64,000 nucleotides of DNA from Streptomyces sp. SAI-127 (GTDB lineage: Bacteria; Actinomycetota; Actinomycetes; Streptomycetales; Streptomycetaceae), in NCBI RefSeq assembly GCF_029894425.1, contig NZ_JARXYJ010000001.1:310001-374000 (forward strand), given 5' to 3'. A model generated the notes under the pieces. It did not search any database, was not told the origin of the DNA, and was given only the letters and a program-made list of their open reading frames with translations. Shown piece after piece: positions 1-64,000 of this stretch. Made by a program: the position numbers and the translations under genes. Within the stretch, counting starts at the first letter, position 1, and every line of letters begins with the position of its first letter.

Positions 1-987
1 CTCGGGCAGGTAGGCCAGTTCATCGAGGTCTTCGGCGAGCCCGGTACGGCCTCCCCGCTTGCTCGCGAGGGCGAACTTGTCGACGGCGACGGCACCTTCG
101 ACGTACGAGCCGACGATCCAGTCGCGGAAGACGCGGGCGTCGGCGATCAGCAGACCGCGGCTTTCGGGCTGGTCGAGCAGCGCCATGGCCGTGAGGTGGT
201 CGCCCAGCGTCTCGTCGGCGAACCGCTCGCCCCGCAGATTGAGGAGCAGGGCGTGCTCGCTGTAGTAGAGCGACATGTCGACGAAGTCGGCAGGGTCGGC
301 GAACGGGATGCCGCTGGGAATGAGGTGGCCGTAGAAGCCGGCGTCGTCGTGACCGGTCGCCGCGCCGGCCTGGGTTGCCAGACGGTAACCGCCGCCGCGG
401 CTGTGCGGGTTGGAACGGAGCTGCATCCGGTCGGCGTGGGGGTGCACGTGCGCGGTGCGGAGGGCGGGGTCGCCCTGGAACCCGCCGGTCGCGACGAGTG
501 TGGTGCGGGCGCGCACATGGCTCCGCGTGCCGTCGGCCGCTCTCAGGTCCGCTCCGACCACGGCTCCCCGCTCGACCACCAGCCGTTCGGTGTCGGTCTC
601 CAGCAGCAGTTCGCCGCCGCCTTCGACGATCAGCCGTCGGCAGGTGTCGACGTAGTGGTGGGTGTCGAACTGGTGCCCACGGCCGAAGCTGAGAACGCGT
701 TGTGCGTTCTTGGCCGCCACGCCGACGGAGCGGATCCAGGAGATGCCGTCCGCGAACCGGTCCACCAAAGCGCGCTTCAACTCTCGGCCTCCGCGCGGAT
801 TGTGCCGGTCCATGACCTCGTGACTCGGGGCGGTCCACGCGTACCCGGCGAAGCGTGCCGAGCCGCCGACGTCCGCGCCGATCTCGACGATCATGACGGA
901 CAGGCCGCTTCGGACGGCGCGGGCGCCGGCGGTCAGCCCCGCCATTCCCGCGCCGATGATCAGCAGATCCACGTCTTCCGTGCGCAC
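1..987 (-). CDS. FAD-dependent oxidoreductase, fumarate reductase/ketosteroid dehydrogenase type (3' end cut by window)
   Basis: 329 codons are visible, with the C-terminus lost off the left edge. I chose GTG at 987 because a GAGGAG ribosome site lies about 7 nt upstream. Residues ~7-35 form a dinucleotide fold (LLIIGAGMAGLTAG, then VEIGADVGGSA), and VATGGFQGD with a later RGGGYRLA segment is typical of the FAD_binding_2 superfamily (succinate dehydrogenase/fumarate reductase flavoproteins, 3-ketosteroid delta1-dehydrogenases). It probably oxidises or reduces a C-C bond using FAD. It follows the ABC importer on the same strand by 52 nt, so it is likely last, or nearly last, in that operon. 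The substrate cannot be told from this sequence. Confidence 0.8.
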   Translation of the reverse strand, partial: MRTEDVDLLIIGAGMAGLTAGARAVRSGLSVMIVEIGADVGGSARFAGYAWTAPSHEVMDRHNPRGGRELKRALVDRFADGISWIRSVGVAAKNAQRVLSFGRGHQFDTHHYVDTCRRLIVEGGGELLLETDTERLVVERGAVVGADLRAADGTRSHVRARTTLVATGGFQGDPALRTAHVHPHADRMQLRSNPHSRGGGYRLATQAGAATGHDDAGFYGHLIPSGIPFADPADFVDMSLYYSEHALLLNLRGERFADETLGDHLTAMALLDQPESRGLLIADARVFRDWIVGSYVEGAVAVDKFALASKRGGRTGLAEDLDELAYLPE

Positions 988-1039
988 GCCACTCTCCTCA
1001 GGGGCCAAAGGGAAATCTCGCTACGGGATCCGGGCTGTC

Positions 1040-3589
1040 TCAGCGCTGTCGGACCGGTACGGCGGCATCGTCCTCCCCGTCGAAGTAGGCCTGTTCGGCG
1101 CGGGCGAGGAAGCTCGGGTCGGCGGGTTCGCCACGGACCGCGATGCCGCCCTCGTGCAGCACGACCACCTCGTGGCAGGCGGACGCGGCGCGGCCGAGGG
1201 ACTGCTCCAGCAGGACGATCGTCATGCCCTCGCGGGCAAGGCGGCCGATACGGGCGTACACCTCGTCGGCCATCGCGGGGGACAGTCCGAGCGCCGGTTC
1301 GTCGACGATCAGCAGGTCCGGCCGCGCCATCAGGGCGCGGGCGATCGCCAGGACCTGCTGCTCGCCTCCGGAGAGGCCGGCGGCGGGGATTCCCATACGT
1401 TCGCGCAGTCGTGGTGGCAGCCACTGCGTGGTCTCCGCGAGCCGCGCTCGCAGCTCGGCTCCGCGGATGCCGGCGGCGTAGGCGGCGACCTCCAGGTTCT
1501 CGCGCAGGGACAGTGTCTTGAACAGGGCGCGTCCCTCGGGCACCAGCGCGGTGCGCAGGTCGCCTCCGGCGTTTCGGCGGCCCCGGGTGGGCGGGAGGGT
1601 CCCGTGCAGGATCCTGCCCAGGGTGCTTTTGCCCGCGCCGTTGGCGCCGACGACTCCGAGCACGCTGCCCCGGGGGACGGTGAGGCCGACCTCGCGCAGC
1701 GCGGTGACCCCGCCGTAGGCGTGGTCCACTGCGTCGAGGTGCACGGCGGGGCTTTTGGTGCCGTCGCGGGCGGGGAGTTCGTCCCGTGTGCCGCCCTCGC
1801 CGAGGTAGGAGGAGCGCACGCGGGGGTCGTCCAGGATCTCGCCGGGGCCGCCCTCACCGATCGGCCGGCCGAAGTCGAAGGCGACCACCCGGTGGGCGAC
1901 GGCGAACAGGTCGTCGAGGACGTGGTCGATGATCACGACGGCTGTGCCGTGTTCCTGTTGCCGCACGATCTGCCGTGTCAGCAGTGTGCGTTCGGTGGCG
2001 TCGAGGCCGCCGAACGGCTCGTCCAGGATGAGCAGTCCGGGTTCCTCGGCGAGCGCCCGGGCGAGGTCGAGCCGCTTGTGGAGGCCGAACGGCAGCTCGG
2101 CCGGGTAGCGGTCCGCGACGTGCGCGAGACCGAAGCGCTCCAGGAGCTCGGTGGCCCTGTCCCGGTCGTGTGCGGTGATACGGCGGCGGGTGCAGAGCAC
2201 GTTCTCCAGGACGGTGAGCTCCGGGAACGTCTCGGCGTGTTGGAAGGTTCGCCCGATGCCGAGCCGCCGGCGGGCGGTGGCACGGCTCTTCAGCAGGGGC
2301 TTGCCCGCGTAGTGGGCGCTGCCCGCCACGCGTCCGCCTCCGACGAGTCCGGACAGGACGTTCAACAGGGTCGTCTTTCCGGCGCCGTTGGGCCCGATGA
2401 CGGCGAGGGTCTCGCCGGCCCGCACGGACAGGGAGGCACCCTCGAGCGCTTTGAGCCCGCCGAAGGTGACCGCGATGTCCTCAAGTCGCAGCACTTCGTC
2501 CGCGGTTGGCGCCGGTGCCGGCACGCGCTGCGGGGACTCCTCTGACGGTTCCACCGGTGTCGCGGGGCGCGCGGACGGTCGTCGCAGCAGCCGGCGTGCC
2601 GTCCGTCCGAGGAAGAGCACCACTCCGCCCGGCAGGAACAGCAACGCGGCGATGAGGACGACCCCCTGAAGGATCGGCTGTGCCACTCCCGCGCTTTCGG
2701 CCACCGTAGGGGCCCAGGTCAGGTACGCGCCGCCGACGACCGCGCCCAGCAGCGTGCCCGCGCCGCCGAGTACGCACGCGGAGATGAGTGCGATCGCCAG
2801 GGCCAGGGAGAAGGGGTCGGGGCTGACGAATCCGACGACCAGGGCGAGCAGCACGCCCGCCAGTGCGGCGAACACGGCACTGACCGCGAAGGCCAGCGCC
2901 GACTGGGCCTCGGGTGCGATGCCGATCGAGCGGGCGGCCATCGGATGGGACTTGGCGGCGACCTGCCGCATCCGCAGGGCGCTGGGCCGGGCCACCGCGG
3001 CCAGCGCGAGCGCGATCCCGGCCGCACCCACCGCGAGGTACTGCGCCTGGGTGCCGGCGCTGGCCAGGGTGCCGAGACCCAGGGCACTGTCCAGTTGCTC
3101 CATCGGAATGCCCTGGTCGCCACCGGTCACGCCGGTCCACTGGCCCATGACCTCCAGCGACACCATGGTGAACGCGAGCGTGAGCAGCGCGACGTACAGC
3201 ATCGAAAAGCGGGCCCCAGCGGCCCCCAGGAACGCCCCGAGGGCCGCGGCGCACACGGTCGCGCCGAGCAGCACGAGCTCCAGTGACCAGCCGTGCGTGC
3301 TGCCGTACGCCGCGAAGTAGGCGCCCAGGGCGAAGAACGCGGGATGGGCGATCGACCAGATGCCGGCCCACCCGGCGAGCAGGTTCACCGAGAGGACGAG
3401 GATCGTGTAGACGGCCGCGAGGCCCACGGAATACGCCTGGTAGGGCGGGATGGCCCCGGTGTTCAGTACGACGAGGAGCACGGCCGCGGCGAGCGGTCCG
3501 AGCGCCGCCTTGGCGGCGGTGGAGCGGCTGACGAGCGAGAGGGTGGAACGGCTGACGAGGGAGTTGCCGGAACGACTGACGAAGGACAT
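1040..3589 (-). CDS. Branched-chain-type ABC transporter: LivM permease fused to LivG and LivF ATPases
   Basis: One 849-residue polypeptide holds what are usually three proteins. Residues ~25-330 are a multi-pass LivM-type permease. A Pro/Glu-rich linker follows (~335-362). A LivG-type ATPase covers ~363-600 (Walker A GPNGAGKTT ~399, degenerate signature LPFGLHKR ~499, Walker B LLILDEP ~519). A LivF-type ATPase covers ~615-849 (Walker A GANGAGKST ~649, signature LSGGEQQ ~739, Walker B LLIVDEP ~759). ATG 3589 has GGGAG upstream; the frame stays open further upstream but that part is out of frame with livH and not coding. The extreme N-terminus repeats S(F/L)VSRS three times. It imports an amide or carboxylate solute together with LivH. 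No binding protein of the matching type is in the window. Confidence 0.9.
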   Translation of the reverse strand: MSFVSRSGNSLVSRSTLSLVSRSTAAKAALGPLAAAVLLVVLNTGAIPPYQAYSVGLAAVYTILVLSVNLLAGWAGIWSIAHPAFFALGAYFAAYGSTHGWSLELVLLGATVCAAALGAFLGAAGARFSMLYVALLTLAFTMVSLEVMGQWTGVTGGDQGIPMEQLDSALGLGTLASAGTQAQYLAVGAAGIALALAAVARPSALRMRQVAAKSHPMAARSIGIAPEAQSALAFAVSAVFAALAGVLLALVVGFVSPDPFSLALAIALISACVLGGAGTLLGAVVGGAYLTWAPTVAESAGVAQPILQGVVLIAALLFLPGGVVLFLGRTARRLLRRPSARPATPVEPSEESPQRVPAPAPTADEVLRLEDIAVTFGGLKALEGASLSVRAGETLAVIGPNGAGKTTLLNVLSGLVGGGRVAGSAHYAGKPLLKSRATARRRLGIGRTFQHAETFPELTVLENVLCTRRRITAHDRDRATELLERFGLAHVADRYPAELPFGLHKRLDLARALAEEPGLLILDEPFGGLDATERTLLTRQIVRQQEHGTAVVIIDHVLDDLFAVAHRVVAFDFGRPIGEGGPGEILDDPRVRSSYLGEGGTRDELPARDGTKSPAVHLDAVDHAYGGVTALREVGLTVPRGSVLGVVGANGAGKSTLGRILHGTLPPTRGRRNAGGDLRTALVPEGRALFKTLSLRENLEVAAYAAGIRGAELRARLAETTQWLPPRLRERMGIPAAGLSGGEQQVLAIARALMARPDLLIVDEPALGLSPAMADEVYARIGRLAREGMTIVLLEQSLGRAASACHEVVVLHEGGIAVRGEPADPSFLARAEQAYFDGEDDAAVPVRQR

Positions 3590-3600
3590 GTACCGCTCCC

Positions 3601-4470
3601 TCAGACCCGCTGGAAGGTGCGTACCCCGAACAGCCCCTGCGGGCGGATCAGCAGCACGAGGATGGTGAACGAGAAGACGAACGTGTCGCGGTAGCCGGCC
3701 GAGACGTAACCTGCTGCCAGGTTGTCCAGGACGCCGACCGTCAGTCCGCCGATGACGGCCCCGTACATGCTGGTCAGACCGCCGAGGAAGATCCCGGCGA
3801 AGGCGCGGAACAGCGGTGCGCTGAGCACGGCCGGCACGAGTCCGGCCCGGGGCGCGTACAGGAAGGCGGCGAGCGCCGCGAGGCCGAGCCCGAGCGCCCA
3901 GGCGATCCGGGCGATGCGCTGCGAACCGAGGCCGAGGATCCGCGCGGTGTCGGCGGATTCCGCGACGGCGCGCATCGCGGTGCCGATGCTCGTGCGTCCG
4001 AAGAGATACGCCACCAGAGCCATCGCGACGGCGGCCACAGCGATGGTCAGCAGACTCTGTGCCGGTATCGCGGCGCTCCCCAGGGAGACCGAGCCCTCCA
4101 CCAGGCTCGGGAAGAGCCGTGGCTGGTCGTCCCAGATCGTGCTGATGGCGCTCTCCGCGATGAGCGAGACGCCCATGGTCATGACGAGCGCCGAGAGGAG
4201 TTCTCCCTGCGCGAGCGGCCTGATCACCGCCTCCCGGGCCACCAGGCCGACCGCGGCGGTCGTGACGATCGCGGCCACGGCGGCCAGCAGCAGGGGCAGA
4301 CCGCGTTCGTTCAGCGCCAGTGCCGCGTACAGCCCGAGGGTCGCCAGGCTGGCGAGGGCGAAGTTGACCACGTCGGTCGCCCGATAAATGATCACCAGCC
4401 CGAGGCCCATCAGGCCGTACACCGCGCCGCTGGCAAGTCCGCTCACCAGGATGAGCAGGAACTGATCCAC
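3601..4470 (-). CDS. Branched-chain-type ABC transporter permease LivH
   Basis: 289 residues, normal for LivH. It is a hydrophobic multi-pass inner-membrane protein, starting MDQFLLILVSGLASGAVYGL and containing the conserved GLGLVIIYRATDVVNFA segment that marks LivH permeases. It is first in the leftward operon: its stop lies 11 nt before the start of the LivM-LivG-LivF fusion, with which it should form the transport channel. ATG 4470 follows GAGGAGAGG within about 10 nt. A CTGAA-N5-TTCAT operator-like site lies 77 nt upstream of the start. The family imports leucine-type amino acids, urea or aromatic and other carboxylates; nearby catabolic genes favour a carbon substrate over a nutritional amino acid, which is inference. 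Confidence 0.92.
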   Translation of the reverse strand: MDQFLLILVSGLASGAVYGLMGLGLVIIYRATDVVNFALASLATLGLYAALALNERGLPLLLAAVAAIVTTAAVGLVAREAVIRPLAQGELLSALVMTMGVSLIAESAISTIWDDQPRLFPSLVEGSVSLGSAAIPAQSLLTIAVAAVAMALVAYLFGRTSIGTAMRAVAESADTARILGLGSQRIARIAWALGLGLAALAAFLYAPRAGLVPAVLSAPLFRAFAGIFLGGLTSMYGAVIGGLTVGVLDNLAAGYVSAGYRDTFVFSFTILVLLIRPQGLFGVRTFQRV

Positions 4471-4546
4471 GTCGACCTCTCCTCGCAGTCCTCACATCCG
4501 CACCCGCGCGCCCGGCACACTCAGCGCTGCCCGCGCGCATTACAAA

Positions 4547-4561
4547 CTGAACTCAATTCAT
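4547..4561. promoter_or_regulatory. Operator-like near-palindrome, site A of four (CTGAA-N5-TTCAT)
   Basis: The sequence is CTGAACTCAATTCAT, 77 nt upstream of the livH start. It matches the consensus shared with sites at 5518, 6744 and 8039. AT-rich flanks in this high-GC DNA fit a promoter/operator. The bound regulator is not identified. Confidence 0.6.
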
Positions 4562-4593
4562 GAACCGTAAGCAACGCACCGGGGAGGGGCAAT

Positions 4594-4607
4594 ACCCGTG
4601 CACGGGT
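4594..4607. repeat. Perfect 14-bp palindrome in the livH-SDR intergenic region
   Basis: ACCCGTGCACGGGT reads the same on both strands. It lies 66 nt past the SDR stop and about 125 nt upstream of livH. It could be an additional operator or a short stem after the SDR gene; there is no U-tract to argue for a terminator. Confidence 0.35.
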
Positions 4608-4672
4608 TGGTTCGAGCGCTTTCGACCATGGACGGCCGGGACCTGCGCCCCCGGCCTGGCCGACCCATCGGA

Positions 4673-5473
4673 TCAGGCCGTGAAGCGGCCGCCGTTGGCC
4701 AGCAGCACCGCGCCGACCAGGTTCGCCGAGGCCTCGCTCGCGAGGAACAGGGCGATGTCGGCGATCTCCTCGGGCGTCGCGTAGGGGCGCACCCGGGGGT
4801 CGGCGAAACCGCTGCGCAGGATCTCGGGCGTGCGCGCCGCCATCCCGGTCTCCGTCGGGCCCGGCGCGACCACGTTCACCCGGATCCCGGACGCGATGAC
4901 CTCCTTGGCCACCGCCTGGCTCAAGGCGTGCACTCCCGCCTTGGAGGCCGCGTAGTGGGGATATCCGACCGGGGTGTCGAAGGCCGAGGAGGAGCCGATG
5001 ACGACGATCGCACCCGCCCTCACCGGCCGCATCGCCCGTACCGCGGCCCGCAGCACGTGGAAGGTGCCGTCCAGGTTGATGCGCGTGACGCGCCGCCAGG
5101 ACGCGTCGTCGAGCCGATCGGTCACCTCGATGGGCCGCCCCTCGACGAGGGCGTCCGCGATGAGCTGCTTGGCCTGCGGGTCGTCGACGCCCGCGGCGTG
5201 CACCACCACGTCCAGCCGTCCGTGTTCGCGCAGTACGTCCTCGACGACCGCGTCGACCGCGGCGGCGTCCGCCACGTCGAGCGACACCGCACGGCCGGCC
5301 GTCAGCTCCTTGGCGACGGCCTCGACTCCCTCGCCGTTCACGTCCGCGGCGACCACGGCGCGCGCCCCCTCGGCGGCCATCTGCCTGGCGACCGCCGCCC
5401 CCATCCCGGAGGCGGCTCCCGTCACCAGTACGACGCTGCCCTCGAACCGGGTCCCTCGCTCGTTCCCGCCCAT
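4673..5473 (-). CDS. Short-chain dehydrogenase/reductase (classical SDR)
   Basis: 266 residues, standard for a classical SDR. The NAD(P) motif TGAASGMG lies at ~16-23. HAAG replaces the common NNAG. GSSSAF supplies the catalytic serine and YPHYAASKAG carries the second Tyr and the Lys of the YxxxK pair. The C-terminus ends in the usual NGGRF-type motif. ATG 5473 has AGGGAG upstream; longer upstream reading is antisense to the neighbouring dehydrogenase. It is divergent from the zinc alcohol dehydrogenase, with one operator-like site between them. It should oxidise a secondary alcohol or reduce a ketone in the same pathway. Confidence 0.9.
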   Translation of the reverse strand: MGGNERGTRFEGSVVLVTGAASGMGAAVARQMAAEGARAVVAADVNGEGVEAVAKELTAGRAVSLDVADAAAVDAVVEDVLREHGRLDVVVHAAGVDDPQAKQLIADALVEGRPIEVTDRLDDASWRRVTRINLDGTFHVLRAAVRAMRPVRAGAIVVIGSSSAFDTPVGYPHYAASKAGVHALSQAVAKEVIASGIRVNVVAPGPTETGMAARTPEILRSGFADPRVRPYATPEEIADIALFLASEASANLVGAVLLANGGRFTA

Positions 5474-5517
5474 CGCGCACTCCCTGTCGGCCGCGTTTCG
5501 CCGCCGCCTAATCGTTA

Positions 5518-5532
5518 CTGAACTGACTTCAT
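5518..5532. promoter_or_regulatory. Operator-like near-palindrome, site B (CTGAA-N5-TTCAT)
   Basis: CTGAACTGACTTCAT lies centrally in the divergent promoter region, 45 nt from the SDR start and 50 nt from the ATG of the zinc alcohol dehydrogenase. One bound regulator could control both genes. Confidence 0.65.
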
Positions 5533-5581
5533 CTCTGTTATCGTCTCGGCCGGTCAACTGACAAGACCCGGGACGGTGTGC

Positions 5582-6622
5582 ATGCAAGCGGTGCGGCTTA
5601 CTGAATGGGGACGGGAACCGGCGCTCGCCGAGCTGGAGCGGCCGGTCCCGCGTGGAACCGAGGTGCTGGTGCGGGTAGAAGCCGCAGGGCTGTGCCAGTC
5701 CGACGTCCATGTCATCGACGCGGCCGAGGGAGCACTCCCCTACCGGCCGCCGTTCACCCTCGGCCACGAGGTCGCCGGCCATGTGGCGGCCCTCGGCCCT
5801 GAGGCCGAAGGGACGGCGGCGGGTGAGCGCGTGGTGGTCTACGGGCCGTGGGGCTGCGGGAACTGCACCCGCTGCGCCGCAGGCCGGGACAACTATTGCG
5901 ACCGCCGGGGCGACCTCGGCTGGCACGGGGTCGGGCTCGGCCGGGACGGCGGGATGACCGAGTACCTCCTCGTCCCCTCCGCCCGCCACCTGGTGCCGAT
6001 CGGTGACCTGCCCGCCACGCAGGCGGCGCCGCTCTCCGATGCGGGCCTCACGTCGTATCACGCCCTCGCCGGAGTGCGGCACGCGCTCGGCGAGGGCACC
6101 GCCGCCCTGGTCATCGGTGTCGGCGGGCTCGGGCACCTGGCCGTCCAGATGGTGCGTGCGACCACCCCGAGCCGGGTACTGGCCGTCGACATCCGGGAGG
6201 AGGCGGTGGACCTCGCCCTGCGCTCCGGCGCGCATCTCGGCGTCCCGATGGGGGCGGACACGGCCAAGGTGCTCAGGGCGGAGACCGGCGGTGTGGGAGT
6301 CGACGCCGTACTCGACTTCGTCGGCAACGAGGCGACGTTCGCCCTCGCCGTCCAACTGCTGCGCCCCGGCGGGGAACTGGCGGTGGTCGGCAGCGGCGGC
6401 GGCCGGCTGACGGTACGCAAGCCGGGCTTCCTTCCCGCGGGTTTCCGGCTCTCCCTGCCGTTCTGGGGCACCCGTCCCGAACTCGCCGAGGTCATCGCCC
6501 TGGCACGCGCGGGCTCACTCCACGTCGAGACGGAGCAGTTCCCGCTGTCCGCGGCACCCGAGGCGTTCGACCGGCTGCGCCGGGGGCGGGTGCGAGGCCG
6601 GGCGGTTCTGCTGCCCGACTGA
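5582..6622 (+). CDS. Zinc-dependent alcohol dehydrogenase (medium-chain)
   Basis: 346 residues of the MDR superfamily. Catalytic zinc ligands lie in GLCQSDVHV and TLGHEVAGH, and structural zinc cysteines in CGNCTRCAAGRDNYC. The NAD-binding motif VIGVGGLGHLAVQ is at ~175. I prefer ATG 5582 (MQAVRL), although an in-frame GTG 6 nt upstream is possible; GGGACGG precedes both. It is divergent from the SDR and shares operator site B. Together with the SDR and the GMC oxidase it suggests stepwise oxidation of a hydroxylated substrate to aldehyde or ketone. The substrate is unknown. Confidence 0.9.
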   Translation: MQAVRLTEWGREPALAELERPVPRGTEVLVRVEAAGLCQSDVHVIDAAEGALPYRPPFTLGHEVAGHVAALGPEAEGTAAGERVVVYGPWGCGNCTRCAAGRDNYCDRRGDLGWHGVGLGRDGGMTEYLLVPSARHLVPIGDLPATQAAPLSDAGLTSYHALAGVRHALGEGTAALVIGVGGLGHLAVQMVRATTPSRVLAVDIREEAVDLALRSGAHLGVPMGADTAKVLRAETGGVGVDAVLDFVGNEATFALAVQLLRPGGELAVVGSGGGRLTVRKPGFLPAGFRLSLPFWGTRPELAEVIALARAGSLHVETEQFPLSAAPEAFDRLRRGRVRGRAVLLPD

Positions 6623-6743
6623 CACGTGCTCTCGCCTCTCCGCCGACCGACGCCGGCTGACGCGACTGACGTTGCTGGTTGACGAGACTCGATCAATCGT
6701 GTGCACGACTGTTGCCTGCCGGACCCCGCGCGCTTACATTCAC

Positions 6744-6758
6744 CTGAACTGAACTCAG
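6744..6758. promoter_or_regulatory. Operator-like near-palindrome, site C (CTGAA-N5-CTCAG)
   Basis: CTGAACTGAACTCAG lies 56 nt upstream of the binding-lipoprotein ATG. With one flanking base on each side it forms CCTGA-N7-TCAGG, so this copy is symmetric. It belongs to the four-site family of this region. Confidence 0.6.
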
Positions 6759-6814
6759 GTTGCACGGCATGGAGGCACGGCGTGAGCCGTAGCCCGGTCG
6801 ACAGGAGAAGTGCC

Positions 6815-7963
6815 ATGAGTCGTCGCAGAACCAGCTCCAAGGGCCGCACCCGCGCCACAACGGCCCTGTTCACCACCGCCGCGCTCCTCGCCCTGGCGGC
6901 GTGCGGCGGCAACGCCGACGCCGGGACCTCGGCCAAGGCGGCCGGCGGCAACCCCGCCGGCGTCAAGGCGGCCGAGCAAGTCCTCGCCCAGTACTCCAAG
7001 CGCCCGACGAGCATCGGCATCACGCAGCCGGTGGGCAAGCCGATCCCGACGGGCAAGAAGATCGACTTCATCCTGTGCGGCGTGCAGTCCTGCCAGGACC
7101 TGGCGAACTACTTCACCGAGGCCGCCAAGGTGCTCGGCTGGAGTGTCAACAAGATCCCCACCCAGGGCACCCCACAGTCGGTCCAGGCCGCCTGGACGCA
7201 AGCGGTGCGCGACAAGCCCGACGCGGTCATCGCCTCCGGCTTCCCACGCAGCGTGTTCGCCAAGCAGCTGAAGCAGCTCAAGGGCATGAACATCCCCGTC
7301 GTCGAGTCCTCCACGGACGACACCGCGGGCGACGGCATCAGCATGCTCATCGACGGGCCCGACGTCGTGGACATCGAGGGCAAGATCATGGCGTCCTGGG
7401 TGACCTCCGACAGCAAGGGCGACGCCGACACCGTCTACTTCGACATGCCGACCTTCGGCATCCTCAAGCCGGTCGCCGACGCCTTCCGCAGCGACTACGA
7501 GAAGTGGTGCGCGGGCTGCGGGTACGACAAGGTCGACGTTCCGATCAGCGCCATCGGCAAGGACATGCCGGACCGCGTGGTCTCCTACGTCCGCGCGCAC
7601 CCCAAGGTCACCCACATCGTCTTCTCGCTCGCCCTGCTCAACGTGGGCGTGCCGGCCGCACTGCGGGCCGCCGGACTGCAGAACAAGGTCCACACGATCG
7701 TCAACGTCGGCGAGTCCACGAACTACCAGTACATCGAATCGGGTCAGACACAGGCCGCCGTCGCGTTCAACAACATCGAGAACGCGTGGGCGCAGGCCGA
7801 CGGGCTGGCACGGCACTTCACCGGCCAGTCGATGCAGGTGACACAGGACGCCCAGCTGCCGTTCATGCTCATCGACAAGGACAACCTGATCTCGACGAAG
7901 ACGCAGTTCCCGCTCGTCGAGGACTACCAGGCCCAGTTCAAGAAGCTGTGGGGCAAGAGCTGA
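6815..7963 (+). CDS. Sugar-type ABC transporter substrate-binding lipoprotein
   Basis: 382 residues. The signal peptide has a basic start (MSRRRTSSKGR), a hydrophobic stretch and a lipobox LAAC, so it is predicted to be exported and lipid-anchored. The mature part (KIDFILCG..., then DKPDAVIASGFP and later repeated domain features) resembles periplasmic-binding-protein-like domain 4 (ribose/autoinducer type). ATG 6815 is preceded by AGGAGAAG at 6803-6810. It should deliver a solute to the ATPase (9844) and permease (11376) further along the same strand; the GMC oxidase gene between them suggests that the imported compound is its substrate or a precursor. Confidence 0.88.
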   Translation: MSRRRTSSKGRTRATTALFTTAALLALAACGGNADAGTSAKAAGGNPAGVKAAEQVLAQYSKRPTSIGITQPVGKPIPTGKKIDFILCGVQSCQDLANYFTEAAKVLGWSVNKIPTQGTPQSVQAAWTQAVRDKPDAVIASGFPRSVFAKQLKQLKGMNIPVVESSTDDTAGDGISMLIDGPDVVDIEGKIMASWVTSDSKGDADTVYFDMPTFGILKPVADAFRSDYEKWCAGCGYDKVDVPISAIGKDMPDRVVSYVRAHPKVTHIVFSLALLNVGVPAALRAAGLQNKVHTIVNVGESTNYQYIESGQTQAAVAFNNIENAWAQADGLARHFTGQSMQVTQDAQLPFMLIDKDNLISTKTQFPLVEDYQAQFKKLWGKS

Positions 7964-8038
7964 CGTCCGTTTCCCGACGTCCCCGCCACGGCCCTCCCCC
8001 ACATCACTGATCCTTCGCAGCACAGACGCTTCGCAGTA

Positions 8039-8053
8039 CTGAAGCTACTTCAG
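8039..8053. promoter_or_regulatory. Operator-like palindrome, site D (CTGAA-N5-TTCAG)
   Basis: CTGAAGCTACTTCAG is the most symmetric of the four sites. It lies 50 nt upstream of the 30-codon ORF that opens the GMC oxidase unit, so this unit probably has its own promoter in addition to any read-through from the binding-protein gene. Confidence 0.65.
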
Positions 8054-8102
8054 CTTGGCTCACCACCCGATCGCGCGACGAGGCGCACATGGGAGTCACC
8101 TC

Positions 8103-8195
8103 ATGTCCACACAGCTGCTCAATCTCATACGTTCCCGCCCACTGGAGAAGGACCTGACCGTCGCCGAGAGCCCGCGAGTGGAGGTGGGCGCGTGA
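8103..8195 (+). CDS. Small 30-residue ORF translationally coupled to the GMC oxidoreductase
   Basis: ATG 8103 has GGGAG 7 nt upstream, and the 30-codon frame ends in TGA at 8193-8195, where TGATG joins it to the ATG of the next gene. Its product starts MSTQLLNLIRSRPLEKDL; it has no signal peptide or membrane segment and I recognise no family. Its position directly after operator site D, a good ribosome site and one-base coupling suggest a real small protein or a leader that sets translation of the oxidase. It could also be an accidental frame. Confidence 0.45.
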   Translation: MSTQLLNLIRSRPLEKDLTVAESPRVEVGA

Positions 8196-9847
8196 TGGGC
8201 AAGGTGATCGAGGCCGACTGGGTCGTCGTCGGCGGTGGCAGCGCGGGAAGCGTGCTGGCCGCCCGGCTGAGCGAGGACCCCACCCAGGAGGTCGTGCTCC
8301 TGGAGGCCGGACCGGACTGGCGTTCCGCCGAGGCCCCGCCCGAGATGCGCAGCATGAACGGCTGGCGGGCGCTGGACGAGACGGCGTGCGCACCGTTCCA
8401 GTGGCCCGGTCTGGAGTCGCGGCGCAGCAGCGCCCAGGAGCGCCGCCCGCACGTACGCGGCCGGGGCCTGGGCGGCTCGTCGTCGGTCAACGGAATGATC
8501 GCCATCCGCGCGCTGCCCGACGACTACGACCGCTGGGCGTCCTACGGCTGTCCCGGCTGGTCCTACGAGGAGATGCTGCCGTACCTGCGGCGCATGGAGA
8601 GCGACACGGACTTCGGCGACCGGCCCCACCACGGCGCCGACGGCCCGATCCCGGTACAGAGGCTCGGGCGCGAGGCGTGGGGCCCCGCCGACCATGCCCT
8701 CGCCGAAGCCGCGCTGGGTATCGGCCACCCGTGGTGCGACGACCACAACGGGCCCACCGGCACCGGCGTCTCGCCCTACGGCATCAACTCCCGCGACGGC
8801 GCCCGGGTCACCGCCAACGACGGCTACCTGGAGCCCGCCCGGCAGCGGCCGAACCTGCGGATCGTGGGTGACGCGACGGTCGACCAGGTGATCGTCGAGG
8901 GCGGTCGCGCGGTCGGTGTGCGAGTGCGCGTACTAGGCACCTGGACGCAGGTCCGCGCCGCGCGGGTCGTGCTCTGCGCCGGGGCCGTGAACTCCCCCTC
9001 GATCCTGCTGCGTTCCGGCATCGGACCGGGCGGCCCGGTGGCGTCGCTGCCGGTCGGAGAGGGCATGCAGGAGCACCCGCTGGCGCTGTTCTGGCTCCAC
9101 CAGCGCCCCGAGGCACGGCCCGGCCTGGACGAACGGCAGACCAACTGCTGTCTGCGCTACTCGTCCGGTCTCGCGGGCGCGAGCGAGAACGACATGATGA
9201 TCGTGTCGATCAACCAGACCCTCGCCCTGCCCGACATGAACGACTCGCACCTGGTGGCCGACGGAGCCCGCGGCACCTGGGGCGGTGCGGGCGGCGGCCA
9301 CGCCTCGGGCGGTCCCGGGCTGCTCTGTCTGTGGGCCAACCAGGAGTTCTCCCGCGGCACCCTGCGCCTGGACTCACCCGACCCGGACGTCCACCCCGTC
9401 ATCGAACAGAACCTCCTGAACGACCCCGGGGACCTGACACGGATGCGGGATGGCGTCCACCGCTGCCTGGAACTGCTCCGCTCCGGTTCGTTCGACACCG
9501 CCTTCGAGCACATCGCCGTCGACCTCGCCGGCACCGGCACCAACGCGCTCACGGACGACACCGCCATCGACCAGTGGCTGCTGGAGACGATCGGCGACAC
9601 CGGCCACATCTGCGGCACCTGCCGCATGGGCGCGCCCGACGACCCGCGCACGGTGGTCGACCCGACCGGCCGCGTGCTCGGCGTCGAAGGGCTGTGGGTC
9701 GCCGACGCCTCGGTCTTCCCCGAGGTGCCGCGGGCCAACACCAACCTGCCGACCATCGCCGCCGCGGAACGGCTCGCCGACCTCATGACAGGTCGCACGA
9801 ACCCGACCACCGCCGTCGAGGACCTGGCCGTACAGGGCGGGTCGTGA
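8195..9847 (+). CDS. GMC family FAD-dependent oxidoreductase (choline dehydrogenase-like)
   Basis: 550 residues, normal for the family. The FAD motif VVVGGGSAGSVLA is at ~10, with LLEAGPDW following. RGRGLGGSSSVNGM is GMC signature 1 and VLCAGAVNSPSILLRSG signature 2. The C-terminal HICGTCRMG holds the catalytic-histidine region, followed by WVADASVFPEVP and NTNLPT. It oxidises a primary or secondary alcohol to aldehyde/ketone, passing electrons to oxygen or another acceptor. ATG 8195 overlaps the stop of the 30-codon ORF; GTG 8192 is also possible. Its stop overlaps the next start by 4 nt (GTGA), so it is co-translated with the sugar-type ABC genes. Confidence 0.93.
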   Translation: MGKVIEADWVVVGGGSAGSVLAARLSEDPTQEVVLLEAGPDWRSAEAPPEMRSMNGWRALDETACAPFQWPGLESRRSSAQERRPHVRGRGLGGSSSVNGMIAIRALPDDYDRWASYGCPGWSYEEMLPYLRRMESDTDFGDRPHHGADGPIPVQRLGREAWGPADHALAEAALGIGHPWCDDHNGPTGTGVSPYGINSRDGARVTANDGYLEPARQRPNLRIVGDATVDQVIVEGGRAVGVRVRVLGTWTQVRAARVVLCAGAVNSPSILLRSGIGPGGPVASLPVGEGMQEHPLALFWLHQRPEARPGLDERQTNCCLRYSSGLAGASENDMMIVSINQTLALPDMNDSHLVADGARGTWGGAGGGHASGGPGLLCLWANQEFSRGTLRLDSPDPDVHPVIEQNLLNDPGDLTRMRDGVHRCLELLRSGSFDTAFEHIAVDLAGTGTNALTDDTAIDQWLLETIGDTGHICGTCRMGAPDDPRTVVDPTGRVLGVEGLWVADASVFPEVPRANTNLPTIAAAERLADLMTGRTNPTTAVEDLAVQGGS

Positions 9848-11379
9848 CCGGGATGACGGACACAGTGACGACAAGCCCGGTGCTGAGCATCACCGGACTG
9901 TCCAAGCGTTTCGGCGGGACCCAGGCACTGAGCGACGTCGACCTGGACATCGCGCAAGGCGAGATCCACGCCCTGGTCGGCCCCAACGGCTCCGGCAAGT
10001 CCACCCTCATCAAAATCCTCGCCGGCTACCACCAGGCCGACGCGGGAGCCGACGCCCGCCTGGACGGCGAGCCCTTCGACCTCGGCTCGGACCACGACCG
10101 GCTGCGCTTCGTCCACCAGGAGCTCGGCCTGGTGGGCGAGTTGAGCGCGATGGACAACCTGGCGCTCAGCCGGGGCTTCGCCCGCAGCCGCCTCGGCAAC
10201 ATCCGCTGGCGCGAGCAGGAGCAGCGCACCGTGGAACTCGTCCACCGGTTCGGCCTGGACATCGACGTACGCCGCCCCCTGGTGGACGCCACGCCCGTGC
10301 AACGCACGGTGGTGGCCATCGCCGCCGCGCTCCAGGGCTGGGAGGCCGACCAGGGCCTGCTGGTGCTGGACGAACCGACCGCCGTCCTCCCGCCGGGCGA
10401 GGTCGGCAAGCTCCTGGACATCGTGCGGGAGGTACGCCGGGGCGGGGCGAGCGTGCTGTACGTGTCGCACCGCCTCGACGAGATCTTCCAGGTGGCGGAC
10501 CGGGTGACCGTCATCCGGGGCGGCCGGCGCATCGCCACCCGGCCCGTACAGGGGCTGACCCCGCAGAGCCTCGCCTCCCTCATGTCGGGCGAGGCGACGG
10601 AGCGTTCCGCCCAGCGCCCGAAGGTCCCGTCGACTTCACGGTCCGGCGAATCCGCGCTTGAAGCCCGGGAGTTGACCGGCGGTCCGCTCCGGGGGCTCGA
10701 CTTCTCCCTGGCCCGGGGTGAACTGCTCGGTATCGCCGGGCTCGCCGGTTCCGGTCACGACGTACTGCCCTACGTCGTGACCGGCGCCTGGCCCGGTGAC
10801 GTCCAAGGGCAGTTGCGCTGTCCCGCCCGGTCGCCGGAGTGGTCCGACGCCTCCCGCGCCGCCCGCCTCGGCATCCCCCTGGTGCCCGGCGACCGGGCCG
10901 CCCACGGTGTGATCGCCGCTTTCAGCGTCGCCGAGAACCTCACGCTGCCGCTGCTGTCCCGGTTCCGTACGGGACGGCGCTTCCTCGACGGCCGGCACGA
11001 GGCCGCAGTCGTCGACGACTGGGTGGACCGGGTCGGGATCCGTACCGCCGGCCGCGACGCCCCGATCACCACACTCAGCGGCGGCAACCAGCAGAAGGTC
11101 GTCATGGCCCGCTGCCTGGCCCTCGAACCCGAGGTGCTGGTGCTGTGCGAGCCGACCGCCGGTGTCGACATCGCCACCCGGCTCCAGCTCTACGACCTGA
11201 TCAAGGAGCAGGCGGCCCAAGGGCTCGGCGTCATCGTCTCCTCGTCGGACGTGGGCGACCTGCTCGCCTTGTGCACCCGGGTCCTCGTACTGCGCGACGG
11301 CCAGGTCGTACGGGAGATCGCCGGCGACGCCATCACCGAGCCGACGCTCGTCCATGCCATGGAAGGAACCGAAGCATGA
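9844..11379 (+). CDS. Sugar-type ABC transporter ATPase, two nucleotide-binding domains (RbsA/XylG type)
   Basis: 511 residues from GTG 9844 (4-nt overlap with the oxidase stop); ATG 9853 is the alternative. Domain 1 (~13-250) has Walker A GPNGSGKST and Walker B LLVLDEPT, but its ABC signature is replaced by TPVQRTVVAIAAAL. Domain 2 (~270-505) has a degenerate P-loop (GLAGSGHDVL), as is common in RbsA, and an intact LSGGNQQKVVMARC with LVLCEPTAGVD. It powers uptake through the permease at 11376. An intact signature in one half and an intact Walker A in the other are enough for at most one composite ATP site. Confidence 0.9.
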   Translation: MTGMTDTVTTSPVLSITGLSKRFGGTQALSDVDLDIAQGEIHALVGPNGSGKSTLIKILAGYHQADAGADARLDGEPFDLGSDHDRLRFVHQELGLVGELSAMDNLALSRGFARSRLGNIRWREQEQRTVELVHRFGLDIDVRRPLVDATPVQRTVVAIAAALQGWEADQGLLVLDEPTAVLPPGEVGKLLDIVREVRRGGASVLYVSHRLDEIFQVADRVTVIRGGRRIATRPVQGLTPQSLASLMSGEATERSAQRPKVPSTSRSGESALEARELTGGPLRGLDFSLARGELLGIAGLAGSGHDVLPYVVTGAWPGDVQGQLRCPARSPEWSDASRAARLGIPLVPGDRAAHGVIAAFSVAENLTLPLLSRFRTGRRFLDGRHEAAVVDDWVDRVGIRTAGRDAPITTLSGGNQQKVVMARCLALEPEVLVLCEPTAGVDIATRLQLYDLIKEQAAQGLGVIVSSSDVGDLLALCTRVLVLRDGQVVREIAGDAITEPTLVHAMEGTEA

Positions 11380-12470
11380 GCACCACCGCCGCCGACCCCA
11401 CCGGCACCGGCCCGTCCCTCGGCGAGCCGACCGAGGCGCCACCCGCCGCGCCGCCGACTCGCCCCCCGCTGGGACGCCGTGCCCTTACGGGACTGTCCTT
11501 CACGAACATCGGCGCGGTCTACGTGTGGATCGTGATCATCGTCGTGTTCTCATTCTGGGCGCCCGACACGTTTCCCACCTGGCAGACCTTCCAGCAGGTG
11601 CTCAACAGCAACGCGGTGACCGGCCTGGTCGCGTTGAGCGTGGTGCCGCCGCTGGCCGCGCGCGTCTTCGACCTGTCCATCGCCTACACGATGTCGCTGA
11701 CCGGAGTCATCACCGCCAAGGTGATCATTTCCACTGACATCGGCGCCGGGGGCGCGATCGCCCTCGCCATGGGCACCGCCCTGGTGATCGGTGTGATCAA
11801 CGGAATCGTCGTGGTGACACTGCGGGTCGACTCGTTCATCGCGACACTGGCGACCGGGTCGCTCATCCAGGCGTTCATCACGATGTTCACCGACGGCACG
11901 TCGATCACCGGCGTCAAACTCCTGCGTGAACCCTTCGCGAGCATCGGGCAGAAGAGCGCGGGCGGCTTCACCATCCCCGTCCTCTACCTCCTGGTGGTGG
12001 CGATCGCGCTGTGGTTCGTCCTGGAGCACACCGCGACCGGGCGCCGCCTGTACGCGACAGGCTTCAACTCGGACGCGGCACGTCTGCAGGGCGTGCCCAC
12101 CGACCGCCTTCGCTTCCTCACCCTCGTCGCCTCCTCTGCCATCGCCGGATGCGCGGGCGTCGTCTTCGCCTCGCAGATCGGCTCGGGCTCGCCAGAAGCC
12201 GGCACGCCCTATCTGCTGTCCTCGTACGCCGCCGCCTTCGTCGGCGCCACCCAGCTGCGCGCCGGCCGCTTCAACTCCTGGGGCACGGTCATAGCAATCC
12301 TCCTGCTGGGCACCGGGACGGTAGGCCTCGGCCTCGCCACCTCCGCCCAGTGGGCCCCCAGCCTGTTCACCGGTCTCGTCCTGATCATCGCCCTGGTCGT
12401 CACCGGCGGACGGCTCGGCCTCCGCACCCGCCTGACCCGACGCCGCGCGCCTCGTAAGGAGGCCGCTTGA
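11376..12470 (+). CDS. Sugar-type ABC transporter permease (RbsC type)
   Basis: 364 residues. A proline-rich cytosolic N-terminus (~1-35) is followed by about eight to ten hydrophobic helices. FDLSIAYTMSLTGVI and VDSFIATLATGSLI match the conserved BPD_transp_2 segments of ribose/xylose permeases, and LYATGFNSDAARLQGV matches the cytosolic coupling loop. It overlaps the ATPase stop by 4 nt (ATGA). With the ATPase and the lipoprotein at 6815 it completes one importer. It appears to be the last gene of the unit, since the following 130 nt hold no recognisable gene. Confidence 0.92.
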   Translation: MSTTAADPTGTGPSLGEPTEAPPAAPPTRPPLGRRALTGLSFTNIGAVYVWIVIIVVFSFWAPDTFPTWQTFQQVLNSNAVTGLVALSVVPPLAARVFDLSIAYTMSLTGVITAKVIISTDIGAGGAIALAMGTALVIGVINGIVVVTLRVDSFIATLATGSLIQAFITMFTDGTSITGVKLLREPFASIGQKSAGGFTIPVLYLLVVAIALWFVLEHTATGRRLYATGFNSDAARLQGVPTDRLRFLTLVASSAIAGCAGVVFASQIGSGSPEAGTPYLLSSYAAAFVGATQLRAGRFNSWGTVIAILLLGTGTVGLGLATSAQWAPSLFTGLVLIIALVVTGGRLGLRTRLTRRRAPRKEAA

Positions 12471-12600
12471 GCGTACTGGCGCAGAGGACTCGTTCCGCAG
12501 CCGCCGTATTCCGGAGCAGGGTCCATCAGCCCCTCGCACGCCGCGCTGGGCCGTGGGAATTCGCTGGTCGGCAGAAGGGCCGGTACGGGATGCTGCACGC

Positions 12601-13185
12601 GTGATCGAGCGAGAAGCCGCCGTTCGGGCTGTCGAAGAACAGCTGGAGCGTGAGTATCAGCAGTGGCGGGCTGTGAGTGCGGACGCGATGCGGATGGCTG
12701 TGGTCCATGTCGAGGAGCACGAACTGGTGTGGATCGTCTACTGGCAGTCCGAGGAGTTCGTACGCACTCGGGACCAGGGGCACATGCTGGTCGGCAATGG
12801 GCCGTACCTGGTCGACCGCGTCGACGGGGGACTGCACCGGATCGGCGTCGTCTCCGCACATACTGGCGAGTGGGAGAGCGACTATCGGGCCCGGATACGT
12901 GGGCTGCCGGTGCGCACCGCGGTAGACGACCTACACGAGGCGCTCTGCGGAGTCGCCGCTGCGCGCGGACGCATGCAGGCTGTGCGGACACTGCGCCAGA
13001 GGCTGCCGATGTTCTCGCCCGCGCAGGCCATCGAGTACGTGAGCGCGCTGCTCGACGGTAGTGCGCCCGCGCGCCTCGTGGCCGTCGCCACCAAGGCACT
13101 CGTCGAGCCTCTCGATCCGGTACTTGCGGTGAAGACCATTCTGAGTGGAGCGGTGATCCGAGCCGGTCAGAGACCCGAGGGGTGA
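12601..13185 (+). CDS. YrhB-domain protein (Imm35-like)
   Basis: 194 residues from GTG 12601; an in-frame start upstream at 12553 would add a poorly conserved tail. The start MIEREAAVRAVEEQL, the HELVWIVYWQ strand and GNGPYLVDRVDGGLHRIG are characteristic of the YrhB/Imm35 domain (~1-105). The rest is helical and of unknown role. Imm35-type proteins are often immunity proteins of polymorphic toxins, but no toxin is present here. The gene converges on the DUF3885 gene, with a 19-nt overlap of their 3' ends, and lies next to a transposase scar. The preceding 130 nt (12,471-12,600) show no gene. Confidence 0.65.
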   Translation: MIEREAAVRAVEEQLEREYQQWRAVSADAMRMAVVHVEEHELVWIVYWQSEEFVRTRDQGHMLVGNGPYLVDRVDGGLHRIGVVSAHTGEWESDYRARIRGLPVRTAVDDLHEALCGVAAARGRMQAVRTLRQRLPMFSPAQAIEYVSALLDGSAPARLVAVATKALVEPLDPVLAVKTILSGAVIRAGQRPEG

Positions 13186-13763
13186 CGGGAAAGCCAGTCG
13201 GCATGCCGATCGCGCATCCGGTCCCGTTCGTCGGGCGTGGCGAGGAAGACGTCGGCGCCACCGTCGTAGGGGTGGTGGATGCGCTGCATGCGGGTGTCGG
13301 TGATGAGGACGCCCGCCACCTTGTCGTCGGCGATGTCTCGGAGCAGCTCGTCGATGCAGCCGCGCCGCCAGGGCCTGCGGGCGGCGAAGAGATGGCAGTA
13401 CGTGCGGAACTCAGGGTCGGGATCGTCCTCCACCAGCAGGCTCCGCCAATACTCGGTGACGGCTTGCGATGAGGGAACCTCGGCTTCGGTCGTCCAGAGC
13501 GGTGTGATCACATACACGTCCGCGCCGGCGAACAACTCATCGAGGACGGTGTTGTAGCGCTCCAGGACGACGGTGTGCTCGCTATCGTCCTCCGCGTACC
13601 GCTGACTGTCGCTTCGCACCAGCTGCTGATGTAGCCCGTCCAGTCGGGCTTGACGAAGTTCGTCCAGTCCGTCGACCGTCTCGAAGGCCACACGGCTACG
13701 ACGCGGGCAAGGGGAATCAACGGCCGCAAGCGCCACCTGGTCGTCGACACCCGCGGCCTCCAC
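13167..13763 (-). CDS. DUF3885-family protein, N-terminus uncertain
   Basis: Up to 198 residues. From YAEDDSEHTVVLERYNTVLDE onward it fits the DUF3885 family: a DPEFRTYCHLFAARRPW block, then HPYDGGADVFLATPDERD and a final HADWLSRHPSGL. The first ~35-45 codons lie over a transposase scar on the other strand and do not look like this family, so the native N-terminus is probably lost or the true start is internal (for example the GTG near 13,618). Function unknown; the family is common in Streptomyces, often beside other orphan genes. No catalytic motif is evident. Confidence 0.6.
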   Translation of the reverse strand: MEAAGVDDQVALAAVDSPCPRRSRVAFETVDGLDELRQARLDGLHQQLVRSDSQRYAEDDSEHTVVLERYNTVLDELFAGADVYVITPLWTTEAEVPSSQAVTEYWRSLLVEDDPDPEFRTYCHLFAARRPWRRGCIDELLRDIADDKVAGVLITDTRMQRIHHPYDGGADVFLATPDERDRMRDRHADWLSRHPSGL

Positions 13764-13808
13764 TCATGGTCACCGAGCGGTGTGGCACAGGCGCTCCGTG
13801 ACGCCTGA
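13694..13808 (+). pseudogene. IS5-type transposase remnant
   Basis: The frame GYDAGKG breaks by one base and continues as INGRKRHLVVDTRGLH, which is the conserved block before the second catalytic Asp region of IS5-family DDE transposases (usual form: K.VNGRKRH.VVDT.G). Only about 35 codons survive, and it ends in TGA at 13,806. It is an insertion scar between the DUF3885 gene and the signalling gene. Confidence 0.65.
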
Positions 13809-13813
13809 CCGTA

Positions 13814-16800
13814 ATGCCCGTATCCTCGTCAATGCCAGGCTCTCTTCCGAGCAACGGAGTGTCGCGGCAGCAAGTGAGGCGAAGCGTGGTTCGGTCCGGC
13901 GAGGAACCCCAGCCGGCGGGACGTGCGACGGACGGCACGGGGCCCGCCAGTCTGCGTGAGCTGTTCCTCCAGGGCGAGCCGGTCGCGGAGGGCGTACGGA
14001 CGTCCATCCTGAATTCGTGGCAGCGCTCGCGCTCCCTGGGCCTGTCGCCGGACACGGTCGACCTGCCCTACCGGGAGGATTTCGACCCGGGAGGCCGTAT
14101 CGTCCGGGCGGCCGTGCCGGTGCTCGACCGGCTGCAGGCCGCGTTCGCCGGGAGCCAGGTCAACATCTCCGTCGCCGACGCGAACGGGACGGTGCTGCTG
14201 CGGCGCTTCGGGGACCCGTCGATGTCCAGGAGCCTGCCGGCCATCCAGGTCGTGCCCGGGTTCGTGTTCGCCGAGCAGGTGGCCGGCACCAACGGCATCG
14301 GGCTGGCCCTGGCGGAGCGGCAGCTCATCCGCGTCTACGGCGCCGAGCACTTCGCGGAGCGCTCGCAGCAGAGCGCCTGCGTCGCGCTGCCCGTCCGGGA
14401 CCCGCTCAGCGGACGCATCGAGGGCGTCTTGTGCCTGGGTTATCCGCGTGGCTTCGAGCGGCCCGCCCTGGGCGTCGCCATCCGCAGGGCGGCGGAAGGC
14501 ATCGAACGACGGCTTCTGGCGCAGAGTTCCGCGCACGAGGGCGCCCTGCTGCGGACGTACCTGGCCGCCGGGGCCGGAACCGGCGCGCCGCATCGCGGCG
14601 TGGCGATGGACGCGCTGGCGAACGAGTTCCGTTCCCGTGACGAGGCGATTCTGAAGGAGAAGGCCGCCGAGCTGATCTCCGGCGCGCAGCGGGGTGCCGT
14701 CGAGGTGGCCCTTCCCGGCGGCCGGCGGGTGACCCTCGTGAGCCGCCCGGTGACGAGCAGCTCCGGCGTGCGGGGCATCGCCATCGAGGCCGTGCTGCCG
14801 GGCGCCCCGGTGGGGCAGCCGCTTGCCGTGCCCCACCAGACGGACGAGCTGTCCACCCTCACCGCCCCGCTCTCGGCCGCGCGTCCGGCGATCATCTTGC
14901 CGCCCGGCCACCTTGAGGCGGTCCGCGGCCCGGTCATCACGGCCGACGGAGACGCAGGCCCGGCCGGGCGGCACGCGAGCGCCGAGCCCGGCGCGGCCCT
15001 CTCGGCGGCAGGCGACGGGCGCCGGGTCGGCCCGGTCGCGGGCGACGGTGACCGGGGTTCCGCCGAGCCGGACGCGGCCGGTGGTCACCACCGGGCTGCC
15101 GAGCCCGGCACGGTCGGCAGGAGTCAGGGCGTCGCCGGGCCCGACACGCTCGGCAGGGGCCAGGACGTCGTTGAGTCGGGCATGGTCGGCAGGAGTCAGG
15201 GCGTCGCCGAGCCCGGCGCGGCCCTCACCACTCGCGGGGGCCAGAGCGCTTCCGAGCCCGGCCCGCCCCTCGCGGCCGGCGGAGGCCGGGGCGAGGCGGA
15301 TGAGATCTCCGAGGCGGCGTTCCCCGCCCGGGCGCTGGTGATGCTGGGAGAGCCGCACGTCGGGGCCTACGCCCTGGCCGCGCGCCGGCGTCTGGAGCTG
15401 CTGTCCGAGGCCAGTACCCGCATCGGCACCACCCTGGACGTGCGCCGCACCGCCGAGGAACTGGCCGAGACCGCGGTCCCCGGACTGGCCGACTTCGTCA
15501 CCATCGACCTCCCCGACGCCGTGCTGCGCGGCGAGGAGTCCGCAGAGCCCCTCGCCGACCTGCGCCGTACGGTCCTGCACGGCATCCGAGAGGGCCTGCC
15601 CTTCACCGCGCTCGGCGAGCGCATCGACTTCGGTCCGACCACGCCCCAGCTGCGCTGCCTCACCAGCAGCGAGGCCGTGCTGGAACCGGACCTGAAGGCC
15701 GCCGCGGGCTGGCTCGCCCAGGACCCCGAGCACACCGCGCGCCTGCTGGCCCACGTCCAGTCCCTCATCGCGGTCCCGCTGCTCGCCCGCGGTGTCGTCC
15801 TGGGCATCGCCAGCTTCTACCGGTTCGGCGCCTCCTTCGGGGACGACGACCGCTCCCTGGCCCAGGAACTCGCCTCCCGTGCCGCCCTGTCCATCGACAA
15901 CGCCCGCCGCTACACCCACGAACGCAGCATGGTCCTGGCCCTGCAGCGCCGGCTCCTCCCCCAGGGCCTGCCCGACCAGGACGCCGTCGAGGTCGCCCAT
16001 CGCTACCTGCCCGCCGAGTCCGACGTGGGCGGCGACTGGTACGACGTCATCCCCCTGTCCGGCTCCCGCGTCGGACTCCTCGTCGGCGACGTCGTCGGCC
16101 ACGGCATGCTCTCCGCGGCCACCATGGGCCGCCTGCGCACCGCCGCCCGCAGCTTCGCCGAGCTCGACTTCCCGCCCGACGAGGTCCTCACCCACCTGGA
16201 CAACCTCGTCGGCCGCCTGGACCGGGAGGACCCGGACGGCAAGGGCGCCGGCGTCATCGGCGCGACCTGCCTCTACGCCATCTACGACCCGACCACACAG
16301 CGGTGCCTGATGGCCCGCGCCGGGCACCCGCCGCCCGCGCTCGTGCACCCCGACGGCACCGTGACCTACCCCGAACTCCCCGCCGGTCCCCCGCTCGGCC
16401 TCGGAGGCCTGCCCTTCGACGCCGCCGAGGTCGATCTGCCCGCGGGCAGTCAGCTGGTCATGTACACCGACGGGCTCATCGAGGACCGGCACCGTGACGT
16501 CGACGAGGTCCTGGAGCAGCTGCGCGAGGCCCTGGCCCGCCCCGAGCGCGCCCCCGAGGAGACCTGCCGGGTGGTCCTGGACACCGTCGCACCCGCGCAC
16601 CCGCACGACGACATCGCCCTGCTCGTCGCCCGCGTCCACGCCACGGACCCCGACCGGATCGCGGGCTGGGAGATGTCCGCCGACCCGGCCCTCGTCGGCG
16701 AGGTCCGGGCGTCCGCCATGCGGTGGCTGTCCGACCGCGGACTGGAGGAGGCCGCGTTCGCCGCGGAGCTGATCCTCAGCGAGCTGATCACCAACGCCAT

Positions 16801-17026
16801 CCGGCACGGCGCGGAGCCCATCCGGGTGCGGCTGCTCTACGGCCGGACCCTGATCTGCGAGGTCTCCGACGCCAGCAACACCGCCCCGCACCTGCGGCGC
16901 GCGGCCAGTACCGACGAGGGCGGCCGCGGTCTGTTCCTCGTCGCGCAGCTCTCGCAGAGCTGGGGCACGCGCTATCTGCCGGAGGGCAAGGTGATCTGGG
17001 CCGAGTGCGGGCTCGACGCCGCGTGA
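13814..17026 (+). CDS. GAF-linker-GAF-SpoIIE (PP2C) phosphatase-HATPase signalling protein
   Basis: 1070 residues if ATG 13814 is used; ATG 13832 is possible. Residues ~60-240 resemble the GAF input module of AcoR-type activators (SILNSWQRSRSLGL, then AGTNGIGLAL). Residues ~370-495 are a Gly/Ala/Pro linker with repeated GRSQGVA units. A second GAF covers ~525-700. A SpoIIE-type PP2C phosphatase covers ~720-945 (DWYDV 741, GDVVGHG 758, HDDIALLV 931). An anti-sigma-type HATPase covers ~955-1070 (ELITNAIRHG 990, GRGL 1037). The family controls anti-sigma antagonists by dephosphorylating and binding them. It sits between two sugar ABC cassettes; the ligand is unknown. Confidence 0.9.
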   Translation: MPVSSSMPGSLPSNGVSRQQVRRSVVRSGEEPQPAGRATDGTGPASLRELFLQGEPVAEGVRTSILNSWQRSRSLGLSPDTVDLPYREDFDPGGRIVRAAVPVLDRLQAAFAGSQVNISVADANGTVLLRRFGDPSMSRSLPAIQVVPGFVFAEQVAGTNGIGLALAERQLIRVYGAEHFAERSQQSACVALPVRDPLSGRIEGVLCLGYPRGFERPALGVAIRRAAEGIERRLLAQSSAHEGALLRTYLAAGAGTGAPHRGVAMDALANEFRSRDEAILKEKAAELISGAQRGAVEVALPGGRRVTLVSRPVTSSSGVRGIAIEAVLPGAPVGQPLAVPHQTDELSTLTAPLSAARPAIILPPGHLEAVRGPVITADGDAGPAGRHASAEPGAALSAAGDGRRVGPVAGDGDRGSAEPDAAGGHHRAAEPGTVGRSQGVAGPDTLGRGQDVVESGMVGRSQGVAEPGAALTTRGGQSASEPGPPLAAGGGRGEADEISEAAFPARALVMLGEPHVGAYALAARRRLELLSEASTRIGTTLDVRRTAEELAETAVPGLADFVTIDLPDAVLRGEESAEPLADLRRTVLHGIREGLPFTALGERIDFGPTTPQLRCLTSSEAVLEPDLKAAAGWLAQDPEHTARLLAHVQSLIAVPLLARGVVLGIASFYRFGASFGDDDRSLAQELASRAALSIDNARRYTHERSMVLALQRRLLPQGLPDQDAVEVAHRYLPAESDVGGDWYDVIPLSGSRVGLLVGDVVGHGMLSAATMGRLRTAARSFAELDFPPDEVLTHLDNLVGRLDREDPDGKGAGVIGATCLYAIYDPTTQRCLMARAGHPPPALVHPDGTVTYPELPAGPPLGLGGLPFDAAEVDLPAGSQLVMYTDGLIEDRHRDVDEVLEQLREALARPERAPEETCRVVLDTVAPAHPHDDIALLVARVHATDPDRIAGWEMSADPALVGEVRASAMRWLSDRGLEEAAFAAELILSELITNAIRHGAEPIRVRLLYGRTLICEVSDASNTAPHLRRAASTDEGGRGLFLVAQLSQSWGTRYLPEGKVIWAECGLDAA
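15112..15209 (+). repeat. Direct repeat encoding the linker of the SpoIIE protein
   Basis: GGTCGGCAGGAGTCAGGGCG and its continuation occur at 15112 and again at 15184, a 72-bp (24-codon) period, with a degenerate half-period copy (CTCGGCAGGGGCCAGGACG) between them. The repeats stay in frame and encode GRSQGVA / GRGQDVV / GRSQGVA. They are likely an expandable linker. Confidence 0.75.
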
Positions 17027-17156
17027 CAGGCGACCGGCCCCATGCCGACCCCTTTGCCGTCCAGTTTCCCGTCCAGGAGGGCGCCCCATCGGTGTCGCGT
17101 CGCTCCGAAGAATGCCTGAAGTGCTGTAGTTTGAGCGGGTGTGCGATGCTCCCGAC

Positions 17157-18689
17157 ATGCCGGTGAGGGCGGCTTCGCCCTTCGGGCCCGAACCCCTGAT
17201 CCGCATTCGCGGGCTCAGCAAACGGTTCGGCGGCACCCTCGCGCTGGCCGGGGTCGATCTGGACGTCCATCCCGGCAGTGTCCTCGCCCTGCTCGGGCCC
17301 AACGGCGCCGGGAAATCAACCCTCATCAAGGTCCTCGCCGGCGTCCACGACGCCGACGCGGGACAGATCACCGTCGCCGGGGAGGCTCTCGGCAGCCCGA
17401 CCGCCACCCGGAGCATGTCCTTCATCCACCAGGACCTCGGGCTCGTGGAGTGGATGACGGTCGCCGAGAACCTCGCCCTGAGCACCGGGTACGCGCGCCG
17501 GTCCGGGCTGATCTCCTGGCGGCGCACCCGCGCGCGCTGCGCCGACGCCCTGCGGACCGTCTCCGCCCGACTCGACCCCGGCGCCCCGGTCTCCACACTC
17601 GCGCCGGCCGACCGCTCGCTGGTCGCCATCGCCCGGGCGCTGGCGACACACGCACGGATCATCGTCCTCGACGAACCGACCGCCCGCCTGCCCGCCGCGG
17701 ACAGCGCCCGGCTCTTCAGCGTCCTGCACGACCTGCGCGACCAAGGGCACGCCATCCTCTACGTCAGCCACCGCCTGGACGAGGTCTACCGGGTCGCCGA
17801 CGCCTTCGCCGTCCTGCGCGACGGCCGTCTCGTCAGCCGCGGCCCGCTGGCCGGCCGCAGCCCGGCCCGGCTGGTCCACGACATCGTCGGCGAGTTGGAC
17901 GAACCGTCCCTCCACCGCACCACCGGAGCCCCGGCCGACGCACCGCCCGCCTTGACCCTCGACGGCGTGCGCACCGCCAAAACCGGTCCCGTCAGCCTCG
18001 AACTGAGGGCCGGAGAGATCCTCGGACTGGTCGGCCTCTCCGGAGCCGGACACATGGACCTGGGCCGCGCCCTCGCCGGCGCCCGGCCCCTCCTGGACGG
18101 GCGGGCCCTGCTGCACGGGCGGCCCTACCGTCCCCGTACGGTCACAGAGGCCGTCGCCCGCGGGGTGGGCCTCGTACCGGACGACCGGCTGCGGGAGGGC
18201 TGCCTCGCCGAGCTGACCGTACGGGAGAACCTCCTGGCCAATCCCGGCGCCGGAGGCCCGCCCGGACCGCGCTGGATCGGCCCCCGCAGTGAACGGGCCC
18301 GGGCCGCAGCCCTGATCGAACGGTTCGCGGTGCGCCCCCGGGACACCGAGACCCCCATCGCCACCCTGTCCGGCGGCAACCAGCAGAAAGTCATGATCGG
18401 CCGCTGGCTGCGGTCGGACCTGCACCTGCTGATCCTGGAGGAGCCGACCGCGAGCGTCGACGTCGGCGCCAAGGCCGCGATCCACCGCCTGCTCCGGGAG
18501 GCACTGGAGGCGGGCCTCGCGGTCCTGCTGCTGTCCACCGACTTCGAGGAGGTGGCGAGCCTTTGCCGGCGCACGCTGGTCTTCGTGCGCGGGACCGTCA
18601 CAGCGGAACTGAGCGGCCCCGCCCTGACCGTCGCCGGACTCACCCGGGCGGCCTCGGCCCTGCCCCCGTCCACGGCCCGGCGCTCATGA
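17157..18689 (+). CDS. Sugar-type ABC transporter ATPase, second cassette
   Basis: 510 residues from ATG 17157; GTG 17139 is possible. Domain 1 (~14-240) has Walker A GPNGAGKST and Walker B IIVLDEPT, but LAPADRSLVAIARAL replaces the LSGGQ signature. Domain 2 (~255-500) has a degenerate P-loop (GLSGAGHMDL), LSGGNQQKVMIGRWL and LLILEEPTASVD. This pattern of losses is the same as in the ATPase at 9844, so the two are probably paralogues of one subgroup. It overlaps the permease start by 4 nt. It should energise uptake of a sugar-like solute bound by the lipoprotein at 19796. Confidence 0.9.
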   Translation: MPVRAASPFGPEPLIRIRGLSKRFGGTLALAGVDLDVHPGSVLALLGPNGAGKSTLIKVLAGVHDADAGQITVAGEALGSPTATRSMSFIHQDLGLVEWMTVAENLALSTGYARRSGLISWRRTRARCADALRTVSARLDPGAPVSTLAPADRSLVAIARALATHARIIVLDEPTARLPAADSARLFSVLHDLRDQGHAILYVSHRLDEVYRVADAFAVLRDGRLVSRGPLAGRSPARLVHDIVGELDEPSLHRTTGAPADAPPALTLDGVRTAKTGPVSLELRAGEILGLVGLSGAGHMDLGRALAGARPLLDGRALLHGRPYRPRTVTEAVARGVGLVPDDRLREGCLAELTVRENLLANPGAGGPPGPRWIGPRSERARAAALIERFAVRPRDTETPIATLSGGNQQKVMIGRWLRSDLHLLILEEPTASVDVGAKAAIHRLLREALEAGLAVLLLSTDFEEVASLCRRTLVFVRGTVTAELSGPALTVAGLTRAASALPPSTARRS

Positions 18690-19750
18690 CGCCGCCGCCC
18701 CGGCACCGGCACCGCCCCGGCGGCCACCTCGTCGGCGCCTACGGCCTGCTCGCCCTCACCGCCCTGCTCTACCTCGCCTTCTCCCTCGCCCTGCCGGACA
18801 CCTTCCCCACGCAGGACACCCTCGACTCGATCCTGTCCAACCAGTCGATCCCGGCGATCCTCGCCCTCGCCGCCATGGTGCCCATCATCACCGGCGCATT
18901 CGACCTCTCCATCGGCTACGGCCTCGGCCTGGCCCATGTGATGGTGCTGTGGCTCATCGTCGAAGCGGGCTGGCCCTGGCCGCTCGCCTGCCTCACCGTG
19001 CTGGCCGGAGGACTCGCCGTGGGCGTCCTCAACGGCGTCGTCGTCGAGTTCGGCCGGATCGACTCCTTCATCGCCACCCTCGGCACCGGCAGCATGATGT
19101 ACGCCGTGACCGGATGGATCACCGACGGCAGCCGGATCGTTGCCGGCCCACAGGGTCTGCCGCCCGCCTTCACCGACCTCTACGACTCCTCGTTCCTCGG
19201 CCTCCCCGTCCCCGCCTTCTACGTCCTCGCCCTCGCAGCCGTCCTCTGGCTGGTGCTCGAGCGCCTGCCGCTCGGCCGATACCTGTACGTCGTCGGCTCG
19301 AACCCGCGCGCGGCCGACCTCGTGGGCATTCCGACCCGCAAGTACACCGTCTACGCATTCGCCGCCTCGGGCCTGATCGTCGGTCTCGCCGGCGTACTGC
19401 TCGCCGCCCAGCAGCAGATCGGCAACCCGAGCGTGGGCCTGGACTACCTGCTGCCCGCCTTCGTCGGCGCCCTCCTCGGCTCCACCGCGATCAAACCCGG
19501 ACGGCCCAACGCCCTCGGCACCGTCGTCGCCGTCGCCGTCCTCGCCGTCGGCCTCACCGGCATCGGCCAGCTGGGCGCCGAGTTCTGGACCGTCCCCCTG
19601 TTCAACGGCGGCACCCTGCTCATCGCCGTGGGCCTGGCCGGCTACGCGGCCCGCCGACGACTGCGCGGCGGCGCGACCCGCCACACACCCGCCCCGCCGC
19701 CCCCATCCCCGTCCGCCCCGGCGCCGGAGAGCGGAACGTCACCGCCCTGA
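18686..19750 (+). CDS. Sugar-type ABC transporter permease, second cassette
   Basis: 354 residues. Multi-pass BPD_transp_2 permease with FDLSIGYGLGLAHVM and IDSFIATLGTGSMMY, closely matching the equivalent segments of the permease at 11376. LYVVGSNPRAADLVGI is the coupling loop. The C-terminal tail (~325-354) is Pro/Ala/Ser-rich and probably cytosolic. The start overlaps the ATPase stop by 4 nt (ATGA). The binding protein follows 45 nt later on the same strand. Confidence 0.92.
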   Translation: MTPPPRHRHRPGGHLVGAYGLLALTALLYLAFSLALPDTFPTQDTLDSILSNQSIPAILALAAMVPIITGAFDLSIGYGLGLAHVMVLWLIVEAGWPWPLACLTVLAGGLAVGVLNGVVVEFGRIDSFIATLGTGSMMYAVTGWITDGSRIVAGPQGLPPAFTDLYDSSFLGLPVPAFYVLALAAVLWLVLERLPLGRYLYVVGSNPRAADLVGIPTRKYTVYAFAASGLIVGLAGVLLAAQQQIGNPSVGLDYLLPAFVGALLGSTAIKPGRPNALGTVVAVAVLAVGLTGIGQLGAEFWTVPLFNGGTLLIAVGLAGYAARRRLRGGATRHTPAPPPPSPSAPAPESGTSPP

Positions 19751-19795
19751 CCCCTCGCACGCGCCCGCCGCGCCGATCCCCTCACTGGAGCTCCC

Positions 19796-20962
19796 GTGCA
19801 CCGCACCCGCAAGGCCGCCCCCGCAGCCCGCACCGCGCGGCTCGCCTCCTGCGCCGTGCTGGCCACGGCCGCCGCCCTCGTCGGCTGCGAACGCGGTTCC
19901 TCCTCCGACAGCGCGGAGGAGACAGCGACGGGCCCGAACGGCTGCCCCGCCGTCCACACCCGGGCCAGGGAAGCCGTCACGCGCGCACAGCGCAACGACA
20001 TCCCCTGGGCAGGGCCCACCAGCGGCCCCGAAGCGGTGTCCGGCAGGACGATCGTCTACGTCGCCCAGACCATGACCAACCCCGGCGTCGCGGGCGCCGC
20101 CAACGGGGTGCGCGACGCCGGGCGAGCCATCGGCTGGAACGTCCGGGTGATCGACGGCGGCGGCACCCCGGCCGGAATCCAGTCGGCCATGAGCGAAGCC
20201 GTGGCCCTGCGGCCCTCGGGCATCGTCATCGGCGGGTTCGACCCCGACTCGACGGCCCAGCAGACCGCCCGCGCCAACGCACAGGGCATCCCGCTCGTCG
20301 GCTGGCACGCTGTCCCCGAACCCGGCCCCAGCAGGCAGCCCGACCTCTTCACCAACGTCACCACCCGCGTCCAGGACGTGGCCCGGATCAGCGCGCAGTG
20401 GATCATCTCCGACTCCGACGGCCGCGCCGGGGTCGTGCTCATCACCGATGCCTCGATCCCCTTCGCACGGAACAAGTCCGACCTGATCCGCAAGGACCTG
20501 GCGAGCTGCCAGGGGGTGCGGCTGCTCTCGGTGGAGAACATCCCGATCCCCGACGCCAGCAGCCGCACCCCCCAGGAGATCTCCTCCCTGCTGTCCCGCT
20601 TCCAGAACCGCTGGACCCACTCCGTGGCCATCAACGACCTGTACTTCGCCGACGCCGCCCCCGCCTTCCGCGCCGCCGGCGAGAAGGGCTCCGGCCCACC
20701 CTTCAACATCGGGGCCGGCGACGGCGACCCGTCCGCCTTCCAGCGCGTGAACAGCAGGCAGTACCAGGCCGCCACCGTGCCCGAGCCGCTGTCCCTCCAG
20801 GGCTGGCAGATCGTCGACGAGTTCAACCGCGCCTTCTCCGGCCGTCCCCACAGCGGATACGTGGCGCCGGTGCACATCGCCACGGCCGACAACAGCGAAG
20901 GCGCCACCACCTGGGACCCGTCGGGCTACCGCGAGGCGTACCGGAAGATCTGGGGGAAATGA
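19796..20962 (+). CDS. Sugar-type ABC transporter substrate-binding lipoprotein, second cassette
   Basis: 388 residues from GTG 19796. The signal peptide (MHRTRKAAPAARTARLA, hydrophobic core) ends in a lipobox LVGC. The mature domain begins TIVYVAQTMTNPGVAGAANGV and contains VALRPSGIVIGGFDPDS, typical of ribose-type periplasmic-binding-protein-like domain 4; the end GYREAYRKIWGK resembles the YQAQFKKLWGK end of the lipoprotein at 6815. It completes the cassette of 17157-20962. Unlike the first cassette, no enzyme gene is interleaved. Confidence 0.88.
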   Translation: MHRTRKAAPAARTARLASCAVLATAAALVGCERGSSSDSAEETATGPNGCPAVHTRAREAVTRAQRNDIPWAGPTSGPEAVSGRTIVYVAQTMTNPGVAGAANGVRDAGRAIGWNVRVIDGGGTPAGIQSAMSEAVALRPSGIVIGGFDPDSTAQQTARANAQGIPLVGWHAVPEPGPSRQPDLFTNVTTRVQDVARISAQWIISDSDGRAGVVLITDASIPFARNKSDLIRKDLASCQGVRLLSVENIPIPDASSRTPQEISSLLSRFQNRWTHSVAINDLYFADAAPAFRAAGEKGSGPPFNIGAGDGDPSAFQRVNSRQYQAATVPEPLSLQGWQIVDEFNRAFSGRPHSGYVAPVHIATADNSEGATTWDPSGYREAYRKIWGK

Positions 20963-21009
20963 CGGCCGGCCAGATGCCGATCGGCGGGGGTCGCGCACGA
21001 CAGCGAGGG

Positions 21010-21215
21010 TGACCCGGCGGCACCGAGCGCGGCGATGTGCGGCATCTCCATGGCCACGCCACACACCCGCCGGCGCCGCCGCGATGTTCGCCCAGGAGCA
21101 CCCCGACCGGACCGGCGAGCGGATCAAGGCCGCGCTGGTGGCATCCGCCAAGCCACTCACCGGCGCCACCGGCTACGACACCGGGGCTGGCCGGGTGGAC
21201 CTGACCGCGCGACCG
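21010..21215 (+). pseudogene. Subtilisin-like (S8) serine peptidase remnant
   Basis: GISMATPH at 21,041-21,064 matches the catalytic-serine motif GTSMATPH of S8 peptidases. A frame change follows, and AGAAAMFAQEHPDRTGERIK with ALVASAKP and GYDTGAGRVDLTA continues the family's C-terminal catalytic region. No upstream domain or intact frame exists, so this is a decayed fragment. The rest of 20,963-21,527 holds no gene that I can recognise, only the short direct repeat at 21,458. Confidence 0.7.
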
Positions 21216-21457
21216 GCATCACCGGGGCCGCCTCGTCGACTTTCGCATTGCAGTCCTGGCAGTGCCGCACTCACCGGCATAATCACCGTCTCCCCTACCG
21301 CCTTCCCGGGCATCGTCGGCGGGCCGAGACGCCGTCCAGCACAGGAACGGCGGCTGCGTTCGCCGGACAGGCGGCGCAACCGGTCCAGCAGGTGGGGCAG
21401 TTCATGGGGGGCCTGACAGGCGATGGGCCATGCCGGCGCAGCAGGCACGCTTTTCGG

Positions 21458-21489
21458 TTGTGGTGATCACCCTTCCATTGTGGTGATCA
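21458..21489. repeat. Two 12-bp direct repeats (TTGTGGTGATCA) 20 bp apart
   Basis: Copies at 21458-21469 and 21478-21489 are identical and separated by CCCTTCCA. The first contains the palindrome GGTGATCACC. The repeat lies just beyond the 3' end of the formamidase gene. Its role is unknown; it could be a recombination scar or a protein site. Confidence 0.5.
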
Positions 21490-21527
21490 GCGAACTCGAC
21501 ACTCCGTCCATCGCGGCCGAAGGAACC

Positions 21528-22592
21528 CTACGCCAGGTCCGCCTTGGATATGCGGCCGTGGACGCCTTTGACCATGTCGACCACCTGGGATACGTGGAAG
21601 TCCGCGGCCGCGCTGAGGTAGGCGAGGCCGACGGGGCCGGGAATGTCGAACCGGTCCGTGAGAAGCGTGAGCGCATCGCGTACGGCGTTGCGCAGGGCCT
21701 CGTCGAGGTCGTGGTCGAGGCCCAGCACGATGTGCTCGGTGGGCGTCTCCGCGAAGGGGGCGCGCAGGCGGGCCGCCAGAGAGCGGGTGGCCGGGTCGCT
21801 GTGGACGGTGAGGCGGAGGGTGGCGCGCAGCGGGGCCTCGAAGGCGGTGAGGGCGACCTCGCCGTCGCCCTGGGAGAAGTGCGGGTCGCCGACGTAGAAG
21901 AGGGCCTCGGGGACCTGGACGGGGAGGAAGAGCCGGGTGCCGGTGCCGAGGTGGCGGACGTCGATGTTCCCGCCGTGCGGGCCCGGCGGTACGGAGTGGA
22001 CGGGGGCTTCGGTGGCCGGTGCGACACCCATGATGCCCAGGAAGGGGCGCAGGGGGAAGGTGAGTTGGCGGCCGTCGCCGACCGGGAGCCGGCCCCGGCC
22101 GTCGTCGCCCACGGTCGCCACGATGCTGGCCGGCTCGCCCGGAGGTGTCCGCGGGTATTCACCGGGGAGGGCCCCCTTGCCGTGCCGGTTGCTGATCACC
22201 CCGTAGGGGGCGCGGCGGCGCAGGGTCAGTACCTCGACCTCCAGGACGTCGCCGGGCTGTGCGCCGTGCAGTGCCACGGGTCCGGTGACGACGTGCGGGC
22301 CGTGTGTCTCCGGCAGGTGTTCGCGTGCGGAGGCGGCCAGTTCTATGGCGTCGTGCAGGAGGCCGTTCGCCGGGATGCCGGCCGCGCTGAAGAAGGCGGC
22401 CGGGTCGCGGCCCTGGTCCTCGAGGATGCCCTCGTGGCTGATGGTGTCGATGGTGACGGTCTCGCCCGAGCGGACGGTCAGCGCCGGTTTGGCGGTGGCG
22501 TTGGGGAGCAGGCCCCAGTGCACCCGGGAGGGGTCGGCGGGCAGGTAGTGGTCGCCGTCCAGGGGGCCGAGTCCGGGTTGGAGGAGGTTCAC
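21528..22592 (-). CDS. Acetamidase/formamidase family protein
   Basis: 354 residues from GTG 22592, which overlaps the isochorismatase stop by 4 nt; the frame is open further upstream but there lies antisense or out of frame with the hydrolase. Family features are the early HWGLLPNATAKPALTVRSGE, a GDVLEVEVL strand, GPHGGNIDVRHLGTG and VPEALFYVGDPHFSQGDGE, which form the acetamidase/formamidase core. It should hydrolyse formamide or a short amide to acid and ammonia. It is the last gene of a nine-gene operon, consistent with a final ammonia-releasing step. Confidence 0.88.
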   Translation of the reverse strand: MNLLQPGLGPLDGDHYLPADPSRVHWGLLPNATAKPALTVRSGETVTIDTISHEGILEDQGRDPAAFFSAAGIPANGLLHDAIELAASAREHLPETHGPHVVTGPVALHGAQPGDVLEVEVLTLRRRAPYGVISNRHGKGALPGEYPRTPPGEPASIVATVGDDGRGRLPVGDGRQLTFPLRPFLGIMGVAPATEAPVHSVPPGPHGGNIDVRHLGTGTRLFLPVQVPEALFYVGDPHFSQGDGEVALTAFEAPLRATLRLTVHSDPATRSLAARLRAPFAETPTEHIVLGLDHDLDEALRNAVRDALTLLTDRFDIPGPVGLAYLSAAADFHVSQVVDMVKGVHGRISKADLA

Positions 22593-23359
22593 TTCAGGGC
22601 CTCTCTCAGGGCCTCGGAGGGGAGGGTGAATCCGAAGCACTGGCGGACGTTGTAGAGCGTGGCGTCCATGCAGTACGCGGGCGAGGTGGTGGCCACCGCG
22701 TCCTCCACCATGAGGACGTCGTAGCCGAGGTTCGCGGCGTCCATGAGGGTGGCCAGGACGCACTGGTCGGCGTTGACGCCGGCGAACAGCAGGGTGTCGA
22801 CCCGCAGGTTGCGCAGCACACTGTCCAGCTCGGTGTCCTGGAAGCCGCTCATCCGGTACTTGGCGACCTGGATGTCTTCTTCCGCCGCCTCCAGCCCGGC
22901 GACGAGCGCGGCCGAGGGGCTGCCGTGCTCCAGCACCCGGCCCGCGCCACCGGTCAGTGGGGCGCCGATGCCGCCGCCGGTGCCGTCCGGGTCGTAGACG
23001 TGCAGGACGCCGGGGGGAAGGTTGGCCCGGTCGGGGCGGTTGCCCCAGTTGAGCCAGACGACCGGGACGCCGGCGGCGCGCAGCGGGGGCAGCAGGCCGG
23101 CGATGACGGGGATCGGGGCGCGGGCGGGGGTCACGTCCACGCCGATGGAGGCGAGCCAGCCGTCGGGAGAGCAGAAGTCGTTCTGCATGTCGACGACGAT
23201 CAGCGCGGTGGCGGCGAGATCGGCGACCACGGTCTGCGGCAGCGCCTCGACGGTGACCGGACGCGGGTCTCGGTGCGGTCGGGCCAGGGTGACGCATCTG
23301 CCGTCGGCCCGCCAGGCGTTGCGGGAGTTGGGCCCGATCAGACCGTGGGACTCAGGCAT
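22589..23359 (-). CDS. Isochorismatase-family cysteine hydrolase
   Basis: 256 residues. The catalytic triad is visible: Asp in VVDMQNDF, Lys in VAKYRMSGF and Cys in GVNADQCVLATLMDA. The N-terminal extension and the GFQDTELDSVLRNL element resemble ureidoacrylate/biuret-type amide hydrolases (RutB, biuret hydrolase) more than nicotinamidases. It should cleave a C-N bond of an amide, carbamate or ureide. ATG 23359 overlaps the end of the amidase gene by 8 nt, and its own stop overlaps the formamidase start. The exact substrate is inference. Confidence 0.88.
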   Translation of the reverse strand: MPESHGLIGPNSRNAWRADGRCVTLARPHRDPRPVTVEALPQTVVADLAATALIVVDMQNDFCSPDGWLASIGVDVTPARAPIPVIAGLLPPLRAAGVPVVWLNWGNRPDRANLPPGVLHVYDPDGTGGGIGAPLTGGAGRVLEHGSPSAALVAGLEAAEEDIQVAKYRMSGFQDTELDSVLRNLRVDTLLFAGVNADQCVLATLMDAANLGYDVLMVEDAVATTSPAYCMDATLYNVRQCFGFTLPSEALREALK

Positions 23360-24935
23360 GCGTGGGACTCCTCGATTCGGTCGTGCGGGCGGCGAGGTCC
23401 AGCAGCGCCCGGTCGGTACCCGGGGCGCCCAGCGCACACAGCCCCACGGGCAGTGAGCGCACCCGCAGCAGCGGCGCGACGACCGCCGGGAGCCCGGCCA
23501 GCGAGGCGAGGCAGGTCAGGCGGAGAGTGGCGGCTCGTACGGCCTCCACCTCCTCGGACGGCGCGCCGGCGTGGAGGGCGGGACCACTCGTGGCGGGCAG
23601 CAGCAGGGCGCTCCCGGGCGGCGGTACGGCGTCCAGTGCCTTGCGCGCGCCGGCCAGGACCTGTTCCGCCTGGGCCCGCTCGGCCGCGCTCACCCGGCGT
23701 CCGTTCTCGAAGCGCCCCGCGACGTCCGGAGCGAGGGCGCCCAGGTGACGGGTGATCCAGGCCCCGTGCCGCTCCCAGGCCTCGGCGGCCTGGACCGTAC
23801 GGAAGGCGGCCAACCACTCCTCCAGGTGCTCGGCGGCTCCGGTGGACGTACGCGTCAGGGGCAGCTCTGTGCGCAGAGAGAGCGCGCGGCAGGCGGCCTC
23901 GAAGGAGGCGCGCACCTCGGGCTCGGCGTGCGACGCCAGTTCCTCGTCCACCATGAGCTCGGCAACCGGCACAGGGTCGTCGTCCGGGGGCAGCAGCACC
24001 TCGGCTGCCGTCCGCAGCAGGGCGGGGTCGCGGGCCAGGAGGCCGGCGGTGTCGAAGGAGGGTGCCAGCGCCAGCAGGCCCCCAGTGGGGGTGGCACCGT
24101 GGGTGGGGCGCCAGCCGTAAAGGCCGCAGTAGGAGGCGGGTACGCGGATCGAGCCGGCGGTGTCGGTGGCCAGTCCCAGGTCCGCCCAGCCACGGGCCAC
24201 GGCGGCGGCCGGGCCGCTGCTGGAGCCGCCGGTGATCCGGCCGGGCGCGGCGGGGTTGACGGGGGTGCCGTAGTGGGCGTTGGTCCCGGCGAGGCTGAAG
24301 GCCAGCTCGTCGGTCTGGGCGATGCCGGTGAGCTCGGCGCCGGCGTTGAGCAGCCGTCGTACGGCGTCTGCGTGCGCGGGTTCCGGGCGCGCCTCGGCCA
24401 GCCAGGCGGGGTTGCCCGCGCCGACGCGCTGCCCGGCCACGGCGAACAGGTCCTTCACGGCGGTGCGGACGTGCGCCAGCGGGCCCTGTCCAGTGGACGC
24501 CACCAGCGGCCCACCTTCCTCGTGGCGACCCGCCACACGCCACACCGCCGGATCGGGGCGCTCGTCCGGCGTCGGCGCGGCTACGGCGCTCACGTGCGCG
24601 GCGGCGATCCGCCACCCGGCGTCGGTGTGCTGCCACACCTGGGTCTGCAGTCCGCGCGTCCCGTCCTGCCGCCGGGTCTCGGCGGTCACGACCGCGACCC
24701 CGGTTGCCGGCCGGACCACGTGCACGCGCTCGACGACCCGCGCCGGAGCCCCGCCCCGTCCGCGCCGGAAGTCGGCGATGGCCCTGTGGCCCACCAGCAC
24801 GGTGTCGCCCTCGGCGCGCAGGGTGCCCTGCGCGTCGAGGAACCAGTGGTCAAGGCCGGTCAGGTCGTTGGCGGCCAGTGCCTGTTCGTACGCCCAGAAG
24901 GCGCCGAGGAGATCTGTGTCCGGGGAATCGGTCAC
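23352..24935 (-). CDS. AtzH-like (DUF3225) domain fused to amidase-signature hydrolase
   Basis: 527 residues from GTG 24935. Residues ~1-125 (LLGAFWAYEQALAANDL, VLVGHRAIADFR, GLQTQVWQ) are the AtzH/SnoaL-like domain; AtzH handles a cyanuric-acid-pathway ureide. Residues ~150-527 are an amidase of the AtzE/AtzF type with the Ser-cisSer-Lys triad: Lys161 in AVKDLF, cis-Ser ~239 in GGSSSG and Ser262 in DTAGSIRVPA (the usual form is DTGGS). It should hydrolyse an amide or carboxyurea bond in the cytoplasm. The fusion suggests consecutive deamidation steps. Its start overlaps the cupin stop by 4 nt. Confidence 0.88.
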   Translation of the reverse strand: MTDSPDTDLLGAFWAYEQALAANDLTGLDHWFLDAQGTLRAEGDTVLVGHRAIADFRRGRGGAPARVVERVHVVRPATGVAVVTAETRRQDGTRGLQTQVWQHTDAGWRIAAAHVSAVAAPTPDERPDPAVWRVAGRHEEGGPLVASTGQGPLAHVRTAVKDLFAVAGQRVGAGNPAWLAEARPEPAHADAVRRLLNAGAELTGIAQTDELAFSLAGTNAHYGTPVNPAAPGRITGGSSSGPAAAVARGWADLGLATDTAGSIRVPASYCGLYGWRPTHGATPTGGLLALAPSFDTAGLLARDPALLRTAAEVLLPPDDDPVPVAELMVDEELASHAEPEVRASFEAACRALSLRTELPLTRTSTGAAEHLEEWLAAFRTVQAAEAWERHGAWITRHLGALAPDVAGRFENGRRVSAAERAQAEQVLAGARKALDAVPPPGSALLLPATSGPALHAGAPSEEVEAVRAATLRLTCLASLAGLPAVVAPLLRVRSLPVGLCALGAPGTDRALLDLAARTTESRSPTHA

Positions 24936-25363
24936 GACGTGCCCGCCCGCAGTACGGCCAGGTCCTGCTCGTCGAGCGTGGCGAGCGGCCCGCCTTCGAT
25001 GAGGTCGGCGAAGCCCTCGTCGGGGGACATGACGGTGAGGGTGTAGAGGCGTTCGGTGGCGGACGTGTTGACGATGCGGTGCTTGGACCCGGCGAGCAGG
25101 ACCAGGATGTCGCCGGGGGCGAGGTCGCGTTCGTGCTCGTCGCTGGCGGCGCGGCCGTGGCCGGCGAGCACGACGAAGGTCTCGACCGACTCGGGGTGCC
25201 AGTTGAGGGGCTGGGCGCCGCCCGGTTCCCAGACCTCGAGGACGACCGTGGTCGGCGAGCCGTCCCGGGGGCCGGTGAGTACGGCGAGCTTGACGGTGTC
25301 GCCCTCGGTGATGTGGTGGGCGGTGATGTCGTGCAGCGGGGTGTGCAGCGGGGGGTTGGCCAT
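24932..25363 (-). CDS. Small cupin-domain protein
   Basis: 143 residues with a single beta-barrel cupin domain. NWHPESVETFVVLAGHGR is cupin motif 1, with the expected His and Glu ligands, and LAPGDILVLLAGSKHRIVN is motif 2 with its His. ATG 25363 has GAGGGAG upstream. It is inside the operon between the creatininase-family gene and the amidase fusion, so an enzymatic or metabolite-binding role in the same pathway is likelier than regulation: it has no DNA-binding domain. Confidence 0.85.
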   Translation of the reverse strand: MANPPLHTPLHDITAHHITEGDTVKLAVLTGPRDGSPTTVVLEVWEPGGAQPLNWHPESVETFVVLAGHGRAASDEHERDLAPGDILVLLAGSKHRIVNTSATERLYTLTVMSPDEGFADLIEGGPLATLDEQDLAVLRAGTS

Positions 25364-25374
25364 GGCGGGCTCCC

Positions 25375-26160
25375 TCAGGAGGTCAAGGGGCGGTCGGGCA
25401 GGAAGCGCGCGCATTCGCGCAACGCGGCGGCGGACGCGGCGATCGACGCGTCGACCAGCTTGCGGCCGAGTTCGGGCGTGGCTCCCGTGGGATCGCCGAT
25501 GAGGCCGTTGCCGGTGGCGAAGTCGTCGCTGGTCCAGCCGAAGGAGACCGGCTTGCCGAAGCCGATGTGCTCGTACGACGTCAGGTGTTCGGGGACGCTG
25601 CGGCGGGCCTGGTCCATGTCCACCAGGTCCGGGTGGAGGTGGAGCATGGCGGCGGTTTCCTTGAGCCCGCCGTGCACGCCCATGCCGTACTCCGTGACCG
25701 GGGACGTACCACCCTGGTCGGCGGGGAGGGAGGCGTGCAGCAGGAACGTGCGCAGGCCGTACCGGGTGCGCAGTTCGCGCAGGGCGACGCCGAGCAGGGC
25801 GCTGTTGCCGCCGTGCGCGTTGAGGAAGGCGAGCCGGCGTACGGGGCCGGCGGCCAGGGAGCGGCCGAGGTCGTCGAGGACGGACAGCAGGGTGCGGGCG
25901 CTGAGCCACAGCGTGCCCGGCGACCAGGCGTGTTCGTCGGACTTGGTGTAGGCGAGCCCCGGCAGCAGCGTGATGTCGCAGCTCTCCCCGGCGAGCCGGG
26001 CGGCGCCTTCGGCGACGGCCTCGGCCATGTAGTAGTCGGTGGCGACGGGCAGATGGGGCCCGTGCTGCTCGACCGCGCCGACGGGCAGCACGGCGACGGT
26101 GTCCTCGCCGAGCCGCTCGATGTCCGGGCCGCGGAGGTCGATGAACCGGGTGAAGGTCAC
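25375..26160 (-). CDS. Creatininase-family amidohydrolase
   Basis: 261 residues. Metal-binding elements of the creatininase family are present: VGAVEQHGPHLPVATDYYMA (Glu, His, Asp) and FLNAHGGNSALLGVALREL. LAYTKSDEHAWSPGTLWLS is also family-typical. The family opens cyclic amides (creatinine to creatine) or hydrolyses formamides in heterocycle pathways. GTG 26160 overlaps the oxidase stop by 4 nt. With amidase, isochorismatase and formamidase neighbours, a ring-opening or deformylation step on an N-heterocycle is a reasonable inference. Confidence 0.9.
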   Translation of the reverse strand: MTFTRFIDLRGPDIERLGEDTVAVLPVGAVEQHGPHLPVATDYYMAEAVAEGAARLAGESCDITLLPGLAYTKSDEHAWSPGTLWLSARTLLSVLDDLGRSLAAGPVRRLAFLNAHGGNSALLGVALRELRTRYGLRTFLLHASLPADQGGTSPVTEYGMGVHGGLKETAAMLHLHPDLVDMDQARRSVPEHLTSYEHIGFGKPVSFGWTSDDFATGNGLIGDPTGATPELGRKLVDASIAASAAALRECARFLPDRPLTS

Positions 26161-27533
26161 GAGGTCTCCTCGGATGCGGCGGGGATCTTGCCGGGGTTGA
26201 GCAGGCCCAGCGGGTCGGCGGTGCGGGCCGCCTCCCGGACCAGGTCCAGGCGGCGGTCGACGTGCCAGTTGTGCGGGCTGTGCACACCGACGCCCAGCGC
26301 CTGCAGGGCGGCGATGCCGTCGTACACGGTCTGCTCGTCCTGGTAGCGAGCCATGAGCATGCCGACCGTGCCGGAGCGCATGCCCTCCAGGTGAAGCAGG
26401 GTGTCCGGGAAGACCTTCCTGATCTCGGTGGTGTCGCCGAGCAGGACGTCGCCGCCGATCTCCAGGTGGAACCAGCCGTCCTCGGCCTTCATCAGGTGGT
26501 AGGTCGGGTGGTTGAAGGACATCGAGCTGATGAGCGCGGGGCCGTCCGGTGCGGGCCGGACGTCCAGGACTCTGCCGCCGGACGCCTCGACGATGGCGCG
26601 TGCCTGGTCGACGGCCTCCTCCTCGACGATCGCGCGCACGCTCAGGGCCGTGGGGTCCAGTGCCGGGTCCGGTCGGTAGACCCTGACGAGACCGGCCTCG
26701 TCCAGCGAGGCCAGGCGCGGTGCCGGTTCCATCCGCACGAGGGCCGAGAGGGCGGCGGTGGCGGATGCCCAGTCGTCGAAGGCGGCGAACAGCCCGGTCC
26801 ACGTGCGGGCCCGCTGGAGCTGTACGGTCGCGGTGGCGATGAAGCCCGTGGTGCCGTAGGCGTGGATGTACGGCAGCGTGTCCGACTCCCGCACGGTGAA
26901 GGGCTCGGCGTCGGCCGTGCAGGGCACGACCGTCAGCTCCCGGACGAAGCCGTCGCTGTTGGTCCTGTGCACGAGCGAGCCGGTGCCGCCGCTGCCGCCG
27001 GACAGGAAGCCGCCGAGGGTGGTGCCGAAGGTGGACGGGAACATCCACAGCTCCTGGCCCAGCGTGCGGGCGTGAGCTTCGAGGTCGGACATCCTCGCCC
27101 CGGCCTCGGCACGGATCCAGCCGTCGCCGGCGTCCAGGATGCGGCCGCAGCCGGTGAGGTCGAGCACGGCACCGTCGTACAGCGGGATCGCCTGGCCGTA
27201 GTTGCCGGTTCCCTTGCCGCGCGGGGTGAGGGGAACGCGGTGGCGGTGGGCCAGGGCCAGGATGCCCGGGAGCTGCTCGTGCGAGGTGGGGCGGAGGACG
27301 GCCTCGGCGTGCCCGGCGGGGAGCTTCGCGGACAGGATGGGTGACATGTGCGCCCAGTCGCAGGAGGCCTTCTCCCGTGCGGACGGATCGCGGATCACCC
27401 CGTCGGAGCCGAGGATTTCGGCGGCCTCGGTGCAGAATTCCTCGATGCCGGGCGTGGGCTGACGCTCCGTCACCTTCGTCGCCGGTCCGTCGTCGACGAG
27501 GTCGGTGAGTGCGGTCAGGTTTCCGGTCGTCAT
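26157..27533 (-). CDS. FAD-linked oxidase (PCMH-type FAD domain)
   Basis: 458 residues. The PCMH-type FAD-binding fold (FAD_binding_4) is at ~75-260: VLRPTSHEQLPGILALAH, PRGKGTGNYGQAIPLYDGA, WMFPSTFGTTLGGFLSGGSG. The C-terminus ends in DPLGLLNPGKI, the hallmark of the glycolate oxidase/vanillyl-alcohol oxidase group. It should oxidise an alpha-hydroxy acid, amine or alcohol to the oxo form. ATG 27533 shares one base with the stop of the binding protein (TGATG), which argues against the longer open frame upstream. It lies directly after the transporter genes. Confidence 0.9.
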   Translation of the reverse strand: MTTGNLTALTDLVDDGPATKVTERQPTPGIEEFCTEAAEILGSDGVIRDPSAREKASCDWAHMSPILSAKLPAGHAEAVLRPTSHEQLPGILALAHRHRVPLTPRGKGTGNYGQAIPLYDGAVLDLTGCGRILDAGDGWIRAEAGARMSDLEAHARTLGQELWMFPSTFGTTLGGFLSGGSGGTGSLVHRTNSDGFVRELTVVPCTADAEPFTVRESDTLPYIHAYGTTGFIATATVQLQRARTWTGLFAAFDDWASATAALSALVRMEPAPRLASLDEAGLVRVYRPDPALDPTALSVRAIVEEEAVDQARAIVEASGGRVLDVRPAPDGPALISSMSFNHPTYHLMKAEDGWFHLEIGGDVLLGDTTEIRKVFPDTLLHLEGMRSGTVGMLMARYQDEQTVYDGIAALQALGVGVHSPHNWHVDRRLDLVREAARTADPLGLLNPGKIPAASEETS

Positions 27534-28705
27534 CACTTCAGTCCGATCGAGGTGTCGATGAACTCGTCGGTCGCCACGTCCTTGGCGGTCAGGTCCGGCT
27601 TGACCTTGGCGCCGCTCTGCTCGACGAGTGGGGTGAAGGTCTTCAGGGCGGAAGCGACGCGCTTCATGTCGAAGCTCCCGATGCTGCCGTCGGACTCGTT
27701 GCCGAGGATGCCGAGCTTGACCATCTGCTTCGCGGCGAAAGTGCCGGTGCCTTCGGAGTAGACCCATCCGGTGTTGTACTGCTGCACCAGGTCGCTGATG
27801 ACCTTGACCGTCGCCGACGGCTCAGCCGCGAAGTCGACGGCCGACTGCTGCAGGACGGGGACGAGCTTCTTCAGGCAGGGGCTGAGCGACTTCAGCTCAC
27901 CGCTGCGCACCGACAGGGCTTCCGGATAGACGTTGAAGCCCACGTCCGCGAGCAGCTGGTACTTGATCGGCTTCTTCCAGGCCGACACCTCGTGCTGGTA
28001 GATGTACGGCTCGGCGGTGGCGAAGCCCTGCTGGGCGATGCCTGGGTTGGACACGAAGCGGGCGGGTGCGCCGTCGTAACTCCCGTCCAGCTGGCTCTTC
28101 TTGATGAGGCCCTTCGCGACCAGCATCGAGGCGTAGGTGCTGCCGTCCACGTAGACGACCTTCGCGTTCGACTTGCCGATGTCCGCGATCGTCTTCCAGT
28201 CGGGGTGGGTGGCGGGGTCCCACATCAGGACCTGCGGGCTCTTCTTCATCAGCGCCGCCACGGCCGTGACCGGCTGCTTGGCGGACGCCGTGATCGCCAC
28301 GTCGGTGGTGACCGTGCCCAGGGTGATGCTCTTGTCGACGTACATCTGCGAGGGGACGCTCTGATAGCCGATGGCGGAGCCGCCCGCCCGGATCTGGATG
28401 TCGACGCCGGTGTCCTTGCCGTCGACGACCAGCGGACCGGTGACCCGCTTCTTCGCGGTGTCGACCGTGTAGCCGGGGCCGACCAGGTGGTAGAGGGGGC
28501 CGTGTTCGGCCTCGGGCTCCCAGTCGACCTGGACGACGACCGTCTTGGGGCAGACGCCGGCCAGGCGCTGGGCGGCGGGGGCCGCAGGAAGTTTGTCCGC
28601 GGAGCCGGTCGAGGCGGTGGAACCACCGCCGCAGGCGGTGACCGATACCAGGGTGATGACGGAGGAAACGCCCGCGATGGCGGCGCGTCTGGCGGATGAA
28701 GGCAT
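27533..28705 (-). CDS. NitT/TauT-type ABC transporter substrate-binding lipoprotein
   Basis: 390 residues. The signal peptide (MPSSARRAAIAGVSSVIT) ends in a lipobox VTAC. The mature domain (VVVQVDWEPEAEHGPLYHLVG) matches the NMT1/THI5-like fold of nitrate, sulfonate, taurine and thiamine-pyrimidine binding proteins; PEAEHG lies where such proteins line the ligand pocket. It is anchored outside the membrane and works with the permease at 28781 and ATPase at 29659. A pyrimidine-like or other N-heterocycle ligand would suit the rest of the operon, but this is inference. Confidence 0.88.
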   Translation of the reverse strand: MPSSARRAAIAGVSSVITLVSVTACGGGSTASTGSADKLPAAPAAQRLAGVCPKTVVVQVDWEPEAEHGPLYHLVGPGYTVDTAKKRVTGPLVVDGKDTGVDIQIRAGGSAIGYQSVPSQMYVDKSITLGTVTTDVAITASAKQPVTAVAALMKKSPQVLMWDPATHPDWKTIADIGKSNAKVVYVDGSTYASMLVAKGLIKKSQLDGSYDGAPARFVSNPGIAQQGFATAEPYIYQHEVSAWKKPIKYQLLADVGFNVYPEALSVRSGELKSLSPCLKKLVPVLQQSAVDFAAEPSATVKVISDLVQQYNTGWVYSEGTGTFAAKQMVKLGILGNESDGSIGSFDMKRVASALKTFTPLVEQSGAKVKPDLTAKDVATDEFIDTSIGLK

Positions 28706-28780
28706 GACTGACTCCCTGAGGGACCAGAGGGAAGGTGAAGGGAAGGCCGGAGGTGAAGGGAAGGCGGGGAAAGGGCGGGG

Positions 28781-29662
28781 CTACGTCCGGTCGGCCGAGG
28801 CGTGCCAGGAGCCGACGGCGAGCCGCGCGACGAGGGTGAAGACGGCGAAGACCGCGACGCCGAAGAACGAGGCGAGGATGATCGCGGCGAACAGATCCTC
28901 GGACTGCAGCCGGGAGCGGTAGACGTCGAGCAGGGTGCCGATGCCGGGCTCGCCCTGCTTGAAGAACATGTCGCCGACGATCGCGCCGATCACGGACAGG
29001 CCGGAGGAGGTGCGCAGCCCGGTGAAGACCGAGGGCAGGGCGGCAGGCAGTTCGAGCTTGCGCAGCCGGGCCCAGCGGCTCGCCCGCTGGAGGGTGAACA
29101 GGTCGTGGTGGGTACGGTCCACCGACTGGATGCCGAACAGTGTGTTGGCGATCATCGGGAAGAGGGCGATCAGGACGCAGACGACCACCCGGCTGGTGAA
29201 GCCGAACCCGAACCAGAGGCCGATCAGCGGCACGATCGCGAGGATCGGCACGGTCTGCAGGATCACCGCGTACGGGTACAGGGAGCGTTCCAGCCAGCGG
29301 GCCCTGCTCATCAGCACCGCCGCCGTCACACCCAGCGCGGAGGCGATGAGCAGGCCGGCGAGCGCTACCTGGGCGGTGAGCCACAGTGCCTGGAGCATCG
29401 GCTGCAGATGGGTCCAGTCGAGGAACGACACGCTGAGAACCTGCTGCGGGGGCGGGACGAGGAAGCGCCGGGCAGGGCTGAGCAGCAGATAGCTGACGGC
29501 GTACCAGATACCGACGGCCGCGCCGAGCGACCCGAGCGGCGTGAGCACCGCGACGGTCCGGGCCCGGCGTCGGCGTACGGGAGCCGGAGGCGTGGCCTGC
29601 GTCGAGTCCGTTGCCGGCAGGACGTCCTGGGACTGAGCGGTGACGGTGACATGGGCGCTCAC
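28781..29662 (-). CDS. NitT/TauT-type ABC transporter permease (SsuC type)
   Basis: 293 residues from GTG 29662, overlapping the ATPase stop by 4 nt. A ~35-residue cytosolic N-terminus precedes six predicted helices. The coupling loop LPAALPSVFTGLRTSSGLSVIGAI is the EAA-type motif of BPD_transp_1 permeases. It pairs with the ATPase and the NMT1-like binding protein. It ends 75 nt before the binding-protein start, the only sizeable gap in the operon. Confidence 0.92.
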   Translation of the reverse strand: MSAHVTVTAQSQDVLPATDSTQATPPAPVRRRRARTVAVLTPLGSLGAAVGIWYAVSYLLLSPARRFLVPPPQQVLSVSFLDWTHLQPMLQALWLTAQVALAGLLIASALGVTAAVLMSRARWLERSLYPYAVILQTVPILAIVPLIGLWFGFGFTSRVVVCVLIALFPMIANTLFGIQSVDRTHHDLFTLQRASRWARLRKLELPAALPSVFTGLRTSSGLSVIGAIVGDMFFKQGEPGIGTLLDVYRSRLQSEDLFAAIILASFFGVAVFAVFTLVARLAVGSWHASADRT

Positions 29663-30417
29663 TGGAAACCTCCTCGAAGCGCCGCCGAGACCTCGCCGGC
29701 GATACGGCCGAACTCGGGGTCGTAGCGCAGTTCGGCCGGACGGGGATGGGCGAAGGGCACCTCGAAGGAGGCGGTGATCCGGCCGGGGCGGGCCGACATC
29801 ACGACGACCCGGCCGGCCAGGAAGACGGCCTCGGTCACCGAGTGGGTGATGAACAGGGCGGCGAAGCCGGTCTCCGCGTAGATGCGCTGGAGTTCCTCCT
29901 GCATGCGCAGGCGGGTCATCTCGTCGAGGGCACCGAACGGTTCGTCGAACAGGAACAGCGACGGACGGGTCATGAGAGCGCGGGCCAGGGACACGCGCAT
30001 CCGCATGCCGCCGGACAGTTGCCCCGGCAACTGCTTCTCGAAGCCCTCCAGGCCCACCAGGCGCAGGGCGTCCAGCGCCCGATCCCTCCGTTCGGCCTTC
30101 GGGATCCCGGTGAGTTCGGCGGGGAGTTCGACGTTGGCGAGGACCGTGCGCCAGGGCAGCAGGGTCGGGTCCTGGAAGACGTAGCCGACCGAGTCGGTGG
30201 GGGCGTGGACGGTACCGCCGGTTGCGGAGTCCAGGCCTGAGGCGAGGCGGAGCAGGGTGGACTTGCCGCAGCCCGAGGGGCCGACGACGGCGACGAACTC
30301 GCCCGGGGCGATGGAGAGTTCGACTCCGGTGAGGGCGGTGGTCCCGTTGTCGAAGTGCTTGTCGACGCCCTCGAATCGCAACGTCGCTTCGAGTGTCGCT
30401 TCGGCGGTGGTCGGCAC
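29659..30417 (-). CDS. NitT/TauT-type ABC transporter ATPase (SsuB type)
   Basis: 252 residues from GTG 30417, which has GGGAG at the right distance; an ATG 48 nt upstream lies within the operator and is less likely. Walker A GPSGCGKST, Q-loop YVFQDPTLLPWRTV, signature LSGGMRMRVSLARAL and Walker B LFLFDEPFGALDE are all intact. It energises uptake through the permease at 28781. It is the first gene of the nine-gene operon ending at 21528, and an AATGTT-N9-AACATT site overlaps its predicted promoter. Confidence 0.93.
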   Translation of the reverse strand: MPTTAEATLEATLRFEGVDKHFDNGTTALTGVELSIAPGEFVAVVGPSGCGKSTLLRLASGLDSATGGTVHAPTDSVGYVFQDPTLLPWRTVLANVELPAELTGIPKAERRDRALDALRLVGLEGFEKQLPGQLSGGMRMRVSLARALMTRPSLFLFDEPFGALDEMTRLRMQEELQRIYAETGFAALFITHSVTEAVFLAGRVVVMSARPGRITASFEVPFAHPRPAELRYDPEFGRIAGEVSAALRGGFQ

Positions 30418-30445
30418 GTCAGCTCCCTTCAGTGCCACAGTCAGG

Positions 30446-30466
30446 AATGTTGATAGTATGAACATT
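30446..30466. promoter_or_regulatory. Operator AATGTT-N9-AACATT before the ABC/hydrolase operon
   Basis: A 21-bp inverted repeat with perfect 6-bp arms (30446-30451, 30461-30466), identical in arms and spacing to the site at 33237. It lies 29 nt upstream of the ATPase GTG and covers the predicted -10 element, so binding should repress. The divergently encoded XRE-cupin protein (33354) is the obvious candidate regulator. Confidence 0.75.
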
Positions 30467-30482
30467 GGTTGTTTCCGGCCAA
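30453..30482 (-). promoter_or_regulatory. Predicted promoter of the ABC/hydrolase operon
   Basis: On the minus strand TTGGCC (30482-30477) and TACTAT (30458-30453) form a -35/-10 pair with an 18-bp spacer. The -10 lies inside the inverted repeat. This is a sequence match only. Confidence 0.4.
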
Positions 30483-30534
30483 TGTCGTGGCCGTATCCGT
30501 TCGCCGAGAGCTGCCGGGCGGCAGGCTCAGAGGT

Positions 30535-31755
30535 TCAGAAGATTTCGCGGACCACCGACGTACGGCTGACCAGGCGTCCGCCGGCGAAGACCAGCCGCTC
30601 GGGACAGGACGCGCCGAGAACCTCCGACACGGTCTGCGCGCGCACCGCCAGGAGATCGGCGACAGCGCCCTCGTACGGTCCCGCCGCAGGCAACCCGAGG
30701 ACCGCCCGTGCTCCCCCGGTGACCGCGTGCAGCGCCTCGTCCGGGGTGAGATGACCGGCCGTGACCAGCAGGGACGCCGTCTCGAGCGGATCCGCCCGGC
30801 CCACGGGGTTGAAGGGGTCCCGGAAGTTGTCACCGCCGGCCGCGACCGTCACGCCCGCGTCGAGCAGGGCGCGTACGGCGGTGAGGCCGCGCGGGGTGGA
30901 CGACGGACGGTCGCGGCCCTGGAGGTAGAGGTTCGTCAGCGGGAGGGTGACCACGCCGATGCCCGCAGCCGCGACTTCCTTGGCCGTGCGAGCCGCTTCG
31001 TCCGGCTCCACCGCGCCCAGGCTGACGCAGTGACTCGCGGTGACGCCGGAAACGAAGCCGCGCTCCCCCACGGCACGGGCGAGCAGACGCAGATCCCCCG
31101 CCGCCGGGTCGAGGGTCTCGTCGGCGTGCAGGTCGACTCCCACCTGATGCTCGGCGGCGATGCGCAGGGTGCGCTCCACGGACGCGGCCGGGTCCGCGGA
31201 CAGGTGGGGGCAGTCGCCCAGCAGGTCCGCGCCGAGGTCGAGCGCCTCGTGCAGCAACTCGTCCGGGGCGTCGACGTGCAGGACGGCGATCTGGAGCCGT
31301 ACCCGCCCGCGGAGCTGTCCGCGTAGCCGGAGCAGGGCGCGAAGGCCGCGCAGCGGATCACCGCCGCCGTAGCCGCCGTCGTCCCTCAGGAGATCCACGT
31401 GGGTCCTGACTGCCGTCACGCCGTTCGCGCACAGCTCGTCGACCGCCCGCCTGGCACGCTGGAACACATCCTCCTCGGTGACCCGCGCGGCATACGCACG
31501 CCAGGCGGTGACGGCGGAGAGCAGGTCCCCCGGCAGTGCGCCCGCCAGGTCCCAGGTCAAAGCCTTGTCCAGATGGGCGTGCGGTTCCGCCGGGGCAGGC
31601 AGGAGCAGGTATCCGGTCAGGTCGAGTTCGTCGGGGCCGGAAGGAAGCAGACCGGGCGGGGCGACCCGCGCGACAAGGCCGCTGTCCGTACTGACCAGGA
31701 CGTCGCGGACGCCCTGGTCGGGCAGGCGCGCGCCGCGCAGCAGCAGTGGTGACAT
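30535..31755 (-). CDS. Amidohydrolase, cytosine deaminase/AtzC-like
   Basis: 406 residues of the metal-dependent amidohydrolase superfamily. PAPAEPHAHLDKALTWD gives the HxH metal motif with the HLDK form seen in cytosine deaminases and AtzC. VGVDLHADETLDP holds the His and Glu of the active site, VTASHCVSLG the third His, and AGGDNFRDPFNPVG the metal-binding Asp. It should deaminate or dealkylate a cyclic amidine such as a pyrimidine or triazine. ATG 31755 is 2 nt past the MBL gene stop. It ends the operon that starts with the flavin reductase. Confidence 0.88.
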   Translation of the reverse strand: MSPLLLRGARLPDQGVRDVLVSTDSGLVARVAPPGLLPSGPDELDLTGYLLLPAPAEPHAHLDKALTWDLAGALPGDLLSAVTAWRAYAARVTEEDVFQRARRAVDELCANGVTAVRTHVDLLRDDGGYGGGDPLRGLRALLRLRGQLRGRVRLQIAVLHVDAPDELLHEALDLGADLLGDCPHLSADPAASVERTLRIAAEHQVGVDLHADETLDPAAGDLRLLARAVGERGFVSGVTASHCVSLGAVEPDEAARTAKEVAAAGIGVVTLPLTNLYLQGRDRPSSTPRGLTAVRALLDAGVTVAAGGDNFRDPFNPVGRADPLETASLLVTAGHLTPDEALHAVTGGARAVLGLPAAGPYEGAVADLLAVRAQTVSEVLGASCPERLVFAGGRLVSRTSVVREIF

Positions 31756-31757
31756 GT

Positions 31758-32642
31758 TCAGTGCTCCGTTCCGTACGGTGCGGTGAGCACCGCGAAACCG
31801 TCGAAGTCATGACGGCGTACAGGGACGCCGAACATGTCGGTGGAGGCGTACGGACGGGTGCGGCCGTCCCGTACGGCCGCGAACGCCTCGGCGACCCGGC
31901 CCACGAAGTCCGCCGACTCCCGGTGCCGCAGGTTGTGGCCGAGCAGCGCGGTGGCGACGGGCAGCTCGGCCAGGCGGCGCGTCGAGGCAGCGAAGGCGGT
32001 CACGTCGGCGCCCGGCACATGGGCGAAGAAGGTGCCGCTGATCAGCGTGTCCCCGGCCAGCAGCAGCCCGGTCTCCGGCTCCCACAGGCAGACGCCGTCC
32101 GGGGAGTGCCCGGGGGTGTGGAGCGCCTCCAGGCGCCGGCCGCCCAGGTCGAGGACGTCTCCTTCGCACAGCAGCCGGGTGGGGCGTACGGCCTCGATCC
32201 GCCAGTCGGCCAGGTCGGGAACCGGCCGCACCTCGACGCGTGAGTCGGTGAGGAAGAACCCGCCGACGTCCAGGACACGGAACTCCTCGTACCGCTTCCG
32301 CAGGCCGTGCGCGATGTGCGTGTACGCCTCCAGCCACTCGCGCGGAGCCGGATCCCTGTGCAGTGCGGCGCCGGCGGCGTGTACGGCGATGTCCGCGGCG
32401 TACCCGGCCACGGAGGCGTTGCCGCCGCGGTGGTCGAAGTGGTGGTGGGAGTTGACGACGAGCAGCGGCAGCCGGGTCAGCCGTCGTACCCTCTCGCCGA
32501 TGTCGCCGACCCCCATGCCGGTGTCGTAGAGCAGGGCCAGTTCATCGCCGAGCACGAGGTAGCTGTTGACATGGCCGGGCTCGGCGATCACGAACGCTCC
32601 CGGGCCGGTCTCGGAGACCTGGAACCAGTCGGACCCGCTCAC
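31758..32642 (-). CDS. MBL-fold metallo-hydrolase
   Basis: 294 residues from GTG 32642, overlapping the flavin reductase stop by 4 nt. The zinc motif HHHFDHRGG (HxHxDH) is at ~75. LEALHTPGHSPDGVCLW supplies the next His and LLLAGDTLISG the bridging Asp. It resembles the glyoxalase II-like branch and should hydrolyse a thioester, lactone or lactam-type bond. In an operon with a cyclic-amidine deaminase, a ring-opening hydrolysis is plausible, but the substrate is not evident. Confidence 0.88.
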   Translation of the reverse strand: MSGSDWFQVSETGPGAFVIAEPGHVNSYLVLGDELALLYDTGMGVGDIGERVRRLTRLPLLVVNSHHHFDHRGGNASVAGYAADIAVHAAGAALHRDPAPREWLEAYTHIAHGLRKRYEEFRVLDVGGFFLTDSRVEVRPVPDLADWRIEAVRPTRLLCEGDVLDLGGRRLEALHTPGHSPDGVCLWEPETGLLLAGDTLISGTFFAHVPGADVTAFAASTRRLAELPVATALLGHNLRHRESADFVGRVAEAFAAVRDGRTRPYASTDMFGVPVRRHDFDGFAVLTAPYGTEH

Positions 32643-33160
32643 GCCGCACCGAGCGCGTGGTAGCGGCGGTCGTGGTGCACGAGTGCGGTCGTTCCGCCGG
32701 TGCCGGGCACGACGTGCTCGACGGCCGCGACGATCAGCTGGTGGTCCCCGGCCGGGAGGTCGCGCACGACGCGGCAGAGGACCGCGTACGAACTGTGCGC
32801 GAGCAGGAGAGGTAGTCCGCCGCGCTCCTCGGCCGACCACTCCAGCTCCGCGAACCGATCCGCGGAGCGGTCGGCGAAGCGCCGGGAGACGTGCTCGCCG
32901 CCGGCGTGCAGGATGTTCAGCGCGAACCTGCGGCCGTCGAGCAGCGAGGCCAGCGTACGGCCGCGGCGGCCCACTCCGATGGCCACCAGCTGCGGTTCGC
33001 GGCTGACGCTCATCACGGCGGTACTGGTGAAACCGACCGGGCGCCCGTCGGCTGTCAGGGCGGTGACGACACAGACGCCTCCGGCGAGGGCGGCCATGGC
33101 GTCGAGGAAGCCGGAGTCCGGCGGGGAGTCGACGGGACGGTCGGAGGTGGCCGCAGCCAT
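32639..33160 (-). CDS. Flavin reductase-like protein (FMN-binding, HpaC/RutF type)
   Basis: 173 residues. The split-barrel flavin reductase fold is shown by GGVCVVTALTADGRPVGFTSTAV, then EPQLVAIGV, RRFALNILHAGGEHVSRRFA and a late VVRDLPAGDHQLIVAAVEHV. Such proteins supply reduced FMN/FAD to a monooxygenase, but no monooxygenase is encoded in this operon. It is the first gene of the leftward unit 33160-30535; the AATGTT-N9-AACATT site lies 77 nt upstream. Confidence 0.88.
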   Translation of the reverse strand: MAAATSDRPVDSPPDSGFLDAMAALAGGVCVVTALTADGRPVGFTSTAVMSVSREPQLVAIGVGRRGRTLASLLDGRRFALNILHAGGEHVSRRFADRSADRFAELEWSAEERGGLPLLLAHSSYAVLCRVVRDLPAGDHQLIVAAVEHVVPGTGGTTALVHHDRRYHALGAA

Positions 33161-33236
33161 GAGAGCTCCCTATGGGCTGGACGGGACGGGAAAGCACGTA
33201 CGCCGTTTGCGACGCGATGGACTCGACGACACCTAG

Positions 33237-33257
33237 AATGTTCGTGCCATCAACATT
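33237..33257. promoter_or_regulatory. Operator AATGTT-N9-AACATT between flavin reductase and XRE regulator
   Basis: Arms at 33237-33242 and 33252-33257, the same as at 30446. It lies in the divergent region between the flavin-reductase operon and the XRE-cupin gene, so autoregulation and operon control from one site are possible. Confidence 0.75.
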
Positions 33258-33353
33258 GAGCGTAGGGCCCTGGTGTTTCACCGGCGTAAAACCTCTCCCC
33301 AGGCCGCCGGGGCCCCGGTGGCCCGCCGACCCCGACCCTTTAGGATTCCTGCC

Positions 33354-33992
33354 ATGCCGGCCCAACCCGCCCACAGCACATCGCCCGCCGGGGACGCGGA
33401 CGCGCCGTTGCGCGCCGAACTCGGCAGCGCGATCCGCCAGTTGCGCAAGGAGCGGGGGCTGACCCTTGTCCAACTCGCCGAGCGCGCCGCGCTCTCCCAC
33501 CCGTTCCTCAGCCAGCTGGAGCGGGGACTGACCCGGCCGAGCATGCCGTCCCTGCACCGCATCGCCCGCGCTCTCGGCACCACACAGCAGGCACTCATGG
33601 CCGCAGCGGTGGTGCCGCAACCTGACGCCTCACCGGGCTCGGCCCACCTGGTGCGCTCGGGCGAGGGCCTGCCCGTGGACAACCCCGGCGGCACGGCACG
33701 CATGCTCGGCGCCCCTGCCTACTCCGTCCACCCCGTGGAGTACACCGGGACCCGGGAGCGGTTCGAGGAGTACTACGACCATCCCGGCGACGAGTTCGTC
33801 TACGTCGTTGCCGGTGAGATCGAGATCGACCTGCACACCGGGGACGGACCCCGTCTCCACGTGCTCGGCCCGGGCGACAGCATCTGCTACCCCGGAGGAA
33901 CTCCCCACCGCTGGCGCGCCGTCGGTGACGGTTCACGGGTACGACTCCTCACCGTCCAGAACGCGATGGGCGAAGCCGACCGCCACTCCTGA
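33354..33992 (+). CDS. XRE-family regulator with C-terminal cupin sensor
   Basis: 212 residues. A helix-turn-helix lies at ~18-75 (IRQLRKERGLTLVQLAERAA, HPFLSQLERGLTRPSMPSLHRIA). A cupin domain lies at ~115-205 (EEYYDHPGDEFVYVVAGEIE and LGPGDSICYPGGTPHRW). This architecture is used by local catabolic repressors that sense a small metabolite in the cupin pocket. It is divergent from the flavin-reductase operon. It is the likely regulator of both AATGTT-N9-AACATT promoters, which is inferred from position only. Confidence 0.92.
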   Translation: MPAQPAHSTSPAGDADAPLRAELGSAIRQLRKERGLTLVQLAERAALSHPFLSQLERGLTRPSMPSLHRIARALGTTQQALMAAAVVPQPDASPGSAHLVRSGEGLPVDNPGGTARMLGAPAYSVHPVEYTGTRERFEEYYDHPGDEFVYVVAGEIEIDLHTGDGPRLHVLGPGDSICYPGGTPHRWRAVGDGSRVRLLTVQNAMGEADRHS

Positions 33993-34005
33993 CGCGGACA
34001 CGACC

Positions 34006-34023
34006 AGGCCTGTTCGCAGGCCT
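34006..34023 (+). terminator. Short hairpin after the XRE-cupin gene
   Basis: AGGCCT-GTTCGC-AGGCCT, 14 nt past the stop codon, can form a 6-bp stem. There is no clear U-run, so termination is tentative. Confidence 0.3.
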
Positions 34024-34133
34024 GTCCAGCTGCTGCGCAAGGTGAAGCCGCCCGTGGCCGCGGGCTCCGACAAGCACCTCGGTCCGTGTCACGCCACCCG
34101 TCTCTGCTCCACCGCGACCGCCGCCTCGGGGCC

Positions 34134-34259
34134 ATGGCCTTCCCGTGGGACCTGGCCATCGGCGCGCTCCGCCCGGCGGGGCGGGCCAACATCGCCGAGA
34201 GCCTGCGCCACCACGGCGGGGACATGGCCCGGCCGCTGGACATCCTCGAACTCACGTGA
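34134..34259 (+). pseudogene. Transposase C-terminal remnant
   Basis: The 41-codon frame DLAIGALRPAGRANIAESLR-HHGG with RPLDILELT and a stop at 34257 resembles the C-terminal tail of ISAs1-like transposases (LAI..LR..G..NIA..LRH....RPL..L). No catalytic region remains upstream. The stretch 33,993-34,546 otherwise shows no gene. Confidence 0.45.
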
Positions 34260-34546
34260 TCATTCCCGGACGATCGCGAGAACGACGGAGCCCTGAACCT
34301 CTCGCTGGTCACACCTGCGGCGGGTTGCACCCGCCTTGGAGATCGATCGATGCCCGTGACCATGAGGGAGCCGAGCATGGCCGGGGCCGTAGGAGCTCGC
34401 GCTCGATCAGCCGCACCATGGGGCCGCCCTCGTCGCGGCCGGTTACGAACAGGCTGACCGAATATGTCGCCCTCGCGCCTCAAGCTCATGGCGGGACACG
34501 AGACGTCCCGCAGGGCCACCCGAGCCGACCGGGACGACAGTCCGCG

Positions 34547-35155
34547 TCACGTGGCGCGGGTCAGCAGCGGCATGGCAACACCGTCGACCAGATACTCGAC
34601 GAACTCCGCATCCAGAGGCAGGCCGAGCAGAGCGTGGCGCATGAACAGGGCCGGCACACAGAGCTCGTCGATGAATCGCACGTCCTGGCCCACGACGAGT
34701 TCTCCACGCCCTTCTGCCCGCTCGCAGACAGCCCGGACGGGCGGTACAGCGGGGATCAGCAAGGGGCGCAGCAGCGCCGCGAGCTCAGCATCATTGCGCA
34801 TGGTGACGAAAAGACCGCTGATCACGGCGCCTGGCTCGCCCCCCATCCACTCGGCGAGCAACTGGAGGTATGCCAGGAGGTCACCGCGCAGCGTGCCGGT
34901 GTCCGGCACCCGCAGGTCTTCGGCCGGGCGCAAGCTCATGGCCGTGGTCACCAGTTCCGCCTTGGTGGGCCAGTGCCGGTACAGCGTGGCCTTGCTCGTC
35001 CTGGCGCGGGTCGCCACTGCCTCGTAGTGCAGTCCCTGGTAACCGGACTCGGCGAGTATCTCGTAGACGGCTCGCAGGATGGTCCGCTCACGGCCTGCCG
35101 AGAGCCTCTTGGCGGGCCGGGCGACCGCCGTGGTCGATGCCGCCGGCTCGGACAT
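34547..35155 (-). CDS. TetR-family transcriptional regulator
   Basis: 202 residues. The N-terminal TetR DNA-binding domain lies at ~20-70 (AVYEILAESGYQGLHYEAVA, TSKATLYRHWPTKAELV), with KATLYRHW marking the recognition helix. The C-terminal half is an all-helical ligand/dimer domain of the TetR_C type. It is downstream of hpaD on the same strand, separated by 233 nt, and has its own upstream inverted repeat at 35244. It may control the hpa operon or an unseen target; proximity is the only evidence. Confidence 0.92.
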   Translation of the reverse strand: MSEPAASTTAVARPAKRLSAGRERTILRAVYEILAESGYQGLHYEAVATRARTSKATLYRHWPTKAELVTTAMSLRPAEDLRVPDTGTLRGDLLAYLQLLAEWMGGEPGAVISGLFVTMRNDAELAALLRPLLIPAVPPVRAVCERAEGRGELVVGQDVRFIDELCVPALFMRHALLGLPLDAEFVEYLVDGVAMPLLTRAT

Positions 35156-35243
35156 GGCACCCCCTCGCTCTACAAGGTGGACAATCTCGAACGGTTGAGT
35201 TGGGCAGTGGTCTCAAGAAAGTCGACGCTTGGACGACTCCTTG

Positions 35244-35257
35244 ATCCTTTACAGGAT
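35244..35257. promoter_or_regulatory. Inverted repeat upstream of the TetR gene
   Basis: ATCCT-TTAC-AGGAT lies about 90 nt upstream of the TetR start in an otherwise empty 233-nt gap. It may be an autoregulatory operator. Confidence 0.4.
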
Positions 35258-35388
35258 ACGCGGCAGCCGACGCAGCCATCGAACGCTTCCGAGGTCGAGT
35301 CACCGCTGCTGACCAGGCCGGATGCACGCTCTGCCCCGGCCGTGCGGCAACTCCGGCGCCGCAACCGGCACCGGAGCTGTACGCGCGG

Positions 35389-36393
35389 TCAGCCGAGTCC
35401 GTCGGCGCCGACCTGGACGGCGGACTCGTCCAGCAGGGAACTGCTCACCGGCTGCTGCCGTCCGTCGAGGTCGAGAACCGGGGTCGCCTCCTTGTACCAG
35501 GACTCGATCACCGCGTTGCCCCAGAAGTCGCGGCGGCGGTCGTCGTTGACGTTCCACCGGTACGTCTCGTGGTCGGGGTCGCCGGTGTAGTAGTCGGAGG
35601 TGTAGATCTCCACCCGGTGGCCGTCGGGATCGCGCAGGTAGACGTAGAAGGCGTTGGAGACACCGTGTCGGCCGGGCCCGCGCTCGATGTGCTTCTCCTC
35701 GTGCAGCGCGCCGAAGATGTCGGCGGTGCGCAGCACCTGGTGGGACTCGTGGGTGGCGACGCCCAGGTGGTGCAGGCGGGGGCCGGCCCCGCCGGTGAAG
35801 GCGACGTCGTGGACGGTCTGCTTGCGGTACATCCAGGCGGCGTACAGCTCGTGTTCGTCGCCCTCGATGGTCTCCGAGCAGCCGAAGCCGAGGGACTGGT
35901 AGTGGGCGTACGCGGCGGGGATGTCGGGCGTGCAGATGTTGAAGTGGTCGAGGCGGGCGATCTGGGCGCCGCGGTGGAGGTCGTACCGCTGGATGAGGCG
36001 CTCACCACGCTCGATCTCGTGGAAGAACTCGACCGGGAAGCCGAGCGGATCGACGACGCGTACGGCGTCCCCGACTCCGACGGTGCCCTCGCCCTTCTTC
36101 AACCGCTTGACGGGGCGGCCGAGTTGGCGGAAGAACTTCTCCGCCTTGTCGACGTCCTCAGGGGTGCGGACGCGGTAGGAAATGTGGTCGAGTGCGGCGA
36201 CCTCACCCGTGCGCAGCACGAGCGAGTGATGGGTGAGCTCATCCGTCCCGCGCAGGTAGAGGGAGTCGGCGTCCTCGTACTGGACGTGGAATCCGAGCAT
36301 GTCCACCCAGAACCAGCGGGCCCTGGCCAGGTCGGTGACGGCGAGCTGGGCGTAGGCGGAGCGCACGACGTCCGGTGCGGCTGTTCCCGTCAT
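35389..36393 (-). CDS. hpaD: 3,4-dihydroxyphenylacetate 2,3-dioxygenase (extradiol)
   Basis: 334 residues, with two vicinal-oxygen-chelate modules typical of Fe/Mn homoprotocatechuate 2,3-dioxygenases. The metal ligands are visible as His in ARLDHFNICTPD, His in GPRLHHLGVATHE and Glu in GHRVEIYTSDYYTGDPDHE. It opens the ring of 3,4-dihydroxyphenylacetate next to the hydroxyls, giving 5-carboxymethyl-2-hydroxymuconate semialdehyde. Its ATG shares one base with the hpaE stop (TGATG). It is the last gene of the hpa operon. Confidence 0.95.
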   Translation of the reverse strand: MTGTAAPDVVRSAYAQLAVTDLARARWFWVDMLGFHVQYEDADSLYLRGTDELTHHSLVLRTGEVAALDHISYRVRTPEDVDKAEKFFRQLGRPVKRLKKGEGTVGVGDAVRVVDPLGFPVEFFHEIERGERLIQRYDLHRGAQIARLDHFNICTPDIPAAYAHYQSLGFGCSETIEGDEHELYAAWMYRKQTVHDVAFTGGAGPRLHHLGVATHESHQVLRTADIFGALHEEKHIERGPGRHGVSNAFYVYLRDPDGHRVEIYTSDYYTGDPDHETYRWNVNDDRRRDFWGNAVIESWYKEATPVLDLDGRQQPVSSSLLDESAVQVGADGLG

Positions 36394-37877
36394 CAGACGG
36401 CTCCGAATCGTGGGGTGTGGACGTCACCGAGGGCGACGTGGACGATCTTGGACTCGGTGTAGAAGTCGATGCTGTGGGCGCCGCCCTCCCGGCCGACGCC
36501 GGAAGCCTTCACACCGCCGAAGGGGGTGCGCAGGTCACGGACGTTGTGCGAGTTGATCCAGACCATGCCGGACTCGACGGCGTGCGCGATGCGGTGGCCG
36601 CGCTTGAGGTCCGAGGTCCAGATGTACGCGGCCAGGCCGAACTGGGTGGCGTTGGCCAGCTCGATCGCCTCGGTCTCGTCGTCGAAGGGCGCGACGGCCA
36701 CGACGGGGCCGAAGATCTCCTCCTGGAAGATCCGGGCGTCACGGGACACGTCGGCGAACACGGTCGGCTGGAGGTAGTTGCCTTCGGTGAGGTGGTCCGG
36801 GCGGCTGCCGCCCGCCACCAGCCGGGCCTCCTTCTTGCCGATCTCGACGTAGTTCAGGACGCGCTCGTAGTGCTCCGTGTGGACCAGCGCGCCCACCTCG
36901 GTGGCGGGGTCGGAGGGCAGGCCGACCCTGACCCGGTCGGCTCGCTCGGCGAGGCGACGGGTGAACTCCTCGTACAGCGAACGCTCGACGAGCACCCGGG
37001 AACCCGCCGTGCAGCGTTCGCCGTTGAGCGAGAAAACGCCGAAGACCACGGAGTCCAGGGCCGCCTCGATGTCGGCGTCGGCGAAGACGACGACCGGGGA
37101 CTTGCCGCCCAACTCCATCGACGTGGTCTTGAGGTGCTCGGCCGAGGACCGGATGATGTGGCGGCCCGTGTCGGTCGAGCCCGTGAAGGAGATCAGCGGC
37201 ACGTCCGGGTGGTCGACGAGGGCCTGCCCGGCCTCCTCGCCGATGCCGTGGACGATGTTCACGACTCCGGCCGGCACGCCCGCCTCGGCGAAGATCTCCG
37301 GCCAGAGCGAAGCCGACAGGGGCGTCCACTCGGCGGGCTTGAGGATGAGCGTGCAGCCGGAAGCGAGGGCAGGCGCGAGCTTCCAGCTCTCCAGCATGAA
37401 CGGGGTGTTCCACGGGGTGATGAGGCCGGCGACCCCGACCGCGGTGCGGACCACGTAGCTGAATTGCTCACCGCCCTGCCGGAAGGCCTCCTCGCCGAGC
37501 GCGACGATGACGTCGGCGAAGTAGCGGAAGTTCTCCGCGGCACGCCGCGCCTGGCCCTTGGCCTGGGTGATCGGCAGGCCCGAGTCGTACGACTCGAACC
37601 GGGCGAGGCGGTCGTGGCGGCCCTCGACGGCGTCGGCGATGCGGTACAGGACGCGAGCGCGTTCGCGGTTGGATATCGACGACCAGCCGGGGAAGGCGGC
37701 CCGCGCTGCCTCGGCGGCACGCTGGACGTCGTCCCGGGCACCCCGTGCGGCCTGTGTGTAGGCGGTGTTGGACACCGGGTCGGTGACGTCGAAGGTGCGG
37801 CCGTCGGCCGCGTCGACGAGTTCGCCACCGATCCAGTGCCGGATGGTCGAGGGCAGGCCCTCGGGGGCGGTGCTCAC
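36393..37877 (-). CDS. hpaE: 5-carboxymethyl-2-hydroxymuconate semialdehyde dehydrogenase
   Basis: 494 residues of the aldehyde dehydrogenase family, from GTG 37877 (4-nt overlap with the aldolase stop). LITPWNTPFMLESWK is the NAD-binding region, FTGSTDTGRHI the cofactor loop, MELGGKSPVVVF holds the catalytic Glu and SLNGERCTAGSR the catalytic Cys. Placement directly before hpaD, as in other hpa clusters, supports the assignment: it oxidises the ring-cleavage semialdehyde to the dicarboxylate with NAD+. Confidence 0.93.
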   Translation of the reverse strand: MSTAPEGLPSTIRHWIGGELVDAADGRTFDVTDPVSNTAYTQAARGARDDVQRAAEAARAAFPGWSSISNRERARVLYRIADAVEGRHDRLARFESYDSGLPITQAKGQARRAAENFRYFADVIVALGEEAFRQGGEQFSYVVRTAVGVAGLITPWNTPFMLESWKLAPALASGCTLILKPAEWTPLSASLWPEIFAEAGVPAGVVNIVHGIGEEAGQALVDHPDVPLISFTGSTDTGRHIIRSSAEHLKTTSMELGGKSPVVVFADADIEAALDSVVFGVFSLNGERCTAGSRVLVERSLYEEFTRRLAERADRVRVGLPSDPATEVGALVHTEHYERVLNYVEIGKKEARLVAGGSRPDHLTEGNYLQPTVFADVSRDARIFQEEIFGPVVAVAPFDDETEAIELANATQFGLAAYIWTSDLKRGHRIAHAVESGMVWINSHNVRDLRTPFGGVKASGVGREGGAHSIDFYTESKIVHVALGDVHTPRFGAV

Positions 37878-38821
37878 TTGTCGGCTCCGTTCGTTTGCGT
37901 TCCGAGCTGCTGCGTCAGGTCCCCGCCCTCGGCGAGGAGGGTGCGGATGCGGGCCAGGCCCGGGGCGGTGGGCGTGATGAGCGGCGGCCGTACGTGAGGC
38001 GAGGCGATCCGTCCCTGCTGGGCGAGGACCCACTTCGCCGGGGCTGGGTTGGTCTCCACGAACAGCAGGTCCACCAGCGGGTGCAGGCGGTAGTGCAGGT
38101 CCCGTGCGCCGTCGAAGTCCCCCGACTCCCACAGCTCGTACATCCGTGCCACGGCGGTCGGCGCCAGGTTGGCCACGGCGCTGACGAAGCCGGCGCCCCC
38201 CAGGGCGAGCAGCGGCAGGCAGAGAAGCTCGATGCCGGACCACACCAGCAGCGAGCGGCCGCAGGCGTGCAGCACGCGGGAGAAGTGCTCGAAGTCCTTG
38301 GTGGTCTCCTTGACCCCGACGAAGTTGTCGAAATCGGTGAACAGCCGCCTCACCGTCTCGGGGGCGATGTCGACCGCCGTGCGGGAGGGCACGTTGTACG
38401 CGACGATCGGCAGGTCCGGGAACTCCCGGGCCACCGTGGCATACCACTGGTACAGCGCCTCCTGGGTGGGGCGCGCGTAATAGGGGGTGATCACCAGGGC
38501 CGCGTCCGCGCCCAGGTCCTGGGCGGCGGCCGTCAGCTCCAGGGTCTCGTTCAGCTTGTGCGAGCCGGTGCCGGGCAGGAAGGGCACCCGGTCGCCGGTC
38601 TCCTCGACGGCCGTACGCATGGCGGCGATCCGCTCGGCGACGGTCTGTGCGCTGGGCTCGCCGGTGGAGCCGCCGAGCGAGATGCCGTGCGAACCGGATT
38701 CGAGCTGGAAGCGGATCAGGGAACGCAGGCTGTCGTGGTCGACGGCGCCCTCGTCGGTGAACGGGGTGACGACCGGGGCGATGGATCCGCGGATGGTGGC
38801 GGGATCACTGCGGAACTTCAT
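37874..38821 (-). CDS. DapA-family aldolase/lyase of the hpa operon
   Basis: 315 residues from ATG 38821 (ATGA overlap with the upstream gene); an upstream in-frame extension is antisense and rejected. The DHDPS fold is shown by GSTGEPSAQTVAER, VITPYYARPTQEALYQWY, YNVPSRTAVDI (Tyr) and VGVKETTKDFEHF, with the Schiff-base Lys in VKE. It should act as a class I pyruvate-type aldolase. In this operon it could perform the cleavage usually done by HpaI, giving pyruvate and succinate semialdehyde; this is inference because HpaI is from a different family. Confidence 0.88.
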   Translation of the reverse strand: MKFRSDPATIRGSIAPVVTPFTDEGAVDHDSLRSLIRFQLESGSHGISLGGSTGEPSAQTVAERIAAMRTAVEETGDRVPFLPGTGSHKLNETLELTAAAQDLGADAALVITPYYARPTQEALYQWYATVAREFPDLPIVAYNVPSRTAVDIAPETVRRLFTDFDNFVGVKETTKDFEHFSRVLHACGRSLLVWSGIELLCLPLLALGGAGFVSAVANLAPTAVARMYELWESGDFDGARDLHYRLHPLVDLLFVETNPAPAKWVLAQQGRIASPHVRPPLITPTAPGLARIRTLLAEGGDLTQQLGTQTNGADK

Positions 38822-40275
38822 GCGGTTTCTCCTTGCGACTCTTGCGAAGGGGCGTTGCTGCGGCGCCACTGCTCGAACGGTTCGCGCCAGTCGGGACCGA
38901 GGGGGTACAGCCCGTCGACGCTGTGCCCGGCACGCACCTGCTCGGTGATGAAGCGCTCTCGAAGCTCCTGCTCCTGGCAGTCGGCGATCAGCCCCTCGGC
39001 CAGCTCGGGTGGCACGACCACGACACCGTCCGCGTCACCGACGATCAGGTCGCCCGGCTGCACCAGCGCGCCGCCGCACGCGATGGGCACGCCCGAGTCC
39101 CACGGGACGTGGCGGCGGCCCAGGACGGAGGGGTGCTCCCCGCCGTGGTAGACGGGCAGGCCGAGTTCGGTGACCGCTGCGCTGTCGCGCAGGCCGCCGT
39201 CGGTGACGACCCCGGCCGCACCACGCGTCTGGGCACGCAGCGCGAGGATGTCGCCGAGGGTCCCGGCGGAGGTGTCGCGGCGGGCGTCCATGACGAGCAC
39301 GTGGCCCGGCCTCAGCTCCTCGATCGCCCGCTTCTGGGCGTTCATGCCGTTGCCGTACTTGGTGAAGAGGTCCTCGCGCAGCGGCAGATAGCGCAGGGTG
39401 TGCGCGACGCCGACCATGGTCCGGTCCGGCAGCGTGGGGCGGACGCCGTCGATGGACATGTGCGGCAGGCCGCGGGCACGGAGCTGTGCGCTGAGGGTGG
39501 CGACGGCCACCGAGCGCAGCCCCTCCTCCAACCGCTTGTCCAGCAGGGGCGCGGGGGTGTACGCCGTCCCGTACGCGGCCTCCCGCTCCGCCGGATCGGC
39601 CTTGGGCATCGCCCCGTACGGGTCCAGCGCGGGCCCGGCGGCGACGGGATTGCGGAGGCGGCCGGTGGACAGCCCGTTTCCGGTCACCTCGACCTCGACC
39701 ACGTCACCGGGGGCGACCACGGAGGCGCCGGCCGGCGTGCCGGTGAGGATGACGTCCCCCGGCTCCAGGGTGACCTGCCTCGACAGGTCCGCGATCAGCT
39801 CGCCGAACGGGAACAGCAGGGTGGCCGTGGTGTCGTCCTGGACCAGTTCGCCGTTGACCCAGGTCTGCAACCGCAGGGCGGCCGGGTCGAGTTGGCGTGC
39901 GTCCATCAGTCGCGGCCCGATCGGCGTGAAGCCGTCTCCGCCCTTGGAGCGGAGGTTGGAGCCGCGATCGGCGTAACGCAGGTCGTACACACCGGCGTCG
40001 TTGGCGGCGGTCACCCAACGCACGCACTGCCAGCCGTCCTCGGGCCGCACCCGCTGCGCGCGCGAGCCGATGACGAGGGCTATCTCGCCTTCGAAGCCGA
40101 GGAGTTCGCATCCCTCGGGGCGGACGAGGGCTTCCTTGGTGCCCGCCAACGACGAGGGTGGCTTGAGGAAGTAGGACGGATGGGCGGGGATCCGGCCGCG
40201 CTCCTTGGCGCGGCTGGGGTAGTTGAGATGCAGAGCGATGATCTTCGACGGGGAGTTCCCGAGCGGGTGCGTCAT
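38818..40275 (-). CDS. Fumarylacetoacetate hydrolase-family domain fused to RraA-like domain
   Basis: 485 residues. Residues ~1-230 are an FAH-superfamily domain (GFEGEIALVIGSRAQ with two metal Glu residues, DLRYADRGSNLRSKGGDGF, VILTGTPAG), as in HpaG decarboxylase/isomerase and HpaH hydratase. Residues ~265-470 are RraA-like (GHVLVMDARRD, GAAGVVTDGGLRD, GDLIVGDADGVVVVP), the fold of 4-carboxy-4-hydroxy-2-oxoadipate aldolase/oxaloacetate decarboxylase. The fused enzyme may combine isomerisation or decarboxylation with aldol cleavage in the lower hpa route. Classical HpaG has two FAH domains instead. It is 15 nt downstream of hpaB. Confidence 0.88.
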   Translation of the reverse strand: MTHPLGNSPSKIIALHLNYPSRAKERGRIPAHPSYFLKPPSSLAGTKEALVRPEGCELLGFEGEIALVIGSRAQRVRPEDGWQCVRWVTAANDAGVYDLRYADRGSNLRSKGGDGFTPIGPRLMDARQLDPAALRLQTWVNGELVQDDTTATLLFPFGELIADLSRQVTLEPGDVILTGTPAGASVVAPGDVVEVEVTGNGLSTGRLRNPVAAGPALDPYGAMPKADPAEREAAYGTAYTPAPLLDKRLEEGLRSVAVATLSAQLRARGLPHMSIDGVRPTLPDRTMVGVAHTLRYLPLREDLFTKYGNGMNAQKRAIEELRPGHVLVMDARRDTSAGTLGDILALRAQTRGAAGVVTDGGLRDSAAVTELGLPVYHGGEHPSVLGRRHVPWDSGVPIACGGALVQPGDLIVGDADGVVVVPPELAEGLIADCQEQELRERFITEQVRAGHSVDGLYPLGPDWREPFEQWRRSNAPSQESQGETA

Positions 40276-40290
40276 GTCGTCCGTCCGGGA

Positions 40291-41742
40291 TCAGGCGCGG
40301 TCGAGGAAGGCCTGGACCCTGGCCTTGTACGGCTCGCGGTCGTAGCTCTTCACGTACGCGCCGGCCATCCGCACCGGGTCGCCGAAGAAGTAGTACTCGT
40401 ACAGCGCCTGGCGGCTGGAGAACGCCGAGATGCAGGTGTCCCACACCAGGCGGAAGAGCTTCACGCGCTCGGGGCCGGACAGGGTGGCCGACTGCAGGTA
40501 CGCCTCGATGTCGGCGGCAGCGGGGCCCTGGATGTCGAGTTCGGTAGGGGTGGCCATCAGGCCGGAGGCGCCGAGCTTGCGCAGGATCTGCGGGAAGCGC
40601 TGGTAGAGCTTGGGGTAGAGGTTGCGGGCGGCGTTCAGCGGGGCGAACGCCGGGGTGAGGACCCCGTACTCGTTGACCTCGGCGTCCGCCTCGGCGGCGC
40701 GCAGGAAGGCGCGCAGCGTCTCCAGGGTGGTGATGATCTCGGCGATGTCGTCCTGGACGTGCTGGAACTGCTCGATGCCGATGGCCTCGGTCAGCAGGGA
40801 CACCAGGCCGAGGACGTACTCGGTCTTGGCGGTGGTGCGGGTGACGACCTGGTGGGTCATGTGCACCACCGACGACGTCTGCGAGTAGAAGCCGTTGCAC
40901 AGTTCCGCGTCGCCGAGGGCGAAGCAGCGCTCGTACGGCACGTGCACGTCGTCGAAGACGACGACGCAGTCGGACTCCTCGAAGCGGGAGGCGAGGGGGT
41001 GGTCGTGCCGGGGGCGGTCGTAGTCCAGCGGTTCGCGGGCGATGTAGCGCAGGCCGGGGGTGTCGTTCGGGATGGCGAAGGCGTAGGAGTACGGCTTGTC
41101 CTCGGGGGTGCCGCGCAGCACGGTCGAGGGGAACACCAGCATCTCGTCGGCGAACGGGGCGATCGTGGCGAGCATGCGCGCACCGCTGATGACGACGCCG
41201 TTGTCGTCCTCCCTCACGATCCGCGCGGCCAGCTTGCCGCCCGCCTGCTGGGTACCGGCCACCGCCCGGTTGACCTGCGGCGGGATCAGCGTGTGCGTGC
41301 ACAGCAGGTCCTCTTCGCGGGCCTTCTCGTAGTAGCAGCGGATGTTCTCGCCGAAGGCGGGGTTGGCCTGGGCGAACCAGTCGGCGGCCGAGGCGAGCGC
41401 CATCAGGGAGCTGTTCATGTAGTCGCCGGTGCGGCCGAGCATGCCGTTGCTGTGGTCGGCCCACACCTTGAACGCATTGCGGCGCTTGACCAGGTCGTCC
41501 GGGGTCTTCGGGGTGAGGAAGGACGTGCCGACCGGCTCGCCGGACGTGGGCGAGGTGTAGGTGAGGGTGTCCTTGTGCTCGTCCGAGTGCTGGAGGTCGA
41601 ACAGTTCGGCGTAGGTCTGGACGACGTTGCGGAAGGCGGGGTGGTCCTGGATGCCGCCGGTGACGGTCTCGCCCTGGATGTGGACGGTCGGGCGGGAGGC
41701 GGCGAGGCGCTCCAGGTATTCCTTGCCGGTGCGTGCGGCCAT
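40291..41742 (-). CDS. hpaB: 4-hydroxyphenylacetate 3-monooxygenase, oxygenase component
   Basis: 483 residues, normal for HpaB. MAARTGKEYLERL and the acyl-CoA-dehydrogenase-like core with HTLIPPQVNRAVAG, GVVISGARMLATIAPFADEM and a VVFDDVHVPYERCF segment are typical of the FADH2-dependent phenol hydroxylase family (HpaB, PheA). It adds the 3-hydroxyl to 4-hydroxyphenylacetate using FADH2 from HpaC. ATG 41742 follows GGAGCACCC. HpaC is encoded 37 nt upstream in the same operon. Confidence 0.95.
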   Translation of the reverse strand: MAARTGKEYLERLAASRPTVHIQGETVTGGIQDHPAFRNVVQTYAELFDLQHSDEHKDTLTYTSPTSGEPVGTSFLTPKTPDDLVKRRNAFKVWADHSNGMLGRTGDYMNSSLMALASAADWFAQANPAFGENIRCYYEKAREEDLLCTHTLIPPQVNRAVAGTQQAGGKLAARIVREDDNGVVISGARMLATIAPFADEMLVFPSTVLRGTPEDKPYSYAFAIPNDTPGLRYIAREPLDYDRPRHDHPLASRFEESDCVVVFDDVHVPYERCFALGDAELCNGFYSQTSSVVHMTHQVVTRTTAKTEYVLGLVSLLTEAIGIEQFQHVQDDIAEIITTLETLRAFLRAAEADAEVNEYGVLTPAFAPLNAARNLYPKLYQRFPQILRKLGASGLMATPTELDIQGPAAADIEAYLQSATLSGPERVKLFRLVWDTCISAFSSRQALYEYYFFGDPVRMAGAYVKSYDREPYKARVQAFLDRA

Positions 41743-41779
41743 GTGGGTGCTCCTCGGGAGGTGATCAGCGGGTTCGGGT

Positions 41780-42283
41780 TCAGATGAGGTGTTCGATGCC
41801 GTCGGTGGACTCGGCCGCGGTGCCGAAGCGGCTCCAGGCGTAGGTGAGGGCGTCGCCGTCGCGGTGGCCGAGGTCGGTGACGCGGCCGACGAGGAGGGTG
41901 TGGTCTCCGCCGTCGTACGCCTGCCATGGCTCGCACTCCACCCATGCCAGAGGGTTCGTGAGGCGGGGCACCCGGGCCGCGGTCGCCCAGCGGGGCTCGG
42001 TGGCACCCTGCGCCCCGGCGAACAGCCGGGCCAGCGGCTCCTGTTCGGCGCCGAGGATGTTGACGCAGAAGGAGCTGTCGATCAGCTGGTCGTGGCAGCG
42101 GGCGCGTCGGGCGACGCTGACGAGCACCAGCGCGGGATCGGCGGAGACGGACGTGAAGGAGTTCATGGTCGCGCCCCGGGGACCGCCCTCGCCCGCGTAC
42201 GTCACGACGGTGATGCCGGTGGCGAACCGGGACATGCAGGCGCGCAGGGCGCCAGGGCTGGGAGGGGCAAGGGAGCGGGACAT
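41780..42283 (-). CDS. hpaC: 4-hydroxyphenylacetate 3-monooxygenase, flavin reductase component
   Basis: 167 residues with a split-barrel flavin reductase fold: FATGITVVTYAGEGGPRGATMN, SFTSVSADPALVLVSVA, SFCVNILGAEQEPLARLFAG and GDHTLLVGRVTDLGH. It uses NADH to reduce FAD for HpaB. ATG 42283 has GGAGGAGTCC close upstream (in CTCCTC complement). It is the first gene of the hpa operon; a perfect palindrome lies 118 nt upstream of its start. Confidence 0.92.
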   Translation of the reverse strand: MSRSLAPPSPGALRACMSRFATGITVVTYAGEGGPRGATMNSFTSVSADPALVLVSVARRARCHDQLIDSSFCVNILGAEQEPLARLFAGAQGATEPRWATAARVPRLTNPLAWVECEPWQAYDGGDHTLLVGRVTDLGHRDGDALTYAWSRFGTAAESTDGIEHLI

Positions 42284-42400
42284 GAGGAGGACTCCTTGAG
42301 TCGATCGTCGGCTGTGCCCTCTGGCAAAGGGCCGGGGAGGGGGCGGCGCCGGCCCAGCAGGGCTGGGGACGAAGCGGGCAAGATCCTGATCAAAGCATGT

Positions 42401-42416
42401 AATCAAAGCTTTGATT
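42401..42416. promoter_or_regulatory. Perfect 16-bp palindrome upstream of the hpa operon
   Basis: AATCAAAGCTTTGATT, with an extra half-site GATCAAAG at 42388-42395. It lies in an AT-rich island of this 247-nt intergenic region between hpaC and the formaldehyde dehydrogenase gene. It is a strong operator candidate; its size and symmetry would suit MarR, TetR or GntR-type proteins. Half-site sharing suggests cooperative binding. Confidence 0.7.
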
Positions 42417-42530
42417 ATTTGGACGGTACCTGTGCCGACCGCTCCTGGGAAGACCGGAGCGGAGAATTCAGTGGCCGCGGAGGATCCACTCCTCCAGATG
42501 CGGGGCCTCGGCCGCGATGGTCGTGGCCAC

Positions 42531-43613
42531 TCAGAACACCACCACGGACCGCAGCACCTCACCTGAGTGCATCTTCTCGAATGCCTTCTCCACCTCGTCG
42601 AGGGCGATCGTCTCGGTGACGAAGGCATCCAGGTCCAGTCGCCCTTGCCGGTACAGGTCGACCAGCATCGGAAAGTCCCTCGATGGCAGGCAGTCGCCGT
42701 ACCAGGAGGACTTCAGCGCCCCACCGCGGCCGAAGACGTCCAGCAGCGGCAGCTCCAGCTTCATGTCCGGCGTCGGGACCCCCACCAGCACGACGGTTCC
42801 GGCCAGGTCTCGGGCGTGGAAGGCCTGCTGGTACGTCTCCGGACGGCCGACGGCATCGATCACCACGTCCGCTCCGTGCCCGCCGGTGAGCTCGCGGATC
42901 GCCGTCACGGGGTCGGTGTCGCGGGAGTTGACGGTGTGGGTGGCGCCGAAGGTCTGTGCCAGGGCCAGCTTCCGGTCGTCGATGTCCACCGCGATGATCC
43001 TGGCCGCTCCGGCGAGGCGGGCACCGGCGATCGCCGCGTCGCCGACGCCGCCGCAGCCGATCACCGCGACGCTCTGTCCCCTGCTGACGGGTGCGGTGTT
43101 GAGCGCGGCTCCCAGCCCGGCCATGAGCCCGCAGCCGAGGAGGCCGGCCGCTTCGGGCCGGACCTGGGGGACTTTCGTGCACTGGCCGGCGGCCACGAGG
43201 GTCTTTTCCGCGAAGGCCCCGATACCGAGGGCGGGCGCCAGCTCCGTGCCGTCCTTCAGCGTCATCCTCTGCCGTGCGTTGTGCGTGTCGAAGCAGTACC
43301 AGGGCTGCCCGCGCCGACAGGCACGGCACCGCCCGCACACCGCCCGCCAGTTGAGGATGACGAAATCACCGGGGACGACGTCGGTGACGTCTTCACCGAC
43401 CGCTTCGACGACTCCCGCGGCCTCGTGGCCGAGCAGGTAGGGGAAGTCTTCCCCGATGGCACCCTCCCGGTAGTGCAGGTCGGTGTGGCACACCCCGCAG
43501 GCCTGCACCCGCATCAGGGCCTCCCCCGGTCCGGGGTCGGGCACCAGGATGGTCTCCACCGAGACAGGGGCGCCTTTGCTCCGGGCCACGACAGCGCGGA
43601 CTTCATGAGACAT
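42531..43613 (-). CDS. S-(hydroxymethyl)mycothiol dehydrogenase (mycothiol-dependent formaldehyde dehydrogenase)
   Basis: 360 residues, a zinc MDR enzyme. Catalytic-zinc motifs are [14 protein letters not shown] and [11 protein letters not shown]; structural zinc cysteines lie in [15 protein letters not shown]. The start [20 protein letters not shown] and the ends [20 protein letters not shown] and [12 protein letters not shown] match actinobacterial mycothiol-dependent formaldehyde dehydrogenases closely. It oxidises the mycothiol-formaldehyde adduct with NAD+. It is last in the P450 operon, implying that the P450 reaction releases formaldehyde. Confidence 0.9.
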
Positions 43614-43619
43614 GTCTGT

Positions 43620-43645
43620 GTTCCTCTGGAAGGGTTCCTCTGGAA
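43620..43645 (-). repeat. Duplicated Shine-Dalgarno region before the formaldehyde dehydrogenase gene
   Basis: The 12-bp unit TTCCAGAGGAAC (minus strand) occurs twice, at 43631-43620 and 43645-43634. Each copy carries AGAGGA. The proximal copy is correctly spaced (8 nt) from the ATG at 43613; the second looks like a tandem duplication. Confidence 0.6.
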
Positions 43646-43676
43646 AGTCGAGTGGGTCGGCGACGCGTCGACTTGG

Positions 43677-44858
43677 CTACCGGGTGCTCCAGGCGCCGCG
43701 GAGATCCCGCCGCAGCCGTCCGAACTCCCTTGGGCTGTCGACGGCGAGGACGCCGGTGATCTCGCCGTCGCGCCGGTACACGGCTGCGAAGCTGTCGTCG
43801 AACGAGCCCGAGACGAGTTCGAGCACGTCGTCGACGCCAGGTCGGCCGGCGATCTGGAGGTGGACGCCGTACTGGTCCGACCACACATAGGGCAGCGGGT
43901 CGTGGACCGGTTGTGCCGTGGGGTCCTGCCCTCGCAACGTGGCCAGCAGCGATCCGGCCGCGATGACCGGCATGTCCCGCGCGTTGGTCCAGTGCTCGAT
44001 GCGCAGCCGCCCCCCGCGGCAGCGGTACGCGGCCACGTCGCCCGCCGCGACGACCCCGGGCACGGTGGTCCGGCACCGCTCGTCCGTGAGGACGCCGTTG
44101 TCGCAGGCGACACCGGAACCCGTCAGCCACTCGGTGTTGGGCACGGCTCCCACGCCGACGACCACCACGTCCGCGGGAAGGAGGCGGCCGTCGGACAACT
44201 CCACCGCTCGTACCCCGTCCTCGCCGACGAGGCCCGTGACAGCCACGCCGGTCACCAGAGCGACCCCGTGGTCCGTGTGCAGGCGACCCAGGATGCCGGC
44301 GGCGTCGGGCCCCAACTGACGTAGCAACGGCTTTTGTTCGTACTCGACGATGGTCACCTCGTGTCCAAGGGCACGCGCCGTGGAGGCGACCTCCGCGCCG
44401 ATGAACCCGCCTCCCACCACGACGACCCGGCCGGGACGGGACAGGTCCTCGCGCAATCGGCGCGCGTCATCGAGCGTGCGGAGGGTGTGCACCCCAGGCA
44501 GCCGCGGCATTCCGGGGAGTGTGCGAGCGCGGGCTCCCGTGGCGATGACCACACCGTCCGCGTGCAGGGTTCGCCCGTCGGCGAGGGTGAGCGCCCGGGA
44601 GGCCGGATCGAGAGCGGTGGCGCGGGTACCGAGCAGCCATTCGGCGTCGAGCACGGCACGCAGGTCTTCGTCCGTCAGCGCGATGTCCTGGCTCTCGCAC
44701 TTGCCCAGCAGGACCTGCTTGGACAACGGGGGCCGGTCATAGGGCTGCGCGGTCTCCTCGCCGACCAGCACGAGACGCCCGTCGTAGCCCTCGGTGCGGA
44801 GGGCTTCGGCGGCTCTGACACCGGCCAGCCCGGTGCCGACGACGGCGATCGTGGTCAT
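43677..44858 (-). CDS. NAD(P)H:ferredoxin reductase (FAD, pyridine nucleotide-disulfide type)
   Basis: 393 residues. An FAD motif VVGTGLAGVRAAEALR starts at ~5, YDRPPLSKQVLLG is the oxygenase-reductase signature, VVVVGGGFIGAEVASTARALG the NAD site and VVAAGDVAAYRC the second FAD contact. It transfers electrons from NAD(P)H to the adjacent Rieske ferredoxin. ATG 44858 overlaps the ferredoxin stop by 4 nt. The final ~75 residues form the usual reductase C-terminal domain. Group homologues serve P450 and ring-hydroxylating oxygenases. Confidence 0.92.
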   Translation of the reverse strand: MTTIAVVGTGLAGVRAAEALRTEGYDGRLVLVGEETAQPYDRPPLSKQVLLGKCESQDIALTDEDLRAVLDAEWLLGTRATALDPASRALTLADGRTLHADGVVIATGARARTLPGMPRLPGVHTLRTLDDARRLREDLSRPGRVVVVGGGFIGAEVASTARALGHEVTIVEYEQKPLLRQLGPDAAGILGRLHTDHGVALVTGVAVTGLVGEDGVRAVELSDGRLLPADVVVVGVGAVPNTEWLTGSGVACDNGVLTDERCRTTVPGVVAAGDVAAYRCRGGRLRIEHWTNARDMPVIAAGSLLATLRGQDPTAQPVHDPLPYVWSDQYGVHLQIAGRPGVDDVLELVSGSFDDSFAAVYRRDGEITGVLAVDSPREFGRLRRDLRGAWSTR

Positions 44859-45193
44859 CGCGCGGTCTCCGCGGTCGGCGCCAACGACGTTGCGTCGACG
44901 CACACCATGCCGTCGACGACCTGCACGACATGTGTACGGATGGGCCGCCGCGCGGGCGGGCAGTCGGGCCTGCCGGTGCGCAGGTCGAAACGTGACTCGT
45001 GCAGCGGGCATTCGATCTCATGGCCGTCGAGCCAGCCGTCGGACAGCGAGGCGGTCTCGTGGGAGCAGGTGTCGTCGATACAGAAGACACGTTCGCCGAC
45101 CTTGACGAGTGCCAGGGGAACCGGCACGTCGGGCCTGGCGACCCGGGTGACCACACCGGGGGTGAGGTCCGCGATCGGACAGAGCTGTATCAC
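44855..45193 (-). CDS. Rieske [2Fe-2S] ferredoxin
   Basis: 112 residues from GTG 45193, overlapping the P450 stop by 4 nt. The cluster ligands are Cys43-x-His45 (DDTCSHETASL) and Cys62-x2-His65 (IECPLHESRFDLRTG), exactly spaced for a Rieske-type ferredoxin. It carries electrons from the reductase at 43677 to the P450 at 45190. Pairing a P450 with a Rieske ferredoxin instead of a 3Fe-4S or plant-type one is less common but known. Confidence 0.92.
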   Translation of the reverse strand: MIQLCPIADLTPGVVTRVARPDVPVPLALVKVGERVFCIDDTCSHETASLSDGWLDGHEIECPLHESRFDLRTGRPDCPPARRPIRTHVVQVVDGMVCVDATSLAPTAETAR

Positions 45194-46383
45194 TGTGCCG
45201 CTCCCTTCACGCCCTGGGCGTCGTGACGCATGAGGACCGATTCCGGTCCGCGGAACATCCAGCCGACGAGGTTCGGAGTGCTGGTGACGCACAGCCCGGT
45301 GAGCGAGCCGAACAGTGCGGGCACCGCGGTACGCAGCTGCTCCCGCGCCAGGTAGGTGCCGAGGCAGTAGTGGGCGCCGAGCGAGAAGGCCAGATGGTCC
45401 GACAGCTCGGGACGGTCGATGTCGAAGGCGGCGGGGGCGGCGAACTTCCGGTCGTCCCGGTTGGCCGACGCGGCGAGCGCGAGCAGCTTGTCCCCGGCCC
45501 GCAAGGTCACGTCCCCCACCGTGTGGTCGACGGCGAGCTGACGCGGAAAGGCTCCGACGGGGGTGAGCCAGCGCATCGTCTCCTCGATGGCCGCGTCGAG
45601 GGCCTCGGAGTCGGCCAGCACACGGTCGCGCAGCTGAGGCTGTTCACACAGCTGCCAGACCAGGGTGGCCAGCGCGTGCCAGGGCTCGTTGAAGCCGCCG
45701 GAGATCATCAGGCGCACCTGAGTGGCGATCTCCTCGGTGGTGAGCGGTTCGGCGAGCTCGGCGTGCACCATCGCCGAGATCACGGTGTGGTCCGGTGCGG
45801 CCGTCACGCGGGCGACGGCCTCGCGGACCAGCTCCCCCACCTCGGCCCTGGCGCGTCCGGCCCGTTCCCAGACCGCGGGGTCGTCGTCGTGGTTGGCCAG
45901 ACCCGCGATGAAGGCACGCGACCACTCGACCACCTGCTCGGTGGTCACGTCGGGCAGCCCCGCCGTCCGAGTCAGCGCCTGAGCGGCGAACGGCGCCGCG
46001 AACTCCGTCACCAGGTCGAACTCCGGCTTCTCGGCCAACCGCCCGGCGAGTTCCGTGGCGTGCGAGGTGAGCCCCGCCGACCACTGCTGACGCACGTTGC
46101 GGCGCTTCAGCGGGCCGTCCACCGCCGAGCGCAGCCTGCGGTGGGCGTCGCCGTCGGTACGGATCATGACCAGACCCATGGTGCGTTCGGCGAGGGAGTT
46201 CACCTGGTGCGCGGTGAAGATCTCGGGGTGCTCGTCGACGAAGACGACGTCCTCGTAGCGGCTGACGAGCCACAGACCGAGCCCGTCCGACCAGGCCCAG
46301 GGCTCGTCGTCCCTGAGCTCGCGGTAGACGGGATACGGGTCGGCGTAGAGGTCCTTGCTGGTGAGATTGCGTGCGATGGACAT
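45190..46383 (-). CDS. Cytochrome P450 monooxygenase
   Basis: 397 residues, a soluble bacterial P450. The haem loop is FSLGAHYCLG with Cys340 as thiolate ligand, and EETMRW is the K-helix ExxR motif. The I-helix reads MISGGFNEPWHAL: the usual acid-Thr pair (D/E-T) is E-P, so the proton-relay Thr is missing. It is first in an operon with its own Rieske ferredoxin, reductase and formaldehyde dehydrogenase, suggesting O- or N-demethylation of a small aromatic or amine. A divergent LysR gene probably controls it. Confidence 0.92.
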   Translation of the reverse strand: MSIARNLTSKDLYADPYPVYRELRDDEPWAWSDGLGLWLVSRYEDVVFVDEHPEIFTAHQVNSLAERTMGLVMIRTDGDAHRRLRSAVDGPLKRRNVRQQWSAGLTSHATELAGRLAEKPEFDLVTEFAAPFAAQALTRTAGLPDVTTEQVVEWSRAFIAGLANHDDDPAVWERAGRARAEVGELVREAVARVTAAPDHTVISAMVHAELAEPLTTEEIATQVRLMISGGFNEPWHALATLVWQLCEQPQLRDRVLADSEALDAAIEETMRWLTPVGAFPRQLAVDHTVGDVTLRAGDKLLALAASANRDDRKFAAPAAFDIDRPELSDHLAFSLGAHYCLGTYLAREQLRTAVPALFGSLTGLCVTSTPNLVGWMFRGPESVLMRHDAQGVKGAAQ

Positions 46384-46531
46384 GGCGGCTCCTCACGTGT
46401 CGGCGACATCCGGACAGGGGATGTCGGCCGCATCGGGCTGCAACGACTGTGCGGTACGCCGCCTGAGCACGGAATACTCTGGAATCCAGCAATGCGCCGA
46501 CAACAACCACAGGAATCCTGAGGTATGGACC

Positions 46532-47461
46532 ATGACGCTCTCACTGCGCCAGCTCCGGTTCTTCGTGGCGGCGGCCGAGGCCGGAACCATCGCGGGCGCC
46601 GCGGCACGCGAGCACATCTCCCAGTCGACGATCGCCCTGGCCGTCAGCGAGCTCGAGCGCACCCTCGGCGTCCAGCTGTTCCTGCGCCGCCAGGCCAAAG
46701 GGCTGACGATCACTCAGGCCGGCCTGGCCGTGCTCGCCGACGCGCGCCCGCTGCTCGCCCACGCGGACGAACTGGTCTCCAGTGCACGCAACCTGGGCGG
46801 GGAGCTCTCCGGGAACCTGGCGGTCGGCTGCTACACGACCCTGGCCCCGTTCCTGATGCCCGGCGTCCTGGAGGGTTTCGCCACCGAGCATCCGACGGTG
46901 CGGCTGAGCTTCGCGGAGGGCACTCAGGTGGAACTGCAGGAGAAACTTCTCGACGGCAGCTGCGAGATGGCCCTGCTGTACGACCTCGACCTGCAGCCGG
47001 GCATCCAGCAGGAGACGCTGTACATCACCCGGCCGCATCTGCTCCTGCCCCGCGCGCACCCCCTGGCCGGACAGGCGCCGGTGAGCCTGCACGACCTCGC
47101 GGACGAACCGATGGTCATGCTCGACAACCCGCCGAGCCTGCACTACTTCACGGAGCTGCTCGCTTCGCTCGGCATACGGCCGGTGATCCGGCACACGACG
47201 AGCAGCTTCGAGACAGTACGGTCCCTGGTTGCGCGCGGCCTCGGCTACTCACTTCTGATCCAGCGGCCCGCCTCCGGCATCAGCCACGAGGGCGTACCGC
47301 TGACCGAATGCGAGATCCGGGAGGAGGTGCCGGACATGCCCGTACTGCTCGCCTGGCCCGCCCGCGCCAACCTCACCAGACGAGCCAAGGCGTTCGCCGA
47401 CTTCTGCCGCCGGGCCCTTGCGGACGGACCGGTACGGCCGGCGGTCGGGGATCGCACGTGA
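46532..47461 (+). CDS. LysR-family transcriptional regulator
   Basis: 309 residues from ATG 46532; AGGAATCCTGAGG lies just upstream. The winged helix-turn-helix lies at ~1-62 (LRQLRFFVAAAEAGTIAGAA, HISQSTIALAVSELERTLGV). The effector-binding domain starts at ~90 (LAVGCYTTLAPFLMPGVLEGF). It is divergent from the P450 operon across a 148-nt gap, the classic arrangement for a LysR activator responding to the pathway substrate. A specific T-N11-A box could not be assigned with confidence. Confidence 0.93.
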   Translation: MTLSLRQLRFFVAAAEAGTIAGAAAREHISQSTIALAVSELERTLGVQLFLRRQAKGLTITQAGLAVLADARPLLAHADELVSSARNLGGELSGNLAVGCYTTLAPFLMPGVLEGFATEHPTVRLSFAEGTQVELQEKLLDGSCEMALLYDLDLQPGIQQETLYITRPHLLLPRAHPLAGQAPVSLHDLADEPMVMLDNPPSLHYFTELLASLGIRPVIRHTTSSFETVRSLVARGLGYSLLIQRPASGISHEGVPLTECEIREEVPDMPVLLAWPARANLTRRAKAFADFCRRALADGPVRPAVGDRT

Positions 47462-47515
47462 TCCGCTTCAGGGAAATCTCGGTGTAGCCACCTTTACCGA
47501 AAGGCGCGCACAGGA

Positions 47516-47544
47516 TTGCGGACAGTGCGGCCGCCACTTAATGT
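47516..47544 (+). promoter_or_regulatory. Predicted promoter of the ornithine cyclodeaminase-family gene
   Basis: TTGCGG (47516-47521) and TAATGT (47539-47544) are separated by 17 bp. This would give a 5' leader of about 185 nt before ATG 47737; I see no riboswitch-like structure in it. Confidence 0.4.
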
Positions 47545-47736
47545 GAGCACGAATCGAAACGATACGTACCGCATCGGAGGGAGTGGGCCGGTCGCCCGAC
47601 TCGTGCCCCACCGGATCCCCCGCGATCTGCTCGGCCCGGCCGTCAACGAGCCCATGGACGCGAGGAGATGGCGTATTCCGGCCTGTCGCGCCCCCCTCTC
47701 CTCCGGTCGCCCGGCTCACCCGCAAGGAGCTTCCCC

Positions 47737-48723
47737 ATGGCCGTGTATCTCACCGACGACGACGTCCGTTCCCTGCTCGACTGGGAGTCCGCGCTGAAGG
47801 CTCTGCACGAGGCCTACGCCGCTCCGGTCTCCGAAGCGCACTTTCCCCCGCGGACGATGGCCAGGGGCGAGGCGGAGTGGATGCGCACCCTCAGCGGGAT
47901 ACTGCCGAGCAGCGGCGTGATGGGAGCCAAGCTCATCGCCGTGTCGAACGGCAGGCGCAGGGGTGCCTACCTCGTGGCGCTGTTCGACCTCGAGACCACG
48001 GAGTTGGTCGCCCTGCTGGACGGCCGGTCGATCACGGGCTTCCGTACCGCGGCGACCTCGGCCCTCGCCGTCCGGTTCCTGGCACCGCAAAGGCCGCTCT
48101 CGGTCGCCGTCATCGGCTCGGGGTTCGAGGCGACGAATCACCTTCGTGCCCTGGCCGCGACGCGGGAGCTCACCTCCGTACGGGTCTACAGCCCGAGCCC
48201 GGCGAGCCGAGCCCGGTTCGCCGGGTCGTTCACCGACCTGGCGGCCGAGGTGGTCCCCGCCGAGGCGCCGGAGGACGCGGTCGACGGCGTGGATCTGGTG
48301 CTGTGCGCCGCGCGGTCCCGGGACGAGACGCCCACCGTTCGCGGCACCTGGCTCAAGCCGGGTACGACAGTCGTGTCCATCGGGTCGACGCTGCCCGAGC
48401 AGCGCGAACTCGACCCTGTCGCCATCGACCGCGCGGATGTCGTGGTGTGCGACCTTGTCGACGAAGTCGCCCATGAGACCGGCGACTTCATCGCCGCACG
48501 GGCCGAGGGCCTGGAGTTCAGCGACAAGCTCGTTTCTCTCGCCGACGTGGTCTCCGGTCGCGCACCGGGCCGGACTGGAACCGATGACATCGTGCTCTAC
48601 AAGTCGGTCGGGTCCGCTCTGCAGGATCTGACCGTGGCGGCTCTGTGCGCGCGTCTCGCGGGCGAGCGGGGCGCTGGTGTGTCTCTGGACGCCCGCATCA
48701 GCCGTGCCTTTCAAGAACACTGA
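47737..48723 (+). CDS. Ornithine cyclodeaminase/mu-crystallin family protein
   Basis: 328 residues from ATG 47737 (AAGGAG 6 nt upstream); an in-frame ATG at 47668 has its AGGAG directly abutting and is less likely. The family fold is shown by GVMGAKLIAVSNGRRRGAYL, LLDGRSITGFRTAATSALAV, VAVIGSGFEATNHLRAL (NAD site) and DADVV-like segments. Family enzymes include ornithine cyclodeaminase, ketimine reductase and alanine/N-methyl amino acid dehydrogenases, so the substrate is likely an amino or imino acid. It stands alone, followed by a strong hairpin. Confidence 0.9.
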   Translation: MAVYLTDDDVRSLLDWESALKALHEAYAAPVSEAHFPPRTMARGEAEWMRTLSGILPSSGVMGAKLIAVSNGRRRGAYLVALFDLETTELVALLDGRSITGFRTAATSALAVRFLAPQRPLSVAVIGSGFEATNHLRALAATRELTSVRVYSPSPASRARFAGSFTDLAAEVVPAEAPEDAVDGVDLVLCAARSRDETPTVRGTWLKPGTTVVSIGSTLPEQRELDPVAIDRADVVVCDLVDEVAHETGDFIAARAEGLEFSDKLVSLADVVSGRAPGRTGTDDIVLYKSVGSALQDLTVAALCARLAGERGAGVSLDARISRAFQEH

Positions 48724-48754
48724 ATGGTCATCAGCCCCTTTAGCCGGGCCACTA

Positions 48755-48797
48755 CGCCCCCCGGGGTACCCGCAGAGCAGCCACCCCGGGGGGGGCG
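48755..48797 (+). terminator. GC-rich hairpin terminator after the ornithine cyclodeaminase-family gene
   Basis: CGCCCCCCGGGGT (48755-48767) pairs with ACCCCGGGGGGGGCG (48783-48797) with a 2-nt G bulge and a 15-nt loop, 32 nt past the stop. No U-run follows, as is usual for Streptomyces hairpin terminators. Confidence 0.55.
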
Positions 48798-49028
48798 GTC
48801 CGAACTCGCCGACACCGACGCGGCCTTGTGCGTGATGTCACCCGTCTCAGGGGATAGTCCGTAAGAACACGGCCCGCGAGCAAGGCCGCCCAGGCATCAT
48901 CGAAGTGCCCCTCCCAGTCCCGACGGGTGTAGCCGAACCACCGATGGCGTCGGCCACTCCGCGGGTACCGCGTCCGCCGCCACGAGGTTGCTCGTGGTCC
49001 GGCACCGGTGTCGCGATAACAGGCGGTA

Positions 49029-49232
49029 CTACCGAAGCGGGGACGCCGAGCCGTCGAGCCAGGCCGCCCCTCGGGCGTACAGGGCCTCGACTTCGGGTCC
49101 GGCCAGTCCGGTCAGTCCGGGCATGTCGGGCTTGACCGGGTAACCGATCCTGCTCTGGAGGTAGGCGAGGTGCCGGCAGCCCTCGGGGAACGCGGCGAGC
49201 AGGTCGGGGTCGAGATCGGGGCCGGTGCCCAT
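49029..49232 (-). other. Unrecognised 67-residue ORF, probably the tail of a decayed gene
   Basis: ATG 49232 to TGA 49029. The product has a coherent, protein-like middle (FPEGCRHLAYLQSRIGYPVK, MPGL, PEVEALYARGAAWLDG), but no family that I can name and no clear ribosome site. It abuts the tautomerase remnant on the opposite strand. It lies in 48,724-49,567, a stretch of gene debris without an intact recognisable gene. Confidence 0.3.
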
Positions 49233-49468
49233 GCTGACGGGATCCAGCCGGTCCTTCCAAATTGTCACCGAACATGAGGCGAGCCGGATCATCGCGCAGG
49301 ACGCCGGCCTGGGCTTCGAGCGCAGTGACGACGGCTCTGCCAGATCTTCACGCAGACCGGGCGCACGACCGAGGTCAAGCAGCGCCTCTTTGCGAACGCC
49401 CCCGCCGACTGGGCCCTCGGCTCGGCCGCGCCCAGTACATCGAAGGTGATCTCCGCGCCACGCTGTAG
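49228..49468 (+). pseudogene. Tautomerase_2-family pseudogene
   Basis: Three frames in succession spell one protein: FQIVTEHEASRIIAQDAGLG with FERSDD, then QIFTQTGRTTEVKQRLF, then LGLGRAQYIEGDLRATL and TAG at 49466. These match the order in Tautomerase_2 proteins (FQ..TEH..., GxERSDD, QI....GRT.EQK..L, DW..G.G.AQY). At least two frameshifts inactivate it, and no ribosome site or complete N-terminus is seen. Confidence 0.7.
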
Positions 49469-49567
49469 CGGCCGCATCCTGAGCACCGACTGCCACCCGC
49501 CCGCGGAGCGCGCGGCACTCCAGGGGGCGGTGGCTGCGTGGTGGACGGCGGCGGCCAGGGGCGAGGG

Positions 49568-50119
49568 TCACGCCAGAGGGCCGCCCAGCAGTTCCGTGAC
49601 GGTCGTGACGCGGACGAGCGGCCGGTACAGGTCCATGACGTGCAGGGCCTGGGCGTGATAGTCGTCGTCCACGCCCGCGCAGGCGTCGGCGACGACCAGC
49701 ACCTCCACTCCGGCGTCGGCGGCGGCGAGCGCCGTGGACAGTACGCAGCAGTCTGTGCTGACGCCTGCCAGGACCAGGCGGCCTCCTGGTGCGGCTCGGG
49801 CGGCGAGTTCGGGGGTCCACTTGCCGAGAGTGGACGCGTCCAGGACGTCGTGCGCGAGGGGCGCGAACTCGTCCGTCAGCCGCCAGAGCGGGGCGTCGGG
49901 CGGTTGGAGCGCGAAGGGCCATCGGTCGTAGTAGGCGCGCCAGGCGCCGGTGGGCTGCGCGGGGGCGATGAAGCGGGTGAAGGTGACACGCTCGGCGAAG
50001 GCCGGCAGCAAGCGTCGTACGCCTGCTGCCGCCTCGGTGTAGCGGGGAGCCGCCCAGGGGCTCGCGGGGTCGGCGAAGACGTCCTGCATGTCGATGACGG
50101 CAAGCCAGCCGGTCGTCAT
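49568..50119 (-). CDS. Isochorismatase-family cysteine hydrolase
   Basis: 183 residues. Catalytic residues: Asp in LAVIDMQDVF, Lys in STLGKWTPEL and Cys in VSTDCCVLSTALAAADAG. It is shorter than the hydrolase at 22589 and lacks its N-terminal extension, so it is closer to nicotinamidase-like or generic cysteine hydrolases. It should cleave an amide or carbamate. ATG 50119 overlaps the stop of the 64-codon ORF (ATGA). The promoter upstream of that ORF shares a 25-bp element with the glutamine synthetase promoter, so it is probably co-regulated with the amine-assimilation genes. Confidence 0.88.
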   Translation of the reverse strand: MTTGWLAVIDMQDVFADPASPWAAPRYTEAAAGVRRLLPAFAERVTFTRFIAPAQPTGAWRAYYDRWPFALQPPDAPLWRLTDEFAPLAHDVLDASTLGKWTPELAARAAPGGRLVLAGVSTDCCVLSTALAAADAGVEVLVVADACAGVDDDYHAQALHVMDLYRPLVRVTTVTELLGGPLA

Positions 50120-50310
50120 ACGGTCACCGCCCCCTCCTGTGCGCGGACGCGGTCCCGGCCCAGGGCCGGCGTGCCGAGGAAGCCGGGGGCAGTGGCAGTG
50201 GCAGGCCGGGTGAGCAGCAGCGGGACGGCGGGCACCTCGCCGTAACGGTCGTCGGGGTGGTGGAGGGACAGCGGTCGGTCCGCTGTCGTGTCGGCTCGGT
50301 GTTCCGTCAT
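50116..50310 (-). CDS. Small 64-residue protein coupled to the isochorismatase-family hydrolase
   Basis: ATG 50310 has AGGACGG about 10 nt upstream, and the stop overlaps the hydrolase ATG by 4 nt. The protein is hydrophilic (MTEHRADTTADRPLSLHH start; PGFLGTPALGRDRV near the end), with no membrane segment and no family that I recognise. The coupling and its place directly after the regulated promoter suggest that it is translated. It could be a partner of the hydrolase or simply a leader ORF. Confidence 0.5.
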   Translation of the reverse strand: MTEHRADTTADRPLSLHHPDDRYGEVPAVPLLLTRPATATAPGFLGTPALGRDRVRAQEGAVTV

Positions 50311-50451
50311 CGTCGACCTGTCCGTCCTGGTGAGTGGGTGGGCGGGGGTGGCGGGAGAGTAGCCGACGCTGCGATCCACGACGGAGAGCGGGATGACCGC
50401 CGTCGGGTCGTCCTTCCGTGCGCAGACTCCTTCAGAGGAGTTTAACCGAGA

Positions 50452-50476
50452 GAAACATTGTTTCACAACAGTAGAC
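50452..50476. promoter_or_regulatory. Shared 25-bp element, copy 1 (palindrome GAAACATTGTTTC plus AGTAGAC)
   Basis: The perfect 13-bp palindrome GAAACATTGTTTC (50452-50464) is followed 5 nt later by AGTAGAC (50470-50476). Over all 25 positions, 18 match the sequence at 56667-56691. It lies 142 nt upstream of the 64-codon ORF and 44 nt past the XRE-cupin stop. The XRE-cupin protein encoded at 50520 is a candidate binder. Confidence 0.65.
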
Positions 50477-50519
50477 AGGGACGTCACAGGACTGCTCCGC
50501 GGCTGATCAAGGCCGAGCT

Positions 50520-51152
50520 TCAGTGCTGGGGGCTGTCCCCGAAGGCCGTCACGGTGAGGAACTGGATGGGGAGTTCGACCAGCGTCTCCGGGCCGTGCGG
50601 GGCCTCGCCGTCGAACTGGAGGGCGTCGCCGGGGCGCAACGTGTAGCTGGACTTGCCGTGGCCGTAGACCATGACGCCTTCCAGCATGTACAGGAGTTCG
50701 GTGCCCGCATGCTGGAAGAGCGGGAAGACCTCGCTCTCCTCGGTCAGGGTGACCAGCAGGGCGTCCATCCGCTTGTGGGCGCCCCGGAGCGAGCCGAGCT
50801 GGGCGTACTCGTGACCGACCCTGGTGCCCCGCCGGACGATCCGGGCGCCGTGACCGGCGGGGACGAACACCGCCTCGCGTTCGTCGTCCATGCCGCGGAA
50901 CAGGGCCGTGACGGGCACGTCCAGACCGCGGGCGAGCCGGGAGAGCGTGGTGAGACTGCACGCGGTCTGGGCATTCTCGATCTTCGACAGCATGGCCTTC
51001 GAGATGCCGACCCGCTGCGCCATGTCGCCGACCGACAGCCCGGCCGCCTGCCGGTATTCGCGGGCGCGGACCGCGATGATGCGCTCCAGCGCCTTGTCGT
51101 CGGAGTCGTCGGGGTCCGCGGAGTCCGCTGCGGGGGTGGGGTGCTCGGTCAC
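50520..51152 (-). CDS. XRE-family regulator with cupin sensor (PuuR-like)
   Basis: 210 residues from GTG 51152. Helix-turn-helix at ~25-80 (REYRQAAGLSVGDMAQRVGI, KAMLSKIENAQTACSLTTLS). Cupin at ~125-205 (VFPLFQHAGTELLYMLEGVM and LRPGDALQFDGEAPHGPETL). It is the last gene of the glutamine synthetase operon, 9 nt after the flavoprotein oxidase, and sits immediately upstream of the promoter that carries the 25-bp element. The architecture is that of PuuR-type regulators of polyamine/amine catabolism, which often accompany gamma-glutamyl-type synthetases. Target assignment is inference. Confidence 0.92.
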   Translation of the reverse strand: MTEHPTPAADSADPDDSDDKALERIIAVRAREYRQAAGLSVGDMAQRVGISKAMLSKIENAQTACSLTTLSRLARGLDVPVTALFRGMDDEREAVFVPAGHGARIVRRGTRVGHEYAQLGSLRGAHKRMDALLVTLTEESEVFPLFQHAGTELLYMLEGVMVYGHGKSSYTLRPGDALQFDGEAPHGPETLVELPIQFLTVTAFGDSPQH

Positions 51153-51161
51153 CGGCGCATC

Positions 51162-52250
51162 CTAGCCCGCGCGGTCCAGCCGGAAGCGCGGATGGGGCTC
51201 GGCCCGGCCGGTGGCGAGGTCGGCCGCCATCGCGCCGATGAGCGGGGCGAATTTCGCGCCGTGGCCGGAGCACGGGGAGGCGATGACGAACGGGCCGTGC
51301 CGGTCGAGGACGAAGTCCTCGTCGTGGGTGGTGGTGTAGAGGCAGGTCGCCTCGGCCACCGGGTCGGGTTCGAGGCCCGGGAGGCGGTCGCGTACGAAGC
51401 CGCTCACCCGCGTGCGCGACGACGCGTCGACGACCCCGCTGCGGGTGCGGGCGGTGGTGGGGGTGCCGCGATCGTGCTCGGCGACCTTGACCGCGGGCAG
51501 CGGACCGCCGTCGCTTCCGGACGGCAGCCCGTAGAGATGCAGTTCCCCGTCCCAGATCAGGGTCGGCCACCGCACGGACGGATCCCGCTGCCGGAAGTGG
51601 AAGACCTGCTGCTGGGTCACCTCCAACGGCGGTAGGGAAAAGGGCAGTTCGAGGGCCGGCAGCCAGGCACCGACTGCGATCACCACGGTGTCGGCGACGA
51701 TCTCGCGGCCGTCGTCGGTGTGCAGGAGCACCTTCTCGCCGCCCTGGACGTCGATGCCCGTGACGCGCACGCCGATGATCCCTTCCGCGCCGTGCTCGAT
51801 CGCCCGCCGAACGCAGGCCGCGACGGTCTGGTCGGCGTCGACGACGCCCGCGTCCGGGTGGTACAGCACAGGGCCTGTGATGCGGAGGTACGGCCAGCGC
51901 TCCGAGGCGGCTTCCGGGCCGAGGAGTTCGTGGGGCACCGCGGCCGCGTCGAGGAGGGCGGAGAGTCCCTCCGTGTCGCGGTCCTCGCCCATGTCGAGGC
52001 CACCGGTCGTGCGCAGCAAGGGAGTCGAGCTGTCGTCCTCCAGTTCCCGCCACTGCTCGTGCGCCTGCCCGGTCAGCCGTACGTAGAAGGGGTCGGCGTA
52101 CGCCCGCCGGAAGATCCTCGAGCTGCCGTGCGAACTGCCGTGACTGTGGCCGATGTCGTACGCCTCGACGAGCGTGACCTCGTGGCCGCGACGGGCGAGC
52201 TGCCAGGCGGTGGCCGCGCCCATCAGTCCGGCGCCTACGACGGCGATCAC
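51162..52250 (-). CDS. FAD amine oxidase, sarcosine oxidase/N-methyltryptophan oxidase type
   Basis: 362 residues from GTG 52250, overlapping the GlxD stop by 4 nt. MIAVVGAGLMGAATAWQLAR is the FAD site, RIFRRAYADPFYVRLT the MSOX-type segment, and Cys303 in EATCLYTTTHDEDFVLD is at the covalent-flavin position of monomeric sarcosine oxidase. ASPCSGHGAKFAPLIG completes the family signature. It should demethylate an N-methyl amino acid to give amino acid, formaldehyde and H2O2. Beside N-methylglutamate synthase-like genes, N-methylglutamate is an attractive substrate, by inference. Confidence 0.9.
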   Translation of the reverse strand: MIAVVGAGLMGAATAWQLARRGHEVTLVEAYDIGHSHGSSHGSSRIFRRAYADPFYVRLTGQAHEQWRELEDDSSTPLLRTTGGLDMGEDRDTEGLSALLDAAAVPHELLGPEAASERWPYLRITGPVLYHPDAGVVDADQTVAACVRRAIEHGAEGIIGVRVTGIDVQGGEKVLLHTDDGREIVADTVVIAVGAWLPALELPFSLPPLEVTQQQVFHFRQRDPSVRWPTLIWDGELHLYGLPSGSDGGPLPAVKVAEHDRGTPTTARTRSGVVDASSRTRVSGFVRDRLPGLEPDPVAEATCLYTTTHDEDFVLDRHGPFVIASPCSGHGAKFAPLIGAMAADLATGRAEPHPRFRLDRAG

Positions 52251-53566
52251 AGACCCTCCCCGGGGATCCAGTTCGTTCCCGCGAGTGGGACGCGGGCCAT
52301 GGCGGCGGACTCGATCGTGAGCGCGACCAGGTCCTCGGGCTCCAGATGCAGGAGGTGGGCCTTGCCGCAGGCGCGGGCAAGGGTCTGGGCCTCCATGGTC
52401 ATCACACGCAGGTAGTTCGCGAGCCGGCGACCGGCCTCGACCGGTTCGAGGCGGGCGGCGAGTTCCTCGTCCTGGGTGGAGATGCCGGCCGGGTCGCGGC
52501 CGTCCTGGTAGTCGTCGAAGTAGCCTGCGGCGGAGCCCAGTCGACGGTACTCGGCATCGTACTTGGGGTGGTTGTCGCCGAGCGCGATGAGCGCCGCCGT
52601 CCCGATCGCGACCGCGTCCGCGCCCAGAGCGAGGGCCTTGGCCATGTCGGCGCCGCCGCGGATGCCGCCGGAGACGATGAGCTGGACCTCGCGGTGGACC
52701 CCCAGCTCCTGCAGCGCCCGCACCGCTTGGGGCAGCGCGGCCAAGGTGGGGATGCCGACGTGCTCGATGAAGACGTCCTGGGTGGCGGCCGTGCCGCCCT
52801 GCATTCCGTCGACGACCACGACGTCGGCGCCCGCGTGGACGGCGAGCTTGACGTCGTAGTACGTCCGGGTCGCGCCGACCTTCACATAGATCGGCTTCTC
52901 CCAGTCGGTGATCTCGCGCAGTTCGAGGATCTTGATCGCGAGGTCGTCCGGGCCGGTCCAGTCGGGGTGGCGGCAGGCGCTGCGCTGGTCGATGCCGACG
53001 GGCAGCGTCCGCATACCCGCGACCCGTTCGGTGATCTTCTGGCCGAGCAGCATGCCTCCACCGCCGGGCTTGGCGCCCTGGCCGAGGACGACCTCGATGG
53101 CGTCGGCCTTGCGCAGATCGTCGGGGTTCATGCCGTAGCGGGACGGCAGGTACTGGTGGACGAGGTGCTTGGAGTGGCCCCGCTCCTCCGGGGTCATCCC
53201 GCCGTCGCCGGTGGTCGTCGAGGTGCCGACTTCGCTGGCACCGCGGCCGAGGGCCTCCTTGGCCTGGGCAGACAGGGCGCCGAAGCTCATGCCGGCGATG
53301 GTGACGGGGGTGGCGAGGCGCAGGGGGTGCTTGGCGTGCCGGGTGCCGAGGACGACGTCGGTGTCACAGCGCTCGCGGTAACCCTCCAGCGGGTAGCGCG
53401 ACATGGAGGCGCCGAGCAGCAACAGGTCGTCGAAGTGCGGAAGCTTCCGCTTGGCGCCCCAGCCACGGATGTCGTAGACGCCGGTCTCGGCGGCTCGCTG
53501 GATGGCGTGGATGGTGGCACGGTCGAAGGTGGCCGACTCGCGCAGGCCGTGGGCTGCGGGTTCCAA
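52247..53566 (-). CDS. Glutamate synthase-like FMN domain protein (GlxD / N-methylglutamate synthase subunit C-like)
   Basis: About 439 residues. I place the start at TTG 53566, 6 nt after AGAGGAG; the frame is open to 53638, but that part contains a GC hairpin and looks intergenic. The FMN barrel of glutamate synthase is clear: PVTIAGMSFGALSAQAKEAL, TGDGGMTPEER, GQGAKPGGGGMLLGQKI, VVVDGMQGGTAATQDVF and IVSGGIRGGADMAKALALGA. It catalyses the synthase half-reaction of a three-part enzyme with GlxB and GlxC. It lies between GlxC and the amine oxidase. Confidence 0.9.
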   Translation of the reverse strand: MEPAAHGLRESATFDRATIHAIQRAAETGVYDIRGWGAKRKLPHFDDLLLLGASMSRYPLEGYRERCDTDVVLGTRHAKHPLRLATPVTIAGMSFGALSAQAKEALGRGASEVGTSTTTGDGGMTPEERGHSKHLVHQYLPSRYGMNPDDLRKADAIEVVLGQGAKPGGGGMLLGQKITERVAGMRTLPVGIDQRSACRHPDWTGPDDLAIKILELREITDWEKPIYVKVGATRTYYDVKLAVHAGADVVVVDGMQGGTAATQDVFIEHVGIPTLAALPQAVRALQELGVHREVQLIVSGGIRGGADMAKALALGADAVAIGTAALIALGDNHPKYDAEYRRLGSAAGYFDDYQDGRDPAGISTQDEELAARLEPVEAGRRLANYLRVMTMEAQTLARACGKAHLLHLEPEDLVALTIESAAMARVPLAGTNWIPGEGL

Positions 53567-53594
53567 TGTCAACTCCTCTGATGGGGCGAGGTGT

Positions 53595-53614
53595 CGCGCC
53601 CCCTGAGGGGCGCG
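53595..53614 (-). repeat. Stable hairpin in the glxC-glxD intergenic gap
   Basis: CGCGCCCC-CTGA-GGGGCGCG gives an 8-bp GC stem 29 nt upstream of the GlxD start, inside a 167-nt gap of an otherwise tight operon. It may attenuate transcription or stabilise the upstream transcript. Confidence 0.5.
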
Positions 53615-53733
53615 GGGCCGTACGGGTGTGCGGCTCACCGCGCGGGCGCGACCGGCGACATCCGGCCCGCGGAATGCGGATGGAAACGGAAGGCGGATGA
53701 ATACGGACTCCCAGCGGGGCTGATACGCCGCCG

Positions 53734-54408
53734 CTAATACGCCGCCGAGTTGCCGACGTTGAAGTGGTATAGCGTCCTGGCGGAGCCGTACCGTCGGAAA
53801 TCCGCCGCGTCCTCGTCCCGCTCGGCCGCCTTGAGCAACTCGGCCAGTTCGACGAAGTGTTCCGCCCGCATCTCCTTCTCCACGCAGTCCGCGCCGAGGG
53901 ACTTCACCGCGCCCCGGACGTAGATCCGCGCCTCATAGAGGGAGTCCCCGAGGGCTTCCCCGGCGTCGCCGCAGACGACCAACCGCCCGGCCTGCCCCAT
54001 GAATGCGCTCATGTGGCCGACGTTTCCGCCGACGACGATGTCCACGCCTTTCATGGAGATGCCGCACCGGGCGGACGCGTCCCCGTCGACGACGAGCAGT
54101 CCGCCGTGCGCGGTGGCCCCGGCCGACTGGGACGCGTTGCCGCGCACCCGCACGGTGCCGGACATCATGTTCTCGGCGACTCCGGTGCCGGCGTTGCCGT
54201 GGACGGTCACCGTGGCGCGCTGGTTCATGCCGGCGCAGTAGTAGCCGACGTGACCTTCGATGTCGACGGCGAGATCCTCCCGGACCCCGCAGGCCACGGC
54301 GTGCGCGCCGCGCGGGTTGAGAACTCGCCAGGACGCGGCTTCGGGGGCGTGCAGGGCCTGGTTGAGCTCCCGCACCGGTGTCCTGGCCAGGTCGATCAGC
54401 GTCGCCAT
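53734..54408 (-). CDS. GXGXG-domain protein (GlxC / N-methylglutamate synthase subunit B-like)
   Basis: 224 residues. The right-handed beta-helix of the glutamate synthase C-terminal (GXGXG) domain is evident from repeated glycine-rich turns: VDIEGHVGYYCAGMNQRATV, VHGNAGTGVAENMMSGTVRV, GDASARCGISMKGVDIVVG and GNVGHMSAFMGQAGRLVVCG. It is a structural subunit connecting the amidotransferase and FMN synthase parts. Its start overlaps the GlxB end by 13 nt, showing tight coupling. Confidence 0.9.
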   Translation of the reverse strand: MATLIDLARTPVRELNQALHAPEAASWRVLNPRGAHAVACGVREDLAVDIEGHVGYYCAGMNQRATVTVHGNAGTGVAENMMSGTVRVRGNASQSAGATAHGGLLVVDGDASARCGISMKGVDIVVGGNVGHMSAFMGQAGRLVVCGDAGEALGDSLYEARIYVRGAVKSLGADCVEKEMRAEHFVELAELLKAAERDEDAADFRRYGSARTLYHFNVGNSAAY

Positions 54409-55253
54409 ATGTACACCTCTTCCGGCTCGGGTTCGAAGATCCGGGCGTTCTCGATACCCGGCAGGACGTCCAGCGCCCGGTACTCGGAGGCCATCGCCAC
54501 CCACGCGTCGGTCTCGGCGACCAGCGCCGGCTTGCAGGCGATGGCGTCGCGGACGACCGCGAAGGAGTCGCCGGTCGATACCAGCAACGTGTAGAAACCG
54601 TCGAACCGCTCGCACAGCAGCCGCAGCGCCTTCTCCAGGTCGGCGCCCTGCTCCAGCTGGTGGGCGACGAAGCGGGCGCCGACCTCGGAGTCGTTCTCGC
54701 TGTCGAACTCGACGCCTTGGGCGCGCAGTTCGCGGCGAATGGTGGCGTGGTTGGCGAAGGAGCCGTTGTGCACCAGGCACTGTCCGGGGCCGACGGAGAA
54801 GGGATGGGCGCCCTCGGGGGTGACCGCCGACTCGGTGGCCATGCGGGTATGGCCGACGCCCTGCCAGCCGCTCACCCCGGCGAGCCCGAACGCGTCCGCC
54901 AACTCGACGGGATTCCCGGTGCCCTTGAGTACGGCGAACCCCTCGCCGGAGCCGATCACAGTGGCTTCGGGAAGCGCGGCCGCGAGCTGGTCGGCACCGG
55001 CGTGCACCACGGTGGTGGCGTCGGCGTCGAAGGCCACCACCCCTGGCAGCGCGGCTTCCACCTCGGTCTTCGAGGTGCCCAGCAGTGAGACGACGGCCTG
55101 TCCCGGCGGGGACAGCCGCGGGTCGCCGTACACCGCGACACCCGCCGAGTCCGGGCCCCGCTCGACGACCTGGCCGAGCATCGCGCTCAGCAAGTCGCCG
55201 AGCCGTGGTTCGAGTGAGGGGTCACGCAGATGGAGCCCCACGATTCCGCACAT
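54396..55253 (-). CDS. Class II glutamine amidotransferase (GlxB / N-methylglutamate synthase subunit A-like)
   Basis: 285 residues. The start MCGIVGLHL exposes Cys2, the nucleophile of Ntn-type glutamine amidotransferases. VERGPDSAGVAVYG, GVGHTRMATESAV and CLVHNGSFANHATIRREL are the conserved Arg, Asn and Gly oxyanion elements. It hydrolyses glutamine and passes ammonia, or in the N-methylglutamate system activates methylamine incorporation, to the FMN subunit. It follows the glutamine synthetase-like gene by 57 nt. Confidence 0.92.
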   Translation of the reverse strand: MCGIVGLHLRDPSLEPRLGDLLSAMLGQVVERGPDSAGVAVYGDPRLSPPGQAVVSLLGTSKTEVEAALPGVVAFDADATTVVHAGADQLAAALPEATVIGSGEGFAVLKGTGNPVELADAFGLAGVSGWQGVGHTRMATESAVTPEGAHPFSVGPGQCLVHNGSFANHATIRRELRAQGVEFDSENDSEVGARFVAHQLEQGADLEKALRLLCERFDGFYTLLVSTGDSFAVVRDAIACKPALVAETDAWVAMASEYRALDVLPGIENARIFEPEPEEVYIWRR

Positions 55254-55268
55254 CTCAAGTCCCTTCGG

Positions 55269-55324
55269 AAGGCGGTCAAAGGCGGAAGGCGATCAAAAGG
55301 CGAGAGGCGATCAGAAGGCGGTCA
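55269..55324. repeat. Four degenerate direct repeats RAGGCGRTCA between glnA-like and glxB
   Basis: Copies start at 55269, 55286, 55304 and 55315, each of the form (A/G)AGGCG(G/A)TCA. The last two run into the 3' end of the synthetase gene. They fill most of the 57-nt gap and could be a slippage product or an RNA-processing/protein site. Confidence 0.5.
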
Positions 55325-56639
55325 GATAGCGGTCGAGCTCCCAGGGGCCGACCGTCGCGTGCCAGTCGAAGAACTCCTGGCGCTTGAGGTCCGCGAAGTA
55401 CCGGCTCACGCCGCTCCCGGCCACGTCCAGGGCACCGCTGATCACGTCGTCCGTCTGGAGGGCTTCGACCGCGTGCAGCAGGGTCGGCGGGAGTTCGGGG
55501 CCCTTGCCGCCCGCGCCCGGCTCGCCGGGGTCGAGGCCGCGCTCGATGCCGTCGAGGCCGGCGGCGAGGGCGGCGGCAGCGGCGAGGTAGGGGTTGGCGG
55601 CGCCGTCTCCGCCGCGCAGCTCGATGCGGTTGCCGTCGGGGACGCGGACGAAGTGGGTGCGGTCGTTGCCGCCGTAGCCCGCCACGCGCGGTGACCAGGT
55701 CGCGCCCGAGCGGGTGGAGACCGCGCCGGTGCGCTTGTACGAGTTGACCGTCGGGGCGATCACGGCCTGCAGGGCCGGCGCGTGCTCGACGACCCCGGCA
55801 AGGAAGGAGTAGGCGAGCGGGGAGAGACCCAGTCCGCGTCCGTCGGTGGCGTCGGGGAAGGTGGGGTGGGCGCCCCGCCACAGCGACATGTGCATATGCA
55901 TGCCGGTGCCGGTGCGGTCGGTGAAGGGCTTCGGCATGAACGTGGCCGTCATGCCGCGTTGTTCGGCCAGTACCGACACCAGGTACCGCATGGTGATGAC
56001 CCGGTCGGCGGTGGTGAGGGCGTCGGCGTGCTGGAAGTTCTGCTCGAACTGGCCGTTGCCGTCTTCGTGATCGTTGGCGTAGTTGCCCCAGCCGAGGGAG
56101 TTCATGGCGCTGGAGACCGCGGTGAGGTGGTCGTACATCCGGGTCAACCCGCGTGCGTCGTAACAGGGTTGGGCAGCGGTGTCCCTGACGTCGGCGACCC
56201 TGAGCACTCCGTGCTCGTCCCGGTTGACGAGGAAGTACTCGACCTCCGCGCCCACGGAGAGGGACAGCCCCTGCTCGGCGGCCCGCTCCAGCAGTCTGCG
56301 CAGGATGACACGCGGGGCGTACGGCCAGGGTTTCCCCTCCACGTAAGGGTCGCAGTGGACGAGCGCGAGACCGGGCTTCACGAAGGGGACCGGCGTGTAC
56401 GAGGACGCGTCCGGCCGGGCGATGACATCGGGGTCGCTGGGCTGCTGGCCGAGCGCGCCGGCCGCGTACCCGGCGAAACCGACGCCCGCGTCCCGGAGTT
56501 CCTCAACAGCTTGGGCTGGGACGAGCTTGGCGCACGGCTTGCCGGTGAGGTCGACGAAGACGGCGAGCACGAACTCGATGCCGTCAGCGCGGACCAGCTC
56601 GGCGAGATCGGGGGCGTCCGCTTCCGGGTCGGTCGTCAT
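55311..56639 (-). CDS. glnT: Glutamine synthetase III-like protein (GlnT / gamma-glutamylmethylamide synthetase type)
   Basis: 442 residues from ATG 56639 (GGGAGGGG 3-5 nt upstream). The glutamine synthetase fold is seen in VGAEVEYFLVNRDE (metal Glu), DHEDGNGQFEQNF, ATFMPKPFTDRTGTGMHMHM, APTVNSYKRTGAV and NRIELRGGDGAANPYLA. It ligates glutamate to ammonia or an amine using ATP. Its fixed linkage to GlxB, GlxC and GlxD is the arrangement known for GlnT and for GmaS of the N-methylglutamate route; sequence alone does not decide between these substrates. It starts the six-gene leftward operon. Confidence 0.88.
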   Translation of the reverse strand: MTTDPEADAPDLAELVRADGIEFVLAVFVDLTGKPCAKLVPAQAVEELRDAGVGFAGYAAGALGQQPSDPDVIARPDASSYTPVPFVKPGLALVHCDPYVEGKPWPYAPRVILRRLLERAAEQGLSLSVGAEVEYFLVNRDEHGVLRVADVRDTAAQPCYDARGLTRMYDHLTAVSSAMNSLGWGNYANDHEDGNGQFEQNFQHADALTTADRVITMRYLVSVLAEQRGMTATFMPKPFTDRTGTGMHMHMSLWRGAHPTFPDATDGRGLGLSPLAYSFLAGVVEHAPALQAVIAPTVNSYKRTGAVSTRSGATWSPRVAGYGGNDRTHFVRVPDGNRIELRGGDGAANPYLAAAAALAAGLDGIERGLDPGEPGAGGKGPELPPTLLHAVEALQTDDVISGALDVAGSGVSRYFADLKRQEFFDWHATVGPWELDRYLTAF

Positions 56640-56666
56640 GGCCCCTCCCAGGGTGTCCACTGTGGT

Positions 56667-56691
56667 GAATCAATGTTGCATCTGAGTAGAC
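56667..56691. promoter_or_regulatory. Shared 25-bp element, copy 2, before the glutamine synthetase-like gene
   Basis: GAATCAATGTTGC (56667-56679) followed by AGTAGAC (56685-56691) aligns without gaps to 50452-50476 (18 of 25 identical). It lies 28 nt upstream of the ATG, a position suited to repression. Confidence 0.65.
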
Positions 56692-56742
56692 CTCTACGGT
56701 GTTACGGCCGGATTTCCGCCGTGGAAGGTCCCCGTAAGCCGA

Positions 56743-56780
56743 AGGGCCGGGTCCGCCTCCGAAGAGGCGGACCCGGCCCT
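56743..56780 (-). terminator. Strong hairpin terminator after the NCS1 permease gene
   Basis: A perfect 17-bp stem: AGGGCCGGGTCCGCCTC (56743-56759), loop CGAA, then its exact complement (56764-56780). It lies 9 nt past the permease stop and insulates it from the glutamine synthetase promoter downstream. Confidence 0.85.
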
Positions 56781-56789
56781 GAGGTTCCG

Positions 56790-58217
56790 TCAGGACACAA
56801 CAGCCGTCGGTTCGCTGGAGCCCAGCTCGGACGAACCTCGGGAGGAGCCCCGCACCCACAGCGGCTTCAGCCGGTACGTCAGCAGGTACAGCACCGCGCC
56901 CGCTCCGGCCGCGACGAACATGCTCAGGTCGCCCGCCCCCGGATACGCGGCCGAGAACGGGCCGGTGTAGAAGCTGGACTGCCAGAACGGCACCGAGGCG
57001 GCCACCCCGCCCGCCCAGGAGACGAAGCCCCAGTCCAGCACCCGGCGGCGGTCGTAGAGCTCGGAAATGCGGGCCGGGTCGGAGCGGCCGCCCAGATAGA
57101 AGTCGAGGAGCAGCACGGCCGCGAAGGGGGCGATGAAGTACGCGGTCAGGTTGAGGAACACCTTGAACTTGTCCTCCGTGCCCGCCGCACCCCACAGGCT
57201 GATCGCGTAGGCCAGCAGACAGATGACGGTGACCGCCTGGGAGCGGCTGACCGGGATCTTCAGCGTCTGGACGGAGATCGCGCCGCCGTAGACGTTGAGG
57301 AAGTTCTGCGCGAGTGCGGACAGGCCGACGGCGAGCAGGGCGGGCACGGCGAAGGGGCCGGCCAGTTCGTGCAGGGCGGTGATCGAGTCCGAGCTGGTCG
57401 CGCTGCCGCCGACGACCACGCCCAGGATGCCCAGCCAGCAGATGGTGACGAAGTTGCCGAGGCCGGTGTACCAGGCGGTGCGGGTGACGACCTCGGGGGT
57501 GTCCGGCAGATAGCGGGAATAGTCCGAGGCGAACGGCGCCCAGGCCACCAGGAAGGACAGGAACCAGCCTCCGAAGGTGACCCAGCCGCCGGCGGAACCG
57601 ATGTAGCCGGACGCCTTCGGGTCGGCGTGGAAGAGGCTTCCGCCGCGCACGACCGCGACCACGGTGATGAGGAGGAAGAGCGGGGTGAGGACGAAGGTCA
57701 GCGCCCTCTGGAGGTAGTTGATCATGTTGTAGCCGTAGATCGACACCACCAGCTCGACCGCCGTGAGCACCGCGCCACACAGCCAGAACGGCAGATGTGT
57801 CAGCTCGGCGAACGCCTTGCCGCCCAGGATGACGGTGACCGCCGCCCAGCCGATCCCGGCGAACACGTTGATGTATGCCACGGGCAGGAAGTTGCCGAAG
57901 AATCCGAGCGGGCCGCGCGCCTGGACCTGCTGCGCCACGCCGAGCCGTACACCCATCCGGGACATGACGGCCATCAGCAGCGAGCCGAGCGCCGCCCCGA
58001 CGACGATGGCTGTGACGGCGGCGCCGAAGCTCAGCCCGAACCAGGCCGCACTGAAGCCGAGCAGGATGATCGGGAAGTTGAGACCGGCCGCGAACCAGAC
58101 GAAGAACTGCGAGCTGGGCTTGCCGTGCCGTTCGTTGTCGGGGATGTGGTCGATGCCGAAGGGCTCGATCTTGGTGACCGCGCTGCCGTAGACCGGCGCC
58201 GGTGTTCCGTCTGTCAT
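56790..58217 (-). CDS. NCS1-family nucleobase/heterocycle permease
   Basis: 475 residues with about 12 hydrophobic helices. KIEPFGIDHIPDNERHGKPS at the N-terminus is the NCS1 hallmark; FAGIGWAAVTVILGGKA and WFLSFLVAWAPFASDYSRYL match conserved helix 3 and 6 segments. NCS1 proteins import cytosine, uracil, allantoin, hydantoin, thiamine or pyridoxine with Na+ or H+. ATG 58217 is 28 nt past the SnoaL/flavin-reductase stop, in the same leftward unit. A heterocyclic substrate for the neighbouring flavin monooxygenase is a direct inference. Confidence 0.93.
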   Translation of the reverse strand: MTDGTPAPVYGSAVTKIEPFGIDHIPDNERHGKPSSQFFVWFAAGLNFPIILLGFSAAWFGLSFGAAVTAIVVGAALGSLLMAVMSRMGVRLGVAQQVQARGPLGFFGNFLPVAYINVFAGIGWAAVTVILGGKAFAELTHLPFWLCGAVLTAVELVVSIYGYNMINYLQRALTFVLTPLFLLITVVAVVRGGSLFHADPKASGYIGSAGGWVTFGGWFLSFLVAWAPFASDYSRYLPDTPEVVTRTAWYTGLGNFVTICWLGILGVVVGGSATSSDSITALHELAGPFAVPALLAVGLSALAQNFLNVYGGAISVQTLKIPVSRSQAVTVICLLAYAISLWGAAGTEDKFKVFLNLTAYFIAPFAAVLLLDFYLGGRSDPARISELYDRRRVLDWGFVSWAGGVAASVPFWQSSFYTGPFSAAYPGAGDLSMFVAAGAGAVLYLLTYRLKPLWVRGSSRGSSELGSSEPTAVVS

Positions 58218-58245
58218 GTGGTGCTCCTGCTCGGGTGGGTCGGGG

Positions 58246-59181
58246 TCACCACGGCAACGGCGCCGTGTGCGAGATGTCGAAGAAACCGCCGCCGCTGTAG
58301 ACCAGCGGGGCGAGGTCGTCGTGCCGGGCGGAGACCACCCGGCCGGTGAACACGGTGTGGCTGCCGGCCTCGAGCCGCTGTCCGATCTCGACCTCCAGCT
58401 GGGCGCAGGAGCCGTCGATCAGCGGGGCGCCGAAGTCACCGGGGGTCCAGGAGATACGGGCGAACTTGTCGTCGCCCTTGGAGGCGAAGGTCTTCGCCAC
58501 GTCGAGCTGGTCGGCGGCCAGGATGCTGATGCCGAGATGGCTCGACCGGTGCAGTGCGGGATGGGTGCTGGAGCTGTGCTGCACGCAGACCAGGACCATT
58601 GGCGGGTCGAGCGAGATGCTGGAGAAGGCGTTGACCGCGAGGCCGCGGGGCGTGCCGTCGTCGTCCGTGGTCACCACGGTGACGCCGGTGATGAACTTGC
58701 GGTGCACCCCGCGCACCAGGTCGGCGTCGACGGCGGCCCGCTGGACGGTGGAAATGATCCCGAGCGCCTCCAGGAGCTGCCGGGAGTCAAAGGTCACCCA
58801 CTCCTCGGCGACCGAGGGCCCCTCGAAGCGGGCGAAGGTCGCGCCGGACACCTCGACCGGTTTCCCGGTGGGCGGCACACCGAGGAAGTCCCCGGTGTGC
58901 CGGCCGGCGCTGCGCCAGCGGATCGCCAGCCGGTCGCCGTCCTCGACGATGTCCTCGATCTCGGTCCGCAGGTCGGGGAACGCCTCACGGACGGCGCGGA
59001 TGGAGTCCTTGAGCTGGTCCCGGTCCTGTGTGACGGACGCGGGCCCGCGGCGGCGGACGTAGGAGGGGCTGAGCAGCTCATCCAGGGCGTCGAGGTGTCC
59101 CTGGTCCCAGGCGGCGCGCCAAGCGGAGCGGACACGGGAGCTGCGATCGGCGGCGGCGGGGCGGTCAAGAGTGTGGGTCAT
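58246..59181 (-). CDS. SnoaL-like domain fused to flavin reductase domain
   Basis: 311 residues. Residues ~15-135 form an NTF2/SnoaL-like polyketide-cyclase-type domain (AWRAAWDQGHLDALDELLSP, LKDSIRAVREAFPDLRTEIE, HTGDFLGVPPTGKPVEVSGA). Residues ~150-311 are a split-barrel flavin reductase (FITGVTVVTTDDDGTPRGLA, VNAFSSISLDPPMVLVCVQ, LGISILAADQLDVAKTFASK). The reductase half should supply reduced flavin to the divergently encoded luciferase-like monooxygenase. The SnoaL half may bind or isomerise its product. The fusion itself is unusual. Confidence 0.88.
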   Translation of the reverse strand: MTHTLDRPAAADRSSRVRSAWRAAWDQGHLDALDELLSPSYVRRRGPASVTQDRDQLKDSIRAVREAFPDLRTEIEDIVEDGDRLAIRWRSAGRHTGDFLGVPPTGKPVEVSGATFARFEGPSVAEEWVTFDSRQLLEALGIISTVQRAAVDADLVRGVHRKFITGVTVVTTDDDGTPRGLAVNAFSSISLDPPMVLVCVQHSSSTHPALHRSSHLGISILAADQLDVAKTFASKGDDKFARISWTPGDFGAPLIDGSCAQLEVEIGQRLEAGSHTVFTGRVVSARHDDLAPLVYSGGGFFDISHTAPLPW

Positions 59182-59298
59182 GGTGGGTCCCTCAGTCAGC
59201 TCTTGTATGGCAGAGGACCGTAGGGAGGGGATGGTTCGGTGTCAACACCTCATCCGGAAAAGCCTGGTGATTGCTTCAGTGGCGATCAAACGCACAGG

Positions 59299-59319
59299 TC
59301 AGACTTGTTTCTGAGTAGT
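59299..59319. promoter_or_regulatory. Partial copy 3 of the shared element in the divergent monooxygenase promoter region
   Basis: TTGTTTC (59305-59311) is followed directly by TGAGTAG (59312-59318); CTGAGTAG also occurs at 56682-56689. Relative to copies 1 and 2 the spacer is about 4 nt shorter, so this is a weaker match. It lies between the flavin-reductase and monooxygenase starts. Confidence 0.35.
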
Positions 59320-59392
59320 TAACCCTTGACGGCACTGATTCCGGACTCCTAGCCTCACTGCCATGGCACAGCGAGAGAGGGAAGGTCACGGG

Positions 59393-60517
59393 ATGCGATT
59401 CTCGATATTCCACAACCTCGGAGCCCCCGGGCGGCTCGGCGAGTACGCCCAAGTGATGGACGAGGCCCGGGAGTTCGCAGTCGCCGCGGAACAGGCCGGT
59501 TTCTGGTCCACCTGGTACACCGAGCACCACTTCGGGCACGAGGCGATCGAGATCACGCCGAACCCGGTCCTGATGGGCGCCGACATCGCGGCCCGTACGT
59601 CACGTATCCGCATCGGCCAGGCGGCCTCCATCGCCACCTTCTGGCATCCACTGCGGCTGGCCGAGGACATCGCGATGCTCGACCAGCTCTCCGGCGGCCG
59701 TGTCGAGGTCGGCCTCGGCCGTGGTCTGTACGGCCGCGAGGCACTCAACCTCAATGCCCTGGCCGACCCGCGCGACCAGGAGCAGAACCGGGCTCTGTAC
59801 GACGAGACGGTCGAGATCCTGCGCAAGGCGTGGAGCGGCGAGTTCTTCTCCCACAAGGGCCGCTTCTACGAGTTCCCGGCCCCCGGCGTGAAGTGGAACC
59901 ACCCGCTCTCCCCGGCGACGGACGACTACACGACCGCCGGCGCCATCACGAAGATGCAGGTCACTCCCTTCCCCCTGCAGCGTCCGCACCCGCCCCTGTG
60001 GCAGGTCATCGACAGCCCCCGCTCCATCCAGGCAGCGGCTGCCGACGGCGTGCAGGGCATGTTCTGGCTCCCACCGGTGTCGGCCCTCAAGGACCGCTTC
60101 GAGCTGTACCGCGCCACGGCGAGCGAGGCCTCGGGCCGGGAGTACGCCCTCGGCGAGGGCATCGGCCTGGTACGGGACGTCTACGTCGCCGACACCATGG
60201 AGCAGGCACGCGCCGACTTCGAGGAGGCGCTGATGACGACCTACCGCTGGATCATGCACTGGCGCGGGCTGAGCAATCTCATGGAGGCCGGCGAGGAGCT
60301 CACCGACGCGCACGAGCTGTCCTTCGACTTCCTCCAGGACAGAAACCTGCTGGTCGGCACGCCCGAGTACGTCGCCGAGAAGGTGGCGGAGCTGCGCGAC
60401 GAGGTCGGCCTCGAGCACCTCCTGCTGTGGACCACGCACCCGGGGCTCGAGCACCGCAAGGCGATGCGCAGCCTGGAGCTGTTCGCGGAGAAGGTCATGC
60501 CGGAGTTCGCCGTATGA
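59393..60517 (+). CDS. LLM class flavin-dependent monooxygenase
   Basis: 374 residues from ATG 59393 (GGAAGG 7 nt upstream; ATG 59363 would add ten residues). The luciferase-like TIM barrel is shown by FAVAAEQAGFWSTWYTEHHF, RIRIGQAASIATFWHPLRLA, EDIAMLDQLSGGRVEVGLGR and the late GTPEYVAEKVAEL. It uses reduced FMN and O2 to oxidise or cleave a substrate, as RutA does with uracil. Its partner reductase is encoded divergently. It leads a four-gene block with 4-nt overlaps, so its products act with the DUF1185 pair and the hydrolase. Confidence 0.92.
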   Translation: MRFSIFHNLGAPGRLGEYAQVMDEAREFAVAAEQAGFWSTWYTEHHFGHEAIEITPNPVLMGADIAARTSRIRIGQAASIATFWHPLRLAEDIAMLDQLSGGRVEVGLGRGLYGREALNLNALADPRDQEQNRALYDETVEILRKAWSGEFFSHKGRFYEFPAPGVKWNHPLSPATDDYTTAGAITKMQVTPFPLQRPHPPLWQVIDSPRSIQAAAADGVQGMFWLPPVSALKDRFELYRATASEASGREYALGEGIGLVRDVYVADTMEQARADFEEALMTTYRWIMHWRGLSNLMEAGEELTDAHELSFDFLQDRNLLVGTPEYVAEKVAELRDEVGLEHLLLWTTHPGLEHRKAMRSLELFAEKVMPEFAV

Positions 60518-61119
60518 GCACGGGCGTCCGGAAGGTCGTGACCGTCGTGGAGGAGGTGCTGCTGGAACTCGGCCGCCCGGTGGCGACTCCGGTACGGCGG
60601 GTCGCGGTGGCCGCGGTGCTCCGCAACCCCTGGGCGGGGCGCGGTTTCGTGGCCGACCTGCAGCCCGCGGTCGAGGAGGTGGCACCGGAGCTGGCGCAGT
60701 TGCTGACCGGGAAGCTGATCGACGCGCTGGGCGGAGCCGACCGCGTCGAAGCCTTCGGCAAAGCGGCGGTCGTGGGCCTGGACGGAGAGATCGAGCACGG
60801 CGGCGCGCTGATCCACACGCCGTACTTCGGCAACGTCCTGCGGGAGTTGACCGGGGGCACGTCGATCATCGTCTTCAGCGACGACAGGCTGCCGGCCGGT
60901 GAGCCGCTCACCGTCCCGCTGTGGCACAAGACGGCCGCCGCGACCCGCTCGCACTACCAGACCGTCCAGATCCGCGTCCCGGACGCTCCCCGGCCCGACG
61001 AACTCGTCGTGGTCGCCGCCGCCGCGTCCGGCCCGCGCCCCAATGCCCGTATCGGCGACCGTCGTACGGATCCCGCCGTCCGTCTCGCCGACCTGGAGAA
61101 GCTGGAGACCGCCCGATGA
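60514..61119 (+). CDS. DUF1185 ("amino acid synthesis") family protein, copy 1
   Basis: 201 residues. NPWAGRGFVADLQP, then EVAPELAQLL, AFGKAAVVGLDGEIEHGGAL and IHTPYFGNVLREL are conserved PF06684 features. The biochemical role of the family is not firmly known. The start overlaps the monooxygenase stop by 4 nt, and the stop overlaps the second copy. Compared with copy 2, the N-terminus is longer and the middle (PAGEPLTVPLWHKTAAATRS) is diverged, suggesting unlike subunits or sequential steps. Confidence 0.88.
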   Translation: MSTGVRKVVTVVEEVLLELGRPVATPVRRVAVAAVLRNPWAGRGFVADLQPAVEEVAPELAQLLTGKLIDALGGADRVEAFGKAAVVGLDGEIEHGGALIHTPYFGNVLRELTGGTSIIVFSDDRLPAGEPLTVPLWHKTAAATRSHYQTVQIRVPDAPRPDELVVVAAAASGPRPNARIGDRRTDPAVRLADLEKLETAR

Positions 61120-61667
61120 ACGTCCGCAAGATCATCACCTTCACCGAGGACATCCACACCGAGGGCGGCCGCAACGTCGACCCGCCCGCCCGTACCGCGG
61201 TGGTGCTCGCCGTGATCGAGAACCCATGGGCGGGACAGGGCTTCGTCACCGACCTCATGCCCGGCATCGACGAAGTCGCCCCGAAACTCGGCGAGTTGCT
61301 GGCCCCACGGGTGGTGGAGGCGCTCGGGGTGCCGGTGGAGGCGTACGGGAAGGCGGCGATCGTCGGACTGGACGGGGAGATCGAGCACGGCTCGGCGCTG
61401 ATCCACACGCTGAAGTTCGGCGACCACTTCCGCAAGGCGGCTCAGGCGACGACATTGCTGCCGGCCGTGGAGAAGCGGGCGGCGGCCGGAACGGTCTTCG
61501 ACATCCCGCTGAAGCACATCACGGACGCCACGATCCGCTCGCATCACCAGACGATCGAGGTCCGCGTGCCGGACGGCCCGCGCGCGGACGAGATCGTCAT
61601 CGGCCTGGCGGCCGCGGCGCAGGGGCGGCCGCAGGCCCGGCTGGCGCCGCTGTCGACGGAACGATGA
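61116..61667 (+). CDS. DUF1185 family protein, copy 2
   Basis: 183 residues. It shares with copy 1 the blocks NPWAGQGFVTDLMP, EVAPKLGELL, AYGKAAIVGLDGEIEHGSAL and IHTLKFGDHFRKA, so the pair is a tandem duplication. The start MNVRKIITFTEDIHTEGGRN and the VFDIPLKHITDATIRSHHQT segment are typical of the family. It overlaps both neighbours by 4 nt. A heteromeric enzyme of the two copies is possible. Confidence 0.88.
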   Translation: MNVRKIITFTEDIHTEGGRNVDPPARTAVVLAVIENPWAGQGFVTDLMPGIDEVAPKLGELLAPRVVEALGVPVEAYGKAAIVGLDGEIEHGSALIHTLKFGDHFRKAAQATTLLPAVEKRAAAGTVFDIPLKHITDATIRSHHQTIEVRVPDGPRADEIVIGLAAAAQGRPQARLAPLSTER

Positions 61668-62449
61668 CCACGGTGGGCCCGTCGGTGGCGCTGAGCCACG
61701 AGGTGCACGGCACCGGTCCCGACCTCGTGCTGCTGCACGGTGTAGGGCTCGACCGGTCGATGTGGGAACGCTGCCTGCCCGCACTGGCCGAACGGCACCG
61801 CGTGAAGATGATCGACCTGCGCGGACACGGCACGTCTCCGCCGGCGGCTCCCGGGGTGTCCCTGCCGGAGCTGGCGGCTGACGTGGCGGCACTGCTGGAC
61901 GGCCCCGCGCACCTCGTGGGCTTCTCTCTCGGCGCCCTGATCGCGCAGCAACTGGCCGCTGTGAGGCCCGAGTTGACAGCCTCAGTCACCCTGGTCAGCT
62001 CCGTCGCCGGACGATCGCGGGAGGAGCGGACGGCCGTGGCACGGCGCCGGGAACGGGCCGTGACGGATTTCGAGGCGTCGGCGCTCGCGGCGGTGGAGCG
62101 CTGGTTCTCGCCGGCGTGGCGGACCAGGGAGCCCGAGCTGGCCCGGTCGGTCCTCACCACCCTGCTGAAGAACGACCACACGTCGTACCTGGCCTGCTAC
62201 GACGTGTTCGCCACCGCGGACGCGGCGCTGTGGCCCCGCCTGCCCGACATCACGGCACCGACCCTCGCTGTGACAGGCGCGGACGACCCCGGCTCGACCC
62301 CGGCGATGTCCCGACTGCTCGCCGACAGGATCCCCGGTGCCCGCGCGATGATCGTGCCCGGAACACGTCACCTGCTCCCGCTGGAACGCCCGAAGGACCT
62401 CATCGAGGCGATCCTTCACCACACGGAGGGGATGGCAGCGCCCCACTAG
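61664..62449 (+). CDS. Alpha/beta-fold hydrolase
   Basis: 261 residues. LVLLHGVGLDRSMWE is the HG oxyanion region, LVGFSLGALIAQQLA the nucleophile elbow (Ser in GFSLG), TGADDPGSTP supplies the acidic residue and PGTRHLLPLERP the catalytic His. It is of the size and type of RutD, 3-oxoadipate enol-lactonase and similar ring-pathway hydrolases. It overlaps the second DUF1185 stop by 4 nt and is probably the last gene of the tightly coupled block. Confidence 0.92.
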   Translation: MTTVGPSVALSHEVHGTGPDLVLLHGVGLDRSMWERCLPALAERHRVKMIDLRGHGTSPPAAPGVSLPELAADVAALLDGPAHLVGFSLGALIAQQLAAVRPELTASVTLVSSVAGRSREERTAVARRRERAVTDFEASALAAVERWFSPAWRTREPELARSVLTTLLKNDHTSYLACYDVFATADAALWPRLPDITAPTLAVTGADDPGSTPAMSRLLADRIPGARAMIVPGTRHLLPLERPKDLIEAILHHTEGMAAPH

Positions 62450-62530
62450 GGGCGGGGCCGCGTCGGCATGCGGCTCCGCCGCGTGGCCGCGAGCAACCAC
62501 ACACAACCCGCAGCCGAGGAGCAGCCCGCA

Positions 62531-64000
62531 TGACCCCACTCCCTCGCCACCAGCACTACATCGCCGGCGAATGGACAGCCCCCGCCTCCGGCGAGTACTT
62601 CGAGAGCGTCAACCCGACCACCGGCCGGCCCTGGTACGAGGCGGCCGACGGAACCGCCGAGGACATCGACCGCGCCGTCAAGGCCGCCCGAACCGCCTTC
62701 GAGGACCCCCGCTGGCGCGACCTCAGCCAGACCGGGCGAGGCCGCCTTCTTCGCAACCTCGCCGAACTCATCGGCGAAAACGCGGCGGAGCTGGCCCGCA
62801 CCGAGACCCTCGACAACGGCAAGCTGCTGCGCGAGATGCGCGCCCAACTCGCGGGTCTCCCCGAGTACTTCCACTACTACGCCGGACTCGCCGACAAGAT
62901 CCACGGCGAGGTCATCCCGGGCGCGAGCCGCGACCTGCTCAACTACACCCTGCGCGAACCGGTGGGCGTGGTCGGCGCGATCACCCCCTGGAACTCCCCT
63001 CTCCTGCTGACCGCCACGAAACTCGCCCCCGCACTCGCCGCCGGCAACACCGTGGTCGTCAAGCCGTCCGAACACACCTCTGCTTCCCTGCTGGCCCTCG
63101 CCCCGCTCTTCGAGCAGGCCGGCTTCCCGCCGGGCGTCGTCAACGTGGTCACCGGATACGGCGCCACGGCGGGCGCCCCGCTCACCGAGCACCCCGACGT
63201 GGCCAAGGTGACCTTCACCGGCTCCACCGAGACCGGCCGCCGTATCGCCCGAACCTGCGCGGACCGCTTCGTACGCTGCACTCTCGAACTCGGCGGCAAG
63301 TCGCCGAACATCGTCTTCCCGGACGCCGATCTCCCCTCCGCGGCCATGGGTGTGGTCGCCGGCATCTTCGCCGCCGCCGGCCAGACGTGCGTGGCGGGCA
63401 GCCGCGTGCTCGTGCACCGGGACGTCTACGACGAGATCCTGGAGCGGGTGACGGCGCGAGCCGCCAGTATCCGCATCGGCGACCCCCTGGAGGACACGAC
63501 CGAGCTGGGCCCGCTGGCCCTGGCCGACCAACTGGCGAAGGTCGAGTCGTACGTCGAGCTGGGTCTGTCGGAGGGCGGCAAGGTGGTCTGCGGTGGAGCG
63601 CGGCCCGTGACCGGTCTCGGCGGCTGGTTCTACTCCCCCACGGTCTTCACCGGCACGGACAACTCGATGCGCATCTGCCAGGAGGAGATCTTCGGTCCGG
63701 TCGCCACGGTCATGCCGTTCGCGTCCGAGGAAGAGGCCCTCGCCATAGCGAACGACTCGGTCTACGGTCTGGCCGCGGGCGTGTGGACCCGGGACGTCAA
63801 CCGCGTCCACCGCATGGCGGCGCGCCTGGAGGCGGGCACCGTCTGGGCCAACACGTACCGGTCGATGTCGCCGATGTCACCGCGCTCGGGCTTCAGGAGC
63901 AGCGGCACGGGCGTCGAACACGGCACGGAGGTCATCCGGGAGTACACCCGGCTGAAGAGCGTGTGGGTCAACACGAGCGAGGAACCTGTGGGTGATCCCT
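62531..64000 (+). CDS. Aldehyde dehydrogenase (3' end cut by window)
   Basis: 490 codons are visible to the window edge, with no stop yet; only a few residues should be missing. GAITPWNSPLLLTATKLAPA, then FTGSTETGRRIART, LELGGKSPNIVF (catalytic Glu) and AAAGQTCVAGSRV (catalytic Cys), and EEIFGPVATVMPF identify the ALDH family. It lies 81 nt past the hydrolase on the same strand, so it is probably in the same unit. It should oxidise a semialdehyde formed by ring cleavage to an acid with NAD(P)+. Confidence 0.93.

Follow-up and report, generated by a model that had tools for sequence, protein, structure and literature searches.

Gene content of the island

The island lies in the window, the whole 64,000-nucleotide stretch of Streptomyces sp. 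SAI-127 DNA that was analysed. The genes named in the sequence-only reading are all present with the domains it gave them, and they are listed here by coordinates and strand.

47737..48720 of the window: ketimine-reductase-like gene
49568..50119, − strand: isochorismatase-family cysteine hydrolase, role unassigned (PF00857, 92 bits)
50520..51152, − strand: XRE-cupin regulator (PF01381, PF07883)
51162..52250, − strand: putative N-methylglutamate oxidase, an FAD enzyme from the family of monomeric sarcosine and N-methyltryptophan oxidases (PF01266; PDB 7exs, sarcosine oxidase, 181 bits)
52247..53638, − strand: FMN glutamate synthase-like subunit, MgsC-like (PF01645, 302 bits)
53734..54408, − strand: GXGXG subunit, MgsB/GlxC-like (PF01493; its counterpart in the Acinetobacter plasmid set is named 'protein glxC')
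54396..55253, − strand: glutamine amidotransferase-like subunit, MgsA-like (PF13522/PF13537)
55311..56660, − strand: type III glutamine synthetase, proposed to act as a gamma-glutamylmethylamide synthetase, GMAS (TIGR03105, 603.5 bits, cut-off 469.6; PDB 9qur, glutamate--methylamine ligase, 365 bits)
56790..58217, − strand: NCS1 permease, proposed betaine importer (PF02133, 122 bits)
58246..59181, − strand: fusion of a SnoaL domain with a flavin reductase, the proposed supplier of reduced flavin (PF01613, 150 bits; PF07366)
59363..60517, + strand: LLM flavin monooxygenase of the W-type, candidate for the ring-opening oxygenase (PF00296, 180 bits)
60514..61119, + strand: DUF1185 / AA_synth protein 1, TgnF family (PF06684, 214.6 bits)
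61116..61667, + strand: DUF1185 / AA_synth protein 2, TgnF family (PF06684, 209.6 bits; PDB 2qtp (SPO0826), 141 bits)
61664..62449, + strand: alpha/beta hydrolase, proposed to be TgnD-like and to act on the ring-opened N-formyl acid (PF12697/PF00561)
62530..64017, + strand, the window ending at 64000: aldehyde dehydrogenase (ALDH), proposed TgnC-like (PF00171, 589 bits)
66492..67976 of the extended contig: succinate semialdehyde dehydrogenase (SSADH), GabD-type, candidate for the TgnE step (TIGR01780, 701 bits, cut-off 646)

The start codon of the LLM gene is at 59393 in most relatives, versus 59363 as called in the window. Against PRK11259 the FAD oxidase scores 249.4 bits, below the cut-off of 257; the alpha/beta hydrolase matches PDB 3kxp, an (N-acetylaminomethylene)succinate hydrolase, at 46.6 bits, and better matches exist.

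In broad enzyme classes the island resembles the Rut pyrimidine pathway, sharing with it an LLM oxygenase, a flavin reductase, an isochorismatase, an alpha/beta hydrolase and a permease of the nucleobase family. However, the RutF and RutD models give 72.6 and 52.1 bits against cut-offs of 254.75 and 238.5, respectively; the isochorismatase has four listed families, none of them RutB, and RutA is absent among the 25 of 29 families listed for the LLM. The helpers and transporter belong to other families, and a Rut-like pathway would leave the DUF1185 genes and the kinship with TgnB cassettes unexplained. Rut membership was rejected on these NCBIfam scores, in agreement with the sequence-only reading, and we regard such a pathway as very improbable. 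An oxygenase of the alkane/sulfonate group, which that reading had named as a case against itself, was rejected as well, as the LLM scores 32.6 bits with the SsuD model, whose cut-off is 518.

The sequence-only reading also proposed that the pathway was undescribed; in this respect it has to be revised, as the set corresponds to described trigonelline degradation (Tgn). The Tgn system is reportedly TgnA-F of Acinetobacter baylyi ADP1, from the work of Perchat 2018. Like it, the island has an LLM with flavin reductase, ALDH, hydrolase and DUF1185, and orthologous helpers stand beside TgnB-type LLMs in Actinobacteria. Different from it, the island has another LLM lineage, two DUF1185 copies and a SnoaL domain on the reductase, and the SSADH gene is mostly not adjacent. 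The DUF1185 proteins and the NCS1 permease, once taken as distinguishing, are not: DUF1185 proteins belong to the trigonelline pathway as TgnF according to an excerpt of PMC7913881, and a TgnB-bearing Acinetobacter junii cluster also contains an NCS1-family permease. The SnoaL fusion, taken likewise, is present, but in the sister clusters SnoaL is an ORF of its own, apart from the flavin reductase. What is unusual in the island is the oxygenase lineage and the attached N-methylglutamate route.

One cassette with two oxygenase lineages

The LLM, DUF1185, hydrolase and ALDH genes occur together in 67 of the 73 W-type loci, versus none of seven loci whose LLM is remote, at 29-34% identity, and whose stretches are just 4-18 kb in length and shorter than most test loci. 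The linkage is not due to chance, and the lack of conservation that the sequence-only reading had set as a ground for dropping its proposal was not observed. Among the six W loci missing the full core, four are truncated (L015, L024, L070 and L072), L068 has no DUF1185 gene, and L073 has neither hydrolase nor ALDH. The W-type loci span Streptomyces, Bacillota, Pelagibacter and others. Flavin reductase is present in 62/63 non-proteobacterial loci and in 1/10 proteobacterial ones. BCCT betaine transporters take the place of NCS1 in 8/12 Pseudonocardiaceae loci, and BCCT transporters lie within the stretch in 14/26 Bacillota loci. Among the actinobacterial W loci, a GabD-type SSADH gene is nearby in the window strain and L009 only (1/22 Streptomycetaceae loci).

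The helper genes of the island (ALDH, alpha/beta hydrolase, the DUF1185 pair, NCS1, flavin reductase and a GntR regulator) are of the Tgn type. Compared to the window, the A. dokdonellae plasmid locus, which carries a TgnB-type LLM, is 58% identical in NCS1, 58 and 75% in DUF1185 and 68% in ALDH; in S. samsunensis, where NCS1 stands beside a TgnB-type LLM, the values are 84% for NCS1 and 71% for ALDH. TgnB-type and W-type cassettes are interleaved in the ALDH, hydrolase and DUF1185 trees, in which the groups tested had already been seen in an earlier tree set; the ALDH and hydrolase trees were built without L095 (no LLM in its stretch) and L123 (LLM of the remote type). The NCS1 tree, which contains neither L095 nor L123, is interleaved too, with just three TgnB-type rows; when its labels are shuffled, the number of changes required is no different (mean 2.9).

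The window LLM is 26.6% identical to TgnB, a protein identified by its NCBI name, and in one LLM tree (12 W, 11 TgnB-type, 4 related, 6 outgroup and 7 own-paralogue sequences) a single clade of W and TgnB types was rejected with a p-AU of 2.1e-10. The W-type LLM is a lineage separate from TgnB and not a TgnB orthologue, and the oxygenase is exchanged on one shared cassette. Because of this exchange, the intermediates that the W and TgnB types supply are probably identical or alike. An alignment of 54 W sequences plus the window, 33 TgnB-type sequences and 6 outgroup LLMs has 42 columns in which both types are fixed for one residue and 27 in which they are fixed differently, 7 of the 27 being gaps in TgnB; owing to these 27 columns, the substrate pockets may differ. 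Tyr123 and Trp300 are common to both types and found in 0/6 outgroups, and Glu126 is found in 1/6, although so small an outgroup gives these counts little weight.

Both oxygenase types are rare in Actinobacteria, with the W-type in 3/346 genomes (window strain included) and the TgnB-type in 2/346. TgnB-like LLMs are present in 2/50 W-bearing genomes (50 of the 73 loci), at 80% and 41%, which is uninformative on co-occurrence. S. samsunensis carries both types, the TgnB-type gene being interrupted by two in-frame stops; two types would be odd for one substrate. Among the listed literature matches, their titles and the starts of their abstracts report no second trigonelline oxygenase.

Methylamine genes beside the cassette

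The adjoining genes, described before as linked amine assimilation, are a methylamine route via N-methylglutamate: GMAS, three N-methylglutamate synthase subunits and one single-subunit FAD oxidase. As in the known pathway (GMAS, MgsABC, MgdABCD), GMAS and the three synthase subunits are present, in the plasmid gene order; the window FMN subunit is 80-87% identical to FMN subunits encoded on plasmids next to glnT and to genes for the amidotransferase and GXGXG subunits. Different from that pathway, none of MgdABCD is found among the island genes and the monomeric FAD oxidase stands in their place; it may replace N-methylglutamate dehydrogenase. The XRE-cupin regulator lies beside N-methylglutamate genes in other loci too. 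For formaldehyde, one gene is next to the N-methylglutamate set in L129 and another is at a distance in the window, with 0/12 in the other stretches searched.

Next to the W cassette, GMAS and N-methylglutamate synthase are found in two arrangements (window, L009, L016 and L014), and in Azospirillum B510 they lie beside a TgnB-type cluster. The FMN subunit was found in 5/20 W-bearing Streptomyces, compared to 5/150 random ones, two of the latter being W-bearers. Counted as 5/20 versus 3/148, Fisher's p is 0.0007, with kinship ignored (L009 is nearly a copy of the window strain), L016 counted as Streptomyces by our own assignment, and the W LLM status of the three random positives not established genome-wide.

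These adjacencies bear on a reading in which the heterocycle opened by the cassette carries no N-methyl group, being of the pyridine or nicotinate type, and the methylamine genes stand next to it without any relation. The pyridine (pyr) pathway has a PyrA-type LLM oxygenase. Of the 51 W-bearing genomes searched, only 6 have N-methylglutamate synthase, and the set also stands alone (L118-L121 and L129), both of which favour this reading. However, the two arrangements beside W cassettes, the one beside a TgnB-type cluster and the BCCT transporters speak against it, and we consider it distinctly unlikely.

Proposed pathway and substrate

Oxidative opening of one N-heterocycle with recovery of its nitrogen, as the sequence-only reading had it, is the best reading of the island. 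With slightly better than even confidence, we propose a catabolic unit for one N-methylated pyridine betaine, most likely trigonelline (N-methylnicotinate), the reactions and the substrate being deduced from the genes. The betaine would be imported by the NCS1 permease and its ring opened by the W-type LLM, using reduced flavin from the SnoaL-flavin reductase, with chemistry that is said to be as in the A. baylyi trigonelline work (Perchat 2018). The aldehyde would be oxidized by the ALDH; aided by the DUF1185 proteins, the alpha/beta hydrolase would break the N-formyl enamide into methylamine, formate, CO2 and succinate semialdehyde. GMAS may then load methylamine onto glutamate, the three-subunit synthase may transfer it to 2-oxoglutarate, and the FAD oxidase may remove the methyl group as formaldehyde, leaving glutamate. 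In favour of this proposal are the conserved core linkage, the kinship of the helpers with those of TgnB cassettes, the BCCT betaine transporters, the methylamine genes next to W cassettes and to a TgnB-type cluster, and the higher share of FMN-subunit carriers among W-bearing Streptomyces. Against trigonelline stand the two LLM types of S. samsunensis, an LLM that is not a TgnB orthologue, the rarity of SSADH near actinobacterial W loci, the second ALDH of Bacillota loci, which in the one scanned is nearer the lactaldehyde/sulfoacetaldehyde types, the 45/51 genomes without N-methylglutamate synthase, and the W-type LLMs of Pelagibacteraceae, where homarine may be commoner.

Homarine (N-methylpicolinate), or another pyridinium betaine, handled by the same machinery is the main rival to trigonelline, our best guess for the substrate; we consider this alternative rather unlikely. 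After analogous cleavage, ALDH and hydrolase would give N-methyl-2-iminoglutarate, and from it either 2-oxoglutarate and methylamine, or N-methylglutamate for demethylation by the FAD oxidase. Pelagibacteraceae, which make up 6/73 W loci, favour homarine. One ALDH would be enough, as in most actinobacterial W loci, and L010 has the FAD oxidase beside its W cassette in a genome without any N-methylglutamate synthase match. An excerpt of PMC8269262 reports homarine above trigonelline in sea particles, and a later correction states that homarine was overstated. Homarine catabolism (Ferrer-Gonzalez 2026, Nat Microbiol) concerns an isomeric betaine and involves N-methylglutamate metabolism, with Mgd taking part, according to an excerpt (PMC13390433); the passages found in our literature search contain no hom gene sequences. 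However, the helpers and the transporter interleave with those of TgnB cassettes, and no imine reductase is conserved in W cassettes; among the loci listed, the ketimine-reductase-like gene has its match in L014 only, at 40%. The second ALDH in 21/26 Bacillota loci also argues against homarine.

Beyond the preferred trigonelline reading, we tentatively suggest, a little short of even confidence, that the W-type LLMs form a family of their own, unrecognised and of independent origin, whose members open the rings of pyridine betaines and have changed places with TgnB on the common cassette on more than one occasion. In Gram-positives and Pelagibacter this family may be the chief way by which such betaines enter metabolism, and Streptomyces would recover the nitrogen of methylamine by a reduced N-methylglutamate route that relies on a single-protein oxidase. 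Anyone looking for trigonelline degraders through homology to TgnB would overlook the cassettes of Gram-positives and Pelagibacter. Should trigonelline or homarine be the substrate, the genes described here explain how a common plant osmolyte or an abundant marine metabolite is turned over. With two LLM lineages in one pathway slot, substrate recognition in this enzyme class can be compared directly.

The isochorismatase family has a member within the stretch in 3/22 Streptomycetaceae, 3/3 Micrococcaceae and 10/26 Bacillota W loci.

Gene content and conservation of the island

The window is located on contig 1 (310001–374000) of a 10.7-Mb genome. All genes named in the sequence-only reading were confirmed as open reading frames, with the domains that it had stated. 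They are arranged as follows.

+ strand, in order: LLM flavin monooxygenase, DUF1185, DUF1185, hydrolase, ALDH
− strand, in order: SnoaL/flavin reductase, NCS1, GS III, amidotransferase, GXGXG, FMN glutamate synthase, FAD oxidase, XRE, isochorismatase
Beyond the window end: GntR/FCD regulator, overlapping the end of the ALDH gene
2.5 kb further, beyond the window end, opposite strand: succinate-semialdehyde dehydrogenase

Streptomyces sp. LUP47B (L009) carries a near-copy, with 99% identity in the LLM. Judged from sequence, the island is of a known pathway type, carrying an oxygenase from another lineage; attached to it is a putative methylamine route whose oxidase is a single protein.

In one scan across genome contigs, 80 loci were recovered; the LLM is of the window's lineage (W-type) in 73 of them and remote in the other 7. 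The core of LLM, DUF1185, hydrolase and ALDH is complete in 67 of the 73 W loci: 20/22 in Streptomycetaceae (to which we assigned L016), 12/12 in Pseudonocardiaceae, 3/3 in Micrococcaceae, 26/26 in Bacillota and 6/10 in Proteobacteria; it is present in none of the 7 remote loci. Pelagibacteraceae contribute 6 of the 73 W loci. Flavin reductase, of either of two folds, was found in 62 of the 63 non-proteobacterial W loci and in 1 of the 10 proteobacterial ones. One family of ∼101–109 residues (such as L046:14101-14424) is present in 25 of the 26 Bacillota W loci; it has no match in Pfam or NCBIfam.

Kinship with trigonelline-type clusters and the oxygenase

DUF1185, hydrolase, reductase, LLM and ALDH also occur together in plasmid clusters (Rhizobium, Sinorhizobium, Ruegeria, Leisingera, Acinetobacter junii). 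The LLM of these clusters belongs to the family named trigonelline monooxygenase by NCBI (P0121, Acinetobacter); identity to P0121 is 92% for A. junii, 71% for Rhizobium and 50% for A. dokdonellae. With A. dokdonellae counted in, three of seven stretches of this kind (L092, L096 and L097) also contain a succinate-semialdehyde dehydrogenase. The trigonelline ring is opened by TgnA/TgnB (PMC8269262), TgnF stimulates succinate-semialdehyde oxidation by TgnE in A. baylyi (PMC7913881), and the DUF1185 protein HcdD is reportedly homologous to TgnF (PMC7913881).

The LLM of the window shares 26.6% identity with P0121 (TgnB). In the LLM tree (40 rows), the W-type and five of six other-context LLMs form one group (100/98), and the TgnB-type LLMs cluster with a related set (100/99); W and TgnB as a single clade was rejected (p-AU 2e-10). 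A further LLM type (L130–L133), ∼40% identical to TgnB, is accompanied by ALDH and hydrolase and, in most cases, by reductase and DUF1185; amino-acid or glycine-betaine ABC transporters adjoin. It probably represents a third substrate class.

Three actinobacterial cassettes, on the A. dokdonellae plasmid (L092), in S. samsunensis (L122) and in L125, hold a TgnB-type LLM amid helpers of the window kind. Identity to the window in L092, L122 and L125, respectively, is 68%, 71% and 67% for ALDH, 46%, 51% and 45% for the hydrolase, and 58 and 75%, 60 and 78%, and 64 and 72% for the two DUF1185 proteins; for NCS1, it is 58% in L092 and 84% in L122. The proteobacterial TgnB clusters are more distant from the window (ALDH 46–50%). 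In the ALDH (42 rows), hydrolase (43) and DUF1185 (43) trees, from which two doubtful rows were left out, 4, 4 and 3 changes between the W and TgnB labels are needed; 4, 3 and 2, respectively, are forced by well-supported branches. Monophyly was rejected for the TgnB-type rows (p-AU 3e-5 for ALDH, 1e-7 for hydrolase and 3e-6 for DUF1185) and for the actinobacterial W rows (6e-4 for ALDH and 1e-8 for hydrolase). The NCS1 tree, with only three TgnB-type rows, has three forced changes. Most simply, one LLM type would have replaced the other as the ring-opening enzyme, with transport and later steps retained; such an exchange would be easiest if both types share the substrate or the ring-opened intermediate. 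S. samsunensis has both LLM types, the TgnB-type gene having two in-frame stops.

Transporters and the candidate substrate

NCS1 is present in 20 of 22 Streptomycetaceae W loci. Of the 12 Pseudonocardiaceae loci, 8 have BCCT and 4 have NCS1; of the 26 Bacillota loci, 14 have BCCT and 13 a remote NCS1; a binding protein of branched-chain type is found in 4 of 10 proteobacterial loci. Betaines are the typical cargo of BCCT carriers, suggesting that the substrate is zwitterionic and N-methylated.

Homarine is an alternative candidate for the substrate of the W-type LLM. Pelagibacteraceae carry W-type LLMs, which also form large clusters in metagenomes, with up to 2,852 members. Homarine is reported to exceed trigonelline in sea particles (PMC8269262), the homarine value having later been corrected downward; two other papers describe the involvement of Mgd in homarine catabolism (PMC13390433) and fast homarine drawdown by R. 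pomeroyi (PMC12817926). Trigonelline, the preferred candidate on gene content, would account for both the helpers and the methylamine genes.

Proposed methylamine recovery and neighbouring genes

GS III scored above the cut-off of the type III model; among its PDB matches, a glutamate--methylamine ligase (9qur) ranks second. On plasmids, glnT is followed by the amidotransferase, GXGXG and FMN subunits in the same order as in the window; a three-subunit set of this kind has been suggested to act as N-methylglutamate synthase in Mycobacterium (PMC5023230). In all nine other actinobacterial copies inspected, the gene after the FMN subunit encodes an FAD oxidase, of the window kind (54–94%) in L106–L109, L111, L113 and L129, and remote (27–28%) in L110 and L114; the annotated copy from Acinetobacter (L128) has none in this position. 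We infer that the FAD oxidase is an N-methylglutamate oxidase standing in for MgdABCD, the N-methylglutamate dehydrogenase.

The FMN subunit was found in 6 of 51 searched W-bearing genomes. Among Streptomyces, it is present in 5 of 20 W-bearing versus 5 of 150 random genomes; two of the latter five are themselves W-bearers, the window's genome and that of L016 (identical coordinates). It is found next to the W cassette in one arrangement shared by the window, L009 and L016, and in a second arrangement in L014. L117 has it next to NCS1, SnoaL-reductase and a DUF1185 fragment, with no LLM present; in Azospirillum B510, it adjoins a TgnB-type cluster, and on the A. junii plasmid it lies ∼15 kb away from another such cluster.

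The window contains the following further genes.

23355–24935, −: amidase and AtzH-like domain in a single frame
35392–42006, −: HpaB, HpaD, FAH/RraA fusion and ALDH (4-hydroxyphenylacetate degradation genes)
42531–46383, −: mycothiol-dependent formaldehyde dehydrogenase, ferredoxin reductase, Rieske ferredoxin and P450
47737–48720, +: ornithine cyclodeaminase/ketimine reductase-like gene, adjoined by a LysR regulator

The gene after the oxidase in L129 (Streptomyces NBC_01320) encodes S-(hydroxymethyl)mycothiol dehydrogenase, which is absent from 12 other stretches; the window has a 78% identical copy at 42531–43613, adjoining the P450 system, an alternative possible source of formaldehyde. 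The mycothiol-dependent formaldehyde dehydrogenase matches TIGR03451 with 678 bits (cut-off 513), and the PDB relatives of the P450 include the O-demethylase GcoA; the 42531–46383 genes are possibly a demethylase unit. For the 47737–48720 gene, the best NCBIfam model is pyrroline-2-carboxylate reductase, with a score under the cut-off.
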